The notes under the pieces: generated by a model
Told to the model about the DNA's origin: nothing
Database searches by the model: none
The model's input: the letters and a program-made list of their open reading frames with translations, nothing else
Made by a program: the position numbers and the translations under genes
Source of the DNA: Taibaiella chishuiensis
GTDB taxonomy: Bacteria; Bacteroidota; Bacteroidia; Chitinophagales; Chitinophagaceae
Direction of reading: 5' to 3'
NCBI RefSeq assembly: GCF_003014535.1
Contig: NZ_PYGD01000001.1
Span: 992,001 to 1,056,000 of the forward strand
DNA: 64,000 nt
Part shown: positions 1 to 64,000 of the stretch, piece after piece
Layout of the letters: every line of letters begins with the position of its first letter
How positions within the stretch are numbered: the stretch's first letter is position 1

Positions 1-1925
1 ACAACGATGGCGCCCGCGGCGGCAAAGTGCGGGTCAGGGTGCATATCGAAGAGCTGGATAAAAAGACCCTGCTGATCAAGTCGGTGCCTTATGGCGTAAC
101 CACGCAGCAACTGATCGACAGCATACTCAAAGCCAACGACAGCGGCAAGATCAAAATCAAGAGCGTAACCGACAATACGGCCAGGGATGTGGAAGTAGCG
201 GTGCAGCTGGCGCCGGGCGTATCGTCCGACCAGACCATCGACGCGCTGTATGCCTTTACCGATTGCGAAACCTCCATATCGCCCAATGCCTGTATCATTC
301 TCGAAGACAAGCCACACTTCGTAGGCGTTACCGACCTGCTGAAACACTCGGTAGAACATACCAAGGGCTTGCTGAAAAGAGAGCTGGAAATAAAACTGGC
401 CGAGCTTGAAGACGACTGGCACTACTCTTCGCTGGAAAAAATCTTTATCGAAAAACGTATTTACCGCGATATCGAAGAAGAAACTACCTGGGAAGGCGTA
501 CTGGCTGCGATCGACAACGGGTTGAAGCCTTACAAGAAGCTTTTCCGCAGGGAAATTATACAGGAAGATATCGTGAAGCTGACCGAGATCCGCATCAAAA
601 GGATTTCCAGGTTCGACTCCTTCAAGGCCGATGAACATATTAAAGCGACCGAAGCGAATATTGCCGAAACCAAACATCATATCGAGCACCTGGTCGACTA
701 TGCGATCGCTTATTATGAAAACCTGCTGAAGAAATACGGCAAAGGCCGGGAGCGCAAAACAGAAATAAAAATATTCGACAATATACAGGCCACCAAAGTA
801 GCTATTGCCAATGCCAAGCTTTATGTAAACCGTAAAGAAGGCTTTATCGGTACGGGGCTGAAGAAAGACGAATTTGTATGCGATTGTTCGGATATCGACA
901 ACATCATCGTGTTCCGCAAAGATGGCGCGATGATCGTAACCAAGGTTTCCGATAAGACCTTCGTGGGCAAAGACATTATCCACCTGGACGTATTCCGTAA
1001 AAACGACGAACGTACCACTTACAATATGATGTATATGGATGGCAGTTCGGGTGTGGTATATGCCAAGCGTTTTAACGTAACCGGCATTACCCGCGATAAG
1101 GAATACGACCTGACCAAAGGTAATAAAGGCAGCAAGGTGATGTACCTGACCGCAAATGCCAACGGCGAAGCCGAGGTAGTATCGGTAACCCTGTCGCCGG
1201 GCAGCACCGCGCGCAACAAGGTTTTCGATTTCTATTTCGAAGAGTTGGCCATTAAAGGCCGCAGCTCGCAGGGCAACCAGATTACCAAATACCCCGTGCG
1301 GCAGATCAAGTTTAAAGAACAGGGCCGTAGCACCCTTTCGGCGCCCAAGATCTGGTACGACGAGCAGGTGGGCCGCCTGAACACCGATGGTTATGGCAGG
1401 CTGCTCGGCAGTTTCGAACAGGACAACCGGATCGTGGTGTTCTTCAAAGATGGTCATTACGAACTTACCGATTTCGACCTGAGCAACCGTTACGAGCCGC
1501 AGCAGATCGTACGGATCGAGAAATTCGATCCCGAAAAGGTGATCACTGCCGTATATTACGATGCTGATAAGACCCAGTATAATGTAAAGCGTTTCCATAT
1601 CGAAACGCAGACGCTGAAAAATAAATTCCTGTTTATAAAAGAAGGTCCGAAGCATAAGCTTGAACTGGTAACAACGGTACAGGATCCGGTTGCCCTGCTG
1701 AAAACCGGTAAGAAAAAAACGGAAGCCCGCGAAGAGGAAGTGAACCTGGCCGAAAAAGTAGGCGTAAGCGGGTATAAAGCCGTGGGTAATAAACTTTGCG
1801 AAAAAGACCTGCTGGAGATAACTGTGGAAGAGCCGGCTATTGCCCCTGAAGCAGAACCGGAGGAAGAAAAAGGCCATGCCGCTGCTAAAAAAGAGCCCAG
1901 CGACGACTCGCCGACTTTGTTTTAA
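1..1925 (+). CDS. parC: DNA topoisomerase IV / gyrase-like subunit A (ParC), 3' part
   Basis: The reading frame is open from base 3, so the gene begins outside the window and only the C-terminal ~640 residues are present. The catalytic tyrosine region is missing. What remains is the later breakage-reunion domain (coiled-coil region rich in E/K around residues 110-250) followed by a degenerate beta-pinwheel C-terminal domain with repeated 'G.GR' type blades, and an acidic tail (EEEKGHAAAKKEPSDDSPTLF-like end). The mixed family assignment rests on strong resemblance to Bacteroidota ParC/GyrA-like subunits. It relaxes and decatenates DNA with ParE. The GTG at base 27 is an internal valine codon, not a start. 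I am sure of the family, less so of ParC versus GyrA. Confidence 0.88.
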   Translation, partial: NDGARGGKVRVRVHIEELDKKTLLIKSVPYGVTTQQLIDSILKANDSGKIKIKSVTDNTARDVEVAVQLAPGVSSDQTIDALYAFTDCETSISPNACIILEDKPHFVGVTDLLKHSVEHTKGLLKRELEIKLAELEDDWHYSSLEKIFIEKRIYRDIEEETTWEGVLAAIDNGLKPYKKLFRREIIQEDIVKLTEIRIKRISRFDSFKADEHIKATEANIAETKHHIEHLVDYAIAYYENLLKKYGKGRERKTEIKIFDNIQATKVAIANAKLYVNRKEGFIGTGLKKDEFVCDCSDIDNIIVFRKDGAMIVTKVSDKTFVGKDIIHLDVFRKNDERTTYNMMYMDGSSGVVYAKRFNVTGITRDKEYDLTKGNKGSKVMYLTANANGEAEVVSVTLSPGSTARNKVFDFYFEELAIKGRSSQGNQITKYPVRQIKFKEQGRSTLSAPKIWYDEQVGRLNTDGYGRLLGSFEQDNRIVVFFKDGHYELTDFDLSNRYEPQQIVRIEKFDPEKVITAVYYDADKTQYNVKRFHIETQTLKNKFLFIKEGPKHKLELVTTVQDPVALLKTGKKKTEAREEEVNLAEKVGVSGYKAVGNKLCEKDLLEITVEEPAIAPEAEPEEEKGHAAAKKEPSDDSPTLF

Positions 1926-2077
1926 ACAACGGCCTGAGCAGGGCTATATGCGGTAAAATGAGGTTAAAAGAGATAAAAATTTTATTGAATAATTCAAAGG
2001 TTTATTAATTTAGCGCCTTGTGTAAATCAGGTCATGCCACCCCTAACGACAAGGCTTATTGAGCGACAATATTTGTA

Positions 2078-2677
2078 ATGAAAAAAATTGAACTGGAAAT
2101 AACGGCTTTATCAAGTAGTGTAACACAAACCCATTCCTATGCCGTTGTGCTGGGCGAAATCAATGGCCTGCGCCGCCTGCCGATTGTTATCGGTGCATTC
2201 GAGGCACAGGCTATCGTAGTAGCCCTGGAACGGATAAAGCCCAGCCGCCCGCTTACCCACGACCTGTTTTACAACTTTATGCTCTCTTTCAACATCGAGT
2301 TGCAGGAGGTCCTGATCTATAAACTGGAAGAAGGTATTTTCTTTGCCCAACTGGTATGCACCTCGGGCAACGAAACCATCGAGATCGATTCCCGCACCTC
2401 CGATGCCCTGGCCCTGGCGGTACGCATCGGTTGCCCGATCTTTACCTACGAAAATATACTGGAAGCGGCCGGCCTCTTTATGGACCAGCCTGCGGCCAGT
2501 GCTACCCCAACGCCCTCGGCAGAAGAGGAGCAGCCCGAGCCGGTATCCGGTTCCGACCTGAAAGGCAAGACCCTGGATGAGTTGAACGACCTGTTGCAAC
2601 AGGTGCTCGATAATGAAGATTATATGCAGGCGGTAGCTATCCGCGACGAGATTAAAAAACGCGAAGGCAAGGCTTAA
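2078..2677 (+). CDS. Bifunctional nuclease (BFN/DUF151) protein with C-terminal UVR motif
   Basis: The 199-residue protein starts MKKIELEITALSSS and carries the BFN domain (DUF151) over residues ~1-135, with the usual 'LPIVIGAFEAQAI' block and 'SDALALAVR' helix. A Pro/Ala/Glu linker follows, then a UVR-type helix pair at the C-terminus (LDELNDLLQQVLDNEDY...AIRDEIKKREG). In the family, members have been linked to nuclease activity in plants and bacteria. The UVR motif is a protein-protein contact seen in UvrB/UvrC and Clp regulators. It lies 152 bases after parC on the same strand and ends in its own terminator. The precise role in this organism is unknown. Confidence 0.85.
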   Translation: MKKIELEITALSSSVTQTHSYAVVLGEINGLRRLPIVIGAFEAQAIVVALERIKPSRPLTHDLFYNFMLSFNIELQEVLIYKLEEGIFFAQLVCTSGNETIEIDSRTSDALALAVRIGCPIFTYENILEAAGLFMDQPAASATPTPSAEEEQPEPVSGSDLKGKTLDELNDLLQQVLDNEDYMQAVAIRDEIKKREGKA

Positions 2678-2697
2678 CCCGCTGCCCGTAAACGATA

Positions 2698-2734
2698 AAG
2701 GTCCGCACCGGCGCTTGATGCCCCTGCGGACCTT
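2698..2734 (+). terminator. Intrinsic terminator after the BFN gene
   Basis: A 10-bp perfect stem (AAGGTCCGCA / TGCGGACCTT) with a 17-base loop is followed by GTTTTGTTT. It lies 20 bases after the BFN stop codon. Confidence 0.8.
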
Positions 2735-2974
2735 GTTTTGTTTAAGACCCGTTTAAGCTGTCCCTGTTTTATTTGCTCGCGGCGGCGCGCCACTGCGGGA
2801 AAACATGAAATTTAGGGGATCACATTCATCCGCCTGGACCTGGTATGATAGTATATTTATCTATCCCGGATAGCTACAGTACTCCCTATTTATTTTCTTT
2901 TAATAAGTCATGCAGGAACATTGCTGCAGGCTCGATTTTTACCCCTCCCCCCAGAAATTCCGCTTGATCCGGTG

Positions 2975-3475
2975 TCAGGATAATACTTTCTCGAACGCTT
3001 TACGGGCCGAACCCCGGAAATAAACTTCGCCGCAATAGGTATACCCCAGGCGATCCAGTATTTTGAGCATCGGGATATTGTCGAAATTGGTATCCACTTT
3101 AATGCTGTTGACTTGCTGCGCCAGGCAATGGCCTTCGATCATCCGGAACAATCCGGTGGCAATGCCTTTGCCTTTTGCCGCCGGGGCGGTGGCTACGCGA
3201 TGTACCACGGCATAGTCGCCATCAGTAAGCCAGCGGCCCTCGATACCTTCGTAGGCCGGTTCGATATCGAAAATAATGGCGGCGTAGGCCATCAGCTCTT
3301 CACCTGCTACCAGCACATAGGCATAGCCCTTCGCGATATCGTCCAGGATCGTTTGCTCATTGGGGTAGCCGTCCTGCCATTGCTTACTGCCATCGGCTTT
3401 GCGTTGCGCGACTGCGGCCTGTAAAATGGTCCAGATGGCCGGTACTTCGGCTGTTGTTGCTTTTCTTAAATTCAT
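2975..3475 (-). CDS. GNAT-family N-acetyltransferase
   Basis: The 166-residue single-domain protein starts MNLRKATTAEVPAIW. It has the GNAT fold signature: beta1/alpha1 (residues 1-30), 'YAVVHRVATAPAAKGKGIATGLF' containing the acetyl-CoA pyrophosphate loop (R/Q-x-x-G-x-G/A type, AKGKGIATG) around residues 90-110, and the C-terminal 'LDRLGYTYCGEVYFRGSARKAFEK' strand typical of GCN5-like enzymes that include many small-molecule acetylators. It stands alone on the minus strand, facing the BFN gene. The substrate cannot be told from sequence. It is too far from the graspetide genes, and too ordinary, to be claimed as the microviridin N-acetylase. Confidence 0.85.
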   Translation of the reverse strand: MNLRKATTAEVPAIWTILQAAVAQRKADGSKQWQDGYPNEQTILDDIAKGYAYVLVAGEELMAYAAIIFDIEPAYEGIEGRWLTDGDYAVVHRVATAPAAKGKGIATGLFRMIEGHCLAQQVNSIKVDTNFDNIPMLKILDRLGYTYCGEVYFRGSARKAFEKVLS

Positions 3476-3752
3476 GATTACGGATAACCCGGCGATTCTA
3501 TATACCAGCGGAACAGATCGCCTGTTTTAATTCCCCGGGAGCATGCAAAGGTATTACTATTCCCCCGAGATCGGCTACAGGCGGAGGCTGCCGGTTATAG
3601 CGCCGACCGTATATTTTTTGTGGTATTGGGGAAGGTGTGTATTTTTATTCTTTTAATTTATTATGCACATCATAGGACCGGTGTGGCCAGGACCTTTAAT
3701 CCGGGGCCGGACACCGGATCGCAACCTGGTTCAACATACACATACCCTACCC

Positions 3753-4604
3753 ATGAAACATTTATCCTGCCTGGCTTTTGCGGCGTTCCTGCTGTTGCCC
3801 CTCTGCCTGCATGCGCAAACCGTATTGAATACCCGCAACACCGAGAGTGTGCTCTACCTGCCCGATACCCGGCAACCGCATGCCCTGGTCGTAGGCCTGG
3901 GCGGCTCGGAAGGCGGTAATGCCTGGACCAGCGATCGCTGGAAGCAGACCCGCGACCGCTTCCTGGAAAAGGGTTATGCCTTCCTGGCTATCGGTTATTT
4001 TGGTGCAAAAGGCACACCACCCATGCTCGATAAGATTGCGATCGATGCCGTACACGAGGCGATCGAAACAGCGAGGAAAGAACCCGGTGTGGACCCAAAG
4101 AAAACGGCCATCGTGGGCGGTTCGCGGGGTGGCGACCTGGCCCTGTTGCTGGGCAGCTATTACCCCGATATCTCCTGTGTGGTGGGCATCGTATCCAGTC
4201 ATGCGGTGTTCCCCGGACATACCATGCACTTTACCAGTTCCTGCTGGACCTTCGGCGGCAGCGAGCTGCCCTTTATCCCTGCAAGCCGCGAGTCGGTACC
4301 TTTTATCCTGAAGCGGGACCTGCGCGGCGCCTTCGAAACCATGCTGAAAGATACGGCGGCCGAAAGGCGTGCACTGATACCGGTAGAACGCATCAAAGGC
4401 CCGGTATTCCTGCTTTCTGCAACGCAGGACGAGATCTGTCCTTCCACGCCCATGGCCGAAAAGATGATGGCCCGCTTCCGGGCCACTGGCTTTAAATATA
4501 CTTTTGAACATGTAGCGGTCGAAGGGAAACATACCGCACCGCTCGATAAGTTCGACCTGGTCTTTAAATTTCTCGATACGCATTTCCCGGCAAAACAGGG
4601 ATAA
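3753..4604 (+). CDS. Secreted alpha/beta hydrolase (BAAT_C/acyl-thioester-hydrolase-like)
   Basis: The chosen ATG at 3753 gives MKHLSCLAFAAFLLLPLCLHAQ, a clean Sec signal peptide. An earlier in-frame ATG at 3663 would bury it. The mature protein (~260 residues) has the alpha/beta-hydrolase nucleophile elbow GGSRGG (Ser in G-x-S-x-G) followed by DLALLLG, a 'LVVGLGGSEGG' oxyanion-type loop near the N-terminus, an Asp in 'ATQDEICPS', and a late His in 'VEGKHTAPLD'. Together these are a plausible Ser-Asp-His triad. It resembles the C-terminal catalytic domain of bile-acid-CoA:amino-acid acyltransferase/acyl-CoA thioesterase families, as many Bacteroidota esterases do. The substrate is unknown and the location is probably periplasmic. 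Confidence 0.82.
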   Translation: MKHLSCLAFAAFLLLPLCLHAQTVLNTRNTESVLYLPDTRQPHALVVGLGGSEGGNAWTSDRWKQTRDRFLEKGYAFLAIGYFGAKGTPPMLDKIAIDAVHEAIETARKEPGVDPKKTAIVGGSRGGDLALLLGSYYPDISCVVGIVSSHAVFPGHTMHFTSSCWTFGGSELPFIPASRESVPFILKRDLRGAFETMLKDTAAERRALIPVERIKGPVFLLSATQDEICPSTPMAEKMMARFRATGFKYTFEHVAVEGKHTAPLDKFDLVFKFLDTHFPAKQG

Positions 4605-4610
4605 TGTAAA

Positions 4611-4636
4611 CAAGGCAGGCCCGATGGCCTGCCTTG
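4611..4636 (+). terminator. Terminator hairpin after the hydrolase gene
   Basis: An 11-bp perfect stem CAAGGCAGGCC / GGCCTGCCTTG with a 4-base loop begins 7 bases after the stop codon. No long T tract follows. It may serve both convergent genes. Confidence 0.7.
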
Positions 4637-4690
4637 TCGCATACTTTTATTTATCTTAATAAAAATACTGTTCTGTGTTGTGTGTGCCGG

Positions 4691-5074
4691 TTAGGAAATG
4701 GTCAGTGTAGCTGGTGCAGAAGGCATGGACGGCGTCTGGCTCCAGGTACAGAACACCAGCATCGGACAGAAGGCCACGTTACCCATAGCGAAAGGGGTAT
4801 AGGTCGGTGTCATACCCACGGTAAACAATGGTGTCGAGGGAGAAGACAGATCGTAAAACGTAGCGGCCACAGCGTGCCTGGTAGCGCCGAAATTAAAAGT
4901 TACGGTAGGGTTGGCGCCTAAGCCCTGGCTGCTGGTCGTACCATCGGAAAAGGTAAAGGTTACGGAAAACTGGCAAGGCTTACCGTTGTTTACGGTTAAT
5001 ACATTGGCTTTGCTTTCCTGGGCAAAGAAAGTGGTCATGGCGAGGGTAGCAAGGCCTAAAATTACTCTTTTCAT
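4691..5074 (-). CDS. Small secreted protein, unknown function
   Basis: The 127-residue protein starts MKRVILGLATLAMTTFFAQESKA, a Sec signal peptide. The mature part is short, Thr/Ser/Pro-rich and predicted beta-rich, with three Cys (PCQF, AFCPML, FCTWS). I recognise no family. It is the last gene on the minus strand after the RiPP exporter pair, separated from the HlyD gene by a 168-base AT-rich gap, so it may have its own promoter. It is not a RiPP precursor: there is no GG leader and the N-terminus is a true signal peptide. An immunity or surface role is possible but is speculation from position only. Confidence 0.6.
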   Translation of the reverse strand: MKRVILGLATLAMTTFFAQESKANVLTVNNGKPCQFSVTFTFSDGTTSSQGLGANPTVTFNFGATRHAVAATFYDLSSPSTPLFTVGMTPTYTPFAMGNVAFCPMLVFCTWSQTPSMPSAPATLTIS

Positions 5075-5242
5075 AATTAGTGATTTAAATGGTTAAAAAA
5101 AAGGTTATAATCACAATATATGAATTTGAAATTTCGCAATAAATAAAAATATTTTAAAAAATAGTTAAATAAATATTTGTATTCAAAAAACTCATATTAA
5201 ATGAGCAGGCTTGCCTTTAGCGGGTAATACATGTGTTGTTCC

Positions 5243-6553
5243 TTACCTGCGCCATTTACCGAATACTTTCTCAAACAACCGCTGCAGAACACTTTTGTCC
5301 TCTGTCAGGATCTCGCCGATACCGTCGAGTTGCGGCTGATCGGGGATAACCTTGCCGGCATTGGTCCTCAGGCCATCGGCCAGTTTGATCTCCAGCAGGA
5401 ATACGCTATCCATCGCTACCGCCGAACGCGACAGCACCTTACCGCGCAACATGCCGTATTCTTCAAAAGGGTAGGCCGTCAGTTTGATCAGCACATCCTG
5501 TCCGGCTTCGATCTTACCGGAACGGTCGGGGCCCAGCTCGCCACGCGCAATGTATTGCTGGGTGGGCGGCGTTACCATCATAACACCTTCGCCGGCCTGT
5601 ACAAACTGGTTTTCCTTCCAGAACTTGAAGAAGGTTACCACACCCTCGATCGGGCTTTTGATGATATAGGTCTGTTCCCATTGGGCATACTGGCCGCTGA
5701 AGCGGCTGGAGGCGTCGCGTATTTTCTGCAGCAGGGTGTTTTCCTGGCTCTGCCTTTGCTGGCTGATCTCGGCAATGTTCTTTTGGTATTCGGTTTGCTG
5801 CAGGTTATTCTGGATAATACTGCTGCGGTTGGTTTGGGTATTCATCTGCTGGTCCAGCATGGTTTTGCGCGAGGTCTCGTACTCGGCCCGCGAAATCACC
5901 CTTTCCTTTACCAGCGAGGAGTCGGCTGAAAAGCGGTTGTGTTGCAGCGCGAGCTGCTCCTGCAGCATACGTTCCCGCTTGTCGAGCTCGCGGTTGAGCG
6001 CCCCGGTATACTCGGCCTGTTTACTGAGGCTGTTCAGCGTGGCGCCATACGAGTTATGTTTCAGGTAAAAGCGGTAGTCCTGTACGGCCTGGTACAGTTC
6101 GGCATAATTGGTTTGCAGTTCGCCCATTTGCAAGCCGGTCGGTATTTCTATACGTTCGAGGGTTTGCGGCAGGGATACGGTGGTATCTATCGAGCGGGTA
6201 ATGGTTACGATCTTTTGCAGGTCGTCGTAGTTGGAGGCATTGGTAAGGATGCACAATACCTGTTCGGGTTTTACGGTCTCGTTACTTTTTACAAATAGCT
6301 TTTGTATGGGCAGGTTGCTGCGCGCCACCAGTTTTACCGGTGGTGTGCTGGATGAGATCAGTACCCGCGCCGGGATTACATCGGGGTATTTAAAGAAGTA
6401 GGCGCCGATGCCGATCACCAGCAGTAAGATGGCGACCAGGGTTATGCCCCGGCGTACCAGCCAGGCGGGCATTTTACCCATGATCTCCTGCACTTCCTCG
6501 CTTCTGACGTCTTCGTGCAGGGTATTTTCTAAATTATTTCTTTCTTCAGGCAT
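5243..6553 (-). CDS. HlyD-family periplasmic adaptor of the RiPP exporter
   Basis: The 436-residue membrane-fusion protein has one N-terminal membrane helix (RRGITLVAILLLVIGIGAYFF, ~residues 35-55), then a lipoyl-like half 'IPARVLISSSTPPVKLVARS', a long alpha-helical hairpin (~residues 150-300, rich in Q/E/R, e.g. ELDKRERMLQEQLAL), the second lipoyl half 'IKSPIEGVVTFFKFW', and a beta-barrel 'ARGELGPDRSGKIEAGQDVLIKL'. It links an inner-membrane ABC transporter to a TolC-type channel. It follows the C39 ABC transporter gene by 79 bases and is surely its partner. No TolC gene is in the window. Confidence 0.9.
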   Translation of the reverse strand: MPEERNNLENTLHEDVRSEEVQEIMGKMPAWLVRRGITLVAILLLVIGIGAYFFKYPDVIPARVLISSSTPPVKLVARSNLPIQKLFVKSNETVKPEQVLCILTNASNYDDLQKIVTITRSIDTTVSLPQTLERIEIPTGLQMGELQTNYAELYQAVQDYRFYLKHNSYGATLNSLSKQAEYTGALNRELDKRERMLQEQLALQHNRFSADSSLVKERVISRAEYETSRKTMLDQQMNTQTNRSSIIQNNLQQTEYQKNIAEISQQRQSQENTLLQKIRDASSRFSGQYAQWEQTYIIKSPIEGVVTFFKFWKENQFVQAGEGVMMVTPPTQQYIARGELGPDRSGKIEAGQDVLIKLTAYPFEEYGMLRGKVLSRSAVAMDSVFLLEIKLADGLRTNAGKVIPDQPQLDGIGEILTEDKSVLQRLFEKVFGKWRR

Positions 6554-6632
6554 ATGGTATTGTGTTGGTGATTGCCGCGCATCCCGGGCCGGGAGGCAGC
6601 GGCGTTTGTGGTTTGTTGCAGCATCCCGGGGC

Positions 6633-8828
6633 TTAGCTACCCAGTTCCAGCTGGTTCTTTACCAGTTCATAGTAATTCCCCCTGCGGGCGGTAAGCTGCT
6701 CGTGGGTGCCTACCTCTACTACTTCGCCCTTCTCCAGGACCACGATCTGGTCTGCATTTTTTACGGTACTGAGCCGGTGTGCGATTACCACTACCGTTTT
6801 CCCTTCGAAGAAGCGGTCCAGGTTTTCCATGATCACTTTTTCGTTGTTGGCGTCGAGAGCGCTGGTGGCTTCGTCGAAGAAGAGGTACTGCGGGTCTTTA
6901 TACACGGCCCTGGCAATCTGCATACGCTGCTTCTGGCCGGCGCTGATGCCGTTGCCCGAGTTGCCGATCTTGGTCTGGAAGCCCAGGGGCAGGTCTTCCA
7001 CAAAATCTTTGATATTGGCCACATCAACGGCACGCATCAGTTTTTTGCTGTTTACATTTTCTTCGCTTACCGAAATGTTGCGGGCAATGGTATCCGAAAA
7101 GATAAAGCCATCCTGCATCACGGTACCGCATTGGTTGCGCCACCATTTGGGCGAGATCTGGTTCAGATCTTTATTGTCGACGGTGATCTTACCACCGGTG
7201 GGTTCGTAGAACTGCAACAGCAGTTTAAGCAGGGTAGTTTTACCGCTGCCGCTGGTGCCTACCACGGCGGTTACTTTACCCTGCGGTATGGTCAGGTTTA
7301 CATCTTTAAGTACGTAAGGCGACTGCTGGCTGCCATACTGGAAGGATACATTCTCGAGGTTAATACTGCTCGATTCATTATCCAGGTTGGTATAGCGCAG
7401 TTTGTCGTCTTCTTCTTCCTCTTCCCGGTTGTGGATCTCACCAAGACGGTCGAGGCTGATCTTGGCATCCTGTGCGGCCTGTACAAAGCTCAGCAACTGG
7501 TCCAGCGGGCTGTTCATCTGGCCGATGATATAACTTACCGACAACATCATACCCAGGGTCATATTCCCGGTCATCACCTCGCGGGCGCTGATGTAAGAGA
7601 TCAGGATGTTCTTAAGCTGGTTGAAGAATACGAAACCCACCTGCTGGTACTGGCCCAGGGCCAGGCCCTTAACGCTGATCTTGTACAGGCGGGCCTGTAC
7701 TTTTTCCCATTCCCAGCGTTTAGCTGTTTCGCAATTGTTGAGCTTGATCTCCTGCATACCCGTGATCAGTTCGAAAAGCACGTTCTCATTTTCGCTCATG
7801 CGCTGGAACTGTTTGTAGTCGAGCTCTTTCCGTTTGCGCAGGAAGAACAGGATCCAACTGATGGCGCAAACGCTGAACAACAGGAAGGTAAGCAGGATCT
7901 TCCAGCTGTAAATGCCCAGTACGATGGAGAATACGAACAGGTTTACAAACGAGAAGAGGGTAGACAGAGTAGTGCCGGTAAGAAAGCTTTGTATCCTGCT
8001 GTGGTCGCCGATACGCTGGTGGATATCACCGATCATTTTGGTATCGAAAAAGCGGATCGGCAATTTCATCAGTTTGATCAGGAAGTCGGAAATGATACTG
8101 ATATTGATCCGGCTGTTCATATGCAGCATGATCCAGCTGCGGATCATTTCGATCGAGGTGCTGCCTACGAAGAGTACGAGTTGCGAAATCAATACCAGGT
8201 ATACGAAGCCGAGATTCTGGTGGTTGATACCGTAATCCACGAGCCCCTGGGTAAGGAACGGCGCCATCAGCGACAGGAGGCTGGCTACGATAATGCTGAG
8301 GAAGAGCTGTACTACGTATTTGCGGTAAGGGCGCAGGTAGCGGAACAGGAACTGGAAACCCTTTACTTTTTCATCGTCTTCTTTTTGCTGGTAAAAGGCA
8401 TCGGTAGGTTCGATCATCAGTACGATGCCTTCCGAGCTGGTACCCATCCAACTGCGCAAAAAGGTTTCCTTGTCGACCTTGATCAGGCCATGGGCCGGAT
8501 CGGCCAACAGGATCTTGTCGTTCTTTTTGTTGCGGTTATAGTTTTGCGGGGGCAGTACCACGAAGTGTTTCTGGTTCCAGTGCAGGATACAGGGTAGGGT
8601 CGCTTCTTCGTCCAGTTGTTCAAAACTTATTTTCGCCGCCAGGGTCCGGAATCCTATCTTCTCCGCCGCTTCGCTGATACCCAGCAGGCTTACGCCTTCG
8701 CGGGTAATATGTGCATTCTGTCTTAAAAAGTCCAGGGAGTAACTCTTGCCATAGTGTTTCGCGATCATGCGCAAACACGTGGGGCCGCAATCCATGGCAT
8801 CCAGTTGTTTATAAAAAGGGAAGGGCAT
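6633..8828 (-). CDS. C39-peptidase ABC transporter (double-glycine peptide exporter)
   Basis: The 731-residue protein has three parts. The N-terminal peptidase C39 domain (~1-130) has Cys14 in DCGPTC, His88 in QKHFV and Asp110 in LLADPAHG, a complete catalytic triad. A six-helix membrane domain covers ~150-460. The ATPase has Walker A GTSGSGKTT (from residue 524), signature SAGQKQR (~629), Walker B LFFDEATSALD (~648) and H-loop AHRLS. Such proteins cut leaders after Gly-Gly and export the product. All six precursor peptides in the window end their leader in GG, and this is the only exporter gene in the block. It lies directly after the LanB remnant and before the HlyD adaptor, probably in the same transcript. 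Confidence 0.95.
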   Translation of the reverse strand: MPFPFYKQLDAMDCGPTCLRMIAKHYGKSYSLDFLRQNAHITREGVSLLGISEAAEKIGFRTLAAKISFEQLDEEATLPCILHWNQKHFVVLPPQNYNRNKKNDKILLADPAHGLIKVDKETFLRSWMGTSSEGIVLMIEPTDAFYQQKEDDEKVKGFQFLFRYLRPYRKYVVQLFLSIIVASLLSLMAPFLTQGLVDYGINHQNLGFVYLVLISQLVLFVGSTSIEMIRSWIMLHMNSRINISIISDFLIKLMKLPIRFFDTKMIGDIHQRIGDHSRIQSFLTGTTLSTLFSFVNLFVFSIVLGIYSWKILLTFLLFSVCAISWILFFLRKRKELDYKQFQRMSENENVLFELITGMQEIKLNNCETAKRWEWEKVQARLYKISVKGLALGQYQQVGFVFFNQLKNILISYISAREVMTGNMTLGMMLSVSYIIGQMNSPLDQLLSFVQAAQDAKISLDRLGEIHNREEEEEDDKLRYTNLDNESSSINLENVSFQYGSQQSPYVLKDVNLTIPQGKVTAVVGTSGSGKTTLLKLLLQFYEPTGGKITVDNKDLNQISPKWWRNQCGTVMQDGFIFSDTIARNISVSEENVNSKKLMRAVDVANIKDFVEDLPLGFQTKIGNSGNGISAGQKQRMQIARAVYKDPQYLFFDEATSALDANNEKVIMENLDRFFEGKTVVVIAHRLSTVKNADQIVVLEKGEVVEVGTHEQLTARRGNYYELVKNQLELGS

Positions 8829-8839
8829 TATTTTTTTTG

Positions 8840-9475
8840 TTTTTTATGGCTGTCCGGGATTGGCAATGCCGTTCCAGGACATTGTTTAGCAACAGCGCGT
8901 ATCTTATGTGCTGAGCAATAAACAGCCGGTTCATAAACATATGCATCTAGCTGGAGCATAAAGGACAAAACCATTTATGACACCATTCTTGTTCCAGTTT
9001 TTTCCGGATCACTGCCCCCGGTACGGAACCGCAGGACAGTTGCTCCTGTTTCTATTTGTTGTCGTCATTTTCAGGGTTAAAAAAATGACGGGAAATAAAA
9101 GCCTGGCACCTTTCCCGGCTTCCCATCCACAGCTGTCGCCGTTCTTCTTACAGCGTAGTGTATCCGGGCGGCCCTGCAAAAACAGGTGAACCGGGGTGTA
9201 CGAAGGCCATCATTATAAAACAAAGATCCTGTCCTGCTTCCCGGTCCCTCCTGTAAGGTACCGGTGGCGCCTGGCGCGGGGCACAATAGCGCTGCAACAC
9301 ATGAAAAAGAATTTGCCGGGTAAACGGTCCTGTAACCCGTTTTCGGCGAACCGCGGCCAGCCGGTTGTACTACCGGCCCCGTAGTTTTAGCACCGCAATA
9401 TACTTTAAAATATAACCATTCGCTATACAAAGAAAAATTCCTTTTTAATTCGATACCGCAACCGTTCCGGTCCTG
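8840..9475 (-). pseudogene. Decayed C-terminal remnant of a third LanB dehydratase
   Basis: This stretch between LanC1 and the exporter encodes pieces that line up with the C-terminus of LanB1. In order on the minus strand: 'NGCGIELKRNFSLYSEWLYFKVYCG' type sequence (~9465-9380; LanB1 has LHSEWLYFKVYSG), then, in another frame, GYTT, RQLW...RERCQAFISRHFFNPENDDN (LanB1 KQLNDKYRNLQKAIARHLDTDQDDEN), and MFMNRLFIAQHIRYALLL (LanB1 MFMNRLFLAQQRKYELLI). The 3' frame has in-frame stops at 8947-8949 (TAG where LanB1 has Tyr in SYIHMF), 9052-9054 and 9148-9150. The two parts are in different frames and the middle of the domain is largely deleted. No N-terminal glutamylation domain was found. It is clearly non-functional. 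Confidence 0.85.
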
Positions 9476-9730
9476 CCGGGGTGACTCCTGCGGTGCTACC
9501 TGGTTTCCGGTAGCCGTGCCCTGCGGCGCTGTTCAGCGTCGCAGGACCGGTTATAGCTACAAGCCCCTGTTATACGCAGCGCGCATCCCGCAGGGCAGGC
9601 GCTGCCGGGCAGACACCTGTAACGCGGGAGCGCTACGAATATAAACAGGGGCATAACGTATGCAGGGCAATATTGTACTAATGCGTATTTACTGCGTACA
9701 AACGGGAAAGGTGCAGCAACAATGGGGGTA

Positions 9731-10960
9731 TCAGGAGAAGAGCAAGGCCCGGTCCCATCCGCTATCGTTATACAGGCTGCTGATCAGCGACAGGCCGATA
9801 CCGCTTATGCCCACGAGGAAACCCTGCGAGCGCGTCCATTCTATGGGAACTTCGCCGGTATGTACCCGGAAACCGGCAAAGCCTTCATCGAAGACGCCCA
9901 TCTTAAGCGTTTCTTCCTGCCAGTAATTGCTGGCTTCCAGGAAGGTGGCATCGCCGGTATGCAGATGCATACGTTTAAAGATCTGCGCCAGGCCCGATGT
10001 GCCATGGCATAAGCCGGCATCGAACAGCGCAAACACCTCCTGGTCCTGCCGGGTGCAAAGTTCCAGCCCGTAAGATAAGGTGTCGTTGTATAGTTGCTGG
10101 TCCCCGGTTTGCAGTGCGGCCATCATCAGCGAAAGGGTAACGCCCGGATCGCCGTGGCACCAGGCCATACGGGTGATATGCTCCGACTCGCGTTCGTCGT
10201 TCACCATATGATAGGGGTAAAAATCGATGCCGTCGGTTTGGGTCCTGCAGGACCTGATATAGCTGGCCAGGCGTTGTATGTCGGCCGCCCGTTCCGGGGC
10301 CAGTACACCCGCCTGCTGCGCCAGGGAGAGGAACGCAAGGATACTGGAGAGGCCATGTGCCATGCCCAGTGTGGTTACCCGCTTCTCGGCATGCTCTCTT
10401 TTAAAACCATAGTAGTCCTGCCAGAGTATGCCCTGGTCGTGGTTTTCGCGGAAGGAGAACAGGATTTCGATCAACTGGTCGAGGTAGCTTTTTACACTTT
10501 TATCGGAGGCGTACCGCTCCAGGAAATAACGGCCCTTACCGATCATGCCCACAAAATAATCGTAACGGAACAGCGACATGTTCTCGCGTACCGCTTCGAA
10601 GATCAGCTCGTCGAAATCCCGGATGTTCTCTTCATAGGCCGGATCGAGCATGCCCGCGTTGACCAGGTGTTGCAGGCACCAGGCAATACCCGTAATACCA
10701 TGCGAAAAAGAGTCGTCTACCTCGATCTGTTCGGTCACTTCGATCATACGGTCGATAAGGCTGTACATACGGGCGCCCGCTGCTTCGTCGCCGGTGCATT
10801 TATAGAGATAACCATAAAAAAGAATAATGCCGCCCAGGCCCGAAAAAAGGGAGGGCAGTTCGATCTCCAGTTGGCCATCGAGTACCTGCCGGATCTGTTG
10901 CAGCTTTTGCAACAGGGCGGCGTTCAGGCTCAGGGGTTCAGCGCTGTATAATGTTTGCAT
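9731..10960 (-). CDS. Lanthionine synthetase C-family cyclase (LanC1)
   Basis: Starting at the ATG at 10960 gives 409 residues (MQTLYSAEPLSLN...), close to the other two LanC proteins here. An ATG further upstream (11053) would add 31 residues and a 124-base overlap with the gene before. Zinc ligands are visible as Cys268 in WCHGDPG and Cys318-His319 in LCHGTSG. GIxG(I/L)-type barrel repeats (HGITGIAWCL, GLGGIILFYG, GISGIGLSLI) mark the alpha-toroid. It adds Cys thiols to dehydrated Ser/Thr to form (methyl)lanthionine rings. The start overlaps the end of the ChaN/Ere-like gene by 31 bases, which suggests coupled translation. Its natural LanB partner is probably the adjacent pseudogene, so it may now depend on LanB1. 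Confidence 0.92.
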   Translation of the reverse strand: MQTLYSAEPLSLNAALLQKLQQIRQVLDGQLEIELPSLFSGLGGIILFYGYLYKCTGDEAAGARMYSLIDRMIEVTEQIEVDDSFSHGITGIAWCLQHLVNAGMLDPAYEENIRDFDELIFEAVRENMSLFRYDYFVGMIGKGRYFLERYASDKSVKSYLDQLIEILFSFRENHDQGILWQDYYGFKREHAEKRVTTLGMAHGLSSILAFLSLAQQAGVLAPERAADIQRLASYIRSCRTQTDGIDFYPYHMVNDERESEHITRMAWCHGDPGVTLSLMMAALQTGDQQLYNDTLSYGLELCTRQDQEVFALFDAGLCHGTSGLAQIFKRMHLHTGDATFLEASNYWQEETLKMGVFDEGFAGFRVHTGEVPIEWTRSQGFLVGISGIGLSLISSLYNDSGWDRALLFS

Positions 10961-12078
10961 AGGATAAGGTAGTTGAAATGACTGATATAAGGACCCGCGC
11001 AGGAAGCCGCTACGGGAATAATGCCTAAAGAATGGGTAAGCTGAGCCTGGCACGCTTCCAGGGTGGTGAGCAGCGCGGCGTTGCTTTTGCGGTAAGGCCC
11101 GTAGGCCCGTACGATGCCGTCGTTCTCAATCGTACGGCTATTGGCTTTGCCGGTAGTGGTATTAAAGTACTGGACGCCGGTAATGCAAAGCCCCCGGGGC
11201 ATCTGCTGCGACCGGTAGTAATCCCGGAGCTGACTGGCAAACATGCCCTTGCCATCGGCAGTGTTGACATGTGTTTCGCCAAACGAAGCGAAGAAGGTCG
11301 TGTGGGCCGGGTTAAGGTCGTATAACTTCAACATCAGGACAAAGTTCGCCAGCAGCTCATCATCGCGCGAGCCGCGGTAATCGGTATATGCGCTGGTAAC
11401 AGCCAGCAGCTCCCGGTAACCGGCTTTAAGGAGTTGCCGGTAATGTTGCAGCTCCTGCTGCAACAGGGCAGCGATTTTTTGGTTGTAATTACGGATTTGT
11501 TTTTTGCTGCCGGCTGTGCAGGCCGCGTGTAATAAGGGGATAAGCCCGTCGCCCGGCGCCTGTTGCCGTAATGCGGTTTCAAAGTAGCGCAGGCAATCAT
11601 GATAGGCTATGGTTTTGAAACCGGAAGCATCGTTGCCGATACAGAGGTCTATGCCGATAAAACGGATCTGCATACTATCGGGTTGCCCGCTGTTGAGACG
11701 GCGCAATTGCTGTAATAACCAGGTACTATGGCGGCTGTCGGGATGGCTAAGCAGGCTGTCGGTACCGGTTTGCAGGAAGAGATTATAGCGGAACGCATAA
11801 CTATGCGGCATTTCCAGGATAACATACCGTAATGCCCGCTCCCGGTGCAATTTCCTGATATAAATGAATTGCAGTACAGGGTTGATATCGATATTATGAA
11901 GTTCTGAAAGCAGGAAGAATCGCGCTTCGGGTACCGCATCGAAGTCCAGGCGCCGGCCCAGGCCGGCGGTGTCGGTATCTACCATAGCCTTGCTGATACA
12001 GGAACGTATATCCCGGGCAATGCAAGGCCGCCACAGGAGCAAGAAGCACAGGAAAAGAAACGGGGTGTAGCGGCGCAT
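10930..12078 (-). CDS. Secreted EreA/ChaN-like superfamily protein (Ere1)
   Basis: The ATG at 12078 gives MRRYTPFLFLCFLLLWRPCIA, a signal peptide. The upstream alternative start (a TTG at 12117) lies inside the terminator hairpin of the preceding precursor gene and is rejected. The mature protein (~360 residues) has the superfamily's acidic-His motif SELHNID near residue 60, a Glu in 'YVILEMPHSY', a Gly-Ile-Asp block (RFIGIDL), and a second late motif FGETHVNT. Families with this fold include erythromycin esterases, the haem-uptake protein ChaN and Tiki/TraB proteases. It lies between precursor 1 and LanC1. Possible roles are leader or peptide processing, or self-protection, outside the cytoplasm. 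No direct evidence decides this. Confidence 0.7.
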   Translation of the reverse strand: MRRYTPFLFLCFLLLWRPCIARDIRSCISKAMVDTDTAGLGRRLDFDAVPEARFFLLSELHNIDINPVLQFIYIRKLHRERALRYVILEMPHSYAFRYNLFLQTGTDSLLSHPDSRHSTWLLQQLRRLNSGQPDSMQIRFIGIDLCIGNDASGFKTIAYHDCLRYFETALRQQAPGDGLIPLLHAACTAGSKKQIRNYNQKIAALLQQELQHYRQLLKAGYRELLAVTSAYTDYRGSRDDELLANFVLMLKLYDLNPAHTTFFASFGETHVNTADGKGMFASQLRDYYRSQQMPRGLCITGVQYFNTTTGKANSRTIENDGIVRAYGPYRKSNAALLTTLEACQAQLTHSLGIIPVAASCAGPYISHFNYLILCKHYTALNP

Positions 12079-12091
12079 AGAAATAACATAA

Positions 12092-12123
12092 ACCCGGTTG
12101 CCATGTCGGCACGGCAACCGGGT
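12092..12123 (-). terminator. Hairpin after lanthipeptide precursor 1
   Basis: A perfect 11-bp stem ACCCGGTTGCC / GGCAACCGGGT with a 10-base loop starts 8 bases after the precursor stop codon. TTTATG follows on the minus strand. It is likely a partial terminator that lowers expression of the downstream genes. Confidence 0.75.
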
Positions 12124-12131
12124 GGATTGGC

Positions 12132-12362
12132 TTAGCAGTTAGAGCAACGGGTAGTACCCCTGTTGGTCATCCTGGCGCAGCTGTTCCTTTCGCTGCAGGC
12201 TACACCGATAGACAAGATACCCGGAGTGCCCGGATCGAGTGAAATGGTACCGCCGCCGCCACCGGTGGTCACGGCTCCGCCTTTTACTGCGTCGATTTCG
12301 TTGTTGGTCAGGTTAGATACCCTTACTTTTCTGATAGAAAGTTTTTTGATGTCCTTTTTCAT
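12132..12362 (-). CDS. Class I lanthipeptide precursor 1
   Basis: The 76-residue peptide starts at the ATG at 12362 (MKKDIKKLSIRKVRV). The leader of 29 residues carries the Bacteroidota class I pattern (KKLSIRKVRVSNLTNNEID) and ends AVKGG. The 47-residue core starts AVTTGGGGGT, a flexible Gly run, and ends with four Cys in its last 22 residues (ACSERNSC, RCSNC) among many Ser/Thr, which fits (methyl)lanthionine formation. The gene lies 178 bases after LanB1 and 54 bases before Ere1, with a terminator hairpin directly behind it. The C39 exporter is the likely leader protease. Ring pattern cannot be read from sequence. Confidence 0.88.
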   Translation of the reverse strand: MKKDIKKLSIRKVRVSNLTNNEIDAVKGGAVTTGGGGGTISLDPGTPGILSIGVACSERNSCARMTNRGTTRCSNC

Positions 12363-12540
12363 TTGATGTGATTTGATATTTCCCGTTTTGTCGTACAGGA
12401 ATAAAAACGCTGTCATTTTAAGTGTGCAGGCACTGCGCTCTTCGCATTTGTAATCCGCCCTGAAGAGAAGCGGTGTGCTGCCGGCCGGCTTATCGCTGCA
12501 GTCGAAAAGCTGCCGTAGGCAATAGGGTTGGGTTGCCGGA

Positions 12541-15500
12541 TCAGGCCGGCTGCACCTGTTTATGTTTAGCCATCGCTAGTTGCGACAGGTAATATTTATC
12601 CAGGAAGAAGTAGATCAGCAATTCATATTTACGTTGCTGCGCCAGGAAGAGCCGGTTCATGAACATGTGGATATAACTGCGCAGCAGGTCGTCGAGTCTT
12701 GCTGTGTCGTCCTGTACGACCGACAGTATTCGCTCTATTACAGGGCCGTTACTGATCGAACGCGTTTCGAAGATAGCCGCCGCTTCTGCGATACCGTTTT
12801 CATCGTCCTGGTCAGTGTCGAGATGACGGGCAATTGCTTTTTGCAGGTTGCGGTACTTGTCGTTGAGTTGTTTTTGCAAAGCCGGGTGACCACCAAATTC
12901 TTTAAAGAAGCTGGTCTGCATGGCCTTCAGCAGTTTGCTGCGGCTTTCGGTAGTATACCCGAAATCGTCGAGCAATTTGCCAATGCCACGCATCGCGAAG
13001 TAAAGCCGGTATTGTTCGATCTCTTCGCCATCGAGCAGGTTGATAAAGCGCAACACGGCCAGGCTGTCGTTGCAAAACAAATGCTCTGCCGCTTCGATAA
13101 GGTCGTCGCCGTAGCGCTCCAGCTCCCGGCTGTAGCGATCGGTGGTTACTTTATACAGGGTTCCGGTGTCCAGCAAGGGTTGCAGTACTGCCATCAACTG
13201 CCGGGCCACCGCTGCTTGTTTGCGGGTATCGGTATTGTAAAAACGGATGCGGAAGTGTGCCCCGCTTTCGTCGCGGTAACGGATAAAAAAGAAACGTTCG
13301 AACAAGCCGTCTTCGAGTCCCTGTTCCACAAAGGGCAGCAGGCATTCTTTCAATACCTTCTCGGCTGTAACGGAGCCGCTGTATACTTTAAAGTAAAGCC
13401 ATTCGCTGTGCAGGGCAAAGTGGCGCTGCGCTTTACCGGATTTTTGCAGCAGGACGCCGGTATCGTTACCGCCTTGCTGTGCGGGCAGCGTGACCGGTAT
13501 AATAATTTCGTTGGTAAACGGCGCATCGCCCGGCCCGCGCACCACACAGTTCTCTTCCGTAAACAGGAACTCTTCGAGCAGCACGGATTTATGGCGGTTA
13601 AGATAATGCAGGAAGAGCTCCCGCCCCAGCTCCTGTTCGAAGTCGATCAGCAGTTCATTATCGCCCTCTACATAAACCACCCGGACCGGTATGCCTGCTT
13701 CGTTGCGAAAGGCCTGGAGGGCGGCATCGCGGCCGGCTTTATCCTTTGGCAGGTTGCCCAGGTCTTTTTCTTCGACCCGCCATTTGGCCTTATGCAGTAC
13801 CAGGTTCTTGTATACTACGCGGGGCAGGTGTCGCAACTGTACCAGCGGCCCCCAGTCCCATACATTGGGATAGGCGATATGCTGGGCCTGTAGGTCGCAG
13901 AGAAAGCGGTATACCGGCAGGCTTTTTACGCTGAAGTTATGTGCAGTGGTAAGCCTGGGCATAATGCGTTTACCCAGTTTATGACTGAATAGGATCACTT
14001 CGTCCTGTTCGATGCGCACATAGAGGTCTTCCAGGGGTATCTGGTGTTCCTTGTCCGTGCCGGACTTGCCTACATAAGGGATCTCGTAGCGGCGCAGTAC
14101 GGGCCGGAGCAGGATATTGCCTACCCTGGCCTGTGGCAGGTGCGCGATCTCGGCATAGATCACCTCCGGGTCAGTAGCTTCTTCGGCAGCCAGTATGGTT
14201 TGAGTAAGCTGGCATATGGCCGCATCGCCATGGGTAAAGCGCCCAAGTATATTACCACCCGAAGGACCACTAAAGCCCGAGAGGTCGAAGACGAAATGCT
14301 CCGCATCCAGCAGCCCGTCCTGTTTGAGTAAACTGCCCATCAGGTGCATGCTCGAAGGGAAGGTATAATTTTCTGTTTGTTTGCGGAATGCTTCCAGCTC
14401 TTCTTCCGTAACAACCACCTGGTCCTGCTTATGCTTTAGCCAGTCATGGTATTTCGATAGGGTAAAATGGGTAATGTAGTCTTCGTGGGCGCTGTTCTGG
14501 CTGCCGGGTACAAAGGCCAGCAGGTCGTCGATCCAGGCGCTGCCCCCGGCCAGCTCGTCGCGGGCGCTGCCATAGCCGATGCCCAGGTCGGCATCGAGCA
14601 CGATGGCCAGCGGTACTTCGGCCTCTTCGTAGCGGGCATAGAATTTTTGCTTAAAATCGTCGAGATCTTTGTTTTTGGCAGGTCTGGCAAGGGCTTTCAG
14701 GTCTTCGGCCTGGTTGATGATAGCCGTTATCAACGACTTGCTGATGGTCTGTTCAGCCGTATCAAGGAAGAGGTCGGCCTGCAGGGTATTTTTAGGCACA
14801 TCCACGCTCAGGCCCAGTTGCCGCAGTTCATCTTCTACCTGCTGGTAGTAAGCAACACCCGGCGCGGGGTTGCTGATCAGGGCCTGTATCTTCTTCAGTT
14901 GTTGCAGGATGGGCATTATGTCGCTGAACGATTCCAGCTGCCCGATCAGCTGGTCCAAAGGTTCCTGGCCCGTAACACAGGGCTCAAGCGATGCCGTCAG
15001 CAATTGCGATTGCCACATATCGTCTATGAATTCGAGCGCGCTTGCTTCGTCTACCGCCTCCTGCTCCATCAGCATCAGGCACAGTTCCTGTACGGTAGCG
15101 CCTACGGCTGCCCGTTGCAGTGTTGCTTTAATATAGTCCGTTTTGTCGATGGAGGTGAGGTGGTAATTCCGGACATTGTTCTGTATGGTATATTCGGCAT
15201 AACGGAACCCGTCCGGCAGTTCATAGAGGCTATTGTTGGTATACAGGACTACCTGTTCGCGGATCACCGGCATGCCGATCAGGGCCTGGATGATCCCGGA
15301 AATATAGTTCATGTCGATGCGCAGGCGGCGCATATGTTGTGCCTTATCGCCCAGCAACAACCGGGTTGCCTGTTCGTCGCTTACGCCGGCCAGTGCCGAT
15401 CCGGCAAAGGTGCCGTAAGGCGTACAGCGGGTACAGCTGCGTAACCAGTATTTGGCAAAACTCTGCCGCAGCTTCTCAACCGGTCCGGAGCGCCCGCCGC

Positions 15501-15648
15501 CGGCCTTTTGGTATTCGTTCCAGAACTCGGGCGAAGACAGGTAAAGGCCTTCCTGGAACAGGACATCGGTTTGCTCCGGGAAGCGAAAGGCCTGCTGCAG
15601 GCTTTGCAGAGGCGAGCGGAACAGGATATGATCGAAGTGCTGGTACAT
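12541..15648 (-). CDS. Full-length class I lanthipeptide dehydratase (LanB1)
   Basis: The 1035-residue protein has both expected domains: the N-terminal tRNA-dependent glutamylation domain (to ~700, with SCTRCTPYGTFAG near residue 75 and 'FSVKSLPVYRFLCDLQ' around 550) and the C-terminal elimination domain (SpaB_C) from 'SEWLYFKVYSG' (~745) to the end. The elimination domain holds FFFIRYRDESGAHFRIRF, where relatives such as LanB2 have RYADPNPHLRLRF, so this segment is divergent. Family members use glutamyl-tRNA to glutamylate Ser/Thr and then eliminate glutamate. The start is 13 bases after Ere2. It probably serves precursors 1 and 2, since the third LanB has decayed. Confidence 0.95.
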   Translation of the reverse strand: MYQHFDHILFRSPLQSLQQAFRFPEQTDVLFQEGLYLSSPEFWNEYQKAGGGRSGPVEKLRQSFAKYWLRSCTRCTPYGTFAGSALAGVSDEQATRLLLGDKAQHMRRLRIDMNYISGIIQALIGMPVIREQVVLYTNNSLYELPDGFRYAEYTIQNNVRNYHLTSIDKTDYIKATLQRAAVGATVQELCLMLMEQEAVDEASALEFIDDMWQSQLLTASLEPCVTGQEPLDQLIGQLESFSDIMPILQQLKKIQALISNPAPGVAYYQQVEDELRQLGLSVDVPKNTLQADLFLDTAEQTISKSLITAIINQAEDLKALARPAKNKDLDDFKQKFYARYEEAEVPLAIVLDADLGIGYGSARDELAGGSAWIDDLLAFVPGSQNSAHEDYITHFTLSKYHDWLKHKQDQVVVTEEELEAFRKQTENYTFPSSMHLMGSLLKQDGLLDAEHFVFDLSGFSGPSGGNILGRFTHGDAAICQLTQTILAAEEATDPEVIYAEIAHLPQARVGNILLRPVLRRYEIPYVGKSGTDKEHQIPLEDLYVRIEQDEVILFSHKLGKRIMPRLTTAHNFSVKSLPVYRFLCDLQAQHIAYPNVWDWGPLVQLRHLPRVVYKNLVLHKAKWRVEEKDLGNLPKDKAGRDAALQAFRNEAGIPVRVVYVEGDNELLIDFEQELGRELFLHYLNRHKSVLLEEFLFTEENCVVRGPGDAPFTNEIIIPVTLPAQQGGNDTGVLLQKSGKAQRHFALHSEWLYFKVYSGSVTAEKVLKECLLPFVEQGLEDGLFERFFFIRYRDESGAHFRIRFYNTDTRKQAAVARQLMAVLQPLLDTGTLYKVTTDRYSRELERYGDDLIEAAEHLFCNDSLAVLRFINLLDGEEIEQYRLYFAMRGIGKLLDDFGYTTESRSKLLKAMQTSFFKEFGGHPALQKQLNDKYRNLQKAIARHLDTDQDDENGIAEAAAIFETRSISNGPVIERILSVVQDDTARLDDLLRSYIHMFMNRLFLAQQRKYELLIYFFLDKYYLSQLAMAKHKQVQPA

Positions 15649-15661
15649 AAATACATTGGTT

Positions 15662-16651
15662 TTAACGGCGACAGTCGTAATGGTTGAACTCTTCTGCTGT
15701 TACCCGGATCCTGGCGCCGGAAAAGGCTACCAGGTCGAAGCCCAGGTCGCCGGTTGATGCCCCGGTGGCAAAAATGCCGGTGCTGAACAAACGTTGTTTG
15801 CTGCCGGCCGCGTAGCGTTCCATCATGCCGGCAGGCTTATCTTTGCGGCCTTCCCGGCCGAAAGCATTACGCAGTGCGATATGCCGGTTGGCGGCCCAGA
15901 TAACCGTTATGCCTTGTCTACCGGTGGAAAAATGACGCTCCAGGAAATCTATATTAGCGGCCATCATCTCTTCGCGTAACCTGATCTTGTCCTGGCTGCG
16001 GGTATAAGCCAACAGGCGTGCCAGCACTTTACGGTTTTCCAGGCAGCGCACCAGTAAGGCGGTATAAGCCGGCTGCTTGTCTGTACGTTTCAAATCGTTG
16101 ATGAGCGTATCCTGCGCAGCTATAACTAATGCTGCTTCTGTTGCGCTCAGGGCGCGGGTTTTAGCTCCCGGGTATTGTGCTATAGCCAGGGCCAGGAGCG
16201 CATCGCTGCGTTGTGCCGTTGCCCTCATGGCGCCGCTTATATAACCCTGTTCCAACAGGTAACGGTTAAGATACAGGAACGAACAGTTTTCCTGTGGATC
16301 CAGGCCGGCAACAATCACTTTGTTTTTTTCTATAAAGCCCGACAGGCCCGGGTATACGGCCTTCGTTTTCCAGAAGGGGTATACAAAATAGCTGTAAGGC
16401 TTTTGTTCGATCATTGCCAATACCGCATCGGTAAAGGGGCTTTCGAAATACAGGGCGCCTACCGTACAACGGCTATGGAGTTCCTGTAGCAAGGCCAGTT
16501 TATACAGGTGTTGTTGGTCGTCGTTGTGTTCGCTTTCGCCAAGCCCCACCAGTTGCGGCCCGGCCCGGCATATCTGTTCTGCCACTGAGGCGGCATCCTG
16601 GCCAAAGGCAGGCCCGGTACACAACAGGAGGACGAACAGCAGCCGGCTCAT
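15662..16651 (-). CDS. Secreted erythromycin-esterase-like protein (Ere2)
   Basis: The 329-residue protein starts MSRLLFVLLLCTGPAFGQ, a signal peptide. The mature part shows the erythromycin-esterase family pattern: GLGESEHND (Glu and His of the active-site ExxH), a Glu in 'GALYFESPF', 'VAGLDPQ', and 'IWAANRHIALRNAFG' with the late His. These match the residues that matter in Ere enzymes by position, as far as I can align by eye. Its start codon overlaps the LanC2 stop by 4 bases (ATGA type), so it belongs to the modification operon. A macrolide-esterase role is unlikely here. Peptide processing or resistance to the product is an inference. Confidence 0.75.
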   Translation of the reverse strand: MSRLLFVLLLCTGPAFGQDAASVAEQICRAGPQLVGLGESEHNDDQQHLYKLALLQELHSRCTVGALYFESPFTDAVLAMIEQKPYSYFVYPFWKTKAVYPGLSGFIEKNKVIVAGLDPQENCSFLYLNRYLLEQGYISGAMRATAQRSDALLALAIAQYPGAKTRALSATEAALVIAAQDTLINDLKRTDKQPAYTALLVRCLENRKVLARLLAYTRSQDKIRLREEMMAANIDFLERHFSTGRQGITVIWAANRHIALRNAFGREGRKDKPAGMMERYAAGSKQRLFSTGIFATGASTGDLGFDLVAFSGARIRVTAEEFNHYDCRR

Positions 16652-17874
16652 AACAGTAATATCTTTTGCCAGTCGCTGGTCGCGGGCTGCACCAGGCTCT
16701 GGTAGCTGAGCCCGATACCGGTAAGCCCTTCGAGCAGGCTGCTTTTTTCGGCCAGGGGCACATCCTTGTCTTCGTAAAAAAAATAACCATCGCCGCGTTT
16801 AAAGTCCAGGCCCTGTTCGTACCAGTATATCGATGCATCCCGGAATCGTTGCAGGCCGGTAGTGCGGTAGATGGCGTTATAGATCAGGATGCAACTGCTG
16901 CCGCCATGGCAAAGACAATTGTCGTAGATCACGGCACTGCCGCGGGTATCGCGCTTCAGGGTCCTGTCGGCCAGGGCCAGGCCTTCTGCATACAGCCCCT
17001 TATGTTGTAACTGCTTGCCTGCATGCAGCAGGGTACTGGCAATAGCCAGGTCGCCATAACACCAGGAAAGCCTTGTGGAGCGCCTGTTGTAGTCGGTTCG
17101 TTCCTGGAGTTGGTCGTCGAGGCGTATTTCGGTGGGGAACTTGGAAAATTGCAGGTCGTCGCCGTTAATGCTAAAGGTTTTCATAGCTTCGTAGGAATCG
17201 CAGATGATGCCTGCGATTTCCTGTTGTGCCGCTGCCGGCAGGAATCCCGCTATATCCGTAAGCAGGTACCACATCGAAGGTATGCCGTGTGCCAGGCCGA
17301 GATTATAGGCATAACCCTTACCCAGCTTCACATTCATATAGTCGAGCCAGAAGTATTTTTTGTTGACCCCGTACGTTGAGGCTTTAATTACCTTATGATA
17401 CAAGGCGGCAAAGTCTTCGGGGTTGCGGATCGCGTTCCTTTCCCTGAGATAGATGTAATCGCCGAGACTGCCGAAGAGCAGGTCGAAGTTGCCGTTATCC
17501 ATTTTATCCTGCAGCGAGGCATAAAGGTCGGCATCGATATCGTCGAATGATCCGGTATCCAGGAGGCTATGGTCGAATAAACGGTTTACATAACTCAGCG
17601 ACCATAACATACCCGAGAGTCCTCTCGCAAAGGAAAGGTCGTCAACCGAGCCGCACTGTTCCGCGATGCGGTTACAGAGGTCGTGTATCACGGCCAGGTC
17701 AGCATCATTCTTTACGGGTTGGTATTGGTAATGCTGTGCCAGGAAAAGGTTTACGCCTGCCAGACCCTGCATCAGCGAATAGTCGTTATGTACAGCGGCT
17801 TCGCGGGTCAGTGCCTGGTGTATACCCGACAGCTCGCTGGTAACCGAATGTTTTACATCTGATAATAACTCCAT
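16648..17874 (-). CDS. Lanthionine synthetase C-family cyclase (LanC2)
   Basis: From the ATG at 17874 (MELLSDVKHSVTSEL) the protein is 408 residues, matching LanC1. The longer frame would begin at a TTG at 17928. Zinc ligands are Cys272 in WCYGDLA and Cys322-His323 in LCHGGSS. Toroid repeats include 'MQGLAGVNLFL', 'ARGLSGMLWSL' and 'LEGLTGIGLSY'. It is the first enzyme gene after precursor 2, separated by ~320 bases containing a terminator-like hairpin. It overlaps Ere2 by 4 bases, and LanB1 follows Ere2, so LanC2-Ere2-LanB1 form one tight operon. Confidence 0.92.
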   Translation of the reverse strand: MELLSDVKHSVTSELSGIHQALTREAAVHNDYSLMQGLAGVNLFLAQHYQYQPVKNDADLAVIHDLCNRIAEQCGSVDDLSFARGLSGMLWSLSYVNRLFDHSLLDTGSFDDIDADLYASLQDKMDNGNFDLLFGSLGDYIYLRERNAIRNPEDFAALYHKVIKASTYGVNKKYFWLDYMNVKLGKGYAYNLGLAHGIPSMWYLLTDIAGFLPAAAQQEIAGIICDSYEAMKTFSINGDDLQFSKFPTEIRLDDQLQERTDYNRRSTRLSWCYGDLAIASTLLHAGKQLQHKGLYAEGLALADRTLKRDTRGSAVIYDNCLCHGGSSCILIYNAIYRTTGLQRFRDASIYWYEQGLDFKRGDGYFFYEDKDVPLAEKSSLLEGLTGIGLSYQSLVQPATSDWQKILLL

Positions 17875-18148
17875 AGACCGGTTGCTTGATGGGTGTGCGA
17901 AGAAGGATAGTGAAAGGGAATGATCCAACCTGAATGTATTTCGGACGGCAATTCAGGTCGGATCCCTTTTTGTCTTTATTGGTGATGTTGGTGCTTGTCG
18001 TACAAATATATCCAGCTGCCTGAAAGGCAGGAAATGAATAGGATAAACGGGAGTATAACAGGGATAAACCGGCGGGATAGTTTTGATAATACCCTTTTCT
18101 ATAAGTTCGTAGCGGGACGCAACGAGCAGTGCAGAATATGTAAATGCA

Positions 18149-18180
18149 AAACGCCCCGGAGCAAGAAGACCGGGGCGTTT
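18149..18180 (-). terminator. Hairpin after lanthipeptide precursor 2
   Basis: A perfect 11-bp stem AAACGCCCCGG / CCGGGGCGTTT with a 10-base loop is followed on the minus strand by TTTTGCATTT. It lies 18 bases behind the precursor stop and 275 bases before LanC2. It is a likely partial terminator. Confidence 0.8.
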
Positions 18181-18197
18181 ATATAAAAACAAAAGTA

Positions 18198-18440
18198 TTA
18201 GCGGCTACACATTGTATCCACGCAGCAGCTGTCGCAACGCTGACAATGAGAACCGTTTTCTGCTTTACAGGTAATCATAGACAGGAAACCGGGGTTTTCG
18301 ATAACAACGGTACCGCCACCGCCGCCGGCTGTAGTGCCGATAACACCGCCTTTAACGAGATTGATTTCCTGGTTGTTCAGGCTGGCAATTCTTTTTTTGT
18401 TGATCTGGAGTTTAGAGGAATTTAATTGGATCTTTTTCAT
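18198..18440 (-). CDS. Class I lanthipeptide precursor 2
   Basis: The 80-residue peptide starts at the ATG at 18440 (MKKIQLNSSKLQINKKRIASL). The leader of 32 residues ends EINLVKGG. The 48-residue core starts VIGTTAGGGGGTVV, echoing the TT-G5-T run of precursor 1, and has six Cys (ITCKAE, HCQRC, SCC, MCSR) packed in its last 23 residues with six nearby Ser/Thr. Six Cys is unusually dense. It heads the LanC2-Ere2-LanB1 operon. It has a long upstream leader of ~220 bases to a candidate promoter element. Confidence 0.88.
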   Translation of the reverse strand: MKKIQLNSSKLQINKKRIASLNNQEINLVKGGVIGTTAGGGGGTVVIENPGFLSMITCKAENGSHCQRCDSCCVDTMCSR

Positions 18441-18661
18441 GTTTGTAAGTTTTAAAGTACTCTTTTCTTGACCGCCGTAGAGTAATAGTTCAGCGTGCGT
18501 TGATGGAGGCAGGTTATAAACGCGTCTTCCTGTTTTGCCCGCGGATACAGATCCGGCAAGCGTTTCTGTTGCCTTGCCTGGGGTGGAGCTGCAGTCTGCC
18601 ACCCGGCGGAGCACCCGTTTATCGCAGCCTGCCGGAAGGCAGTATTGCAACGCTGGTAAAA

Positions 18662-18669
18662 CAAATATA
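18662..18669 (-). promoter_or_regulatory. Candidate -7 element for precursor 2
   Basis: TATATTTG on the minus strand matches the Bacteroidota TAnnTTTG -7 consensus exactly. It lies ~220 bases upstream of the precursor 2 start. No good TTG is seen 19-21 bases further up, so support is partial. Confidence 0.45.
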
Positions 18670-18896
18670 ATCGCAGCGCCGCCGGACTAAAAAAAATATC
18701 TTGTCAAGCAGAACATAGCAGGGATGAACCCTTTTGATAGGAAGGATATTGATTTTTGCAGGTACTTTCCGGGGTTTTGTACCGGGCTTATTGCGTTTTG
18801 CGGCCACTAAACCAGGGGTTAATATCTGCTAAGACCTGGTTCGTACCCGCTTAAAACGGATTGGGCTTAAAAAAAATACCGGAATTATGGAGTCAG

Positions 18897-18904
18897 TATA
18901 TTTG
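18897..18904 (+). promoter_or_regulatory. Candidate -7 element for precursor 3
   Basis: TATATTTG matches TAnnTTTG exactly, 54 bases before the precursor 3 start codon. The -33 position is only A-rich, which hints at a promoter that needs an activator. Confidence 0.55.
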
Positions 18905-18920
18905 TAATATCTTAATGGAG

Positions 18921-18958
18921 ACACTAAAATCAACTAAAAACACTAAAGTTAACTAAAC
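18921..18958 (+). repeat. Two 19-bp direct repeats (four phased ACTAAA) before precursor 3
   Basis: ACACTAAAATCAACTAAAA (18921-18939) and ACACTAAAGTTAACTAAAC (18940-18958) match at 16 of 19 positions and abut the ATG at 18959. The hexamer ACTAAA starts at 18923, 18933, 18942 and 18952, i.e. every 9-10 bases. It lies downstream of the candidate -7 element, so in the transcribed leader. It could be an operator (LytTR regulators bind direct repeats) or a translation-control site. Confidence 0.75.
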
Positions 18959-19219
18959 ATGAAAACGAGGAACGTACAGCATAAAAGCACCAAACTGAAA
19001 TTAAACAAGATCGCCATCGTAGACCTGACTGCTACGGAAATGTTACAGGTAAACGGCGGAGCGCCCACAGGTACCGGCGCCAATACCGGTACTGGCGGCG
19101 GTGGCACCAACACCCTGCAGACCGGTACCCGTACCATTCACTCTGCTGCACCGAGCGGCCCCTGCACCGGCGAGCCCATCCCTTATACCACTACGATCCT
19201 TACGGCTTCTATAGGCTAA
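18959..19219 (+). CDS. GG-leader RiPP precursor 3, Thr/Gly-rich, single Cys
   Basis: The 86-residue peptide starts MKTRNVQHKSTKLKLNKIAIVDL. The 34-residue leader has the Bacteroidota 'GG' pattern (KLKLNKIAIVDLTATEM) and ends LQVNGG. The 52-residue core APTGTGANTGTGGGG... has about 14 Thr, 3 Ser and a single Cys (GPCTGEP), so at most one thioether ring can form. It could be a heavily dehydrated linear peptide or not a lanthipeptide at all. It is the only precursor on the plus strand and heads a unit with an S41 peptidase, a histidine kinase and a response regulator, so a signal-peptide role is a serious alternative. A strong terminator follows. Confidence 0.82.
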   Translation: MKTRNVQHKSTKLKLNKIAIVDLTATEMLQVNGGAPTGTGANTGTGGGGTNTLQTGTRTIHSAAPSGPCTGEPIPYTTTILTASIG

Positions 19220-19239
19220 TCCCGGCCCGGCCCCTGTAC

Positions 19240-19280
19240 ATATTGATACCAGCCCCCGGGATGGTATCAATATTTTTTTT
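19240..19280 (+). terminator. Intrinsic terminator after precursor 3
   Basis: A perfect 12-bp stem ATATTGATACCA / TGGTATCAATAT with a 10-base loop runs into eight T. It sits between precursor 3 and the S41 peptidase gene, so the downstream genes probably depend on read-through. Confidence 0.88.
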
Positions 19281-19293
19281 ATAAACCTCCTGT

Positions 19294-20685
19294 ATGCACG
19301 CTAAACTTCTGACCGTACTCCTGTTCCTGCTCCTGCTTGGCCCTGCTGTACAGGCCCGTGATACCGATCTTGAATTCCTGGTGGAAAAGATCAAACTGGA
19401 TTATCCTGTATTCCGCGAGAAAACACAGCACATTAATTTCGACAGTTTCGTTACACGGACCATTGCTGCCAACAGCGATACTTTCAGGGCTATGGCGCTT
19501 ATCGTCGATTTCTTTAAAGACCGGCACCTGGACCTGGTCCGCACACGCGCTGCCTCTCCTGTGGATACGGCCTTATGCCAGGCGGGATATCGGGATGTGA
19601 TGCGTTATTTCGGCCGGCAGCAGCGCTTACAACGTTACGAAGGGTTCTGGGTAAATGATTATAATAATTGTATCATTGCACTGAAACAGGAAGGGCGCAG
19701 GCCCCTCGCTTACAGGGGATATGTAATTGCGTCGCGCGACAGCAGTATCCTTCGTCCCGGCATGACGGCACTTGATTTTGAACAGGATGCCGCAGGCGCT
19801 TACTTCGGCATGTTTGTGAGCGGTTATACCGGATCCCGGTTTTATGTCACCACCCGGTTCCGGAGCGATACCCTGTTTACGACCGGCGCTAACAGCAAGT
19901 GGCGGAAACTGCCGCATTTTGACCCCGGCCTGCTCCGTAACCTGCCGGTATTCGATAAACGGGTGCGCGGCGGCCTGCTGGACGAAGACAACTACCTGGT
20001 AGTACTACCCGGGAATACAGAAGACAATACCCTGCTGGCAGACAGCATCGTCAGGCGCGATTATAAAAAGATAGCCGGGGCCAAAAACCTGATCATCGAT
20101 CTGCGTAATAACCTGGGCGGTACCATCAGGACCTATTTCCCGCTGATGCCATTTATATATACAGGGCCTATTGCGCGTACCGACGGTGATGTGTATTGTA
20201 CCGAAGACGGTATCCGCAACGAAGAAGAAAGCCTGGCTGCTTATTGCAGGCAAGGCGCTGTGGATTCCGGCCAGCTTAAGGCCTGGAAGGCGTTAATCGA
20301 AGAGAAAAAGACGAAGATCGGTTCCTTTGTATCGGGTTATACCGATACCCTGTTTTATGACAGCGTGATGCGAAAGCCGCAACAGGTGGGCATTATTATT
20401 AACTATGCCTGCCAAAGTGCTGCCGAGATGATGCTGCTCGAATGCAGGCAAAGCAAAAAGGTGATGCTGTTTGGCGAGCATACCATGGGCGCTATAGACC
20501 AGCTGAACTACTTCCCGATACCCTTGCCATCCGGTAAATACCGCCTGATGATGGCAACCGGGAAAAGAAAAATACCACCCGGCGGCGCACCGATCGACGG
20601 TAGGGGTATTTACCCCGATGTGCCGATAAGCGATGCCGAACCCGACTGGATACAGTTTGTCAAAACCTACTATGAAAAACATTAA
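19294..20685 (+). CDS. Secreted S41-family (C-terminal processing) peptidase
   Basis: The 463-residue protein starts MHAKLLTVLLFLLLLGPAVQA, a signal peptide. The S41 core is shown by 'LIIDLRNNLGGTI' (~residue 265) and the nucleophile segment 'YACQSAAEMML' (Ser in CxSAAE, ~370), followed by FGEHTMGA and 'LMMATGKRKIPPGGAPIDGRGIYPDVPI', all typical. No PDZ domain is obvious between the helical N-terminus and the catalytic core. It follows precursor 3 after a terminator and overlaps the kinase start by 14 bases. Possible roles are trimming the exported peptide 3, destroying a signal, or self-protection. The family and export are firm, the role is inferred. Confidence 0.88.
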   Translation: MHAKLLTVLLFLLLLGPAVQARDTDLEFLVEKIKLDYPVFREKTQHINFDSFVTRTIAANSDTFRAMALIVDFFKDRHLDLVRTRAASPVDTALCQAGYRDVMRYFGRQQRLQRYEGFWVNDYNNCIIALKQEGRRPLAYRGYVIASRDSSILRPGMTALDFEQDAAGAYFGMFVSGYTGSRFYVTTRFRSDTLFTTGANSKWRKLPHFDPGLLRNLPVFDKRVRGGLLDEDNYLVVLPGNTEDNTLLADSIVRRDYKKIAGAKNLIIDLRNNLGGTIRTYFPLMPFIYTGPIARTDGDVYCTEDGIRNEEESLAAYCRQGAVDSGQLKAWKALIEEKKTKIGSFVSGYTDTLFYDSVMRKPQQVGIIINYACQSAAEMMLLECRQSKKVMLFGEHTMGAIDQLNYFPIPLPSGKYRLMMATGKRKIPPGGAPIDGRGIYPDVPISDAEPDWIQFVKTYYEKH

Positions 20686-21700
20686 AAGACATATTATCTT
20701 CTGGTCCTGTTATTTTTTGTACGTCTATATCACAGACTACTTTACGGACCCCGATGCCACGCTGGTAAAGGAACTCATCTTCTTCCTGTCGCAGAATATC
20801 TTTCTCTTTTACGGTTTGTATTATGTGTTGCGCAGGTTTTCGGTAAAAACGAAAAAAGACATTGTACTCAGCCTGCTCCGGGCAATACTGATGCTGGCGG
20901 CCTTTTGCGCCCTGCGCTATTTTGTACGGTATTGGCTGCTTACGCGGTATTTCGACCCGGCCTATGGCCAGTACGATATGACCATATTCTGGGTGAAGAA
21001 TTTGCTTTGGGTGGTTAACTATATGTTCTTCGCGCTTGCTTACTTCTATTTCGTATCCTCGGTAGAAAAACAGAAAGCGCTGATGAAAAGCCGGGAAGAA
21101 AAAATGGCCGAAGAACAGGCCAAGATACAGATCGAGAATACCGCCCTCAAAGCACAGATCAACCCGCACTTCCTGTACAACACCCTGGATTTCCTGTATG
21201 CAAAGGCCCTGCCTCATTCTGCCGAACTCTCCGATGGTATTATACGGCTCGCCGATATTATGCGGTATTCGATCAAGCCGCAGGACCGTGATGGCCTGGC
21301 CAGGCTGGAAGAAGAGATCGAACACCTCGAAAATGTGATCGATATTAACCGGCTTCGCTTTAATAATTCTATTTATATTAATTTTGAAGTGGAAGGCGAT
21401 CCCGGGGAGTTGAAAATTATACCGCTGGTGCTGATCACCCTGGTCGAGAATGTATTGAAACACGGCAGGGTCAATGATCCCTCATATCCCGCTACCATAC
21501 GGTTATCGGTAACCGGCGGCAACCGGCTCGAGTTTTCGACCAGCAATAAAAAACGAAGCGGTCCCAAAGAATTATCCACGGGCATCGGTCTCGAAAACAT
21601 CAGGAAAAGACTGGAAAGTGCTTATGGTAGTCATGCTTCTTTCAGGACAGAAGAGGCGGACGATTTTTTTCATACGCACCTTACCCTGCAATTTGTTTAA
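20672..21700 (+). CDS. LytS-type sensor histidine kinase
   Basis: Starting at the ATG at 20672 (MKNIKRHIIFWSCYFLYVY) gives 342 residues. The first ~140 residues hold four hydrophobic membrane segments and no large external domain, like peptide-sensing kinases. A short coiled coil (EKQKALMKSREEKMAEEQAKIQ) leads to the His_kinase domain with 'INPHFLYNTLDFLYA' (phospho-His) and an ATPase part with N-box 'LVENVLKHG' and 'GIGLENIRKRL'. It partners the LytTR regulator that starts 16 bases later. Its place behind a secreted-peptide gene suggests the peptide, or damage it causes, as the cue. That is inference. Confidence 0.9.
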   Translation: MKNIKRHIIFWSCYFLYVYITDYFTDPDATLVKELIFFLSQNIFLFYGLYYVLRRFSVKTKKDIVLSLLRAILMLAAFCALRYFVRYWLLTRYFDPAYGQYDMTIFWVKNLLWVVNYMFFALAYFYFVSSVEKQKALMKSREEKMAEEQAKIQIENTALKAQINPHFLYNTLDFLYAKALPHSAELSDGIIRLADIMRYSIKPQDRDGLARLEEEIEHLENVIDINRLRFNNSIYINFEVEGDPGELKIIPLVLITLVENVLKHGRVNDPSYPATIRLSVTGGNRLEFSTSNKKRSGPKELSTGIGLENIRKRLESAYGSHASFRTEEADDFFHTHLTLQFV

Positions 21701-21716
21701 GTAAACCCCATACCCC

Positions 21717-22442
21717 ATGATCAATTGTTTAATTGTAGACGACGAACAGCACGCAATTGATATCCTGACGCATCATGTGCAGCAGACCAATTTCCTCAAC
21801 CTGGTACTGGCCACGACCAATGCCATGGAGGCGCTCGATGTGATCAATAACCAGAAAATAGACCTGTTGTTCCAGGATATACAGATGCCGGAAATATCGG
21901 GTATCGATATGGTAAAGGCTATTAATGGCAAGTGCAAAGTGATCCTCACCACAGCCTATAGCGAGTATGCGCTGCAGGGCTACGAACTCGATGTGGTCGA
22001 CTTCCTGCTGAAGCCCGTATCTTTTCCGCGTTTTATAAAAGCAGTACAAAAGGTAGCCGCGCTGATGCCGCAACAGCCGGCTGCGCCTGTGGCCGAAGCC
22101 CGGCCGGAAGAAGATTTTATTTATGTAAAGACCGGTATAAAACACAAGGTGATCAAGATCAACCTGGGCGAGATCGACTACATAGAAAGCCTGAAAAACT
22201 ATGTGGCCATCTACCACGAAGGCAAGAAAACACTGGTATACCTGAGCCTGAAAGAACTGGAGGCCAACCTGCCTGCCAGCCAGTTTATCCGGGTACATAA
22301 GTCTTATATTATTCCCTATGCGCGCATCATGCGTATCGATGGCAACCAGATCATCCTGAAGAATGTGCAGGCCGATATCCTGCTGGGTGAAACGTACAAG
22401 GCCTTTTTCTGGGAGAAGATAAAAAACAAAACGATCGGCTAA
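21717..22442 (+). CDS. LytTR-family response regulator
   Basis: The 241-residue protein has a receiver domain (1-~120) with acidic pocket 'VDDE' and phospho-acceptor Asp in LLFQDIQMPE, the Thr of 'ILTTAYS' and Lys of 'LLKPVSF'. A short Ala/Pro linker and a C-terminal LytTR DNA-binding domain (~135-241: 'YVKTGIKHKVIKINLGEIDYIESLKNYVAIY', 'FIRVHKSYIIP') follow. LytTR proteins bind spaced direct repeats. The repeats before precursor 3 are a natural candidate site. It forms a pair with the kinase gene just before it and ends at a bidirectional terminator. Confidence 0.92.
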   Translation: MINCLIVDDEQHAIDILTHHVQQTNFLNLVLATTNAMEALDVINNQKIDLLFQDIQMPEISGIDMVKAINGKCKVILTTAYSEYALQGYELDVVDFLLKPVSFPRFIKAVQKVAALMPQQPAAPVAEARPEEDFIYVKTGIKHKVIKINLGEIDYIESLKNYVAIYHEGKKTLVYLSLKELEANLPASQFIRVHKSYIIPYARIMRIDGNQIILKNVQADILLGETYKAFFWEKIKNKTIG

Positions 22443-22460
22443 GCTGCCTTGCCATAGGCA

Positions 22461-22491
22461 AAGGGCTCCCGGTATCCTACCGGGAGCCCTT
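22461..22491. terminator. Bidirectional terminator between the regulator and graspetide genes
   Basis: A perfect 14-bp stem AAGGGCTCCCGGTA / TACCGGGAGCCCTT with a 3-base loop lies between convergent genes that end at 22442 (plus) and 22514 (minus). Confidence 0.85.
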
Positions 22492-22513
22492 GTGGTATTG
22501 ACTACAGCGCGTT

Positions 22514-23551
22514 TCAGGATATAGCTGCCACAGTTTGCAGCTTGTTGTCGAGCTGTAAGGGATGATAGCGCCTGAACACCTTGCCCAGCAATACATCGGC
22601 GATCTGCTCCGATATTTTATGGTCAGCCAGCCGGTCCAGCCAGAAGTACTCGCCGGCCGAGTTGATCTCCAGGAAGTAGTATTCATTTTCCGGTGTAACG
22701 ATAATGTCGATCGCTCCATAATTGGCGCCATAGATATCCATCAGGCGCAGCAACTTCTCCCGCACGTCTGCGGGCAGTTCGTAGGGTTCCCATTGGGCCA
22801 GCAGTTCCAGTCCTTCGCGCCGCCAGTCTACTTTTGCATTGTCCATCTGCTGCGAATCCACGGCGAAGGTAAACACGGCGTCGCCTACGATCGTGACCCG
22901 CAGCTCGCGGGCCTTTTCTATTTTCTGTTGGAACTGCATGGGGCAATACTGCAGGCTGTCGATGCTATCCAGGTTGTCTTCCGTGATGACATTGGTAAAG
23001 ACTACATGCTCCCGGCCTTCGCGATATATGGCAAAGGAGCTCTGCATCTTTACAATAGCGCCTTCTTTATGCGCCAGTACAAACCGCCGCGCTTCTTCCG
23101 GACTGTTGGTGATACAGGTTTCCGGAACCTTGAGGCCCAGTGCTGAGGCGATTTTCATTTGTTCCTCCTTGCTGTCGAGCCGACGGTACTGGCTGAACCG
23201 GCCGATCTGGAAGCAATGCATGCCTTCGAGCATACCGAATAAGGTTTGCCGGATCTCGCCGTGTGCGCTCGACAGGTACTCGCCTTCGAGTTGTTCTTTA
23301 AGACCGCTGGCCAGGTTATGGCTGCGGCGGTACCACAGGGCGGTTATATCCCCCAGGTTTTCCCTTTTTCCTTCATAGTCGAGGTAGGTATGCCATACGC
23401 CGTTTTCGTAACAGGAGCTCAGGCCATAGGCCAGCGGGTAGCGGTCTACATTAAAGCGGATTACCTGTGCGCCCTGTGCTTCGAGCTTACCGGTTACGAT
23501 ATCGATGCATTCGTTGTCCTGGCTATGGGTAATGATGAGTATTTTCTGCAT
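22514..23551 (-). CDS. MvdC/MvdD-family ATP-grasp peptide ligase (second in operon)
   Basis: The 345-residue protein has a pre-ATP-grasp N-terminal part (KILIITHSQDNECIDIV; 'GDITALWYRRSHNL' around residue 70-80), then the ATP-grasp fold: 'GAIVKMQSSFAIY' (nucleotide Lys), 'QFQQKIEKARELRVTIVGD', and the metal-binding 'YYFLEINSAGEYFWLDRL' near residue 300. This pattern matches microviridin maturases (MdnB/MdnC, also MvdC/MvdD) which make omega-ester and omega-amide links between side chains. It ends the graspetide operon, 48 bases after the other ligase. Its C-terminal wording looks closer to the ester-forming type, but I would not rely on that. Confidence 0.9.
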   Translation of the reverse strand: MQKILIITHSQDNECIDIVTGKLEAQGAQVIRFNVDRYPLAYGLSSCYENGVWHTYLDYEGKRENLGDITALWYRRSHNLASGLKEQLEGEYLSSAHGEIRQTLFGMLEGMHCFQIGRFSQYRRLDSKEEQMKIASALGLKVPETCITNSPEEARRFVLAHKEGAIVKMQSSFAIYREGREHVVFTNVITEDNLDSIDSLQYCPMQFQQKIEKARELRVTIVGDAVFTFAVDSQQMDNAKVDWRREGLELLAQWEPYELPADVREKLLRLMDIYGANYGAIDIIVTPENEYYFLEINSAGEYFWLDRLADHKISEQIADVLLGKVFRRYHPLQLDNKLQTVAAIS

Positions 23552-23599
23552 AGTGTGGTCTTGTGAGTAATGCCAATAATAGGGTGTTGAAGCGGATGC

Positions 23600-24571
23600 T
23601 TATATTTTGCCGGCCAGCTTTTCGGCTATGGTTTCTCCTATAGGGTAGCCCAGGTCGCGTTGCAGCATGCCCCATTCTCCCTGCGGGTTTACTTCCAGGA
23701 AAAAATAGCGCCCGTCCTGGTGCCGGATCATATCTATCGCGCCGAATAGCAGGCCCATGTCGCGCATCATCAGGTCCAGGCTGCGCTGTATCCCTCCGGG
23801 TAACTGGTAGGCTTGCCAGGCAAGGGGTACATCGGTCGCAATGCGCCAATCCGTTTTCCCTTTTTCGGAATCGCCGGTATCGATCTTGCCGGCAAAGAAT
23901 ACGCCATCTGCATAAGCGATCCGGAGCTCATAGGCTTTGGGTATAAACTGCTGGAAGATCATAGGGCAATAGGGCAGGGCATCCAATTGGTCGAGGTCCT
24001 GCTCGCGGATGCGCGTGGTCGGGAACATAGCGCCGCCGCCCGACATACTGCGGCTCAGGGTGCCATGCAGTTTAGCGATCATGGCGCCCTCGCATTGGCT
24101 ATGGAAAAAATCCTGTACCTGTTGCGGGTCGTTGGAAAACAGGGTGGGCGCGATCAGCAGGCCGTTCTTTTGTGCCAGCTCGAGCTGTAGCGCTTTGTTG
24201 CCACCGATGCGGTGGTCCTGTTGCATAGGGTTCATCCAGGGCACATCACGCAGCGCATCGAAAAACAGGTCGCGCATGGTATCATACTCCTGGTAAAAGA
24301 TAGCCCTGTACTGCGGATCAAGTTCGGCAGGAGCCTGTATGCCCCATAGCTTGCGGTACCATACGGCGGTTACCTCGCGGGTGTCGATACTGCGGCCGTC
24401 GAGTAGCAGGGTAAAATTAAAAGGGTAGGCATTGCCGCCGAAGGCAAAAGATACCTGGTCGGAAAACCGGTCGGTATCGAGCCGGATACTTTCGTGGCCC
24501 AGCTCGCCGAGCCTTTTTTGTACGATGTCAATGTTATAGAAATCTCTGGAATGGGATAGGCATAAGATCAT
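23600..24571 (-). CDS. MvdC/MvdD-family ATP-grasp peptide ligase (first in operon)
   Basis: The ATG at 24571 gives 323 residues (MILCLSHSRDFYNIDIV). An upstream in-frame start at 24604 falls inside the precursor's terminator hairpin and is rejected. N-terminal 'DTREVTAVWYRKLWG' and the ATP-grasp parts 'GAMIAKLHGTLS', 'IFQQFIPKAYELRIAYADG' and 'GRYFFLEVNPQGEWGMLQRDLG' mark it as a paralogue of the next gene. Two such ligases side by side with a PFFxxFLE-leader precursor are the hallmark of microviridin systems, where one closes the esters and the other the Lys amide. Which is which cannot be told safely here. Confidence 0.9.
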   Translation of the reverse strand: MILCLSHSRDFYNIDIVQKRLGELGHESIRLDTDRFSDQVSFAFGGNAYPFNFTLLLDGRSIDTREVTAVWYRKLWGIQAPAELDPQYRAIFYQEYDTMRDLFFDALRDVPWMNPMQQDHRIGGNKALQLELAQKNGLLIAPTLFSNDPQQVQDFFHSQCEGAMIAKLHGTLSRSMSGGGAMFPTTRIREQDLDQLDALPYCPMIFQQFIPKAYELRIAYADGVFFAGKIDTGDSEKGKTDWRIATDVPLAWQAYQLPGGIQRSLDLMMRDMGLLFGAIDMIRHQDGRYFFLEVNPQGEWGMLQRDLGYPIGETIAEKLAGKI

Positions 24572-24595
24572 GAAATACCGGTTATAAGGGCAAAT

Positions 24596-24633
24596 AAAAA
24601 GCAATAGCCTGCCTGCCCGGCGGGCTATTGCTT
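24596..24633 (-). terminator. Intrinsic terminator after the graspetide precursor
   Basis: A 15-bp stem (24599-24613 with 24619-24633, one G-U pair) and 5-base loop runs into five T on the minus strand. It lies 17 bases after the precursor stop and before the ligase genes. Confidence 0.85.
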
Positions 24634-24650
24634 CAGGAAAGATCAGGGGA

Positions 24651-24914
24651 TTAAGCCGGGAGGCTTGTAATATCGTCGTCCCCGTCGGAAGGATATTTGT
24701 TGGTATGTGCTTCGTCGCTGTCGGAAGGTACCTTAAGGGTTACATGAATGGGGCCGCCATCGAGGTCGGAAACCTTGCTGGTATTGTCTTCCTGGTCGGA
24801 AGGGTATTTCAGGGTCTGGCCGCCCTGTACGGCTTCGGATTCAGATCCGGACAGGTTCTGGTCTTCGAGGAAATGCGCGAAGAAGGGCTTTTTAGCGTTT
24901 GTTTGTTTTTTCAT
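24651..24914 (-). CDS. Three-core microviridin-type graspetide precursor
   Basis: The 87-residue peptide starts MKKQTNAKKPFFAHFLEDQ. The leader motif PFFAHFLED (residues 10-18) is the conserved microviridin leader helix. The leader closes with EAVQGG (27-32). Three cores follow: TLKYPSDQED (34-43), TLKVPSDSDE (59-68) and TNKYPSDGDD (71-80), each fitting TxKxPSDx(E/D)(D/E). A second GG (residues 53-54, LDGG) sits between core 1 and core 2. In the family, Thr/Ser esters to Asp/Glu and a Lys-Glu amide create cage-like serine-protease inhibitors. No dedicated acetyltransferase or MdnE-type exporter is adjacent. The GG motif points to the C39 exporter. Confidence 0.93.
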   Translation of the reverse strand: MKKQTNAKKPFFAHFLEDQNLSGSESEAVQGGQTLKYPSDQEDNTSKVSDLDGGPIHVTLKVPSDSDEAHTNKYPSDGDDDITSLPA

Positions 24915-24980
24915 ATGGCTTTTGTTGAGGTAAGGAATTGCGTTTTTAACGGGATACGATAGGGGGTATTGCCGGTATAA

Positions 24981-25017
24981 TTAAACCCGTTCCGGCAACA
25001 AGCAGAAACGGGTTTAA
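24981..25017 (-). terminator. Terminator hairpin after LanB2
   Basis: A perfect 11-bp stem TTAAACCCGTT / AACGGGTTTAA with a 15-base loop lies between the LanB2 stop (25134) and the graspetide precursor start. No long T tract follows. It separates the two RiPP units. Confidence 0.6.
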
Positions 25018-25133
25018 AGCTAAAGCAATTTTCTTCAACTTATAATGTTTTAACATAATTTGAGATAATAATTTATGTCAAAATAATCATTATATTGATA
25101 GCCATTCTTTTACTGTTTCCCAGCACCGGGTGC

Positions 25134-28100
25134 TCAGGACACCGGTACGGCCTTGGCTGCCTGCGCCACTTTGGAGGTGTAATATTTTTCCAGGAAATGG
25201 TAAATAAGCAGTTCATGTTTCCTTTGTTTGGCAACGAAAAGCCGGTTGAGGAACATGTGGATATAACTTGAAAGCAGGTCCCAGTGCTGGTTTTCGTTAC
25301 CCGACTCTTCGGCGGCAAGCCTTACGATCTCTGGCGCCAGTTCGCGGATGCGTGCTGAGCGCTGCCTGAAGATGTCGATCACATCCGCAATATCGTTCTG
25401 CTCGTCATCTTCATCGTTCAGGAACGATTCGATATCCTTCTGGAACCTGCGGTACTTATCATTCAGTTGTTTGTTCAGGAGTTTAGCGCCGCCAAATTCT
25501 TCTACGAAGCCCCGTTGCAGGTTGCCCAGCAGGTTCTTTTTCCATTCCAGGTTAAAGCCGAAGTCATCGAGCAGGATGTCGAGGCCGCGTGCAGCCAGCT
25601 TCCAGCGGTACTCTTCGCCCTCCGGCCCCTCCAGCATACTTACGATACCCAGTACGGCATGACTGTCGGCATCGAAGAGCTGTTCGCTCAGGGCCATGGT
25701 GCTTGCGCCGTAACGCTCTATTTCGCGGGTATAGGTATCGGTCTGTATCTTTTTGATCTGGCCTGCTTCGATATAAGGTTGCAGGTCGTCGAAGATCATG
25801 GTAAGCAATTGTTCGTTCTTCGAACGGTCGGCGCTGTTCAGGAACCGGAGCCTCAGGTGCGGGTTAGGATCGGCATAACGCAGGAAGAAGAAGGATTCGG
25901 CAAGACCTGCTTCTTTCCACTCCGGTATCTTTTCGGCAAAGTAGGTAGACAGCAGTTCTTCGGTAAGTGCATAACCGCAGTAGATCTTCACATACAGCCA
26001 TTCACTGCCCGGCGTATAGTTGCGGGGTATCGACTGCATCTGCTCCTGGTCGTGGAAGCGGGCCGCAGCCTTCTGTTCGGCGGTTACGGGTTTGTAGCGT
26101 AGCGGTATCAGCACTTCGTTGGTATACGCTCGGTTATCCGTATCGGTCACCATGCTTTCGTTTTCACCAAAGAGGAATTCCCGCAGCTTAACGGACTGGC
26201 GTTTCTTCACGAAGTCGAATAAGATCTCCAGGCTTTCGGGTTGTGTACAGTCGATCAGCAGTTCATTATCCGCATCGGCAATGGTTACCAGCGCCGGCAT
26301 ATTCCGTTCTTCGCGGTAGCGGGTAATATTTTCGACGATTTTATTTTTGTCCTTGGTCAGGGTATCCACATCTTTCTGTTTCAGCTCCCAGGTAGCCCTG
26401 CTGATGATGATGTTATGATACATAACGCGGGGCAGGTAAGGCTTGCCCGAACATACGCCCCAGTCCCAGTAGAAGCCGCTTCTTACGCCCTGCTGCTGCA
26501 GGTCGCAGAGAAACTTATAGGCGGGCAGGCTGTTATAGCCGTAGTTATGTGCAGAACTCAGCCGCGGTATAACGCGCTTATTCCATTTTTTACTTCTTAA
26601 AACGATATTGCCGCGCTGCACCGATACCATAAGGTCGGAAAGCGGCAACTGGTGTTCGGCGTCTACGCTCGCTACGCCCACATACGGAATCTCGTAAGGA
26701 CGCAGGATAGGCCGGATCAGTACATTGGTAGCCCGCGCCTCGGGGAAGTGTACCACCTCGGCAAAGATGGCATCCGGGTCGGTGGCTTCTTCTTCGCGCA
26801 GCAGGTCTTTTACTTTTTCGGTCATTTCTGTATCGCCGCTGCAGAAGCGGCCCAGCAGGTTGGCCGCAGAGGGGCCGCCCAGCGATTGCATACTGAACAG
26901 GTAATCCTGGCCTTCGGGCGCCCCGGGCGCCGCTTTGTGCAGGCTGCCGAAGAGGAAGCAACTGCTGGCAAAATTCAGGTTATCTGTTTTGCCGAAGGGT
27001 TTCAGGTCTTCGTCGGTAATGTGTACGGTGGTCAGCCGGTCTTTGATAAACTGCTCGTACTTGTCTAAGCTGAGTTGTTGTAACGGAGTCCAGTTGATGG
27101 TGCTGGGGCCATTGCTGCCGCCGCCGGCCATAATATCTTCTACGAAAGGCGTATGGAACGAGTTGTCGATACTGGCGCCGTAACCGATGCCGGTCTCAGC
27201 ATCGAGCGCCAGGTTCAGCGGTATTTCCTGGCCGTCGTACAGCTCGTTCAGTTTATTGCCGAAATTAGTAAGCTCTGTATTGCCCTGTGGATAACTGTTA
27301 CAGATGGCCAGCAGCTTGGAGAGCTTTTGTGTAATGTCGTTTACCATATCGGCGCTCAGCGTGCAGTGGCTGGTGCTTTTAAACAGGTCGATCTGCAGCA
27401 GGTCCTTGGGCAGGGCAATGGGAAAGTCGGTTTCGCATTGCTGGTGGATCTCCGAAAGGCGCTCCTGGTCATAATCCTGTTTGCTGAACAGGACGGAGAG
27501 CGCCAGCAGCTGGTCCCTGAGGGCTTTGGCATCGGCGATGCTTTCCAGCCGGTCGATGAGCAGGGGCAGGTTGCCGGGCCCGGTTATTTTAGGTTCCATT
27601 TCCGAGATCAGCAGCTGCGCGTCGATCAGTTCGTTCACAAAGCCTTCTGCTTCTTCCTGCGCAATGCTGTCGTCTTCGGCCAGGATCAGTTGTACCATCT
27701 CGCCGATCGTCAGGCCCGCCTGGGCCTTTTCGATGATCTGTTCGATAAACACCGAGTTGGTAATGGAGCTCAGCAGGTATTTACGCCGGTTATTGTTGAT
27801 GGTATATTCGGCGTAGCGAAATTTATCGCCGATCTTATACACGCTGTTATTGGTATAGAACCGGAGTTCTTTACGGATATATACCTCTTTGAGGATATAA
27901 CTGCAGACTTTGGTATAGTAGTCCATATCCAGCCTTACCTGCTGGATAGCCTCGCCGGGACCGTTTATGGTAAGCTGTGTTTCGGCGCCTATCGTACCCA
28001 GGCTACAACCGGCAAATACACCGTAAGGGGTGCTGCGGGAACAGGCGCGTACCCAGTATTTATATAAGGAAGACTTCAGTTTATTGATCTTCTTTTCGTT

Positions 28101-28292
28101 GAATTCGCCGGGTTGTTCGATAAACCGGTTCAGTTCTTTTACCAGTTCCCGCGAGCCGATGTACAAGGCATAAGCAAACTCGGGTTTGCCGGCAATCAGT
28201 TGTGCCGGATCTTTTTCAAAGATATCCTTGTATTGGGCAACCGGGAAAAGCGGTGTTCTTAAGACGAAAAAATCAGATGACGTTAGTGGCAT
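25134..28292 (-). CDS. Full-length class I lanthipeptide dehydratase (LanB2)
   Basis: The 1052-residue protein has the N-terminal glutamylation domain (YWVRACSRSTPYGVFAG near residue 75; 'SAHNYGYNSLPAYKFLCDLQ' ~575) and the C-terminal elimination domain starting 'SEWLYVKIYCG' (~760) with the canonical 'FFFLRYADPNPHLRLRF'. It ends SYIHMFLNRLFVAKQRKHELLIYHFLEKYY. It is clearly homologous to LanB1 but diverged along its length, so not a recent copy. It lies 214 bases after precursor 4 and a hairpin, and pairs with LanC3 and precursors 4 and 5. Confidence 0.95.
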   Translation of the reverse strand: MPLTSSDFFVLRTPLFPVAQYKDIFEKDPAQLIAGKPEFAYALYIGSRELVKELNRFIEQPGEFNEKKINKLKSSLYKYWVRACSRSTPYGVFAGCSLGTIGAETQLTINGPGEAIQQVRLDMDYYTKVCSYILKEVYIRKELRFYTNNSVYKIGDKFRYAEYTINNNRRKYLLSSITNSVFIEQIIEKAQAGLTIGEMVQLILAEDDSIAQEEAEGFVNELIDAQLLISEMEPKITGPGNLPLLIDRLESIADAKALRDQLLALSVLFSKQDYDQERLSEIHQQCETDFPIALPKDLLQIDLFKSTSHCTLSADMVNDITQKLSKLLAICNSYPQGNTELTNFGNKLNELYDGQEIPLNLALDAETGIGYGASIDNSFHTPFVEDIMAGGGSNGPSTINWTPLQQLSLDKYEQFIKDRLTTVHITDEDLKPFGKTDNLNFASSCFLFGSLHKAAPGAPEGQDYLFSMQSLGGPSAANLLGRFCSGDTEMTEKVKDLLREEEATDPDAIFAEVVHFPEARATNVLIRPILRPYEIPYVGVASVDAEHQLPLSDLMVSVQRGNIVLRSKKWNKRVIPRLSSAHNYGYNSLPAYKFLCDLQQQGVRSGFYWDWGVCSGKPYLPRVMYHNIIISRATWELKQKDVDTLTKDKNKIVENITRYREERNMPALVTIADADNELLIDCTQPESLEILFDFVKKRQSVKLREFLFGENESMVTDTDNRAYTNEVLIPLRYKPVTAEQKAAARFHDQEQMQSIPRNYTPGSEWLYVKIYCGYALTEELLSTYFAEKIPEWKEAGLAESFFFLRYADPNPHLRLRFLNSADRSKNEQLLTMIFDDLQPYIEAGQIKKIQTDTYTREIERYGASTMALSEQLFDADSHAVLGIVSMLEGPEGEEYRWKLAARGLDILLDDFGFNLEWKKNLLGNLQRGFVEEFGGAKLLNKQLNDKYRRFQKDIESFLNDEDDEQNDIADVIDIFRQRSARIRELAPEIVRLAAEESGNENQHWDLLSSYIHMFLNRLFVAKQRKHELLIYHFLEKYYTSKVAQAAKAVPVS

Positions 28293-28455
28293 AGGTAATA
28301 AAAATAGGGTCCAATGATGTATTCAAATATAAGTATATGCCCCGGGAAATGTGTAATAAAAAGGACGAAACCTTGTTTTTACGTGATTTCCGGTAGGGGC
28401 AGCTAAGGGTATCCGGGTAGGCCGGGACCAGGCCCGGTAGCGATACATAGGAAGG

Positions 28456-28495
28456 ATAACCGGGCAAAGCGCATTCCTGTCTTTTGCCCGGTTAT
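28456..28495 (-). terminator. Hairpin after lanthipeptide precursor 4
   Basis: A perfect 13-bp stem ATAACCGGGCAAA / TTTGCCCGGTTAT with a 14-base loop starts 12 bases after the precursor stop and precedes LanB2. There is no T tract on the minus strand, so attenuation or mRNA 3'-end protection are both possible. Confidence 0.7.
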
Positions 28496-28506
28496 TGATC
28501 CTGTTT

Positions 28507-28710
28507 TTAATTGCATTGCCCGCCCGGACCTTCCAGGGTATTGGCGGGGCACTTGTTACAGTTGGTCTGGTAACGTGTGTATACGCAGTATACCCGGTCG
28601 GTATACAGGTCGCCGCCTACAACCGCCCTTTGCTGGCCGGTATGCAGTGCTGCAATGGTTCCTTTATCGAGGAACAGTTTTTTGCCGAATGCTACTTTTC
28701 TTTTTTTCAT
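28507..28710 (-). CDS. Class I lanthipeptide precursor 4
   Basis: From the ATG at 28710 (MKKRKVAFGKKLFLDKGTIAAL) the peptide is 67 residues. An ATG two codons earlier is also possible. The leader has the K-LxLxKxTIAxL pattern of Bacteroidota class I lanthipeptides and ends RAVVGG at residue 33. The 34-residue core DLYTDRVYC... has four Thr, no Ser and four Cys (VYC, NCNKC, QCN), a balanced set for up to four methyllanthionines. It has no poly-Gly run, unlike precursors 1-3. It lies between LanC3 and LanB2. Confidence 0.87.
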   Translation of the reverse strand: MKKRKVAFGKKLFLDKGTIAALHTGQQRAVVGGDLYTDRVYCVYTRYQTNCNKCPANTLEGPGGQCN

Positions 28711-28831
28711 AACCATTGGGTTTTTAAATGTTAATAAAAAAAGCATTGTTGCCGCAAGTCCGTATATACGGGCCTTTGGGGGTAGAAGCCAGCCAGGGCC
28801 GGGGCATCGAGCCGACCGGGTAACCCTGCTG

Positions 28832-30034
28832 CTAAGAGATCAGCAGCGATTCGTCCCAGTGCAGGGGCTCGTCCACATGGCGGGAGATAAGGCTAAGGCC
28901 CGTACCGGCGCTGCCATCCAGGAAGTCCCAGCGGTATTGCCATTTGTCGTCCTTGCCTTGCCATACGCTGATGCCGCGTTCTGCGGGATTCTCCGAGAAG
29001 CGGATCATTTCGTTGGTCATCTCGTACCAGTCCTCCGCGCATTTAAAAAAGGCGCGGTCGTTGGTGGCATGCCAGAACCTCAGGTACATGGCTGCATTGC
29101 CGGCTGCTCCATGGCAGAGGCAGGCATCCAGTATACCCGCCGATTCGCGGGTAACGCGCTTGGTATTGTGCATCAGTATATTCAGGGCTTTGGTCTGCCA
29201 GCGTTGTTCCTGGAACTGTTCGCCGCAATACCATAAGGCAATGGCGACATTGATATCGCCATAACACCAGGATATGCGGCTGTAGTTCGATTCGCCCAGG
29301 CTGGCGGGGTAGAGCGGGTCCAGCGGACCTGAGATCTTATTCTCGTGGTTCAGGATAAACTCCATCGAACCGTATACCAGTTCCTGGCAGGTTTTCCGGG
29401 CTATACCGGCTTTATGGATCTTGGCCAGTATGATCTGCATGGAACAGGTACCGTGCGCCAGGCTAAAGGCATCGGTGCCGGTGGGCGACGGCGGGTCGGT
29501 ATGATAATAGAAGATCGGCATGCTCAGGCCCTGCGGTGTTTGCAGGCAAACGGCGGATAGGCAGTTGACAAACTTTTCGAGATGTGCTTTTACCTCGGGC
29601 CTGTGGCTGAAGGGCACCAGGAAATTACAGATACCACCGCTGCCATGCAGCAGGTCGAAATTGTTTACCGACAGGTGGTAATCGCTTTCCATAATGGCGG
29701 CACGTATAAAGTCGGAAGCCAGGTCTTCGAGATCCAGTTCTACAAATTCGTATTTATGCAGGTGGTGCAGCAGCCAGAAGGGGCCTGTAAGCCCGTTGCA
29801 ATAGGTAAAGGTACTGGTGGGGCCGGCCTGGAGCTCGTTATAGAGCTCTTCCATAAAGGGGATGGCATTGTCCTGTGTATCGTCTACATACTGTTCGTAG
29901 TAAAACATATAGAACAGGGCGCCCCATGCACCTTTAAACATATTAGGGCCTGCTTCCTTCAGCAGTTCTTTGTCGGAGATGACACGGAGCAGATCTTTAT
30001 AGATAAGCTCCTGGTTTTTTTCTAGGGTGATCAT
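28832..30034 (-). CDS. Lanthionine synthetase C-family cyclase (LanC3)
   Basis: The 400-residue protein starts MITLEKNQELIYKDLL at an ATG. Zinc ligands are Cys257 in WCYGDIN and Cys307-His308 in LCHGAAG. The C-terminal repeat 'LDGSAGTGLSLISRH' completes the toroid. It lies between precursors 5 and 4 in the minus-strand order HTH-P5-LanC3-P4-LanB2, so it should act with LanB2 on both. Sequence between the motifs differs widely from LanC1 and LanC2, pointing to an older split. Confidence 0.92.
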   Translation of the reverse strand: MITLEKNQELIYKDLLRVISDKELLKEAGPNMFKGAWGALFYMFYYEQYVDDTQDNAIPFMEELYNELQAGPTSTFTYCNGLTGPFWLLHHLHKYEFVELDLEDLASDFIRAAIMESDYHLSVNNFDLLHGSGGICNFLVPFSHRPEVKAHLEKFVNCLSAVCLQTPQGLSMPIFYYHTDPPSPTGTDAFSLAHGTCSMQIILAKIHKAGIARKTCQELVYGSMEFILNHENKISGPLDPLYPASLGESNYSRISWCYGDINVAIALWYCGEQFQEQRWQTKALNILMHNTKRVTRESAGILDACLCHGAAGNAAMYLRFWHATNDRAFFKCAEDWYEMTNEMIRFSENPAERGISVWQGKDDKWQYRWDFLDGSAGTGLSLISRHVDEPLHWDESLLIS

Positions 30035-30154
30035 GTATGTTTTGCAATTGATAGGATACTAATATAACAACTTTAAGCTGATTTACGTGCAAGCGTTCTG
30101 AATTCTTAGCGCATTTTAATGTGCCGTTGGTAAGCCCGGTTGCGTATGGAGCGT

Positions 30155-30188
30155 CAAATGCCTGTAGCGGTTAGCATACAGGCATTTG
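30155..30188 (-). terminator. Hairpin after lanthipeptide precursor 5
   Basis: A perfect 12-bp stem CAAATGCCTGTA / TACAGGCATTTG with a 10-base loop begins 25 bases after the precursor stop, before LanC3. No T tract follows on the minus strand. Confidence 0.7.
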
Positions 30189-30213
30189 TAATCGTTTGTC
30201 GTGCTGGCAGGGT

Positions 30214-30441
30214 TTAAGATGCGCAGGCAATGTTTACCGATACCTCGTACACGGGGCAGCATTGGGTCAGGTCGATGCCCAGGCCAAGCGTCCGGCAGTT
30301 ATCATTATGGGTGGCCACTACGCAGCCTTCGTGCAGGGACGCTCCGCCCAGTATATTGTTTTGTGCTGTGTTGTTCAATGCGGCAAGGGTTGCTTTGCTG
30401 AAGGTCAGTTTACCGGATAAGTTCAGGGTCTTTCGTTTCAT
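30214..30441 (-). CDS. Class I lanthipeptide precursor 5
   Basis: From the ATG at 30441 (MKRKTLNLSGKLTFSKATLAAL) the peptide is 75 residues. The leader pattern LxxxK-xTLAAL is like precursor 4 and ends NNILGG at residue 33. The 42-residue core ASLHEGC... has five Cys (EGC, DNC, QCC, IAC) and six Ser/Thr. It begins 19 bases after the end of the small HTH gene, so the two are probably transcribed together. Confidence 0.86.
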   Translation of the reverse strand: MKRKTLNLSGKLTFSKATLAALNNTAQNNILGGASLHEGCVVATHNDNCRTLGLGIDLTQCCPVYEVSVNIACAS

Positions 30442-30460
30442 TGTTGGTTGTTGAGGTTGG

Positions 30461-30769
30461 TTAGTGTGTAACAAGGTACACGGGTTTGGGAATGCGGGTA
30501 CTTGCCTGTCCGCCGAGGATCTTAAGGATGTTGAGATCGCCAACGGTTATGCTAAAATTAACCTTTACATGATCGGTATAATAATAGCTTTGTGCCGAGC
30601 GGCAATATTCAATCGGTAGCCCGTCCTCGCGCAAACTGCGGATGATTCTTTTGGCTTGCCAGCCCGTAACGCCGATTTTTTTTCCAAGGAGTTGCGGGGG
30701 CCCTGTGGCTCTTCTTCTGATCAGTTCGTCGATGTACGCGAATGATTCATTGTGTTTTTTAATTTTCAT
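30461..30769 (-). CDS. Small helix-turn-helix protein at the head of the P5 operon
   Basis: With the ATG at 30769 (MKIKKHNESFAYIDELI) the protein is 102 residues. An in-frame start at 30874 would add a low-complexity Lys/Leu stretch. Residues ~13-65 (YIDELIRRRATGPPQLLGKKIGV...AKRIIRSLREDGLPIEYC) look like a winged helix-turn-helix of the HTH_11 kind with a wing 'RSAQSYYYTD'. It stops 19 bases before precursor 5. It could be a local regulator of the lanthipeptide operon. Family assignment is by eye only. Confidence 0.6.
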   Translation of the reverse strand: MKIKKHNESFAYIDELIRRRATGPPQLLGKKIGVTGWQAKRIIRSLREDGLPIEYCRSAQSYYYTDHVKVNFSITVGDLNILKILGGQASTRIPKPVYLVTH

Positions 30770-30998
30770 AAGTTTTTTTGGATCATTTAAGAGTAAAGAT
30801 TGCTTTTCAGTATGCTTAATCTCAATGAGTAAGGGCATTGCCTGTATAGAAAAGAATTTCAGAGGCGGATGCACCGGTTAAAAACCAGTCATCGAATTTA
30901 AAGATTTCCTATGCGAACATGCCTGATTTATGATAAAAATTTTTTATAATTGCAGGCGTTTTTTTTCGAATCACTAAAAAAATATCAGGATAACAGAT

Positions 30999-31415
30999 AT
31001 GGAAATGGTTAATGGATTTGAAATACTTAAAAAAAGGGTAGGGGCTAATATTAAAAAGATCCGTTTGATAAAAGGTATAGAAGTGAAAATGCTTTGCCTG
31101 GATCTGCAGATCTCTCCGGCCGCCTACAGTAATATAGAAAGGGGGGTTACGGATATCACGGTCACTAAGCTGGCCCTGCTAGCCGATTACCTGAAGGTTT
31201 CCTACGACCAGATCCTCGACTTCGAGCATCATACCCAATTTGGCGATGGCCCCGAACAGCAGGCCGATAAGGAGCCTGCTATGGCTACGGAACAGCATAT
31301 GGAGGGCTATATGGTGGCGTTGGAACAGGCCAAAGAGGAGAACAGGTTCCTGCGGGAACAAAACAGCAAACTGCTGAATATGCTCGCGCAACAGCAGGAC
31401 CTGGTAAAAAAATAA
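30999..31415 (+). CDS. XRE-type HTH regulator with C-terminal coiled coil
   Basis: The 138-residue protein starts MEMVNGFEILKKRVGANIKKIR. Residues ~10-70 are an HTH_3 domain ('IKKIRLIKGIEVKMLCLDLQISPAAYSNIERGVTDITVTKLALLADYLKVSYDQIL'-like order, with the S/IERG recognition end). Residues ~95-138 form a heptad-rich helix (YMVALEQAKEENRFLREQNSKLLNMLAQ). It starts divergently from the small HTH gene and is followed after 59 bases by the Cys-motif protein. It marks the edge of the RiPP block, but no link to it is shown. Confidence 0.85.
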   Translation: MEMVNGFEILKKRVGANIKKIRLIKGIEVKMLCLDLQISPAAYSNIERGVTDITVTKLALLADYLKVSYDQILDFEHHTQFGDGPEQQADKEPAMATEQHMEGYMVALEQAKEENRFLREQNSKLLNMLAQQQDLVKK

Positions 31416-31474
31416 AAGTGGTCCTTATGCAATCGTCCGGGTACCCGCATCTAATGGGTATAAAACGAAAGGAC

Positions 31475-32020
31475 ATGGAAAATAAGATCAGCATCCCCAA
31501 ACCCTGCCACGAAAACTGGAACGCCATGCTGCCCGAAGAGCAGGGCAGGTTCTGCCTGAGCTGCAGCAAAACGGTAATCGATTTCTCCGGCTGGGAACCC
31601 GAAGCGATACTCGACTACCTGCGCAACCGTAAGGAGGAACGCGTATGCGGACGTTTTAACCTGGAACAGGTAGCCACGCTTCCTCCCAAAGAAGACCTGC
31701 TGAACCGCGTGGTACGGGCGCAGATGCCACTATTGCGTAAGATCGCTGCGGTAATCGTATTGAGCTTTGGCCTGCTGCATGCCGGTGAAAGCCAGGCGCA
31801 ACATATGTTGGGTAAGGTAAAAGCGCCGCAGGCCACAGAACAGGTACAGGCAGCGCCGGTAGATACCGCCGTAACCGCGGTTGATACGGCACGGCCCGAA
31901 CCCCAGATTATGGGTATGATCGCCTTGCCGCCCAAACCACCTAAGGAACCCAGAAACGGGCATAAGCCGGTGAAGCAAAAAACGGCAAAGGAAAAGGCTG
32001 TAGCCCCGAAGCAGAGATAA
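31475..32020 (+). CDS. Hypothetical protein with N-terminal Cys motif and one membrane helix
   Basis: The ATG at 31475 has an AAAGGA just before it and gives 181 residues (MENKISIPKPCHENW). The N-terminus holds the pattern PCHENW...GRFCLSCSKTVIDFSGW, three or four Cys/His that may bind a metal, followed by 'RVCGRF'. This motif recurs in uncharacterised Chitinophagaceae proteins. A single hydrophobic helix (LLRKIAAVIVLSFGLLHAGESQA, ~85-108) is followed by a Pro/Lys-rich tail (PPKPPKEPRNGHKPVKQK). It is probably inner-membrane anchored. Function unknown. Confidence 0.7.
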   Translation: MENKISIPKPCHENWNAMLPEEQGRFCLSCSKTVIDFSGWEPEAILDYLRNRKEERVCGRFNLEQVATLPPKEDLLNRVVRAQMPLLRKIAAVIVLSFGLLHAGESQAQHMLGKVKAPQATEQVQAAPVDTAVTAVDTARPEPQIMGMIALPPKPPKEPRNGHKPVKQKTAKEKAVAPKQR

Positions 32021-32041
32021 TAGCCGGCCTTGCCACTGCTA

Positions 32042-33259
32042 TCAATGCAGGGTCCAACCCAGCAACAGCCAGCCCAGCACGATCAGCGGTGCGGGTATCT
32101 TGGAGAATTGCAGCAGGCAGAAGGTGATGATAACCACGACAAGACTCATAAAATCGAAACCGGTCCGGTTGATCTCCATAAACAGGATAATACCGGAAGC
32201 CCAGATCACCCCTACGATAACGGCATTGATACCCTCGAGCGCACGATAGATAATAACGTGTTGCTTGAGGTTCTGGTAAATGGGAAAGAGGAAAAACAAC
32301 AGCAGGGTGCTGGGCAGGAATATGGCGATAATGCTTACGGCGCTGCCCGCTGCCTGCCATAGCGGCCCATAGGTGCTCATGGCAATACCACCAGTATAGG
32401 CGCAGATCGAAAATACCGGTCCGGGCATGGCCTGTACCACGCCAAAACCGGTCATCAGCTCGCCGGAGGTCATATAGGGGTTATGCCCGCGCTTCAGGGG
32501 CAGGTTCACGAACTGGGCCAGCATCATGGGTATCAGGGCCTGGCCTCCCCCGAATACGGTGCTGCCGAAACGGTAAAAGTTCTCAAACAGGTTAAAGAGC
32601 CGGCGATGCTCCCAATGCTGGCGCCGCGCAATCTCGCTGAGGATACCGGCGATAAGGAATACCAATACGAATAGCCAGATATTGATCCAGCGGATCGGCT
32701 TGGGTTTGCTTACCTGTGTTACGATACGCTTGTCGCTGAAGTTGGAAATAAAGCCCGCGACCACCAGCAGTATCGGGAAGATCCAGGGAGAGCGTATCAG
32801 TACGGTGGCCAAAATACCGCCGGCCATAATGCCGTAAGTGGCGATATTGCGCACACTCTTACGCATCATACGCATGGCGGCATAACAAACAAAACCTACC
32901 GACATGGGTTTCACATACAGGAACAGGTTGGTCTGTACATTGCGCGTATCGATATAATAAACCAGGAAGGACAGGGCCGACATCAGTAAGGTAGCCGGCA
33001 ATATCCAGATCAGCAGGGTAAGGATAGCCAGGGGTATGCCGCCTCTTTTCCAGCCGATCAGCATCACGGTCTGCGTGGACGAAGGCCCCGGCAACATCTG
33101 GCAAAATGCATTGTATTCGACCAGCTCTTCTTCCGTAACATCTTTCCGCTTCTGCACAAATGTTTTTACCATCATACCGATATGTCCCTGCGGACCGCCA
33201 AACGCCGTAAGCGAATAGGCAAATACCGCTTTAAGAAAAGGAATATGACGGAACAACAT
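32042..33259 (-). CDS. chrA: Chromate transporter, fused two-domain (ChrA family)
   Basis: The 405-residue membrane protein has two homologous halves. The first has [11 protein letters not shown] and '[16 protein letters not shown]', the second [11 protein letters not shown] and '[17 protein letters not shown]'. These are the repeated GGP/PGP signatures of the CHR family. About 10-12 hydrophobic segments are visible. Known ChrA proteins export chromate in exchange for protons. It converges with the Cys-motif gene (22-base gap) and stands alone. Confidence 0.9.
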
Positions 33260-33313
33260 AGGGATGATTAAGACTGATCGGGTTAAGGTAAACGGGCTGG
33301 GTGTAACAGGACG

Positions 33314-34153
33314 CTAGACCTGGTCCATGCGGATCACTTCCCCGGCCCTGATGCCTCTTTCGGTCTGCTCCAGGTTGCACAGTTCGGTAGCGGCATCGTG
33401 TTCAAAAAACAGGAGCCAGTTATGGTCTGCGGCTTCTTTCAACAGCTTCTTCTTTTCGTTGAGGGTATCGAGCGGGCGCATATCATAACCCATAATCCAG
33501 GGCAGCGATATGTGGGCCTTGCTGGGCAGCAGGTCGGCGGCATAGAGTATGGTTTGTCCTTTATAGGCGATCTGTGGCAGCATCATGGCTTCAGTATGCC
33601 CGTTCACATAACGGATCCGGATGTCTTTCATCCATTCTTCGCCATCAGCTGTAGTGATCATCTCCAGTTGCCCGCTTTCCTGTAAAGGCATAATGTTCTC
33701 CTTCAGGAAAGAGGCTTTCTCGCGGTCGTTGGGATGTACCGCCCAATCCCAATGCGCCTCATTACTCCAGTATTTTGCGTTTTTAAACACGGGAGCGAGT
33801 TTATCGCCATCGCGTTTTACGGCGCCGCCTACATGGTCGAAGTGCAGGTGGGTAAGGAATACATCGGTAATATCATCAAGACCGAAGCCTTTCTGACGGA
33901 TCGATTTTTCCAGGCTGTCGTTGCCATGCAGGTAATAGTGGCTGAAAAATTTTTCGTCCTGTTTGTCGCCAATGCCGGTGTCTACCAGGATCAAACGGTT
34001 GTCGTGTTCGATCAGCAGGCAGCGCATAGCCCAGCTGCACATATTGTTTTCGTCGGCAGGGTTTTGCTTGTTCCACATGCTTTTGGGCACTACGCCATGC
34101 ATAGCGCCGCCATCCAGCTTAAACAGTCCGGTATCTATCGTATGTAATTGCAT
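33314..34153 (-). CDS. Metallo-beta-lactamase-fold hydrolase
   Basis: The ATG at 34153 (MQLHTIDTGLFKLDGGAMH) is preferred, giving 279 residues. Further upstream starts at 34180 and beyond add sequence with no similarity to the fold. The metal site is clear: THLHFDHVGG (HxHxDH), a third His in 'VNGHTEAMM', Asp in 'LYAADLLPS' and His in 'FFEHDAA'. The arrangement resembles lactonase/quorum-quenching-type and other small-ester MBL hydrolases. The substrate is unknown. It is divergent from the beta-helix gene and separate from the RiPP block. Confidence 0.85.
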   Translation of the reverse strand: MQLHTIDTGLFKLDGGAMHGVVPKSMWNKQNPADENNMCSWAMRCLLIEHDNRLILVDTGIGDKQDEKFFSHYYLHGNDSLEKSIRQKGFGLDDITDVFLTHLHFDHVGGAVKRDGDKLAPVFKNAKYWSNEAHWDWAVHPNDREKASFLKENIMPLQESGQLEMITTADGEEWMKDIRIRYVNGHTEAMMLPQIAYKGQTILYAADLLPSKAHISLPWIMGYDMRPLDTLNEKKKLLKEAADHNWLLFFEHDAATELCNLEQTERGIRAGEVIRMDQV

Positions 34154-34312
34154 AAATTGAGGCTTGAAAAATGACGGCATAAAAGTAACGATTTGCGCCG
34201 TTTTATGGCTCAATACCGGCTTATAGTTTTCAAATAAGGCCGTTGCAGCGTCAACATGTTCGTGTTGCAACCGGCGATGGGGAACAGTCCTGGTTCCGGG
34301 AGCCTGCCGGCA

Positions 34313-34344
34313 TTTAGAGATACTGCGTTTTTTATCTACTTTCG
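34313..34344 (+). promoter_or_regulatory. Candidate promoter of the beta-helix gene
   Basis: TTTA (34313-34316), a 20-base spacer and TACTTTCG (34337-34344) approximate the Bacteroidota TTTG-N19/20-TAnnTTTG pattern. GCGGCC directly follows, as it does at the promoter before the barrel gene at 53706. Confidence 0.45.
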
Positions 34345-34363
34345 CGGCCTCAACCAATACACC

Positions 34364-36457
34364 ATGTTTAAAAGATTTTTTGTTTTTGTAATGCTCCTGG
34401 TCTGTATTATACCAGGGGCAAGGGCCACCGTAATTTATGTAGATAGTAACCAGGTGGCCGGTATCCAGAACGGGCTCAGTTGGGCCACTGCATTCCGCGA
34501 TTTCCAGGCAGGCATTGATGCGGCAGTCCCTGGCGACAGCCTGTTTGTTGCCGCCGGCAGCTACCAGCCCGCAGCGGGCGCTTCCTTCATCATGAAAGAA
34601 GGCGTAAAGCTATTCGGCGGTTTTACCAATACCATGCCGGCTTTTGCCGGCCGTAACTGGCAGCAGTATAAAGTTACCCTCAGGGGCAATAATGCCGGTG
34701 TGATCCGGAACAATGGCAACGGGCTTACCGCCGCCGCCCGCCTCGACGGTTTTTATATTACCGGGGGCAAGGCCGATGCAGGCGCGGGTATGTATAACAA
34801 CGACTGTTCGCCCAGTATCGTGAACTGTTATTTTTCCGGCGACACAGCTACGGGCAAAGGCGGAGGCCTGTATAACCGCGGTGCTTCCGGCCCCGATATC
34901 ATCAATTGCACGTTTGCCAATAATATGGCTACCTATGGCGGCGCCATGTACAACGATTCTTTTACGATGCCGAATATCGTCAATACCATCGTCTCTGCCA
35001 ACCGTGCAGCCTTTACCGCAGGTATCTCCAATATCTATGCTACACCGGTGCTGACCGGTTGTACGTTTACGGGTAATGTATCTACCAATTGGGAGTCTAT
35101 GGGCGCCGGTGTACAAAACTGGTATTCGCCTGCAGTTATTACGAATTGCACCTTTAACGCCAATAAGGGGCAGGGGCTTAACCCGGCGATGGATAACGGA
35201 AGCGGTGGCGGAGCCATTGCCAACTACCGGTCTAACGCGACCATCAGTTTTTGCAACTTCTCCAACAACGAAGCCAATTATGGCGGCGGTATATACAATA
35301 ACCTTTCGGTGCCCCAGATCAGCAATTGCAATTTTACGAGTAATACAGCAGCCGACGGTGGCGGTATATCCAGCTATTACAGCTCGGTCTATGTAGCGCA
35401 TTGCGATTTCAGGTCCAATTACGTGTACGGATCGGGTGGCGCCGGTGCGCAGAATATGCTGGGCTCGAGCACCTTTGTCAATTGCCTGTTTGCCCGCAAC
35501 TCCTGCGGCGCCGGTCCCGGCGGTGGCATTAGTGATTACGTAGGACGGATAAAGCTCGTTAACTGTACAATCGCTTTTAACTGGGCCAGCTATGGCGCGG
35601 GTATGGGAGGATACGGCTCTGATTTTTCCATTACGAATACGATTATGTACGGCAATGGTAGCAATAGCCTGACGCCGGCTCCTGCAGCGGGCAGTGTACG
35701 GTACAGCATGATACACGGTATGGCTGCCGATGCGGTCAATCATAACCTGGATGGTAATATCAATCCCCTGTTCATCAATAACATGGTCAACAACTTCCGG
35801 CTGCAGGCAACCAGTCCCTGTATCGATGCGGGAACCAACGACTCTATCGCCGGTTTCCCGGCTGATCTTGAAGGTAATACACGCATCCTCGGTGGTACGG
35901 TGGATATGGGTGCTTATGAAAACGCGGGAAGTCCCCTGGCTTTGCAACTGGTATCCTTTAACGGGACGCGGGTGCGGGAGCAGGCGCATTTGCTGACCTG
36001 GGTTACGGCCGATGAGCGGGAGCTGAGCGGCTTCGAACTGCAGCGCAGTGCCGACGGGTTTGGGTTCTTACCCCTACATACCCTGCCTGTAAAAGGCTAC
36101 GGCGCGGGCCGGTATAACTTCGAAGATCAGTATCCCCTGCCGGTTAATTATTACCGGTTAATGCTGGTACATACCGATGGCTCCCGGACCTATAGCGATG
36201 TATTGAAAATGGACCTGGCGCGTAAAATGCCTGCGAGTAAGGTGTATCCCAACCCGGCCAGGGAAAGCGTTACCCTGGTGCCTGGCGACCGGCAACTGAT
36301 CGGTACCCGGGTCGTATTACTGGATATCTATGGCCGTAGCCGCGGCTCCTGGACGCTCGACGGCCACTCCAATACGTTGCCGCTTGCCGGCCTGGCCCCG
36401 GGCATCTATGTATTGCAGCTCGAAAATGGCGAACTGCTTAAAATTGTAAAAGAATAA
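34364..36457 (+). CDS. T9SS-exported parallel beta-helix protein
   Basis: The ATG at 34364 (MFKRFFVFVMLLVCIIPGARA) gives a clean signal peptide. Upstream in-frame ATG at 34256 does not. The 697-residue protein has a long right-handed beta-helix (~residues 30-510) built from repeats such as 'SFCNFSNNEANYGGGIYNN', with many NC(T/N)F and GGG(I/L)YN turns like chlamydial Pmp or pectate-lyase-like adhesins. A linker domain is followed by a C-terminal T9SS sorting domain of ~80 residues (KVYPNPARESVTL ... GIYVLQLENGELLKIVKE). It is presumably a cell-surface or secreted adhesin or glycan-binding protein. Confidence 0.87.
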   Translation: MFKRFFVFVMLLVCIIPGARATVIYVDSNQVAGIQNGLSWATAFRDFQAGIDAAVPGDSLFVAAGSYQPAAGASFIMKEGVKLFGGFTNTMPAFAGRNWQQYKVTLRGNNAGVIRNNGNGLTAAARLDGFYITGGKADAGAGMYNNDCSPSIVNCYFSGDTATGKGGGLYNRGASGPDIINCTFANNMATYGGAMYNDSFTMPNIVNTIVSANRAAFTAGISNIYATPVLTGCTFTGNVSTNWESMGAGVQNWYSPAVITNCTFNANKGQGLNPAMDNGSGGGAIANYRSNATISFCNFSNNEANYGGGIYNNLSVPQISNCNFTSNTAADGGGISSYYSSVYVAHCDFRSNYVYGSGGAGAQNMLGSSTFVNCLFARNSCGAGPGGGISDYVGRIKLVNCTIAFNWASYGAGMGGYGSDFSITNTIMYGNGSNSLTPAPAAGSVRYSMIHGMAADAVNHNLDGNINPLFINNMVNNFRLQATSPCIDAGTNDSIAGFPADLEGNTRILGGTVDMGAYENAGSPLALQLVSFNGTRVREQAHLLTWVTADERELSGFELQRSADGFGFLPLHTLPVKGYGAGRYNFEDQYPLPVNYYRLMLVHTDGSRTYSDVLKMDLARKMPASKVYPNPARESVTLVPGDRQLIGTRVVLLDIYGRSRGSWTLDGHSNTLPLAGLAPGIYVLQLENGELLKIVKE

Positions 36458-36562
36458 ATAAATTGTTCCTGCCCTGTAAGTTAGGCCTGTGGCCAGTTAT
36501 AGCCTTGTAGAGCATTGGAAAAAAATGTCGGAGCCTGTTGACAGGTGATATAAAGAGATACA

Positions 36563-36593
36563 AACGTCCCGATGGCAAAGCCATCGGGACGTT
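36563..36593. terminator. Hairpin between the beta-helix gene and ftsZ
   Basis: A perfect 14-bp stem AACGTCCCGATGGC / GCCATCGGGACGTT with a 3-base loop. A second, imperfect hairpin (36625-36652, AAGGCG...CGCCTT) lies closer to ftsZ. Both lie between convergent genes. Confidence 0.75.
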
Positions 36594-36678
36594 CTGTTGA
36601 TAGGTTGGGTATAGTCTAAAAAGCAAGGCGCCCCGGGTTAACGGGACGCCTTTGTCAGCCATATGCGGATCGGAAAGT

Positions 36679-38340
36679 CTAATCCGGTTTTTTGCCGTCT
36701 AAAAAGGTATTGATCGTACTGATGTTACCCTGGTTGCCGTTTTTGTCGGAGTTTACCGAGTAGCCGGATAAGTACGGATCAGAGGAGCTTACCTGGTCGT
36801 CGAGGTTGGCTTTGTTACGCATGTAAGCCGGTATGTTTTCGATATCCGAAGGGTTTTCGTTGCCCTGGATATTAAAGCTCATACGGCGCAGGCGTTCGGC
36901 GCGCTCTTCGAGGGCCCTCTTCTGCTCTTCAAACCTGCGTTGCTCTTCCAGTTCGTCAGGGCTCAGGAAGCGGTCGCCTCGTTTAACCTGTGTTTCCTGC
37001 TGGGGCAGCGGTTGCTGGGCTTGTTCGTTTTTAATGATCAGTTCCAGTTCCGGTGCTTTATATTCCTGTACCGGCGGTTGCTGCGGTATTACCGGTTGTG
37101 GCTCGGCCTGTGCTTTGGGCAGCTCGAGGTTGAACGATGTCCGGGTCTCTGCTACCGGTGCAGGTTCTGCAACGGGCGCGGTATAATACACCGGCTGTGG
37201 TTGTTGCGGTACCGGCGGTGCTTCTACCAGTACGGGGGCCAGCGGATCGGTCTCCTGTTTCGGCGGAGCTGCATCTGCTTTTACCTCGTTATGGCCGGTA
37301 TTGCTCTGGCCCAGTTCTACCACGATCTTTTCGGGCGCCGGCTCTTTTTTAACCAGTACGTCGGCATTGATCTCGGTATGGTGGAAACCGGTAGCGATAA
37401 TGGTTACCGACAGGTTTTCGCCCAGGTTAGGATCGTGACCCATACCCAGGATAATGTCGCAGGTATTACCAGCCTGCTGTTGTACATAACCCTGGATAAT
37501 TTCCAGTTCGTCGAGCGTATGCTCGTGCGCACCGGCGGCAGAGGTTACGTTCAGCAGGATCCATTGTGCACCTTCGATCTCGCTGTCGTTCAGCAAGGGA
37601 GAGCTCAGCGCTTCTTCCACTGCCTGGCGGGCGCGGCCTTCGCCGGAGGACAGCGCGCTGCCCAGGATCGCAACACCACCGTTTTTCATAACGGTCTGTA
37701 CGTCGTTAAAGTCAAGGTTTACTTTGCCGTCTACCGTGATCAGGTCGGTAATACACTTGGCTGCAGTAGCCAGTACATTATCCGCTTTGGAGAAAGCCTG
37801 GGTAAAGGGCAGGTTGCCGTATTGCTGGCGCAGCTTATCGTTGGATATGATCAGGATCGTGTCTACATGTTCGCGCATAGCCTCGATGCCTTCTTGGGCC
37901 TGCTTCAGGCGCTTACGGCCTTCGTAGGCAAAGGGAGTGGTAACGATACCCACGGTAAGGATACCGAGCTCGCGGCATACTTTAGCAATGATCGGCGCGC
38001 CACCGGTACCGGTACCGCCGCCCATGCCCGCAGTAATAAACGCCATCCTCGTGTTTACTTTCAGAATTTTAGATATTTCATCTACCGATTCTTCTCCGGC
38101 CTGTTTCCCGATCTCGGGATTAGCGCCCGCGCCCAGACCCTGCGTCAGGTGTGGGCCTAACTGGATCTTATTGGGTACAGGGCTTTGTGCCAGCGCCTGG
38201 GAATCTGTATTGCAGACAATAAAATCCACACCTTCTATGCCAAGGCCATACATGTAATTTACGGCATTGCCGCCGCCGCCACCTACACCGATCACTTTGA
38301 TGATGGAGGATTGATTTTTGGGGATTTCAAAGTGTATCAT
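36679..38340 (-). CDS. ftsZ: Cell division protein FtsZ
   Basis: The 553-residue tubulin homologue has the GTPase parts GVGGGGGNAVNYM (start), GGGTGTGGAP (tubulin signature, ~residue 110) and T7-loop NLDFNDV (~210). The globular core ends near residue 325. A long Pro/Gln/Glu-rich linker follows (over 150 residues), then a predicted helix 'SPDELEEQRRFEEQKRALEERAERLRR', and the Bacteroidota C-terminal peptide around 'DIENIPAYMRNKANLDD', with 35 further residues. FtsZ polymerises into the division ring and binds FtsA through the C-terminal peptide. It is the last gene of the dcw cluster. Confidence 0.97.
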   Translation of the reverse strand: MIHFEIPKNQSSIIKVIGVGGGGGNAVNYMYGLGIEGVDFIVCNTDSQALAQSPVPNKIQLGPHLTQGLGAGANPEIGKQAGEESVDEISKILKVNTRMAFITAGMGGGTGTGGAPIIAKVCRELGILTVGIVTTPFAYEGRKRLKQAQEGIEAMREHVDTILIISNDKLRQQYGNLPFTQAFSKADNVLATAAKCITDLITVDGKVNLDFNDVQTVMKNGGVAILGSALSSGEGRARQAVEEALSSPLLNDSEIEGAQWILLNVTSAAGAHEHTLDELEIIQGYVQQQAGNTCDIILGMGHDPNLGENLSVTIIATGFHHTEINADVLVKKEPAPEKIVVELGQSNTGHNEVKADAAPPKQETDPLAPVLVEAPPVPQQPQPVYYTAPVAEPAPVAETRTSFNLELPKAQAEPQPVIPQQPPVQEYKAPELELIIKNEQAQQPLPQQETQVKRGDRFLSPDELEEQRRFEEQKRALEERAERLRRMSFNIQGNENPSDIENIPAYMRNKANLDDQVSSSDPYLSGYSVNSDKNGNQGNISTINTFLDGKKPD

Positions 38341-38442
38341 AATCTTCTATTGTTTAAAACATCTTCATTCCGGGAGAAACAAAGAGCGATGGGTTAGTAA
38401 TTAATGCGTACTGAAAAGTAGTTATGCTGCTATAATGGTGGA

Positions 38443-39882
38443 TTACATTTTCTGGTCTTCAGGTTCTTCGAAGAAGCTCATGAAACCGTTTTTTATTTGT
38501 CCGAACACTTTCTTGATCATATCGGAACGTTTGTTGTTGCGCTCCTGTTTCTCGTACTGTTGTTCGGGTGTTTCGGCCGCTGCCGGTTGTTGCTCCGCTA
38601 CCGGTTGCTCTACCCGCACTTCCTTCGGCATCTCCACTTTAATGAAGACATCTTTGGCAGGCGTTTCCTTAACGGCATGCATCTCTTTATTCGTACCCAG
38701 GAAGGTAAGTTTCCCGGTTTCGAAGTCGGAGTAACCGCGCAGGATCAAACCGATACAGGTCGCATACATCGGGTGTTTCAGCAGGTCGGAATGACCGCCG
38801 GCAAGATGCTCGTTCGGATGACCGATACGTGCACCCAGGCCGGTTACATACTCCGTAAGCTGGATGATGTGCGCCAACTGGCTGCCACCGCCCGTCAGGA
38901 TGATGCCGCCATGAAGCCTTTTGTCCAGGTTGATCTGTTTCAGGTGGTACATTACATAGTCCAGGATCTCCTGGGTACGCGCCTGGATGATGTGCGCCAG
39001 GTTTTTTACCGAAATCTCTTTCGGCGGCAAGCCCCTCAGGCCCGGTATGGTAATATAGGCATTGGTATTGGCTTCGTCGGCCAGCGCCATACCGAATTGT
39101 ACTTTCATAGCCTCGGCCTGTGCACGCAGTACACCCAGGCCCTGGCGGATATCGTTGGTAATATTGGTACCTGCATAGGGGATTACCGCAGTATGCTGCA
39201 GCAAACCGTCGTAGAACACCGCCATATCTGTCGTACCGCCGCCGATATCGACGATGGCTACACCGGCTTCGAGGTCTTCATTATTCATTACCGCCGCAGC
39301 AGAAGCCAGGGGTTGCAGCACCAGGTCTACCGCTTTCAGGTTAGACTTGTCTACACACCTTTTTATATTGCGGATCGCGTTGCGGTCGCCGGTAACGATA
39401 TGGAAGTTGGCGCCGATCTTAACACCGCTCATACCGATAGGGTCCAGCACGTTCGGCGTATTGTCGATCATGAAGTCCTGCGGGATGATGTCGATGATCT
39501 GGTCGCCGGCAGGAATATAGGTCTTGTACTGATCTTTGATCAGCAGGTCGATATCTTCCTTGGTGATTTCATCATCGGTAATGGAACGTACCCTGTCGCC
39601 GCGGGTCTGCAGACTTTTAATGTGCTGACCGGCGATACCTACATATACCTCGTTAATTTCCAGGTTGGGGTTAGACTGGATACACTTGTCAATCGCCTGC
39701 TCTATCGATCGGATGCACTGTTCGATATTAAGGACCACACCATGGCTAACGCCCGCTGAATCTGCTTTTCCAAAGCCAAGTATTTCCAGTTTTCCGAATT
39801 CATTTTTACGGCCGGCAATAGCTACCACTTTGGTTGTGCCGATGTCGAGGCCAACAATGATGGGCTGTTCTTTCTTATTCAT
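38443..39882 (-). CDS. ftsA: Cell division protein FtsA
   Basis: The 479-residue actin-like ATPase has phosphate loops GLDIGTTKVVAIAG (N-terminus) and DIGGGTTDMAVF (~residue 210), and 'IILTGGGSQLAHI' (~330). A variable acidic/Gln linker leads to a C-terminal amphipathic helix (KKVFGQIKNGFMSFFEE) that should bind the membrane. It anchors FtsZ filaments. It lies 102 bases before ftsZ and 16 bases after ftsQ. Confidence 0.96.
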   Translation of the reverse strand: MNKKEQPIIVGLDIGTTKVVAIAGRKNEFGKLEILGFGKADSAGVSHGVVLNIEQCIRSIEQAIDKCIQSNPNLEINEVYVGIAGQHIKSLQTRGDRVRSITDDEITKEDIDLLIKDQYKTYIPAGDQIIDIIPQDFMIDNTPNVLDPIGMSGVKIGANFHIVTGDRNAIRNIKRCVDKSNLKAVDLVLQPLASAAAVMNNEDLEAGVAIVDIGGGTTDMAVFYDGLLQHTAVIPYAGTNITNDIRQGLGVLRAQAEAMKVQFGMALADEANTNAYITIPGLRGLPPKEISVKNLAHIIQARTQEILDYVMYHLKQINLDKRLHGGIILTGGGSQLAHIIQLTEYVTGLGARIGHPNEHLAGGHSDLLKHPMYATCIGLILRGYSDFETGKLTFLGTNKEMHAVKETPAKDVFIKVEMPKEVRVEQPVAEQQPAAAETPEQQYEKQERNNKRSDMIKKVFGQIKNGFMSFFEEPEDQKM

Positions 39883-39898
39883 ATTCGATAGTTGTATT

Positions 39899-41017
39899 TT
39901 AATGATTGCCGGCTTTCTTCCCGGAGTATATGTATTTAGGTGTGGGGTGTTTACTGTCTTTACTGTTGGCGGCCTTTGCTTTGGCTGCCGGTTTGTTGTC
40001 CTTCTTCACGGCCTGTTTGGCGATCGCTACAGGCTTCTCTGTTTTTTTGGCAACAGCCGGTTTTGGCTTGGCTGTTGTCTTTGCCGTTGTTGCGGCCGGT
40101 TTCGCAACTGCTGTTACCGGTTTATGTACTGCGGCATCTGCTTTGGGCGCTTCGGGTTTTGCCGGTGCCGCCGTGGCCAGGGCCGGGTTGTTATGGATCT
40201 CGTAGCTGCCGGTATCGGTTACCTTGGGCGGTACCCAGCCTATCGAAGGACTGGCCACTACCTGGTCTTTATACCGCAGGTCCAGGGTTTCGTATTTGTC
40301 CCAGCCTATCTTCGTGGATACCTGTTTGTAGAAAGCCCAGAGGTTGCCCAGCTTCCGCACCGCACCGGCGGTATCGCCGAGCAGGATACGCTGGTTACCG
40401 AACAACGGAGTCAGCACAAAAGTTTGATCGGGTTGTACATCGATCTGTGTGATCTGCGAACGCCAGAAACTGTCGGCGCCGATTACATTGCTGATATAGG
40501 CGATCTTGGTCTTCAGTATCCTGTTAAGGCTGTCGTTCTTCAACAATACCACATTGGTAAATACGGGCGCTGCATAGGCATAACCGCCGCTAACGGGCAT
40601 CAGGTTCAGCAGGCTGTCCATATAAAAGCTGGCGCCATTGGCATCGAACAAGCGGGCTACGGGTTCGCGCTGGGTGATCTTTACCTGTAATACCTGGCGG
40701 TTGTCCACATAAATATCGGCCTTGGCCACCCAGGGGTTAGTCCTGGCAATGGCTTCCATACGGTCCAGGTCCAGTTGGTCCAGCGACGTATGCTCCAGGT
40801 CAATATTCCTGTTTTTAAGCAAAAGGTTTTCTATATCTTTTCTTTGTAAAAAGCTAAAGTCATTTTCATCATTAAGATTGATCTCGATGCCCTGTATCGT
40901 CTTATTGCCCTGGTAATGGGATGCCGCGACCAGTGCTACCGAAAACAGGATAACAAGCAACAGGCCTACGCCGAAGCGCATCGTCTTTTTTAATGATATT
41001 TTTTTCGGTTCACTCAT
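39899..41017 (-). CDS. ftsQ: FtsQ-type division protein with long Lys/Ala-rich tail
   Basis: The 372-residue protein has a short cytoplasmic N-terminus, one membrane helix (RFGVGLLLVILFSVALVAA, ~15-33), a POTRA-like domain (~35-115: 'FSFLQRKDIENLLL', 'NPWVAKADIYV', 'LQVKITQREPVA') and the FtsQ beta domain to ~275 ('SQITQIDVQPDQTFVLTP'). It then carries ~95 residues that are almost only Lys, Ala, Pro and Thr (for example KTTAKPKPAVAKKTEKPVA), like histone-H1-type tails, in a region that should be periplasmic. FtsQ recruits FtsL and links early and late divisome. The tail is unusual. Confidence 0.88.
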   Translation of the reverse strand: MSEPKKISLKKTMRFGVGLLLVILFSVALVAASHYQGNKTIQGIEINLNDENDFSFLQRKDIENLLLKNRNIDLEHTSLDQLDLDRMEAIARTNPWVAKADIYVDNRQVLQVKITQREPVARLFDANGASFYMDSLLNLMPVSGGYAYAAPVFTNVVLLKNDSLNRILKTKIAYISNVIGADSFWRSQITQIDVQPDQTFVLTPLFGNQRILLGDTAGAVRKLGNLWAFYKQVSTKIGWDKYETLDLRYKDQVVASPSIGWVPPKVTDTGSYEIHNNPALATAAPAKPEAPKADAAVHKPVTAVAKPAATTAKTTAKPKPAVAKKTEKPVAIAKQAVKKDNKPAAKAKAANSKDSKHPTPKYIYSGKKAGNH

Positions 41018-41077
41018 ATGCTGTCCTGGTCTTTGGCCTCCGGCGCCCGACCTCGTCCTGTTTTTACTTTTATTAGA

Positions 41078-42436
41078 TTACTTCGCTTCCAGCGCTGCTT
41101 TGATCGGTGTCACCAGTTTATCGATATCGCCGGCTCCCGCAGTGATCAGCAGTGCTATCGGCGCCCTGCGTACATACTCCACCAGGCCTTCTTTCGATAA
41201 GATGGTATGGTTAGGATTGGCCATGCGGTCGGCGATCATCTGTACCGTAACGCCCTCCATCGGCAACTCTCTCGCCGGGTAAATATCCAGCAGTAATACC
41301 TCGTCGGCCATGTCCAGGCTATGGGCAAAGCCATCGGCAAAGTCGCGGGTGCGGCTGAAGAGGTGCGGCTGGAAAGCCACTACACAGCGCTTACCCGGGA
41401 ACAGGGTCTTGGCGCTTTTGATCAGGGCTGCCAGCTCCTCGGGGTGGTGCGCATAGTCGTCGATATACACCACCTTATCGTTCTTCACTACATATTCGAA
41501 CCTTCTCTTTACACCTTTGAACGAAGCAACGGCATTACGGATCAGGTCGCCGGCTACCCCCAATTGTTGGGCTATGGCAATGGCTACGATGCAGTTCTCC
41601 ACATTGTGCATACCGCCGAGGTTCAGGTGTACCTGGTCCAGTTGCCAGTCTTTACCCTGCACGTCGAAAATATAACCGCCGTCGTTGATCTGTACCTGGC
41701 TGGCATATACGCCGGCAGCATCGTTCTGCAGGCTGTACGTTTGTTTATGATCTGCTTCAAGCCGGTTGGCATGCGGCAGGCCGTGCCGGTACCACAGGGT
41801 GCCACCCGCTTTAATATTTTTTGTGTATTGTACAAAGGCATTTTCCAATTCTTCCACCGTACCGTAAATGTCGAGATGATCGGCATCCATGGCCGTCAGT
41901 ACGGCGATCTCCGGTTTCAGCTTCAGGAAGCTGCGATCATACTCGTCTGCTTCGATTACCGCTACATTATTTTCGCTGCCCCAGTAATTGCTGTTGTAGT
42001 TTGTCGAAATGCCCCCCAGGAAAGCATTACAACCAAACCCGGAATCGCGCAGGATATGTGCGATCATGTTGGAGATGGTGGTCTTGCCATGGGTGCCGGC
42101 TACGGTAACGGCTACCATACTTTCGGTAATCCATTGCAGTACATCGGAACGTTTGAAGACCGGGTACTGGTGGTCGCGCAGCCAGTTCAACTCTTTCTGG
42201 TCGGCAGGAATGGCCGGTGTGTATACGACCAGTTCCGCGTTTTTATCGATCAGCTCAATATTGTCTTCATAATGGATATCCATGCCTTCGGCAGCCAGTT
42301 GCCTGGTCAGTGCGGTTTCGGTGCGGTCGTAGCCGCTTACCCTTACGCCGCGTTCGTTGAAGAAGCGGGCCAGGGCGCTCATACCGATGCCGCCGATGCC
42401 GATGAAGTAGATGTTTTTTAAAGTATTGATATCCAT
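41078..42436 (-). CDS. murC: UDP-N-acetylmuramate-L-alanine ligase
   Basis: The 452-residue Mur ligase starts MDINTLKNIYFIGIGGIGMSALARFF (nucleotide-binding GIGGIGM). It has the ATP loop AGTHGKTT (~115), 'AVIEADEYDRSF' with the conserved DEYDRSF motif, and 'YAHHPEELAAL' typical of MurC. It adds L-Ala to UDP-MurNAc in the cytoplasm. It lies between murG and ftsQ in the dcw cluster. Confidence 0.96.
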   Translation of the reverse strand: MDINTLKNIYFIGIGGIGMSALARFFNERGVRVSGYDRTETALTRQLAAEGMDIHYEDNIELIDKNAELVVYTPAIPADQKELNWLRDHQYPVFKRSDVLQWITESMVAVTVAGTHGKTTISNMIAHILRDSGFGCNAFLGGISTNYNSNYWGSENNVAVIEADEYDRSFLKLKPEIAVLTAMDADHLDIYGTVEELENAFVQYTKNIKAGGTLWYRHGLPHANRLEADHKQTYSLQNDAAGVYASQVQINDGGYIFDVQGKDWQLDQVHLNLGGMHNVENCIVAIAIAQQLGVAGDLIRNAVASFKGVKRRFEYVVKNDKVVYIDDYAHHPEELAALIKSAKTLFPGKRCVVAFQPHLFSRTRDFADGFAHSLDMADEVLLLDIYPARELPMEGVTVQMIADRMANPNHTILSKEGLVEYVRRAPIALLITAGAGDIDKLVTPIKAALEAK

Positions 42437-42480
42437 TTTGGGTTATTGTACGCTGTTCTTAATTTTTTTTGTTTGCCATT

Positions 42481-43572
42481 TTATTTGCGGCTTATCGCGA
42501 TCACTTTTTTCGCGATCCGCTCGTCGGCATCTTTAATGCCGTGTTTTACAATGTTGGCGGCCATCAGCTCCTGCATCTGTTCGTCGTGTACCAGGGTGTC
42601 CAGTTTTTTTACCAGGTCGGTATCCGCATCGTTATCTTTTACCATCATGGCGGCGTTATGTTCTACCAGGGCCAGCGCATTGCTGGTCTGGTGGTCTTCG
42701 GCTGCAAAAGGGTAGGGCACGAAGATTACCGGTTTGCCTGCGATGCAAAGTTCTGCACTGGCCAGCGCACCGGCCCTCGAAACCACCATATCGGCTGCGG
42801 CATATGCGTACTCCATGTTTTTAATGAACTCCTGTACCACTACCTGCCTGCCATAAAGCGCAGCTGCTTTCCGAGCCTCTTCGGTAAAGAGCTTGCCCGT
42901 TTGCCAGATTACCTGCAGGCCCCAGTTGGTTATCGTTTTCAGACCGGCGGCTATGGCTTCGTTAATGGTTTTGGCGCCGAGGCTTCCGCCCACTACCAGC
43001 ACCGTTTTCCGGGCCGGGTCGAGGTTAAAGGCTGCTACGCCTTCGTCGCGGGTAATATGTGCATGCGCGATCCTGGCCCTTACCGGGTTGCCGGTCACGA
43101 TAATCTTATCTTTCGGAAAGAAGCGGTCCATACCGTCATAGGCTACACAGATCGCTGCTGCTTTTTTACCAAGTATCTTATTGCTTTTGCCGGCAAAGGA
43201 ATTCTGCTCCTGGATCAGGGTCGGAATACCTTTGCTCTGTGCCGCGTACAACATGGGGAAGCTCGCAAAGCCACCCACACCTACAACGGCGTCGGGCTGG
43301 AAGTCGCGGATCACGGCATTGGCCTGCTGGCGGCTCTTCCAGAGTTTGAACGGCAGTGTAATATTTTTCAGCAGGTTGCTGCGGTTAAACCCGGCAATAT
43401 CGAGGCCTACGATCCGGAAGCCTTCCTGCGGTACCTTTTCCATCTCCATTTTACCATTGGCCCCTACGAACAGCAGTTCGGTGCCCGGTTGCAGGCGCTG
43501 CAAGGCATGGCCAATTGCCACTGCGGGAAATATATGTCCGCCTGTACCACCGCCTGCTATTACTACTTTCAT
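42481..43572 (-). CDS. murG: UDP-GlcNAc:lipid I N-acetylglucosaminyltransferase
   Basis: The 363-residue GT28 enzyme starts MKVVIAGGGTGGHIFPAVAIG, with the MurG G-loop GGGTGGHIFPA, 'VGVGGFASFPMLYAAQ' and second G-loop 'VVGGSLGAKTINEA'. The C-terminal 'SRAGALASAELCIAGKPVIFVPYPFAAEDHQTSNA' binds UDP-GlcNAc. It makes lipid II at the inner face of the membrane. Confidence 0.97.
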   Translation of the reverse strand: MKVVIAGGGTGGHIFPAVAIGHALQRLQPGTELLFVGANGKMEMEKVPQEGFRIVGLDIAGFNRSNLLKNITLPFKLWKSRQQANAVIRDFQPDAVVGVGGFASFPMLYAAQSKGIPTLIQEQNSFAGKSNKILGKKAAAICVAYDGMDRFFPKDKIIVTGNPVRARIAHAHITRDEGVAAFNLDPARKTVLVVGGSLGAKTINEAIAAGLKTITNWGLQVIWQTGKLFTEEARKAAALYGRQVVVQEFIKNMEYAYAAADMVVSRAGALASAELCIAGKPVIFVPYPFAAEDHQTSNALALVEHNAAMMVKDNDADTDLVKKLDTLVHDEQMQELMAANIVKHGIKDADERIAKKVIAISRK

Positions 43573-43606
43573 CTGGAAATGGGATGTTTCTTTTTTATAA
43601 ATCGTT

Positions 43607-44779
43607 TTATGCTTTAATCTGTTGTGCTCTTAATTTATCGGTACCCTCCATCTCATCTACATAACGGCTTACACTCAGTATAATACCGATGGCCACGCTG
43701 TTGAACCAGATCGAGGAACCACCCATACTCACAAGGGGCAGCGTAAGACCGGTAACGGGTACCAGGTGTACATTTACCGCCATATTCATCAGCGCCTGGA
43801 ATACCAGGGTAAAGCTGAGCCCCACTGCCAGGAAGGCTCCGAACGCATAGGGACATCGCCTGAAGATGAGGATACTGCGCCAAAGAAAGAGCAGGTATAC
43901 CCCTATTAATATCGTTGCCCCTATAATACCGTACTCTTCGATAATGATCGCGAAGATAAAGTCGGAATAGGGGTGCGGTAAAAAGTCGCGCGCCCAGCTT
44001 TTGCCCGGGCCGCGGCCGGTAAGGCCGCCACTGGCTATGGCAATCTTAGCCTGGGTACTCTGGTAATTGCTGTCTGCATCCTTATCGTCCGAACCCTTGC
44101 CCATATAGTTCTCGATACGTTTCTCCCAGGTAGCGCCACGGCCTATGCCCAGCGCCTTCGATACCAGGAAGAGCATCACCACGCCTGCAAGACCTACTGC
44201 GGCAAGCAACATAATATGCTTTACATCGACCCTGCCAATAAAGAACAGGATACAGCAGGTAAGGCCCAGCAACAAGGCCGTAGACAGGTTGGCCGGGGCA
44301 ATGAGGCCGCAGATAATGAGTACGGGTACCAGTACCGGCAAAAAGCCCTTCTTGAAATCCTTGATCACTTTCTGCTTTATACTCAATTGCCGTGCCAGGA
44401 ACATAAAGATTGCCAGGCGCGCCAGGTCCGAGGTCTGGAAGGTAAGGTTGATGATCGGCAGCTTGATCCAGCGGGAGCCCTCGTTGAGCGAGGTACCGAA
44501 GAACAGGGTGTAGATCAGCAAGGGGATACAAACCAGGAACAACAGCACGGAGAACCGTTTAAACTTGGTATAGTTGACCCGGTGTACGACGAAGATGATG
44601 CCGATGCCCGCGATCAGTACGCCAAGCTGCTTGACCATGTAAAAGCCGGAGCTTTTATCCATGCGCCAGGCCAGCGAGCCCGTAGCAGAGTATACGGCGA
44701 GCAGGCTCAGGAGCGATAGTAAGATCACTACCGACCAGATCACCTTATCTCCCTTTACCCTCTGTAATAGCTGTTGCAT
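43607..44779 (-). CDS. ftsW: FtsW-family lipid II polymerase
   Basis: The 390-residue SEDS protein has about ten membrane segments, an early 'LAVYSATGSLAW', 'GSRWIKL' loop, the large loop with 'SGGLTGRGPGKSWARDFLPHPYSDFIFAIIIEEYG' (catalytic Asp and conserved PxxxSDFIFA) and 'MAVNVHLVPVTGLTLPLVSMGGSS' near the end. It polymerises glycan strands at the septum with the FtsI transpeptidase. It lies between murD and murG. Confidence 0.95.
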   Translation of the reverse strand: MQQLLQRVKGDKVIWSVVILLSLLSLLAVYSATGSLAWRMDKSSGFYMVKQLGVLIAGIGIIFVVHRVNYTKFKRFSVLLFLVCIPLLIYTLFFGTSLNEGSRWIKLPIINLTFQTSDLARLAIFMFLARQLSIKQKVIKDFKKGFLPVLVPVLIICGLIAPANLSTALLLGLTCCILFFIGRVDVKHIMLLAAVGLAGVVMLFLVSKALGIGRGATWEKRIENYMGKGSDDKDADSNYQSTQAKIAIASGGLTGRGPGKSWARDFLPHPYSDFIFAIIIEEYGIIGATILIGVYLLFLWRSILIFRRCPYAFGAFLAVGLSFTLVFQALMNMAVNVHLVPVTGLTLPLVSMGGSSIWFNSVAIGIILSVSRYVDEMEGTDKLRAQQIKA

Positions 44780-44807
44780 GATAATATCTGAATTTTAAAA
44801 AAATTAC

Positions 44808-46166
44808 TTACAGTTCGCGTACCGCCTGCTTGAACTGAGTGCCGCGGTCTTCGTAGTTTTTGAACAGGTCGAAGCTGGCGCAACCCGGCGACAGCAATAC
44901 CACATCTCCTTTTTCTGCCAGCGAATAAGCCGCGTTTACGGCATCTTTGGCGCTCTGTGTATCTACAATATGTTTGATCACGTTTTCGAATGCCTTGTGG
45001 ATCGGCGCATTGTCGATACCCATACATACGATCGCTCTTACCTTTTCCTGTACCAGGTCCATGATCTCGTTATAATCGTTGCCTTTGTCCTGTCCGCCGA
45101 GGATCAGTACTACCGGCTGTTTCATGCTTTCGAGTGCAAACCATACCGAATTGAGATTGGTACCCTTGCTGTCATTGATAAAATCAACACCACGTACGGT
45201 CGCTACAAATTCGAGCCGGTGCTCGAGGCCTTCGAATGTGGAGAAACTTTCCCGGATCTTTTCTTTACGGATGCCTGCTGCCCTTGCTGAAATACCTGCC
45301 GCCATGGAGTTATATTGATTGTGCTTGCCTTTTAATGCCAGGTCGTGAATAGACAGTTTCATGTCGTCGCCTTCGTACTTAATGTGCATGTCTTCGTCTT
45401 TCATAAATGCACCTTCATCCTGGGGTAAGTTTTGTTCGCTCATCGTAATGCTGATTATTTTCGGTTTAATATGGTTATGTGCTAAGTATCTGGTAATCTC
45501 CGGGTCGTCTATATTGAGGATCAGCATGTCGTTTTCCGTCTGGAAGGCAGCAATCCTGAATTTCGATTTTATATAATTTTCAAACTTGTACTCGTAACGG
45601 TCGAGGTGGTCGGGCGTAATATTCAGCAATACCCCGATCTCGGCCCTGAAAGAAGTAATGTCGTCCAGCTGGAAACTGCTTACCTCGATCACATACCAGG
45701 CTGTGGGCGACAGGGCCACCTGCTTGGCAAAACTGATCCCGATATTGCCGACCATCGATACATCGAGTCCCGCATTGTGCAGCAGGTAATACAAAAGGCT
45801 GGTGGTGGTACTTTTACCGTTACTGCCCGTTATCGCTACAATCCTGCTGTCGCCTTTAAAACGGTAGGCCCATTCGATCTCGCTGATGATCTCTTTGCCC
45901 GCAGCCCTCAGGTTTTTGATCAGCTGCACTTTTTCCGGTATACCCGGGCTTTTGATCACCAGGTCGGCTGCCATAATGCGGTCGGCCGTATGCCCGTTCT
46001 CTTCGTATCCGATGCCTTCTTCCTCCAGTTCCTGTTTATAGTGCGGCTTTATGGGACCATTGTCCGACACAAAAACCGCGTATCCCTTTCGCCGGGCCAG
46101 TATGGCCGCACCGTTGCCGCTTTCTCCTGCGCCCAGTACTACGATATTGTTATATACTCTTTCCAT
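44808..46166 (-). CDS. murD: UDP-N-acetylmuramoylalanine-D-glutamate ligase
   Basis: The 452-residue Mur ligase has 'VVLGAGESGNGAAILARRKG' at the N-terminus, ATP loop GSNGKSTTTS (~115), 'VIEVSSFQLDD' (MurD signature), 'NITPDHLDRY' and 'FINDSKGTNLNSVWFAL' (DSKATN-type loop of MurD). It adds D-Glu in the cytoplasm. It starts 8 bases after the end of mraY. Confidence 0.96.
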   Translation of the reverse strand: MERVYNNIVVLGAGESGNGAAILARRKGYAVFVSDNGPIKPHYKQELEEEGIGYEENGHTADRIMAADLVIKSPGIPEKVQLIKNLRAAGKEIISEIEWAYRFKGDSRIVAITGSNGKSTTTSLLYYLLHNAGLDVSMVGNIGISFAKQVALSPTAWYVIEVSSFQLDDITSFRAEIGVLLNITPDHLDRYEYKFENYIKSKFRIAAFQTENDMLILNIDDPEITRYLAHNHIKPKIISITMSEQNLPQDEGAFMKDEDMHIKYEGDDMKLSIHDLALKGKHNQYNSMAAGISARAAGIRKEKIRESFSTFEGLEHRLEFVATVRGVDFINDSKGTNLNSVWFALESMKQPVVLILGGQDKGNDYNEIMDLVQEKVRAIVCMGIDNAPIHKAFENVIKHIVDTQSAKDAVNAAYSLAEKGDVVLLSPGCASFDLFKNYEDRGTQFKQAVREL

Positions 46167-46174
46167 GTATCCTC

Positions 46175-47446
46175 TTATTGTACTTTCAGCGAAACGATAC
46201 TTAATACGACCAGCATGATGCCAATGATCCAGAAACGGGTTACGATCTTGCTTTCATGATAGCCCAGCTTCTGGTAGTGGTGATGCAGCGGCGACATCTT
46301 AAAGATGCGGCGGCCTTCGCCATACTTCTTCTTGGTATATTTAAAATAACTGACCTGGATCATTACCGACAGGTTTTCGACGATGAAAATGCCGCAGATG
46401 ATGGGTATCAGTAATTCTTTACGTATGATGATAGCCAGCGAGGCAATGATACCGCCCAGTGCCAGGCTGCCGGTGTCGCCCATGAAAACCTGCGCCGGGT
46501 AAGAGTTGTACCACAGGAAACCGATACAGGCCCCAACAAAGGCCCCGATAAATATGGACAGCTCGCCCAGGTTGGGAATGTGCATGATATTGAGGTAACT
46601 CGCAAAAATGTAGTTACCCGATACATAGGCAAACACGCCGAAAGCCAGGCCCGCTATGGCCGAGGTGCCGGTGGCCAGCCCGTCGATACCATCGGTTATA
46701 TTGACCCCGTTGGATATGGCGGTGATGACCAGGATCACGAACAGGATATATATGGTTGGCGTAAGCCAGCCCACTGCTTTTTCGCCGAATATGGAAGCGA
46801 TCTTGGCATAACTCAGCTCATGGTTTTTGGTAAAGGGTACGGTGGTTACCGCGGCCTGTACCTGTACATAGGTATGCACATTGCCGTTTTCATCCACGCG
46901 GGTATAAGGCTCCGAAGCCAGCTTTTCCGCGTCGTTATAGAGTACCGGCTGGCCTTCGCGGATCTCGCGGGTGGTTACCACATGCTGGTTGTAGTACATG
47001 GTAAAGCCGATAATGATACCCAGGCCTACCTGGCCCAGTATTTTAAAACGGCCGGCCAGGCCTTCTTTATTCTTCCGGAATACTTTAATATAATCATCGA
47101 GAAAACCGATCAGTCCCAGCCATACGGTAGACAGCAGCATCATGACGATGTATACGTTCGTAATGCGCGCAAAGAGCAGGGTAGGGATAATGATACCTGC
47201 GATGATAATGAGTCCGCCCATGGTGGGAGTACCGCGTTTGGTTTCTTCGCCCTGCAGACCCAGGTCGCGTATGGTTTCACCGATCTGTTTGCGTTGCAGG
47301 AAACGGATCAGCCTTTTGCCGAAAACTAAAGTAATGACCAGCGACAATACTACGGCAACGGCAGCGCGGAAGGTGATGTATTGAAACAGCCCTGCGCCGG
47401 ATAACCCGAATTCTTCCCGTAGGTATTTGAATAAATAGTATAACAT
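46175..47446 (-). CDS. mraY: Phospho-MurNAc-pentapeptide transferase
   Basis: The 423-residue polytopic enzyme has '[10 protein letters not shown]', 'FLDDYIKV' (DD motif), '[15 protein letters not shown]' (NxxNxxDGIDGL) and the HHH-type loop '[23 protein letters not shown]'. It makes lipid I from UDP-MurNAc-pentapeptide and undecaprenyl phosphate. It is longer than the ~360 residues of E. coli MraY because of an inserted external loop around residues 150-200 ('[31 protein letters not shown]'-like), as is usual in Bacteroidota. Confidence 0.96.
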
Positions 47447-47480
47447 GTCTGGTCTTTAATTACTTTTTGAATACGGTATT

Positions 47481-48944
47481 TTATTTTTCTAAAAGGGTAA
47501 ACATCTCCTGCAGTACTTCTTTGTCGTCGAAATGGTGCCGCACGCCTTTTACCTCCTGGTACGTTTCATGTCCTTTGCCGGCGATCAGCAACACATCGTC
47601 GGGCTGGGCCAGCGAGCAGGCGGTCTTTATAGCCTCCCTGCGGTCGGTGATCCGGAGTACCTTTTTCTTATAAGAATAGCTTAGTCCCGATTCCATATCG
47701 TTCAATATCGCTTCCGGATCTTCGCTCCGCGGGTTATCGGAGGTCAGGATCACTTTGCTGCTGTGCTCGCAGGCTACCTCGGCCATTAGCGGCCTTTTGG
47801 TCTTGTCGCGGTCGCCGCCGCAACCTATTACCGTAATGATCTGGCCGGCCGATCCAAACTGTTTGATCGTAGCGAGTACATTGAGCAGCGCATCCGGCGT
47901 ATGGGCGTAGTCCACGATACCCAGTATGCGTTCGTGGGCCGACCGGTAGGTTTCGAACCGGCCCGGGGCGCCCTGCATATTGCTGAGCAAAGCCAGTACC
48001 TGCATTTTATCTTCGCCCAGGCATACCGCGGCGCCATATACCGCCAGCAGGTTGTAGGCATTAAACAGGCCGCTCAGCCTGAAGTGTACATCCTGTTTGT
48101 CGATGGTCATATGCAGCCCGTCGAGGTTATTCTCCAGCACCTTGCCTTTAAAGTCGGAAGGCACGCGCAGGGAATAGGTCTTCTGCGTGGCTTTGGTATT
48201 CTGCAGCATCACCATGCCTCTTTTATCATCTACATTGGTAATGGCAAATGCTGTTTTGGGCAGGTTGTCGAAAAACGATTTTTTGACACTGATGTATTCG
48301 TCGAACGTCTTGTGGTAATCAAGATGGTCGTGGGTAATATTGGTAAACAGGCCACCGTCGAATGCGATGCCGGCAATGCGGTGCTGGTGGATGGCATGGG
48401 AGCTCACTTCCATAAACACGTGACTGCAGCCATCGTCGGCCATCTGGCGGAACAGGGCCTGCAGGCTTATCGGGTCGGGTGTGGTATGCGTGGCGGGCAC
48501 TACCTGCTCGCCGATATGGTTCTGCACGGTAGAGATCAGGCCGCAATGATAACCCAGGCCCTGGAACAGTTTATAACTCAGCGTAGCCACGGTGGTCTTG
48601 CCATTGGTGCCGGTTACCCCCACCACGGTCATATTACGGCTGGGGTTGCCATAAAAGGTGGCGGCAACGATACCGGTCACTGCGGCTACTTCCTTTACCT
48701 GGATATAAGATACCTGTTCGGAAAGCGTGGCTGGCAGGTCTTCGCATACCACGGCTATTGCACCGGCAGCGATCACCTGGTCTATATATTTATGTCCATC
48801 GGTAAGGGTGCCTTTCTGTGCAAAGAAGAGGCAGCCCGGCTGTGCCTTACGGGAGTCGAGGATAAGCGCGCTTACCTCCGTATCGCTGTTGCCGGCGATA
48901 TGCAGGGTGTTGATGGTTGCAATAAGTTGTTTAATCGTTGCCAT
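47481..48944 (-). CDS. murE: UDP-MurNAc-tripeptide synthetase (meso-DAP type)
   Basis: The 487-residue Mur ligase has ATP loop GTNGKTTVATLS (~115), 'EVSSHAIHQHRI', 'TNITHDHLDYH' and the DNPRSEDP motif (~405) that marks meso-diaminopimelate specificity. The protein starts MATIKQLIATINTLHIAGNSD. It lies between ftsI and mraY. murF, which would act next, is not in this cluster. Confidence 0.96.
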   Translation of the reverse strand: MATIKQLIATINTLHIAGNSDTEVSALILDSRKAQPGCLFFAQKGTLTDGHKYIDQVIAAGAIAVVCEDLPATLSEQVSYIQVKEVAAVTGIVAATFYGNPSRNMTVVGVTGTNGKTTVATLSYKLFQGLGYHCGLISTVQNHIGEQVVPATHTTPDPISLQALFRQMADDGCSHVFMEVSSHAIHQHRIAGIAFDGGLFTNITHDHLDYHKTFDEYISVKKSFFDNLPKTAFAITNVDDKRGMVMLQNTKATQKTYSLRVPSDFKGKVLENNLDGLHMTIDKQDVHFRLSGLFNAYNLLAVYGAAVCLGEDKMQVLALLSNMQGAPGRFETYRSAHERILGIVDYAHTPDALLNVLATIKQFGSAGQIITVIGCGGDRDKTKRPLMAEVACEHSSKVILTSDNPRSEDPEAILNDMESGLSYSYKKKVLRITDRREAIKTACSLAQPDDVLLIAGKGHETYQEVKGVRHHFDDKEVLQEMFTLLEK

Positions 48945-48953
48945 ATTGTGCGC

Positions 48954-51038
48954 TTATCCTAACTGTATATGTATATGTTGTCCTTTAATTACCTTGTTGC
49001 CGGCCTGCAGTGATTGGGTAACCACCTTGCCGTTGCCGCTTACGCTCACCTGCAATCCTGTATTTTCAAGGATGTATAAGGCGTCGCGCAGGCCCATGCC
49101 GCTTACGTCGGGCACATAACTTTTAGATGTTTCAACTTTGCGTAACGCATAACGGCCCGATGAATCGGGTTGGAGATACGCGATGCCCCGCCAGTTTTCG
49201 GCCGGGGCGGGCATGCCCATATTACGCATTACGGTCACCAGATTTTCGCTGGCCGCTTTTTTGGCTACGATCCTTTTCTCCTTAACCAGCGAATCGGCCG
49301 GAACGCGCCAGCCGCCGATATGTGCGGCATACAGCTTGTCGGCAATAGCTTTGAATACCGGTGCGCCTACCACGGCGCCATAGTAAGAACCGTGCGGGGT
49401 GGAGCGCACCACTACGGCAATGGTATACTGCGGGTTTTCATAGGGAAAATAACCTACGAACGATCCCTGGCGTACGCCATCGGCATAGGAGATGCCCTTA
49501 TCGGCTACCTGTGCCGTACCGGTTTTACCGGCAGCGGTATAATAAGGCGACTTGATACCCCTTGCGGTGCCTTCTTCCACCACGGCGCGCATGGCCTGCT
49601 GCATCTGCGCTACGGTGCTGCGTTTGCCGATGCTGTCGACCAGCACGGTGGGTTTGAATTCTTTTACATTTAGACCGTACTCCCTGATTGCGCTTACCAG
49701 GTAAGGCTTCATCATACGGCCGTTATTGGCTACCGCATTGTACACCATGCAGGTGTGCAGCGGCGTGATCAGGCTTTCGTAGCCGTAACCGATCCAGGGC
49801 AGCGAGGTTACTTTGTTCCAGTCGCTGCTCGAGGTGGTCTTGATCCGCGGGCTGCGCTCGCCGGTAAGGTCTATGCCGGTTTTGATATTCAGCTTCAGCT
49901 TTTGCAGGTGACGGATATACTTCATCGGGTCGTTGAAGTAGTATTGGTTCACCAGTTTGGCAAAGGCCACGTTCGACGATTGGGCAAAGGCTTTCTTGAT
50001 CGAGATCAGGCCCAGGCCGCCGTGGTCGTCCACCACGCGCTGGTTACCGAATACGGCTACACCGCCCTGTGCATTTACATTATCGTTGATGGTTACGTAA
50101 CCGTCTTCCAGCAGCGAGTACAGCGACATCAGCTTAAAGGTGGAGCCGGGCTCCGTTGGGATCATGGCGTAGTTAAAGTCTTCCCAGTAGCTGCCATCCG
50201 ACTGGCGGCCCAGGTTGGCCAGCGCCCTGATCTTGCCAGTTTTTACCTCCATTACGATGGCGGTGCCGTACTGGCAATTGTTTTTGGTCAGCACATCGAG
50301 CAGGGCATGTTCGGTTATGTCCTGGATATTGATGTCGAGTGTCGTTACGATATCCTGGCCGTTGATCGGGTCTACCTCCGAGCCTTCGATAGGCATCCAG
50401 GTGCCGCCTGTGGTTTTGCGGATAATACGACGCCCCTGCTTACCGCAGAGGACCGAATCATATTTTTTCTCCAGGCCGATGTTGTCCGCATTTTCACGGA
50501 ACAAGCCCACCGTACGGTAGGCCAGCATGCCATAGGGGTTTACCCTGCGGGACCGGGGTTCGGCGATAAAACCGCCTTTGTTTTTTCCTTTACTCAGCAG
50601 CGGGAAGTTGCGCACCGCCTGGTATTCGTAATACGGTGCGTTCTTCCTGAGCAGCCAGTAGCGGTCGCCGCGTTTGTAGGCGTTCTTAAGCTGCTGCCGG
50701 TAATCATCGGCCGAGGCATCTGCAAAAAGCCGGGACATACAGGTGGCCAGCGTATCTACATATTGCCGGAAGGTATCTTTATTGATCGCTTTAAAATCCA
50801 CGCGCAGGTCGAACTGCGGTATGGTGGACGATAACAGGGTACCGTCTTCGGAATAGATATTGCCGCGTTCGGGAAATAATTTTTCTTCTTTGGTATGGGC
50901 TTTCTCTGCCTGGGCGCGCAGGGACTCGCCTTCGTTTACCTGTATGGTCAGGGCTTTTACAATAATAGCCACTGCCAGTATAACTATACCGGTAAAGGAA
51001 AGGTAAACCCTGAATCGTATGTCGCGTTTTACATCCAT
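48954..51038 (-). CDS. ftsI: Penicillin-binding protein FtsI/PBP3-type with one PASTA domain
   Basis: The 694-residue class B PBP starts MDVKRDIRFRVYLSF and has one membrane helix (~10-30), a pedestal domain, and a transpeptidase domain with SxxK 'EPGSTFKLMSLY' (~300), SxN 'QSSNVAF' (~355) and KTG 'AAGKTGTAQV' (~515). A C-terminal PASTA domain (YVPDVSGMGLRDALYILENTGLQVSVSG, ~630-694) closes the protein. It cross-links septal peptidoglycan with FtsW. It stops 9 bases before murE begins. Confidence 0.95.
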   Translation of the reverse strand: MDVKRDIRFRVYLSFTGIVILAVAIIVKALTIQVNEGESLRAQAEKAHTKEEKLFPERGNIYSEDGTLLSSTIPQFDLRVDFKAINKDTFRQYVDTLATCMSRLFADASADDYRQQLKNAYKRGDRYWLLRKNAPYYEYQAVRNFPLLSKGKNKGGFIAEPRSRRVNPYGMLAYRTVGLFRENADNIGLEKKYDSVLCGKQGRRIIRKTTGGTWMPIEGSEVDPINGQDIVTTLDINIQDITEHALLDVLTKNNCQYGTAIVMEVKTGKIRALANLGRQSDGSYWEDFNYAMIPTEPGSTFKLMSLYSLLEDGYVTINDNVNAQGGVAVFGNQRVVDDHGGLGLISIKKAFAQSSNVAFAKLVNQYYFNDPMKYIRHLQKLKLNIKTGIDLTGERSPRIKTTSSSDWNKVTSLPWIGYGYESLITPLHTCMVYNAVANNGRMMKPYLVSAIREYGLNVKEFKPTVLVDSIGKRSTVAQMQQAMRAVVEEGTARGIKSPYYTAAGKTGTAQVADKGISYADGVRQGSFVGYFPYENPQYTIAVVVRSTPHGSYYGAVVGAPVFKAIADKLYAAHIGGWRVPADSLVKEKRIVAKKAASENLVTVMRNMGMPAPAENWRGIAYLQPDSSGRYALRKVETSKSYVPDVSGMGLRDALYILENTGLQVSVSGNGKVVTQSLQAGNKVIKGQHIHIQLG

Positions 51039-51067
51039 CTCTCTCTTGATCGTGCCAGGTGTATATA

Positions 51068-51472
51068 TTAATCTTCGGTTGCCGGAGCCGGCGCGGTTAC
51101 TTTTATTTCGAAGGCCGGTTTGTCGAGCGGTTTAAGGCCCAGTTCTGCTGCTTTAGGTACCAGTTGGGTTTCGGAGGTCTGGTACATCAGCCGCGACTGT
51201 ATATCCATATACCGCCAGCGCAGCTCCTTTAGTTCTTTTGTTTTATCGTTGATACTGCGGGTCAGCGAAATGGCCCTGTTGTTGTTCGTGATATACAGGA
51301 TACAAAGCAGCGTTACGAACATGAGGTACGGCGTGTTGCGCACGATACCCTGGTACGAGATCCGCTCTATCACATCTTTCCAGCTGCTCTGCCGCGCCGC
51401 CGCAGCACTCTCGGGCGCCGGTTGTTCCGGTGCGGGTACTGCGATCTCCTCTGTATTGCTTGTTGCCGGCAT
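51068..51472 (-). CDS. FtsL-like small bitopic division protein
   Basis: The 134-residue protein starts MPATSNTEEIAVPAPEQPAPE, an Ala/Pro/Glu-rich cytoplasmic part. It has one membrane helix (NTPYLMFVTLLCILYI, ~45-62) and a coiled-coil periplasmic region ('SLTRSINDKTKELKELRWRYMDIQSRLMYQTSETQL'). It matches the Bacteroidota FtsL-like family by shape and by position between rsmH and ftsI rather than by strong sequence motifs. Confidence 0.85.
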   Translation of the reverse strand: MPATSNTEEIAVPAPEQPAPESAAAARQSSWKDVIERISYQGIVRNTPYLMFVTLLCILYITNNNRAISLTRSINDKTKELKELRWRYMDIQSRLMYQTSETQLVPKAAELGLKPLDKPAFEIKVTAPAPATED

Positions 51473-51490
51473 GATCTGCTGCTGTTTCTT

Positions 51491-52399
51491 TTATATTTTT
51501 TCGGCCACCCTCAGTCTTGCACTGCGCGACCTTGGGTTTTCATTAATTTCTTCTTCTGTAGGCACGATATCTTTAAGCGCCTTCAAAGGGTTTTCGAAAA
51601 GACTGCGGCCAAAAGGATCGGTCTGCTGTTCGGTTTCGAAGGTGCCGCGTTTCATAAACTGCTTTACCATGCGGTCTTCCAGCGAGTGGAAGGTGATTAC
51701 GGCCAGGCGCCCGCCCGGGTTGAGACAGGCTATGGTCTGTTGCAGGAAGTCCTGCAGTACGCCCATCTCGTCGTTTACTTCTATGCGTAAAGCCTGGAAC
51801 ACCTGTGCCAGGTAGCGGTTGGGATTGCCTTTAATGCAATCGCCGATCAGATCTTTAAAACTCTGTATGGTCTGTACCGACATTTTCTTTCGTCCATCGA
51901 CGATAGTCTTTGCCAGGGTACGTGCATTTCTTACTTCGCCGTATTGCTCCAGGATGCGGTGCAGCTGCTCTTCCGAATAGTCGCGTACCAGGTCGGTAGC
52001 GGTAAAGTCGGCGCGTTCGTCCATACGCATATCGAGCGGTGCATCGAAGCGGATCGAAAAACCCCTGTCGGCTGTGTCGAACTGGAAAGAGCTAACCCCA
52101 AGATCGACGAGTATACCGTCTACCCTGGGAGATCCGTGTAATCTCAGGAAGCGTTTCAGGTAGCGGAAGTTTTCCTTTACCAGGATAATACGCTTATCAT
52201 CCGGCAGGTTTTGCCAGGCGTCTTTATCATGATCGAAAACGATCAGTTTTCCTTTTTTGCCCAACCGTTTCAGGATTTCGCGGCTGTGCCCGCCGCCGCC
52301 GAAGGTGCCGTCCACATACACGCCGTTATCCCTGATGTTCAGGGCATCTACGGCTTCGTGCAGGAGTACGGAACGGTGGTAGGTGGACGGGTTACTCAT
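51491..52399 (-). CDS. rsmH: 16S rRNA (cytosine1402-N4)-methyltransferase
   Basis: The 302-residue protein starts MSNPSTYHRSVLLHEAVDAL. It has 'VDGTFGGGGHSREIL' (SAM loop), 'VDGILVDLGVSSFQFD', 'RMDERADFTATDLV' and the C-terminal 'GGRLAVITFHSLEDRMVKQFM' block, all conserved in RsmH/MraW. It methylates C1402 of 16S rRNA. It follows mraZ by 44 bases. Confidence 0.97.
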   Translation of the reverse strand: MSNPSTYHRSVLLHEAVDALNIRDNGVYVDGTFGGGGHSREILKRLGKKGKLIVFDHDKDAWQNLPDDKRIILVKENFRYLKRFLRLHGSPRVDGILVDLGVSSFQFDTADRGFSIRFDAPLDMRMDERADFTATDLVRDYSEEQLHRILEQYGEVRNARTLAKTIVDGRKKMSVQTIQSFKDLIGDCIKGNPNRYLAQVFQALRIEVNDEMGVLQDFLQQTIACLNPGGRLAVITFHSLEDRMVKQFMKRGTFETEQQTDPFGRSLFENPLKALKDIVPTEEEINENPRSRSARLRVAEKI

Positions 52400-52443
52400 G
52401 GGTACTTATATATATTGCCGTTAGCGGCGGGAATGAATCATTG

Positions 52444-52908
52444 TTATTGAAAAGGGTCCATAAAACTTCCTCCGAATACCTCGTCTGCCAGGTCGCTGAG
52501 CCCTTCGCTATGTTGCTTGATGTAATCGTAATAAGTATCTTTATCCCAAATTTCAACTTTGTTACCCTGCGCCGAGAATACGAGATCCTTTTTCATGCCT
52601 GCATACTCCTGTAGCGATTTCGGTAGCAGCATACGTCCGGCACTGTCCAGCTCCACTATAGTTGCGCCGCCCATCAACAATCTTTTTACCCGGGCGGCCT
52701 TGGTATTCAATTCATTTAGTTTGGAAAGCTTTGCGGTAAACTGTTCCCAGTCCTGCATAGTATATAATGTGAGAAAGTTCTCCAGGCCGCGGCTGACAAT
52801 AAAGCGCAATTCACCTTCTTCCGGCAATTGCTTGCGAAATCCGGCGGGCATCAGGAAGCGACCTTTGGCGTCCATTGCTACTTCATATTCCCCTAAAAAG
52901 CCTGTCAT
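52444..52908 (-). CDS. mraZ: Transcriptional regulator MraZ
   Basis: The 154-residue protein is made of two SpoVT/AbrB-like halves: 'GEYEVAMDAKGRFLMPAGFRKQL' (first) and 'VELDSAGRMLLPKSLQEYAG' (second). MraZ forms ring oligomers and represses its own dcw operon by binding spaced GTGGG-type repeats. Such repeats lie right in front of this gene (52921-52964). Confidence 0.96.
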   Translation of the reverse strand: MTGFLGEYEVAMDAKGRFLMPAGFRKQLPEEGELRFIVSRGLENFLTLYTMQDWEQFTAKLSKLNELNTKAARVKRLLMGGATIVELDSAGRMLLPKSLQEYAGMKKDLVFSAQGNKVEIWDKDTYYDYIKQHSEGLSDLADEVFGGSFMDPFQ

Positions 52909-52920
52909 TGCTGGGTTTTA

Positions 52921-52970
52921 CCAAAACTTTCCACAAAATAACACAATTTCCCACAAATTACCACGGCGTA
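52921..52970 (-). promoter_or_regulatory. MraZ operator: five 10-bp-phased GTGG-like repeats
   Basis: Read on the minus strand, GTGGTA, GTGGGA, GTGTTA, GTGGAA and TTGGTA begin exactly every 10 bases from 52964 down to 52924, ending 12 bases before the mraZ start. MraZ of other bacteria binds TGGGN boxes separated by 5-base spacers, the same 10-base period. Autoregulation of the dcw cluster follows. Confidence 0.8.
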
Positions 52971-53188
52971 GTATTGAATATTTTTTCCACATATTATTTT
53001 GTCTTAGATGCAATGCTGTCGCGGCTTTGCGCAATTTTTTATCTTTGTGGTCTAAAAGTGTGTGGATAAGTTGTTTGTTGTTGTGGATATCTTTGTTTTG
53101 AGTGTGATTTGTTGCTTTGTTGCTGTGGGCAACTTGTTTGTAATGCGGATTTTGTGATTTTTTTATGCAATTTTAAATCAGGAAAAAT

Positions 53189-53575
53189 ATGGATATCAGG
53201 AACCGGGAGGATATCGAATTGCTGGTAAACGAGTTTTATACCGCTATTCGCGGGGATGAATTACTGGGGCCGATCTTTAATGGTGTGATCGGCGACCGCT
53301 GGTCCTATCATCTGGAAAAGATGTACAGCTTCTGGGAAACGGTGCTGCTGGGGAACCATACGTATTCGGGGGCGCCCTTTATGCCGCATGCGCGGCTGCC
53401 GCTGGAGCAGCGTCATTTCGATCGCTGGCTGCAACTGTTCGATCAAACGGCAGACCGGCATTTTGAAGGGGATATCGCCGATGATGCCAAAGCCAGGGCC
53501 GCAAAAATGGCGGTTATGTTTCTCGCCAAGATCAATTACCTGAAGGAACACGGGCAATTCCGGCCCCTGGCCTGA
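53189..53575 (+). CDS. Group III truncated haemoglobin
   Basis: The 128-residue protein starts MDIRNREDIELLVNEFYTAI. It has the short globin fold: 'DELLGPIF', 'HLEKMYSFWETVLLG' (B/CD/E helices), and the proximal His in 'LEQRHFDRWLQLFDQT' (F8). Length and pattern match group III trHb (also called glbO/P-like 'trHb3') found in Bacteroidota and Proteobacteria. It is probably involved in handling NO, O2 or sulphide. It is divergent from mraZ and stands alone. Confidence 0.87.
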   Translation: MDIRNREDIELLVNEFYTAIRGDELLGPIFNGVIGDRWSYHLEKMYSFWETVLLGNHTYSGAPFMPHARLPLEQRHFDRWLQLFDQTADRHFEGDIADDAKARAAKMAVMFLAKINYLKEHGQFRPLA

Positions 53576-53646
53576 GCCGCTGCAGACCGTTAGCAGGCAT
53601 ATAGCTACCGTTTATATAATTGGCTCTATTAATTTTATGTTTTTCT

Positions 53647-53677
53647 TTTGACTTCATTAACTTTTCTTTTATTTTCG
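53647..53677 (+). promoter_or_regulatory. Candidate promoter of the barrel protein gene
   Basis: TTTG (53647-53650), a 19-base spacer and TATTTTCG (53670-53677) fit the Bacteroidota promoter pattern with one change in the -7 element. GCGGCCC follows. The start codon is 28 bases downstream. Confidence 0.55.
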
Positions 53678-53705
53678 CGGCCCTAAAATCCCCCTGAAAA
53701 AAGTT

Positions 53706-54515
53706 ATGAACTTCAAAAGAATCAAATTCAAGACCTTGTGCCTGGGTATTATCCTGACCTGCCTGTTGCAGGATGCCGGCGCGCAATGGTTCCAATTGCC
53801 GGGCGTGCTCCAGCGTTATGAAATGGGATATAGTTATGCCGTTGGTATGGCTACCTACAAGAGTTCCAACAATTGGAATAACGGGGGCAATAACCTCGAT
53901 ACTTCCTTTAGCCAGGATGTAACTTCCACCGCTGGTTTTGGCGTAGTGGTCGGCACATCGATCCCCTTAAAGCAGCTGAGCAACCGTTGTATGCTGGCCC
54001 TCGGCATCGGTTACAACTACAACATGTTTACCTGGGATTATAAAAGTCCTTCGTTCCGGAACAAGCTGACCGATGGGGAAGGAAGGGTGTATTATGATTT
54101 CAACGAACTGCCGATCTCCGGTGTCTCTCTCCAGATGGGTTTGCCGATAAGCGCCGATTTTAAATTCGGTAACGATGCCTTCCTGCGTAAAAATGTACGG
54201 TTTGGTACCACCTTCGGTGCAGGTGTACTGCCTGTGGCCGCTATGACGGCCGACTTCGACAATGCCGGTTTCGGTTTTGGCGCTGCGCCTTTTGTAAAAG
54301 CCGAAGTGGGCATTTTTGCCGGGATCTGTTTTAAGCTGCGTGCACAATACGCGCTGGGCTACCTGCCTTTTTACGACAGCAAGAACAGCCTGTCCGGCTT
54401 TACCGGTTATGATGTGAAAAGTTCCCTGATCGGGAAACAACAGCTTTCCATTTCCCTGTTGATCATGCCGTTTTCCTGGGCATGGCAGGAGCGCGGCTGG
54501 TGGAATACTTATTAA
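53706..54515 (+). CDS. Outer-membrane beta-barrel protein, unknown function
   Basis: The 269-residue protein starts MNFKRIKFKTLCLGIILTCLLQDAGAQ, a signal peptide. The rest is a series of amphipathic strands with Gly/Tyr/Phe alternation ('TAGFGVVVGTSIPL', 'MLALGIGYNYNMF', 'AEVGIFAGICFKLRAQYALGY') typical of an 8- to 12-strand barrel, and ends in aromatic residues (WNTY). I recognise no named family. Confidence 0.75.
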   Translation: MNFKRIKFKTLCLGIILTCLLQDAGAQWFQLPGVLQRYEMGYSYAVGMATYKSSNNWNNGGNNLDTSFSQDVTSTAGFGVVVGTSIPLKQLSNRCMLALGIGYNYNMFTWDYKSPSFRNKLTDGEGRVYYDFNELPISGVSLQMGLPISADFKFGNDAFLRKNVRFGTTFGAGVLPVAAMTADFDNAGFGFGAAPFVKAEVGIFAGICFKLRAQYALGYLPFYDSKNSLSGFTGYDVKSSLIGKQQLSISLLIMPFSWAWQERGWWNTY

Positions 54516-54535
54516 TAGCCGGAGTATATGCCGGG

Positions 54536-54569
54536 AAAGTACAGCCTTAACCGGGTTGTACTTTTTTTT
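54536..54569 (+). terminator. Intrinsic terminator after the barrel gene
   Basis: An 11-bp stem AAAGTACAGCC / GGTTGTACTTT (one G-U pair) with a 7-base loop runs into a T tract of eight. Confidence 0.85.
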
Positions 54570-54860
54570 AAAATCACCGGGTTTAAATACAGTCGCTTAC
54601 GTATAGTTTATGTAATTGACGGTTATGGCCCAACCCCGGATTTCTTTCGATCGTCTTTAAGAATATAGGCCCGTAGTCAATCAATCCAGTAAGGCGCCTG
54701 CTTTTCCGCTGCTCCTGTAAAATAGCCTGCCGGCCCCAGATCTCCCGATAACATAATCAGCCTGCCCGGCGATAGACCGGCAGGATGGTGAGCATACTAA
54801 AGTCGTTTTTTTGTTTTTTGTTTTCGATTGTACAGACGGCCGGAAGGCCGTCTTTTTTTG
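54570..54860 (+). other. Intergenic stretch ending in an orphan terminator
   Basis: Between the barrel gene's terminator and the DUF2459 gene there is no convincing ORF, yet a second strong terminator occurs at 54834-54860. Upstream of it are short inverted repeats such as CCTGCC...GGCAGG near 54758-54785. A small RNA gene is possible but only by inference. No known RNA family is recognised. Confidence 0.25.
54834..54860 (+). terminator. Orphan intrinsic terminator
   Basis: AGACGGCC / GGCCGTCT, an 8-bp stem with a GGAA tetraloop, is followed by seven T. No gene precedes it within ~300 bases after the previous terminator. Confidence 0.75.
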
Positions 54861-54937
54861 TAAATAATTTAGAAACTGCAGCGGGTTTCCTATCGGTATA
54901 AAACCGGATAAAGTAAAAACACCCATCCCTTTATCCC

Positions 54938-55639
54938 ATGAAAAAATACCTGAAAAAAACGGCCCGTTTTACGGCTTATGTGCTCGGTTCCCTTACCGGC
55001 CTCGTGCTCCTCTATATCGGCGCAGCCTGGTTGCTGTCGCGTGTGCCCGTAAACCGGCATGCGGCGCCTGCCGGCGATACGGCGGTCTCCATATATATAC
55101 GGACGAATGGTGTGCACACCGATATCGTAACGCCCGTTCGTAATGCGATTAAGGACTGGCGGCCGGATATTCCTTTTACAAATACCGGCTCGGGCGATAC
55201 GGCTATGGCCTATATTGCCTTTGGCTGGGGCGATAAGGGCTTTTACCTGCAAACCCCCGAATGGTCCGATCTGAAATTCAGCGTGGCCTTCAAAGCCATG
55301 TTCCACCTGGGTTCTACGGCGATGCACACTACCTTTTATAAAACCATGTCTACCGGCGCCTCTTGTAAGGAGATCCGGATCAGCGCAACGCAGTACGGTA
55401 AGCTGGTGGCGTATCTGGAGGGGAGTTTCTGCAAGGATGACCGGGGGAAGTTTATAGCCATTGCTACGGCAAATGACGGGTATGGGGATGATGACGCTTT
55501 TTATGAGGCCAAGGGCGTATACGACCTGTTTCATACCTGTAACACCTGGGCCAACAATGCGCTCAAGGCCTGCGATCAGCGTGCCTGTTTATGGACGCCC
55601 ATCGATAAGGGTATTTTTTACCAGTACCGGGAGCGATAA
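54938..55639 (+). CDS. DUF2459/TIGR02117-family protein
   Basis: The 233-residue protein starts MKKYLKKTARFTAYVLGSLTG and has one N-terminal membrane helix (GLVLLYIGAAWLLSRVP, ~20-40). The rest carries the family pattern 'IYIRTNGVHTDIVTPV', 'AFGWGDKGFYLQTPEW' and 'FHTCNTWANNALKAC'. Conserved His/Cys residues (GVHTD, CNTW) suggest an NlpC/P60-like or other hydrolase fold, but its function is not established. Confidence 0.82.
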   Translation: MKKYLKKTARFTAYVLGSLTGLVLLYIGAAWLLSRVPVNRHAAPAGDTAVSIYIRTNGVHTDIVTPVRNAIKDWRPDIPFTNTGSGDTAMAYIAFGWGDKGFYLQTPEWSDLKFSVAFKAMFHLGSTAMHTTFYKTMSTGASCKEIRISATQYGKLVAYLEGSFCKDDRGKFIAIATANDGYGDDDAFYEAKGVYDLFHTCNTWANNALKACDQRACLWTPIDKGIFYQYRER

Positions 55640-55640
55640 T

Positions 55641-55666
55641 AAAGGCCCTTTCGAAAAAGGGCCTTT
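55641..55666 (+). terminator. Terminator after the DUF2459 gene
   Basis: A perfect 10-bp stem AAAGGCCCTT / AAGGGCCTTT with a 6-base loop begins 2 bases after the stop codon. Confidence 0.8.
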
Positions 55667-55768
55667 ATGTTGATCGTAAAAGTTGAAATAGTGGTTAGGC
55701 CAGCGCCGTAGGCGGGCGGTGGCGCGGCTACGGCGTATATTTAATCAGGGGTAAAGCATGCGATGGTT

Positions 55769-55805
55769 CAAAACAAAACGGGCCGCCTCTTCAAGAGGCG
55801 GCCCG
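55769..55805 (-). terminator. Terminator after the desaturase gene
   Basis: CGGGCCGCCTCTT / AAGAGGCGGCCCG forms an ~11-bp stem with a tight loop. On the minus strand it is followed by TTTTGTTTTG. It lies 33 bases behind the desaturase stop. Confidence 0.85.
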
Positions 55806-55838
55806 CGGGTCTATTGCGTATCGTTGGCTTATTTATGT

Positions 55839-56567
55839 TTACGACTTCCGGAGCCGGATCACTTTAAGGTGATGCAGTGCGAAGATCACGACATAAGAAG
55901 GATCGAACTCGTACCACTTCTTGGCAAAGTTCACGCTGTTGGGACTTTTGTGATGGTTGTTCTGCATCAGTTCGCCCATCATCAGGAAATCGATCGGCAG
56001 GCTGTTTTTACTGTGGTCCTGGTTATCGAAACTGGAATAGCCGTATTTGTGGCCGCACCAGTTTACGATAGCGCCATGCACCGGTCCCATAAAGAAGTGT
56101 ACCGGCAGCAGGAGGAACATCCACCAGGACGAAGCGAAAGCGATATAAAAGGCAATATAACCCAGCATAAACAAGATGCGCACCGACCACATATCGCTGA
56201 TCTTATCCATGATCTTCCATTCGGGATAATTGCCCTGGAAGGCCTTTTCGGGCTGTACATTATACTTGGCGTAATTGAGGTAAATATCTTTAGTATGCAT
56301 GGTCATATGCCATACATCTTTGAAAAAATGCGGGGAATGCGGGTCCTGCTCGGTATCGCTGTAGGCATGGTGCATACGGTGCATGATGGCATACGCACGC
56401 GGGTTCAGGAACGAAGAGCCTTGTGTAACAAAGGTGAACAGGTAGAAAAAACGTTCCCAGAATTTACTCATGGTAAACATTTTATGGGAGCCGTAACGAT
56501 GCAGGAAAAACGTTTGGCCGAAAAGAGATAAGAACCAGTGTGCTACAAAAAAAATTAAAATGGGCAT
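55839..56567 (-). CDS. Acyl-CoA (fatty acid) desaturase
   Basis: The ATG at 56567 (MPILIFFVAHWFLSLFGQTF) gives 242 residues. The longer frame opens with a TTG inside the uvrA terminator, which rules it out. Histidine boxes for the di-iron site are visible: HRYGSH (HxxxxH), HRMHHAYSD (HxxHH) and NNHHKSPN (HH box, with NWCGHKYGY). About four membrane segments are present. It introduces a double bond into membrane fatty acids. It stands alone. Confidence 0.9.
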   Translation of the reverse strand: MPILIFFVAHWFLSLFGQTFFLHRYGSHKMFTMSKFWERFFYLFTFVTQGSSFLNPRAYAIMHRMHHAYSDTEQDPHSPHFFKDVWHMTMHTKDIYLNYAKYNVQPEKAFQGNYPEWKIMDKISDMWSVRILFMLGYIAFYIAFASSWWMFLLLPVHFFMGPVHGAIVNWCGHKYGYSSFDNQDHSKNSLPIDFLMMGELMQNNHHKSPNSVNFAKKWYEFDPSYVVIFALHHLKVIRLRKS

Positions 56568-56583
56568 TACAAATATTAAGCGA

Positions 56584-56620
56584 TAAAAAAACAACAGCTC
56601 TGAAGCCGTTCAGAGCTGTT
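56584..56620 (-). terminator. Terminator after uvrA
   Basis: A perfect 11-bp stem AACAGCTCTGA / TCAGAGCTGTT with a 6-base loop; on the minus strand it runs into GTTTTTTT. It lies between the uvrA stop and the desaturase start, which decides the latter's start codon. Confidence 0.85.
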
Positions 56621-56701
56621 GGCAGTCGGCGCAAAGTTATCGTTTATAACCGATTCCTTCGTTTATTATATTTCAAATTATATGGCTACCGGGCCTGGTA
56701 C

Positions 56702-59524
56702 TCAGAGGTACTCCGCAGTATAGCTTTCTTTTACCTTTTTTAGTCCGTCGGGCTGACCGCTGTATAAGAGCTGGCCGCCGCCGGCGCCGCCTTCGGGGCC
56801 GATATCGATCAGCCAGTCGGCATTTCGGATCACATCGGTATTGTGCTCGATCACGATAATGGAATGTCCCTGTTCGATCAGGGCGTGGAAGGAGCGCAGC
56901 AGTTTGTTGATATCGTGGAAATGTAGGCCGGTTGTGGGTTCGTCGAATATAAAGAGGATCTTCTCCTTCGTATTGCCGCGGCCCAGGAAGGAGGCGAGTT
57001 TTACACGCTGCGCTTCACCGCCGCTAAGGGTATTGCTCGACTGTCCCAGCTTTACATAACCCAGGCCTACATCGCTCAGCGGCTGCAGGCGTTGTGCCAG
57101 GGCCTTTTCATCGTCAAAGAAAGCGATGGCTTCATCCACGCTCATTTCCAGCACATCGTGTATGTTCTTCTCCCGGTAGGTTACTTCCAGCACTTCGTCC
57201 TTAAAGCGTTTGCCCTTGCAGCTTTCGCATACCAGGTGTACATCGGCCAGGAACTGCATTTCAACAACCACTTCGCCTTCGCCTTTACAGGTATCGCAGC
57301 GGCCGCCATCTACGTTAAACGAAAAATGCTTGGGCTGGAAGCCGCGCATTTTGGCGATCCGTTGTTTGGCAAACAGGTTGCGGATCTCGTCGTAGGCTTT
57401 AATATAAGTAACGGGGTTGCTGCGCGATGATTTGCCAATGGGATTTTGATCGACCATTTCCACCTGCTGGATCATTTTAAGATCGCCGCTCAAGGCTTTG
57501 TGCGTGCCCGGCCTGTCGGTCGTTTCGCCCAGGTGCTTTTGCAGCGCAGGATACAGCGTTTGTTTGACCAGTGTGGTCTTGCCCGAACCGCTTACCCCCG
57601 TAACCACGCAAAGCATGTTGAGCGGGAACGATACAGTAATATCTTTAAGGTTGTGCTGGCGGGCGCCTTCGATGGTAATATAATTGATGGCCTTACGTTT
57701 AGCCGGTATGCCGCTTTGGCCGGAGGTAACCTGTAAGGCGCCCGAAAGGTATTGTCCAGTAAGGCTTGCAGGCGCTTTCAATATCTCTTTATAGGTGCCG
57801 GCGGCAATCACCTCGCCACCCAGGTGTGAGGCCAGTGGCCCCATGTCGATAATATAATCGGCTTCCTGCATCATCATTTCATCGTGCTCTACCACCACTA
57901 CCGTATTGTTCAGGTCGCGCAGGTTTTTGAGTACATGGATCAGGCGTGCCGTATCGCGGGGATGCAGGCCTATGCTCGGTTCGTCGAGTATATAAAGCGA
58001 GTCGGTAAGGTTGCTACCGAGGAATTTGGTCAGCTGTATACGCTGGCTTTCACCACCCGACAGGGAATTGGCCAGGCGGTTAAGGGTAAGGTAGCCCAGG
58101 CCCACGTCCAGCAATGTTTTCAGGCGTTGGTTGATCTCTACCAGGATACGTTGGGCAATAGCGCTTTGTTGCGCCGATAGCTTAATCGATTCGAACCAGG
58201 CATTGAGATCGCTTACCGGCAGGTCGGTAAGTGCCGCGATGTCGGCGCTGTTTACCTTTACATACAAGGCATCGGGCCGCAGGCGGGTACCCCTGCAGGT
58301 CGGGCATTTGGTACGGCCGCGGTAGCGGGCCTGCATAACGCGGTACTGGATCTTGTACAGGTTCTCTTCCACCATTTTAAAGAAGTCGTCGATCCAGCGC
58401 TGCAACACGGATTCCTGTTCTTTGCTCAGTTCCAGCACGGGCTTGTGTATCGGGAAGCCTTTGGGGCCTTCGGCCCGGATAAAGGCCGCCTTCCATTCCG
58501 ACATCTTTTCTCCTTTCCAGGGTACCACGGCATCTTCATAAACACTCAGTCTTTTATCCGGGATCACCAGGTCTTCGTCGATACCCAGTACCTGGCCGAA
58601 GCCTTCGCATACGGGGCATGCGCCGTAAGGGTTGTTGAACGAAAAGAGGTTGGGCGTAGGTTCTTCGAAGCTCATGCCATCGGCCTCGAAGCGGTTGTTG
58701 AAGGTATGAATCTTATTACCATCCGTTTCGAGCAGGCAGGCGCCGTCGCTTTCGTAGAAGGCCGTCTGCACACTGTCGGCGATACGGTGAATGTCATCTT
58801 CATCAAAATCCGCCTTGGCCACGATACGGTCGATCAGCAGGTATACCTGGGCTTTAGCGCCGGGTATCTGCGTTTCATCTTCGATCAGGTCTTCGATGCG
58901 CAATACGGCGCCTTGTTTTTTCTCTACGGCATACACCCTCGAAAAGCCTTTCTGCAACAGTACATTCAGCTCCTCTGCAATGCTGCGGCCGCTCAGGGTG
59001 CGGAAGGGAACCAGGATCTGCACCTTGGTGCCTTCCGGCAGGGTTTTTATAAAATCCACCACATCGGTTACATCATCCTTCTTCACTTCTTTGCCGGATA
59101 TGGGCGAATAGGTTTTGCCCACACGGGCGAAGAGCAGGCGCAGGTAGTCCTGCAGCTCGGTCATAGAGCCTACGGTCGAGCGGGGCGTGCGCGTGGTTAC
59201 TTTTTGTTCGATGGCAATAGCCGGGCATATGCCTTTAATAAAGTCTACGTCGGGTTTATCCATGCGCATCAGGAACTGGCGGGCATAAGCACTGAGGCTT
59301 TCTGCATAGCGTCTTTGTCCTTCGGCAAAGAGGGTATCCATGGTCAGCGACGATTTGCCGGAACCGGATACGCCGGTTACCACCACCAGTTTATTACGGG
59401 GAATGGCAACCGTTATATTTTTCAGGTTATGCATCCTTGCGCCCTGGATGATGATGGCATCCTGTTCGGGTGTGGGGGCTGCGGCTTTTGATCTTTTTTT
59501 CGGGGGTGTTTTTATGGTCGACAT
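56702..59524 (-). CDS. uvrA: Excinuclease ABC subunit A
   Basis: Starting at the ATG at 59524 ([17 protein letters not shown]) gives 940 residues. The longer frame adds 16 residues without similarity. Two ABC ATPase modules are present: Walker [11 protein letters not shown] (~50) and [10 protein letters not shown] (~650), signatures '[16 protein letters not shown]' and '[16 protein letters not shown]'. Zinc-finger Cys pairs occur as [16 protein letters not shown] and CDTCKGEG...CESCKGKRF. UvrA finds helix-distorting DNA damage and loads UvrB. Confidence 0.97.
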
Positions 59525-60033
59525 CTGTATGCACCTCTGTATTGAGTATGGGTGAAGCGTTTCGCGCTGCAAAGAGGAAGACCGGATGAACGGCGCTAAC
59601 TGCTGCGCAAAAACGGACGTAAAGTTACATCATTTACGACGATCGGCGGGCTTAAAGCTATCGTAAAAATCTATTTCTTTATCATGTATGGCCGGCCGGA
59701 GCTCGTAGAGGCCATAGGGCTAATCTGCATGAGTTCTGGTCGCGTTACCGTTTGCGGGTAGCCGGGATTCAGGTAAAAGGTTTGGAAGCATGTTATCGAC
59801 CAACCATCGTAGGATGATCCATGATTTCTTTTTGCAAATCTTTACAGTAGCGTAATTATGTGCTCTTTCCCAATAAGTTAAAATATTTGTATAAATTAAT
59901 GTAAATGTTATTTTTAATCTAAAATATAGCTACTATTTTAGTTGTAGCAAAATGATCCTACTCTTTTTCTGATGTTATGCATATTTATGAATAAGGTAGC
60001 GATCTGTTGTTTTTTAACGCTAACTGGTTTGCC
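59525..60033. other. Intergenic region before the tandem T9SS genes
   Basis: A 509-base gap without a supported gene. The half nearest 60034 is AT-rich (59840-60010) and should hold the promoter of the T9SS gene. No clear TAnnTTTG element or repeat was found. Confidence 0.5.
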
Positions 60034-61669
60034 ATGAAATATATCCTGTATGTGCTGTTTTTACTAGCCTATTTCCCCAGTCTTGCCCAGCGTTGCGCAC
60101 AACTTTCCATGGAAAGTATAGGAGGGAATAAAACGGATGTTCTTTCCGATCTTGTAACTGTTCATGATGATGGTACTTTCAGCTTATTGATTTTTAATAA
60201 TTCCGTTTCAGGAAATATTAATACAGCATGTTTACGGCCAAGTCCTGGTGGTGGTGTAGAGCACGTTTTTTATAGACGTTATAACGCAGCAGGATCCATT
60301 ATGCTTAGTAATCATTGTGCTCCAATAGGTTCATCATTCGTTCAAAAGTATTATTTCCCGCAAGCCAATGGTGATACGATTTTTATCGGTAACAAAGAGA
60401 TAACGGGCCGGAGTGATGATATCGCCATTGAGCGAAGAAGCGCTTCGGGAGTCCTGCTGTGGACCAAATACTATGGTGGAACCGGGGATGATGGATTAGG
60501 CAAAGTTATACCCACACCGGATGGCGGCTTTTTTATCGCCACCGGTACCAATTCGACCGATGGCGATGTCGGCCTGCACTATGGCAGCGGTTTTGATGCC
60601 GATATCTGGATACTGCGTGTCGATAATAATGGAGATAAATTATGGGGCAAGGTATTGGGTGGGACGGGACCTGAATTGCCACGTGACCTCGAAATTTCCC
60701 CCGGCGGTGGTTGCTATGTATTTGGGGTTACAACTTCTACAGACCATGATGCTGTGGGCATGAAAGGCGGGAGCGATCTGTATATCGTAAAGCTGGACAG
60801 CATGGGCCAAAAGGAATGGCACCGCTGCCTGGGGGGGACGGCAGCCGATGGCGGTGGTTATGATCCTGAAGGGATTAAGGCACTTGAGGATGGTCAGGGA
60901 GGATTTTATATAATGAACCGCACGCATTCGCACGACGGCGATGTACAACGCCGGGTACCTCTGGACGATGGGGCTGATTTCTGGCTGGTACATATCGACA
61001 GCCTGGCCCATATCCTTTGGGAGAGCACCTTTGGCGGGCCCGGTTGGCAGGTCCCCAGGGTTTTTTGCCGGGCTGCAGACGGCAGTTTCTGGATGGGGGG
61101 GGCAAAATTTGAGCAGCCGGATCGGTGGTATGATCGAGGTTACTTATGGCATGACGGACTCCTGGGTGGTACATGCCGACAGCCTGGGCAATTTTATTAA
61201 CCAAAGAAGTTTTGGCAACAATAAGGAAGACCAGATCGATATGCTGTATCCGCTGCCGGGTGGTACCGTATTGGCGGGAGGCAGGTACTATGAACCAACC
61301 ACACCAGGTCCTGCCAGCCCCGGGTTTCCCGCAACTTCAGAAGGGGAACTTGATATTTTTCTTACCCGGCTTGGCCCCGAAACCGTAGGTATAAAAGACA
61401 AACTGAAGGAACCTTTGGCTTGGGAGCTGTTCCCAAACCCACCTCGGGGGCGGCTTACTATTTGGAATAAGACAAACGATAAAAATAGATCCCAGTTGCG
61501 CATCACCGATTCCCGGGGCAAGCCGGTATTTCAAAGCAGTTTTCGGCAAAAGCAGGAAGTCAATACCGGGGCATGGCTCCCGGGTACCTATTTTGTTGCA
61601 TTGCAGGATGAGCATGGTCGCAGCGGCACGAAGAAGATAACGATACCCTCATGGAATGCAGTAATGTAA
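60034..61669 (+). pseudogene. T9SS-exported repeat protein, copy 1, frameshifted in a G tract
   Basis: The ATG at 60034 (MKYILYVLFLLAYFPSLAQ) starts a secreted protein closely matching the next gene. The frame holds to MGG at ~61100, where the run of eight G's (61095-61102) has one base too many, so it leaves frame and ends at 61200. The other frame continues from the same point with QNLSSRIGGMIEVTYGMTDS, to a full T9SS sorting domain (ELFPNPPRGRLTI ... SGTKKITIPS) at 61669. Joined, the two parts give ~545 residues like copy 2. The body has repeated 'DGG(F/C)(F/Y)' and 'YYGGTG' blade motifs, probably a beta-propeller. Sequencing error, phase variation or a true pseudogene are all possible. 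Confidence 0.8.
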
Positions 61670-61705
61670 ACCCCAATTGCTAAATACTGTGTAAACACTT
61701 TCTCC

Positions 61706-63340
61706 ATGACTAAGCATCTGTTTTTCCTGTTACTGATAGCCGGTTGCACCGGGGTATGTAAGCCGCTCTATGCCCAGCGCTGCGCTCAACTTTCGATGGA
61801 AAGCTTTGGGGGGAATAAATCGGAAGGGGTTTCTGACCGGGTGATTGTCCATAATGATGGTACGTTTAGTTTATATGTTGAGAGTGAATCTACCACAGGT
61901 AATATCAATACGTCCTGCTCGGCCATATTTCCCGGAGGAGGTCCGGGGAGCTTTTATTACCGTAGGTATAATACTGCTGGGACATCGATTCTTAATGAGT
62001 ACTGTGCGCCAAAAACTACTTCCTTCTATCCGGAATATTGGTTTGCGCAGCCGAACGGCGATACGATCTTTATCGGTAACAAAGAAATACCCGGCCGGAG
62101 TGATGAGATCGCCATCGAGCGAAGAAGTGCATCGGGAGTTCTGCTGTGGAGCAAATACTATGGGGGGACGGGCAGTGATGGATTGGGTAATGTTATTCCG
62201 GCGCCAGATGGCGGTTTTTTTATCGCTACTGGTACCAATTCGACCGATGGCGATGTCGGCCTGCACTATGGCAGCGGTTTTGATGCCGATATCTGGATAC
62301 TGCGTGTCGATAATAGTGGAGATAAATTATGGGGCAAGGTATTGGGCGGAACATTACCGGATTTACCCGGTGACATTAAGTTGTCGCCCGATGGCGGCTG
62401 TTATGTATTTGGAGTAACGGCTTCTGTAGATCATGACGCTATTGGTACGAAAGGTGAAAGCGATCTGTATATCGTAAAGCTGGACAGTCTGGGGCAGAAG
62501 CAGTGGCACCGTTGCCTGGGTGGTACAGGCTCCGATGGTAGCGGATATGATCACGCAATTCTATGCCTTGAAGATGGTATTGGTGGCTTTTATATACTGA
62601 ATCGTACCAGTTCAAATGACGGCGATGTACAACGCCGGGTACCTCTGGACGATGGCCCCGATTTCTGGCTGGTACATATCGACAGCCTGGCCCATATCCT
62701 TTGGGAGAGCACCTTTGGCGGTCCGGGCTGGCAGGTCCCCAGCGTATTTTGCCGGGCTGCAGACGGCAGTTTCTGGATGGGCGGGCAAAACCTAAGCAGT
62801 CGTACCGGGGGCATGATTGAAGTTACTTATGGCATGACGGACTCCTGGGTGGTACATGCCGACAGCCTGGGCAATTTTATTAACCAAAGAAGCTTTGGCA
62901 ATAACAAGGAGGACCAGGTAGATATGCTGTATCCCTTGCCTGATGGGACCGTATTGGCGGGAGGCAGGTACTATGAACCAACCACACCAGGTCCTGCCAG
63001 CCCCGGGTTTCCTCAGACGTCTGAAGGGGAACTTGATATTTTTCTTACCCGGCTTGGCCCCGAAACCGTAGGCGTCAGGGATAAGATATTGGACCCGGCA
63101 ACCTGGGAGGTATTTCCCAACCCGGGGAACAGGCTTATCCAATTCCGGGTAAAAAACGGGGATAAGCATAAGTATGCGCTGTTGATTACAGATGGCGCTG
63201 GCCGGACCCGATGCAAAGCTACATTTCGAGATAAGCTGGAACTTGACATCAGCCAGTGGGCGGCCGGGATATATAGGGCAACGCTCAGCGACAGATCTGG
63301 GAATGCCGGTACGAAGAATATTGTTGTAAGCCAACCATGA
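61706..63340 (+). CDS. T9SS-exported repeat protein, copy 2, intact
   Basis: The 544-residue protein starts MTKHLFFLLLIAGCTGVCKPLYAQRC. The signal region may be of the lipoprotein kind (IAGC) or Sec type. It is a tandem paralogue of the gene before it, with stretches of near-identical DNA (for example around 60900-61090 versus 62615-62800) mixed with diverged ones. The body (~30-455) consists of Gly/Asp-rich repeats such as 'KYYGGTGSDGLGNVIPAPDGGFF'. The C-terminal ~75 residues form a T9SS sorting domain (WEVFPNPGNRLIQF ... GIYRATLSDRSGNAGTKNIVV). Surface or secreted; ligand unknown. Confidence 0.86.
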   Translation: MTKHLFFLLLIAGCTGVCKPLYAQRCAQLSMESFGGNKSEGVSDRVIVHNDGTFSLYVESESTTGNINTSCSAIFPGGGPGSFYYRRYNTAGTSILNEYCAPKTTSFYPEYWFAQPNGDTIFIGNKEIPGRSDEIAIERRSASGVLLWSKYYGGTGSDGLGNVIPAPDGGFFIATGTNSTDGDVGLHYGSGFDADIWILRVDNSGDKLWGKVLGGTLPDLPGDIKLSPDGGCYVFGVTASVDHDAIGTKGESDLYIVKLDSLGQKQWHRCLGGTGSDGSGYDHAILCLEDGIGGFYILNRTSSNDGDVQRRVPLDDGPDFWLVHIDSLAHILWESTFGGPGWQVPSVFCRAADGSFWMGGQNLSSRTGGMIEVTYGMTDSWVVHADSLGNFINQRSFGNNKEDQVDMLYPLPDGTVLAGGRYYEPTTPGPASPGFPQTSEGELDIFLTRLGPETVGVRDKILDPATWEVFPNPGNRLIQFRVKNGDKHKYALLITDGAGRTRCKATFRDKLELDISQWAAGIYRATLSDRSGNAGTKNIVVSQP

Positions 63341-63386
63341 CTGCTATGCTACTGCCAATAGCCCGCATCCTTTAAAAACAAAACAG

Positions 63387-64000
63387 ATGAAAAAGCTCAT
63401 TTTTACCTGCTGCCTGTTATGGGCGGCCTGGCAGGGCTATGGACAAGATTTCCTGAGTTTAAGCCCCTCGGATACGAATAGTTTTGACTTTATCTCCCGG
63501 CAGTACCTGAACGGAATGCTCGGCCAGGAAACCGATTCCACAAAGATTGCCAGGGCGAGAAAATTACATGGCCGTTGGGAGGCTTTCTGGAAGGGACGTG
63601 TGGCTAATGATGCCCCTCCAGGCACTTCCATTTTTGGCAAAGTGAGCGAAGCGCTGGATATAGAACTGCGTTCGTTCTCTAATTGCCTGGGAGCAGGTTA
63701 CAAGGGGAACTGGACTTGTCTTGGCCCCTTTACCAATTACTATAATAAAAATGCAGACTTTAACGGACGCGTTGTTAGTCTTTGGGTTAGTCCCACCAAC
63801 CCGGATTCTATTCTTGCCGGGTCGGGCGCCGGTGGGTTGTGGAGAACTGTAAACGGCGGACAAAGCTGGACGAATATTACGGACGGCGTAAATAACGATG
63901 TGTTGCCGGGAACGATGGGTATTACTCATATTGCAGTGACCCCGACTAACCATAAAAGTATTTATGTCGCTGCGGGTACTTTTATGGGTGCAGGGCAGGC
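63387..64000 (+). CDS. Secreted BNR/propeller-type protein, 5' part (runs off window)
   Basis: The ATG at 63387 (MKKLIFTCCLLWAAWQGYGQDF) starts a signal peptide. The frame stays open to the window end, so at least 204 residues are present and the C-terminus is missing. A helical segment (~25-80) is followed by 'NGRVVSLWVSPTNPDSILAGSGAGGLWRTVNGGQSWTNITDG', a BNR/Asp-box blade (TVNGGQSW) of the kind found in large Bacteroidota beta-propeller proteins with T9SS sorting domains. It is the third secreted protein in a row here. Confidence 0.8.
   Translation, partial: MKKLIFTCCLLWAAWQGYGQDFLSLSPSDTNSFDFISRQYLNGMLGQETDSTKIARARKLHGRWEAFWKGRVANDAPPGTSIFGKVSEALDIELRSFSNCLGAGYKGNWTCLGPFTNYYNKNADFNGRVVSLWVSPTNPDSILAGSGAGGLWRTVNGGQSWTNITDGVNNDVLPGTMGITHIAVTPTNHKSIYVAAGTFMGAGQ

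Follow-up and report, generated by a model that had tools for sequence, protein, structure and literature searches.

A region of ~26 kb (4691..30769) in Taibaiella chishuiensis places genes for class I lanthipeptides, for a microviridin-type graspetide and for a peptide/S41/LytS/LytTR unit next to one C39 peptidase–ABC exporter. The window, by which we mean the whole 64,000-nucleotide stretch of DNA analysed and to which all coordinates refer, probably serves a multi-RiPP system as its hub for processing and export. This model builds on the gene content, a single C39-ABC, leader positions common to different chemistries, precursors dispersed across the genome and an association across genomes, all of which are seen in the DNA; catalysis, modification in trans, shared export and signalling are its predicted parts. 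The initial annotation had named this composite locus, and ORF listing and profile scans recover every gene it named, including five class I precursors with double-glycine (GG) leaders, two intact LanB and three LanC. Features lie on the minus strand except where the plus strand is given.

The exporter (6633..8828) has a C39 domain (PF03412) fused to ABC membrane and ATPase domains (ABC_membrane and ABC_tran), the architecture of a PCAT, and is 84% identical in two Taibaiella. It is the sole C39-ABC that a PF03412 search finds in the 5.8-Mb draft genome (24 contigs), so the single exporter claimed for the window holds genome-wide, and the same search reveals no second exporter for the graspetide, the existence of which was to have counted against a shared route. 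The other PF03412 match (C1:520792) was rejected as a second exporter; its ORF has no ABC part and looks like a VKOR/thioredoxin fusion. A neighbouring ORF (5243..6553), which we take to encode an HlyD-type membrane fusion protein and exporter partner, is 68–69% identical to the ORF that adjoins the exporter orthologue of T. koreensis and T. helva. Downstream of it lies a small protein with a signal-like start (4691..5074; no Pfam match above cut-off). The exporter would work with HlyD and with an outer-membrane channel encoded elsewhere.

Both LanB dehydratases are intact. LanB1 (12541..15648; 1035 aa) matches TIGR03891 and, in the genome search, PF14028, with its N domain assigned by similarity only, and LanB2 (25134..28292; 1052 aa) matches PF04738 (1.4e-143) and PF14028 (1.3e-65). 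The three LanC cyclase ORFs are 400–440 aa long: LanC1 (9731..11053) and LanC3 (28832..30034) match PF05147 (2.8e-46 and 5.6e-31), and LanC2 (16648..17928), assigned only through a LanM C-domain match (1.5e-14), resembles LanC ORFs from other parts of the genome. Four of the precursors have four to six core Cys: P1 (12132..12362; leader end AVKGG, 4 Cys), P2 (18198..18440; LVKGG, 6 Cys, 32.6 bits), P4 (28507..28710; VVGG, 4 Cys) and P5 (30214..30441; ILGG, 5 Cys, 36.7 bits). P1–P4 score above the curated NF038153 cut-off for class I lanthipeptide leaders, as does P5 in the genome scan, and the leader ends, with QVNGG for P3 and VQGG for the graspetide, are those first reported. Genes and leader family point to a class I lanthipeptide system whose products are predicted to contain lanthionine, which LanB1, LanB2 and LanC1–3 would install in the local precursors. 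Bacteroidota class I lanthipeptides likewise have an LxLxKx5L leader motif, a GG site and a local C39 (PMC7268733, in excerpt), whereas the linkage to a graspetide operon seen here is absent from the excerpts of that survey. Three further ORFs encode an erythromycin-esterase-like protein (15662..16651; PF05139 3e-8), a product without a Pfam match from an uncertain TTG start (10930..12117; ORF listing) and a small protein, HTH-like by eye (30461..30769), that has no Pfam match and looks similar, again by eye, to one adjoining the C39-ABC of genome G644. We rejected this last ORF as a precursor.

P3 (18959..19219, plus strand; NF038153 24.6 bits) has one core Cys and heads a plus-strand unit with an S41 peptidase (19294..20685; PF03572 3.2e-12; relatives at 37–43%), a LytS-type membrane histidine kinase (20633..21700; PF06580) and a LytTR response regulator (21717..22442; PF00072 and PF04397). 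Because of its single core Cys and its position, P3 may be a signal peptide. A small GG/GA ORF occupies the same place in four other modules, giving synteny in 5/5 S41–kinase modules. The P3 peptide would be exported by the same C39-ABC and then sensed by LytS/LytTR, with the S41 peptidase trimming or clearing it. ComABCDE/Blp-type signalling combines a GG-leader peptide, a C39 exporter, a histidine kinase and a LytTR regulator. The P3 unit and the exporter comprise the same kinds of component, but the host is Gram-negative, the unit contains an S41 peptidase, the exporter is common with RiPPs and the signalling is putative.

The graspetide operon encodes a precursor (24651..24914; NF033738 65.9 bits, cut-off 26), an MvdC-type ATP-grasp ligase (23600..24604; best match TIGR04185, 3.5e-112) and an MvdD-type ATP-grasp ligase (22514..23551; best match TIGR04184, 5.6e-129). 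The precursor is microviridin-type, with a PFFAxFLE leader (PFFAHFLE...VQGG) and three TxKxPSD cores. Both ligases are clear best matches that miss the curated equivalog cut-offs (429.9 against 475 bits for MvdD, 374.7 against 425 for MvdC), so we file them as MvdC/MvdD-like; the MvdD cut-off is passed by 0/294, 0/12 and 1/395 genomes in three searched sets. MvdD and MvdC would form ester and amide rings in the precursor. Leader, ligases, cores and GG are like those of microviridins and class III Bacteroidota microviridin-like graspetides (PMC13039773, in excerpt), but the window operon is without an exporter of its own, and the C39-ABC linked to it is orthologous to that of a LanB–C39–HlyD unit in sister species. 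The arrangement had been put forward as undescribed. This stands for the linkage of lanthipeptide and microviridin genes, for which our literature search found no published description, but the sharing of a C39 is not as such new, since papers already expect one C39 for several RiPPs. Excerpts of PMC13039773 cite a C39 transporter of a graspetide for which cleavage after GG was demonstrated. According to excerpts of PMC8939145, many other RiPPs are substrates of the C39 peptidase, which for that reason is not typically found in ATP-grasp loci.

Graspetide and lanthipeptide leaders are otherwise unlike, and have in common a hydrophobic residue at −4 and, mostly, at −12 before GG. Lanthipeptide leaders were located with the NF038153 search of the T. 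chishuiensis genome; among the matches listed, all 51 HMM-selected leaders end in GG with Leu at −12, and −4 is V/I/L in 45. Across 33 graspetide leaders from 20 loci, −4 is V/I in 32 and −12 is hydrophobic in 25, with Lys at −12 in eight (L016, L085 and L086). The window graspetide leader has GG with the hydrophobic −4/−12 pair. Position −7 is hydrophobic in merely 2/33 graspetide and 10/51 lanthipeptide leaders, and −15 differs (7/33 against 51/51), the lanthipeptide counts again being among the matches listed. The −4 and −12 positions fit a predicted C39 cut after GG in these leaders. The C39-ABC would recognise a double-glycine leader by its last ~15 residues, above all by the hydrophobic ones at −4 and −12, cut after GG whatever the core chemistry and then export the product. 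Substrate-tolerant GG cleavage by a C39-ABC is known from LahT/PCAT exporters (PMC6363468, in excerpt), whereas here the proposal is that RiPP classes unrelated to each other depend on it within a single native host.

The suggested check for co-occurrence of LanB/LanC, MvdC/MvdD and C39 in related genomes did not bear out a conserved arrangement: linkage as in the window is present in just 2/25 MvdC/MvdD loci, a count that leaves out L018–L022 (ATP-grasp 28–31% identical only, no MvdC match), and no C39-ABC was seen near the genes in the other 23, the nearest on the same contig being 85 and 88 kb away. In one of the loci left out (L022, Pedobacter zeae), a C39-ABC adjoins the ATP-grasp gene. 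The second linked locus (G655), from another family, packs a C39-ABC, HlyD, a split LanB, four GG precursors, a LanC domain, a graspetide precursor, MvdC and MvdD into 15 kb. It resembles the window in content and differs in its split LanB, in the pinensin-type leader of the one precursor scanned and in a second C39-ABC in the genome. The rarity of linkage would suit a graspetide operon that is a chance neighbour, with leader removal and export by unlinked proteins, as would the graspetide leaders without GG in five Chitinophagaceae, which rule out GG in every Bacteroidota microviridin-type leader, and the service of NosP, a non-C39 leader protease, to class I microviridins (PMC13039773, in excerpt). 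We nevertheless judge this rather unlikely, given the GG and −4/−12 pair of the window leader, the G655 locus and the distribution of the exporter. C39-ABC of the window clade, as assigned from a quick C39 tree, occurs in 19/19 genomes with GG/GS graspetide leaders against 1/5 in the contrast group, those same five Chitinophagaceae (Fisher p=0.0005, kinship uncorrected); all five lie outside the window's genus, so phylogeny confounds the association. Within the family sample, C39 occurs in 8/8 MvdC/MvdD genomes against 87/286 others, a test that is weak when counted by genus (4/4 against 50/101 genera). Window-clade C39 is found in one genome without a GG graspetide leader (G292) and in six without LanB, and at L074 a sole window-clade C39 has local GG peptides of its own, so graspetides alone do not account for the presence of such a C39. 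The export route proposed for two unrelated chemistries thus gains support, short of proof, from the sole C39-ABC, the −4/−12 positions and the GG/C39-clade association.

The locus looks assembled by insertion and decay, because a LanB remnant lies ahead of the exporter and sister species have the graspetide operon away from it. The remnant (8848..9445) consists of two separate C-terminal pieces (tblastn to LanB2 989–1043 and LanB1 741–767), and an intact LanB takes its place beside the exporter in T. koreensis and T. helva. Such a history is what would be expected if independent RiPP loci had clustered in one genomic island, with its own export for each chemistry and nothing functionally shared. 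This reading is improbable, given that the genome search turned up no second C39-ABC, that T. helva likewise has a single copy, together with LanB, MvdC/MvdD and a grasp-with-spasm maturase, and that T. koreensis has one plus a lone C39 domain.

The two chemistries of the initial annotation are part of a larger picture: the T. chishuiensis genome also has six grasp-with-spasm maturases and, in dispersed positions, dozens of lanthipeptide-type precursors, which face the same exporter. NF038153 leader matches number 71 in T. chishuiensis and 60 and 98 in two sister species, against 0 in 14 control genomes; a genome of the same genus (G174) has a C39-ABC and 0 matches. Among the matches listed, 51/55 lie outside the window. 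LanB1 and LanB2 with LanC1–3 may also modify these dozens of scattered precursors. Alternatively, the dispersed GG peptides could be Cys-rich peptides with disulfide bonds, or with no modification at all, that have only the exporter in common with lanthipeptides. Their cores are very Cys-rich (mean 5.5 Cys in 47 dispersed precursors, among the matches listed), the genome has just three LanB for its 71 leader matches, and no LanB was found in the 29 own-genome regions examined. We nonetheless think this alternative unlikely, because the leaders fit the class I model, with LxLxKx5L strict in 38/51, cores have an odd number of Cys in 18/47 and Ser/Thr in 47/47 (all among the matches listed), and LanC genes adjoin two dispersed loci.

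On the lanthipeptide reading, the dispersed set seems to be to class I (LanB/LanC) what the prochlorosins are to class II, since leaders are uniform and the Cys-rich cores diverse, although the mean pairwise identity of the leaders (36%) exceeds that of the cores (27%) only modestly. Prochlorosins (ProcA/ProcM/C39 transporter) of Prochlorococcus and Synechococcus reach 83 precursors per genome and likewise have dozens of scattered double-Gly precursors, varied cores and few modifying enzymes (PMC10783134, in excerpt), and here too tens of precursors lie far from modifying enzymes. These are not prochlorosins proper, which are class II with LanM and a Nif11-type leader; in Taibaiella, a member of the Bacteroidota, leaders of the class I L1a type go with LanB/LanC as hub enzymes. 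Graspetide systems would also use the genome's sole C39-ABC. The PMC7268733 survey, according to its excerpts, covered genes up to seven away from LanC, so the dispersed precursors fell outside it.

For Taibaiella as a whole we tentatively propose, as a possibility somewhat short of even, that one C39-ABC cuts and exports dozens of dispersed class I lanthipeptide-type precursors (60–98 leader matches in each genome), graspetides of the microviridin and grasp-with-spasm types, and GG-leader signal peptides for S41/kinase/regulator modules. Such a secretome would match the prochlorosins at the level of class I, with peptide signalling built in. If true, this would, to our knowledge and from our literature search, be the first class I (LanB/LanC) system with dozens of dispersed substrates, outside cyanobacteria, and the first native sharing of one leader protease/exporter by different RiPP chemistries. 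It hints that most precursors in genomes of this kind are overlooked by mining bound to clusters, and provides ~230 candidates for class I substrates (71+60+98 leader matches, the majority not inspected individually) and possibly a multi-class leader protease. The system makes testable how an exporter reads the leader yet ignores core chemistry, and what purpose such varied peptide repertoires have. A TTTG-N-TAnnTTTG pattern, sought as a common promoter, precedes 0/57 dispersed precursors. Cores are conserved in six orthologous pairs chosen by eye from sister species, with a pooled dN of 0.18 and a saturated dS of 2.4.

In the window, minus-strand genes for an HlyD protein (5243–6553) and a C39 peptidase–ABC exporter (C39-ABC; 6633–8828) are followed by those for LanC1, precursor P1, LanB1, an erythromycin-esterase-like protein, LanC2 and P2. 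A plus-strand unit (18959–22442) encodes precursor P3, an S41 peptidase, LytS and LytTR, and further minus-strand genes encode MvdD, MvdC, a graspetide precursor, LanB2, P4, LanC3, P5 and an HTH-like protein. All five lanthipeptide precursors pass the cut-off of the class I leader model NF038153, and the graspetide precursor, which has three cores and a PFFAHFLE leader ending in VQGG, passes NF033738. ORF reading and family scans thereby bear out the precursors, LanB, LanC, graspetide operon and S41/LytS/LytTR unit of the initial annotation. Directly before the exporter lies a decayed LanB C terminus in two pieces (8848–9012 and 9365–9445); T. koreensis and T. helva have an intact LanB in this place, then an 84% identical C39-ABC and HlyD, and the T. 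koreensis LanB is 56% identical to LanB1. An ORF without a Pfam match (10930–12117) and the erythromycin-esterase-like protein (15662–16651) sit among the LanB and LanC genes. Small HTH-like proteins, alike by eye, adjoin RiPP or exporter loci in two families (window 30461–30769; L109, a sensor-module locus, 2903–3211).

A PF03412 search of the whole genome (5.84 Mb, 24 contigs, 99.7% complete) gave a single C39-ABC, as had been claimed from the window; the only other match is an ORF without an ABC domain (locus L002) that resembles a VKOR/thioredoxin fusion. The window sits well within a 1.78-Mb contig. One C39-ABC is present in T. helva and one in T. koreensis, which also encodes a stand-alone C39 domain that starts like a lipoprotein. 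The window's genome also encodes six grasp-with-spasm SPASM maturases, so that three RiPP chemistries (lanthipeptide, microviridin-type and grasp-with-spasm) face one C39-ABC.

Sharing of this exporter by the lanthipeptide and graspetide systems, as first proposed, is likely. Among the 55 NF038153 matches listed for the window's genome, the 51 that reach the model end all have a GG end, Leu at −12 and I/L/V at −15, with V/I/L at −4 in 45 of them; NF038153 itself favours such residues at these positions. Among 33 graspetide leaders from 20 loci, chosen only by the PFF..FLE motif and GG/GS, position −4 is V/I in 32 and position −12 is hydrophobic in 25; the other eight, from loci L016, L085 and L086, have Lys there. 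Apart from these positions the two leader families are unlike. The groove of LahT holds residues −4, −7 and −12 (PMC6363468); position −7 is a misfit in most leaders, fitting in 10 of 51 lanthipeptide and 2 of 33 graspetide leaders. The model is not wholly new, having been partly anticipated in the literature: published work describes Bacteroidetes class I leaders that end in GG and occur with C39 (PMC7268733), GG graspetides, with post-GG cleavage by one graspetide C39 transporter (PMC13039773), C39 said to cleave many RiPPs and hence often absent from the ATP-grasp locus (PMC8939145), C39 use across RiPP families including graspetides (PMC10885120, a review) and a tolerant C39 domain, LahT150, applied to double-Gly precursors (PMC9576775).

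PF03412 matches occur in all 24 distinct MvdC/MvdD genomes. In 19 of these the graspetide leaders end in GG (GS at locus L013), and each of the 19 has a C39-ABC that shares 49% identity or more with the window's over the stretch compared; the five genomes whose leaders lack GG (G003, G085, G214, G228 and G292) include one, G292, with such a C39-ABC (19/19 versus 1/5, Fisher p = 0.0005, confounded by kinship). In a quick tree the C39-ABCs form two well-separated groups. All five non-GG genomes contribute one row each to the group distant from the window's, which also includes second copies from four of the GG genomes. C39 (E ≤ 1e-20) was detected in 95 of the 294 genomes in the family sample, among them 8/8 with an MvdC/MvdD pair (p = 1e-4), an association that is weak when counted by genus (4/4 versus 50/101). 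Five Chitinophagaceae loci outside the window's genus (L053–L057) have microviridin-type leaders without GG and offer a natural contrast for leader-protease studies.

The physical linkage seen in the window is not typical of MvdC/MvdD loci. Across 25 such loci (window, L003–L017, L053–L057, L085–L088; L018–L022 were left out as they have no MvdC match), with flanks mostly of about 10 kb per side, less at contig ends, and flanks only for L016, a full C39-ABC and LanB lie nearby in two, the window and genome G655. In other genomes with coordinates the nearest same-contig C39-ABC is 85 kb (G296), 88 kb (G306) or further away, or on another contig. LanB was listed in 12 of 22 rows, two LanB rows being duplicates, and hence in 10 of 20 distinct genomes, once as a contig-edge fragment (G328, G595, G655 and G498 lie outside this count). 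C39 adjoins LanB in T. koreensis, T. helva, G300, G298, G305, G301 and G302. In six genomes (G296, G297, G299, G303, G304 and G306) a window-clade C39-ABC occurs in the absence of LanB, indicating that lanthipeptides are not the only association of this clade. In the Flavobacterium G297, seven small GG-peptide ORFs lie close to its only strong C39-ABC (L074, G297:C44:248001-268000), and its GG graspetide precursors are elsewhere in the genome. A pattern search beside the C39-ABC gave one small GG-peptide ORF each in G303 and G304 and none in G296, G299 and G306.

G655 belongs to another family of the class. Its composite locus (C1:178201-193259) encodes a C39-ABC (60% identical), HlyD, a split LanB and four small GG precursors, one of which was scanned and proved pinensin-type. 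It also has a LanM-like LanC domain, a graspetide precursor (NIKGG), MvdC, MvdD and, directly after MvdD, a C39/VKOR/thioredoxin fusion (L087:10610-12259). The LanB type, leaders and MvdD (44%) are unlike the window's, which speaks for independent assembly; recurrence of the lanthipeptide/graspetide linkage in a second family is new. The L002 ORF of the window's genome looks like a similar fusion.

Lanthipeptide-type precursors are also dispersed over the genome. NF038153 matches number 71 in the window's genome, 60 in T. helva and 98 in T. koreensis, and none was found in G174 (same genus) or in 14 control genomes. The 55 listed of the 71 lie on 14 contigs: four are P1, P2, P4 and P5, one is the peptide that precedes S41 at locus L052, and the other 50 are covered by 29 regions, in which a separate pattern search gave 57 precursors. 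PF14028 identifies three LanB in the genome, two of them in the window; the 29 regions contain no LanB match, and LanC occurs in two. The 47 precursors outside the window with a full leader have no Cys in the leader and average 5.5 Cys in the core; every core contains Ser or Thr and two or more Cys, and the Cys count is odd in 18 of 47, which argues against disulfide bonds throughout. Of the 57 pattern-set cores, 48 lack an own-genome partner at 50% identity and 49 of 57 leaders have one; leaders average 36% pairwise identity and cores 27%, a modest gap measured in two ways. In six T. koreensis/T. helva orthologous pairs, picked by eye, the cores are conserved (pooled dN 0.18, dS 2.4, saturated), so such precursors look like maintained genes. 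Scattered precursors are known for the prochlorosins, which are class II (PMC10783134), whereas the enzymes here are class I, and it is this hub with dispersed substrates and class I enzymes that is new. The available portions of PMC12328550 and PMC10352776 do not mention dispersed class I precursors, and the open-licence literature yielded neither these nor lanthipeptide/microviridin composite loci, a weak negative. At loci L120 and L129 further LanC genes adjoin dispersed precursors with no LanB nearby, L120 also having a 346-aa neighbour. At locus L116 (G000:C3:255001-267000, in the window's genome) ten lanthipeptide-type precursors, encoded on both strands, are packed into about 5 kb, with no LanB, LanC or exporter match.

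The peptide/S41/kinase modules are also part of what is new. S41 relatives occur at E ≤ 1e-50 in 2 of 294 family genomes (three copies in the window's genome, one in T. koreensis); a 395-genome class sample adds one genome, G644, at E ≤ 1e-60. In all five modules (window 18959–22442, L052, L103, L104 and L109) a small GG/GA-leader ORF directly precedes S41, which heads kinase/regulator genes; an additional S41 gene upstream in G644 lacks such an ORF. Overall, 16 of 93 genes of at least 150 aa in the module regions have a GG/GA small ORF upstream, the five modules included; of the non-module cases, several are RiPP genes themselves and a few seem spurious. Four modules adjoin ATP-grasp maturase loci, MvdC/MvdD in the window and grasp-with-spasm in three (the L104 ligase falls just below the family cut-off), and the fifth adjoins a C39-ABC. 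In two modules kinase and regulator are fused, and the one fusion scanned carries a LuxR-type output rather than LytTR. From the gene arrangement, a natural guess is that the modules would act as GG-peptide signalling circuits, and their recurrence possibly reflects a Gram-negative peptide-signalling circuit. Elsewhere in the window's genome (L136, G000:C2:285001-292000), five tandem GG peptides, four of which share a similar TSxGxCxGxxCC core, lie upstream of LytS/LytTR with no S41.
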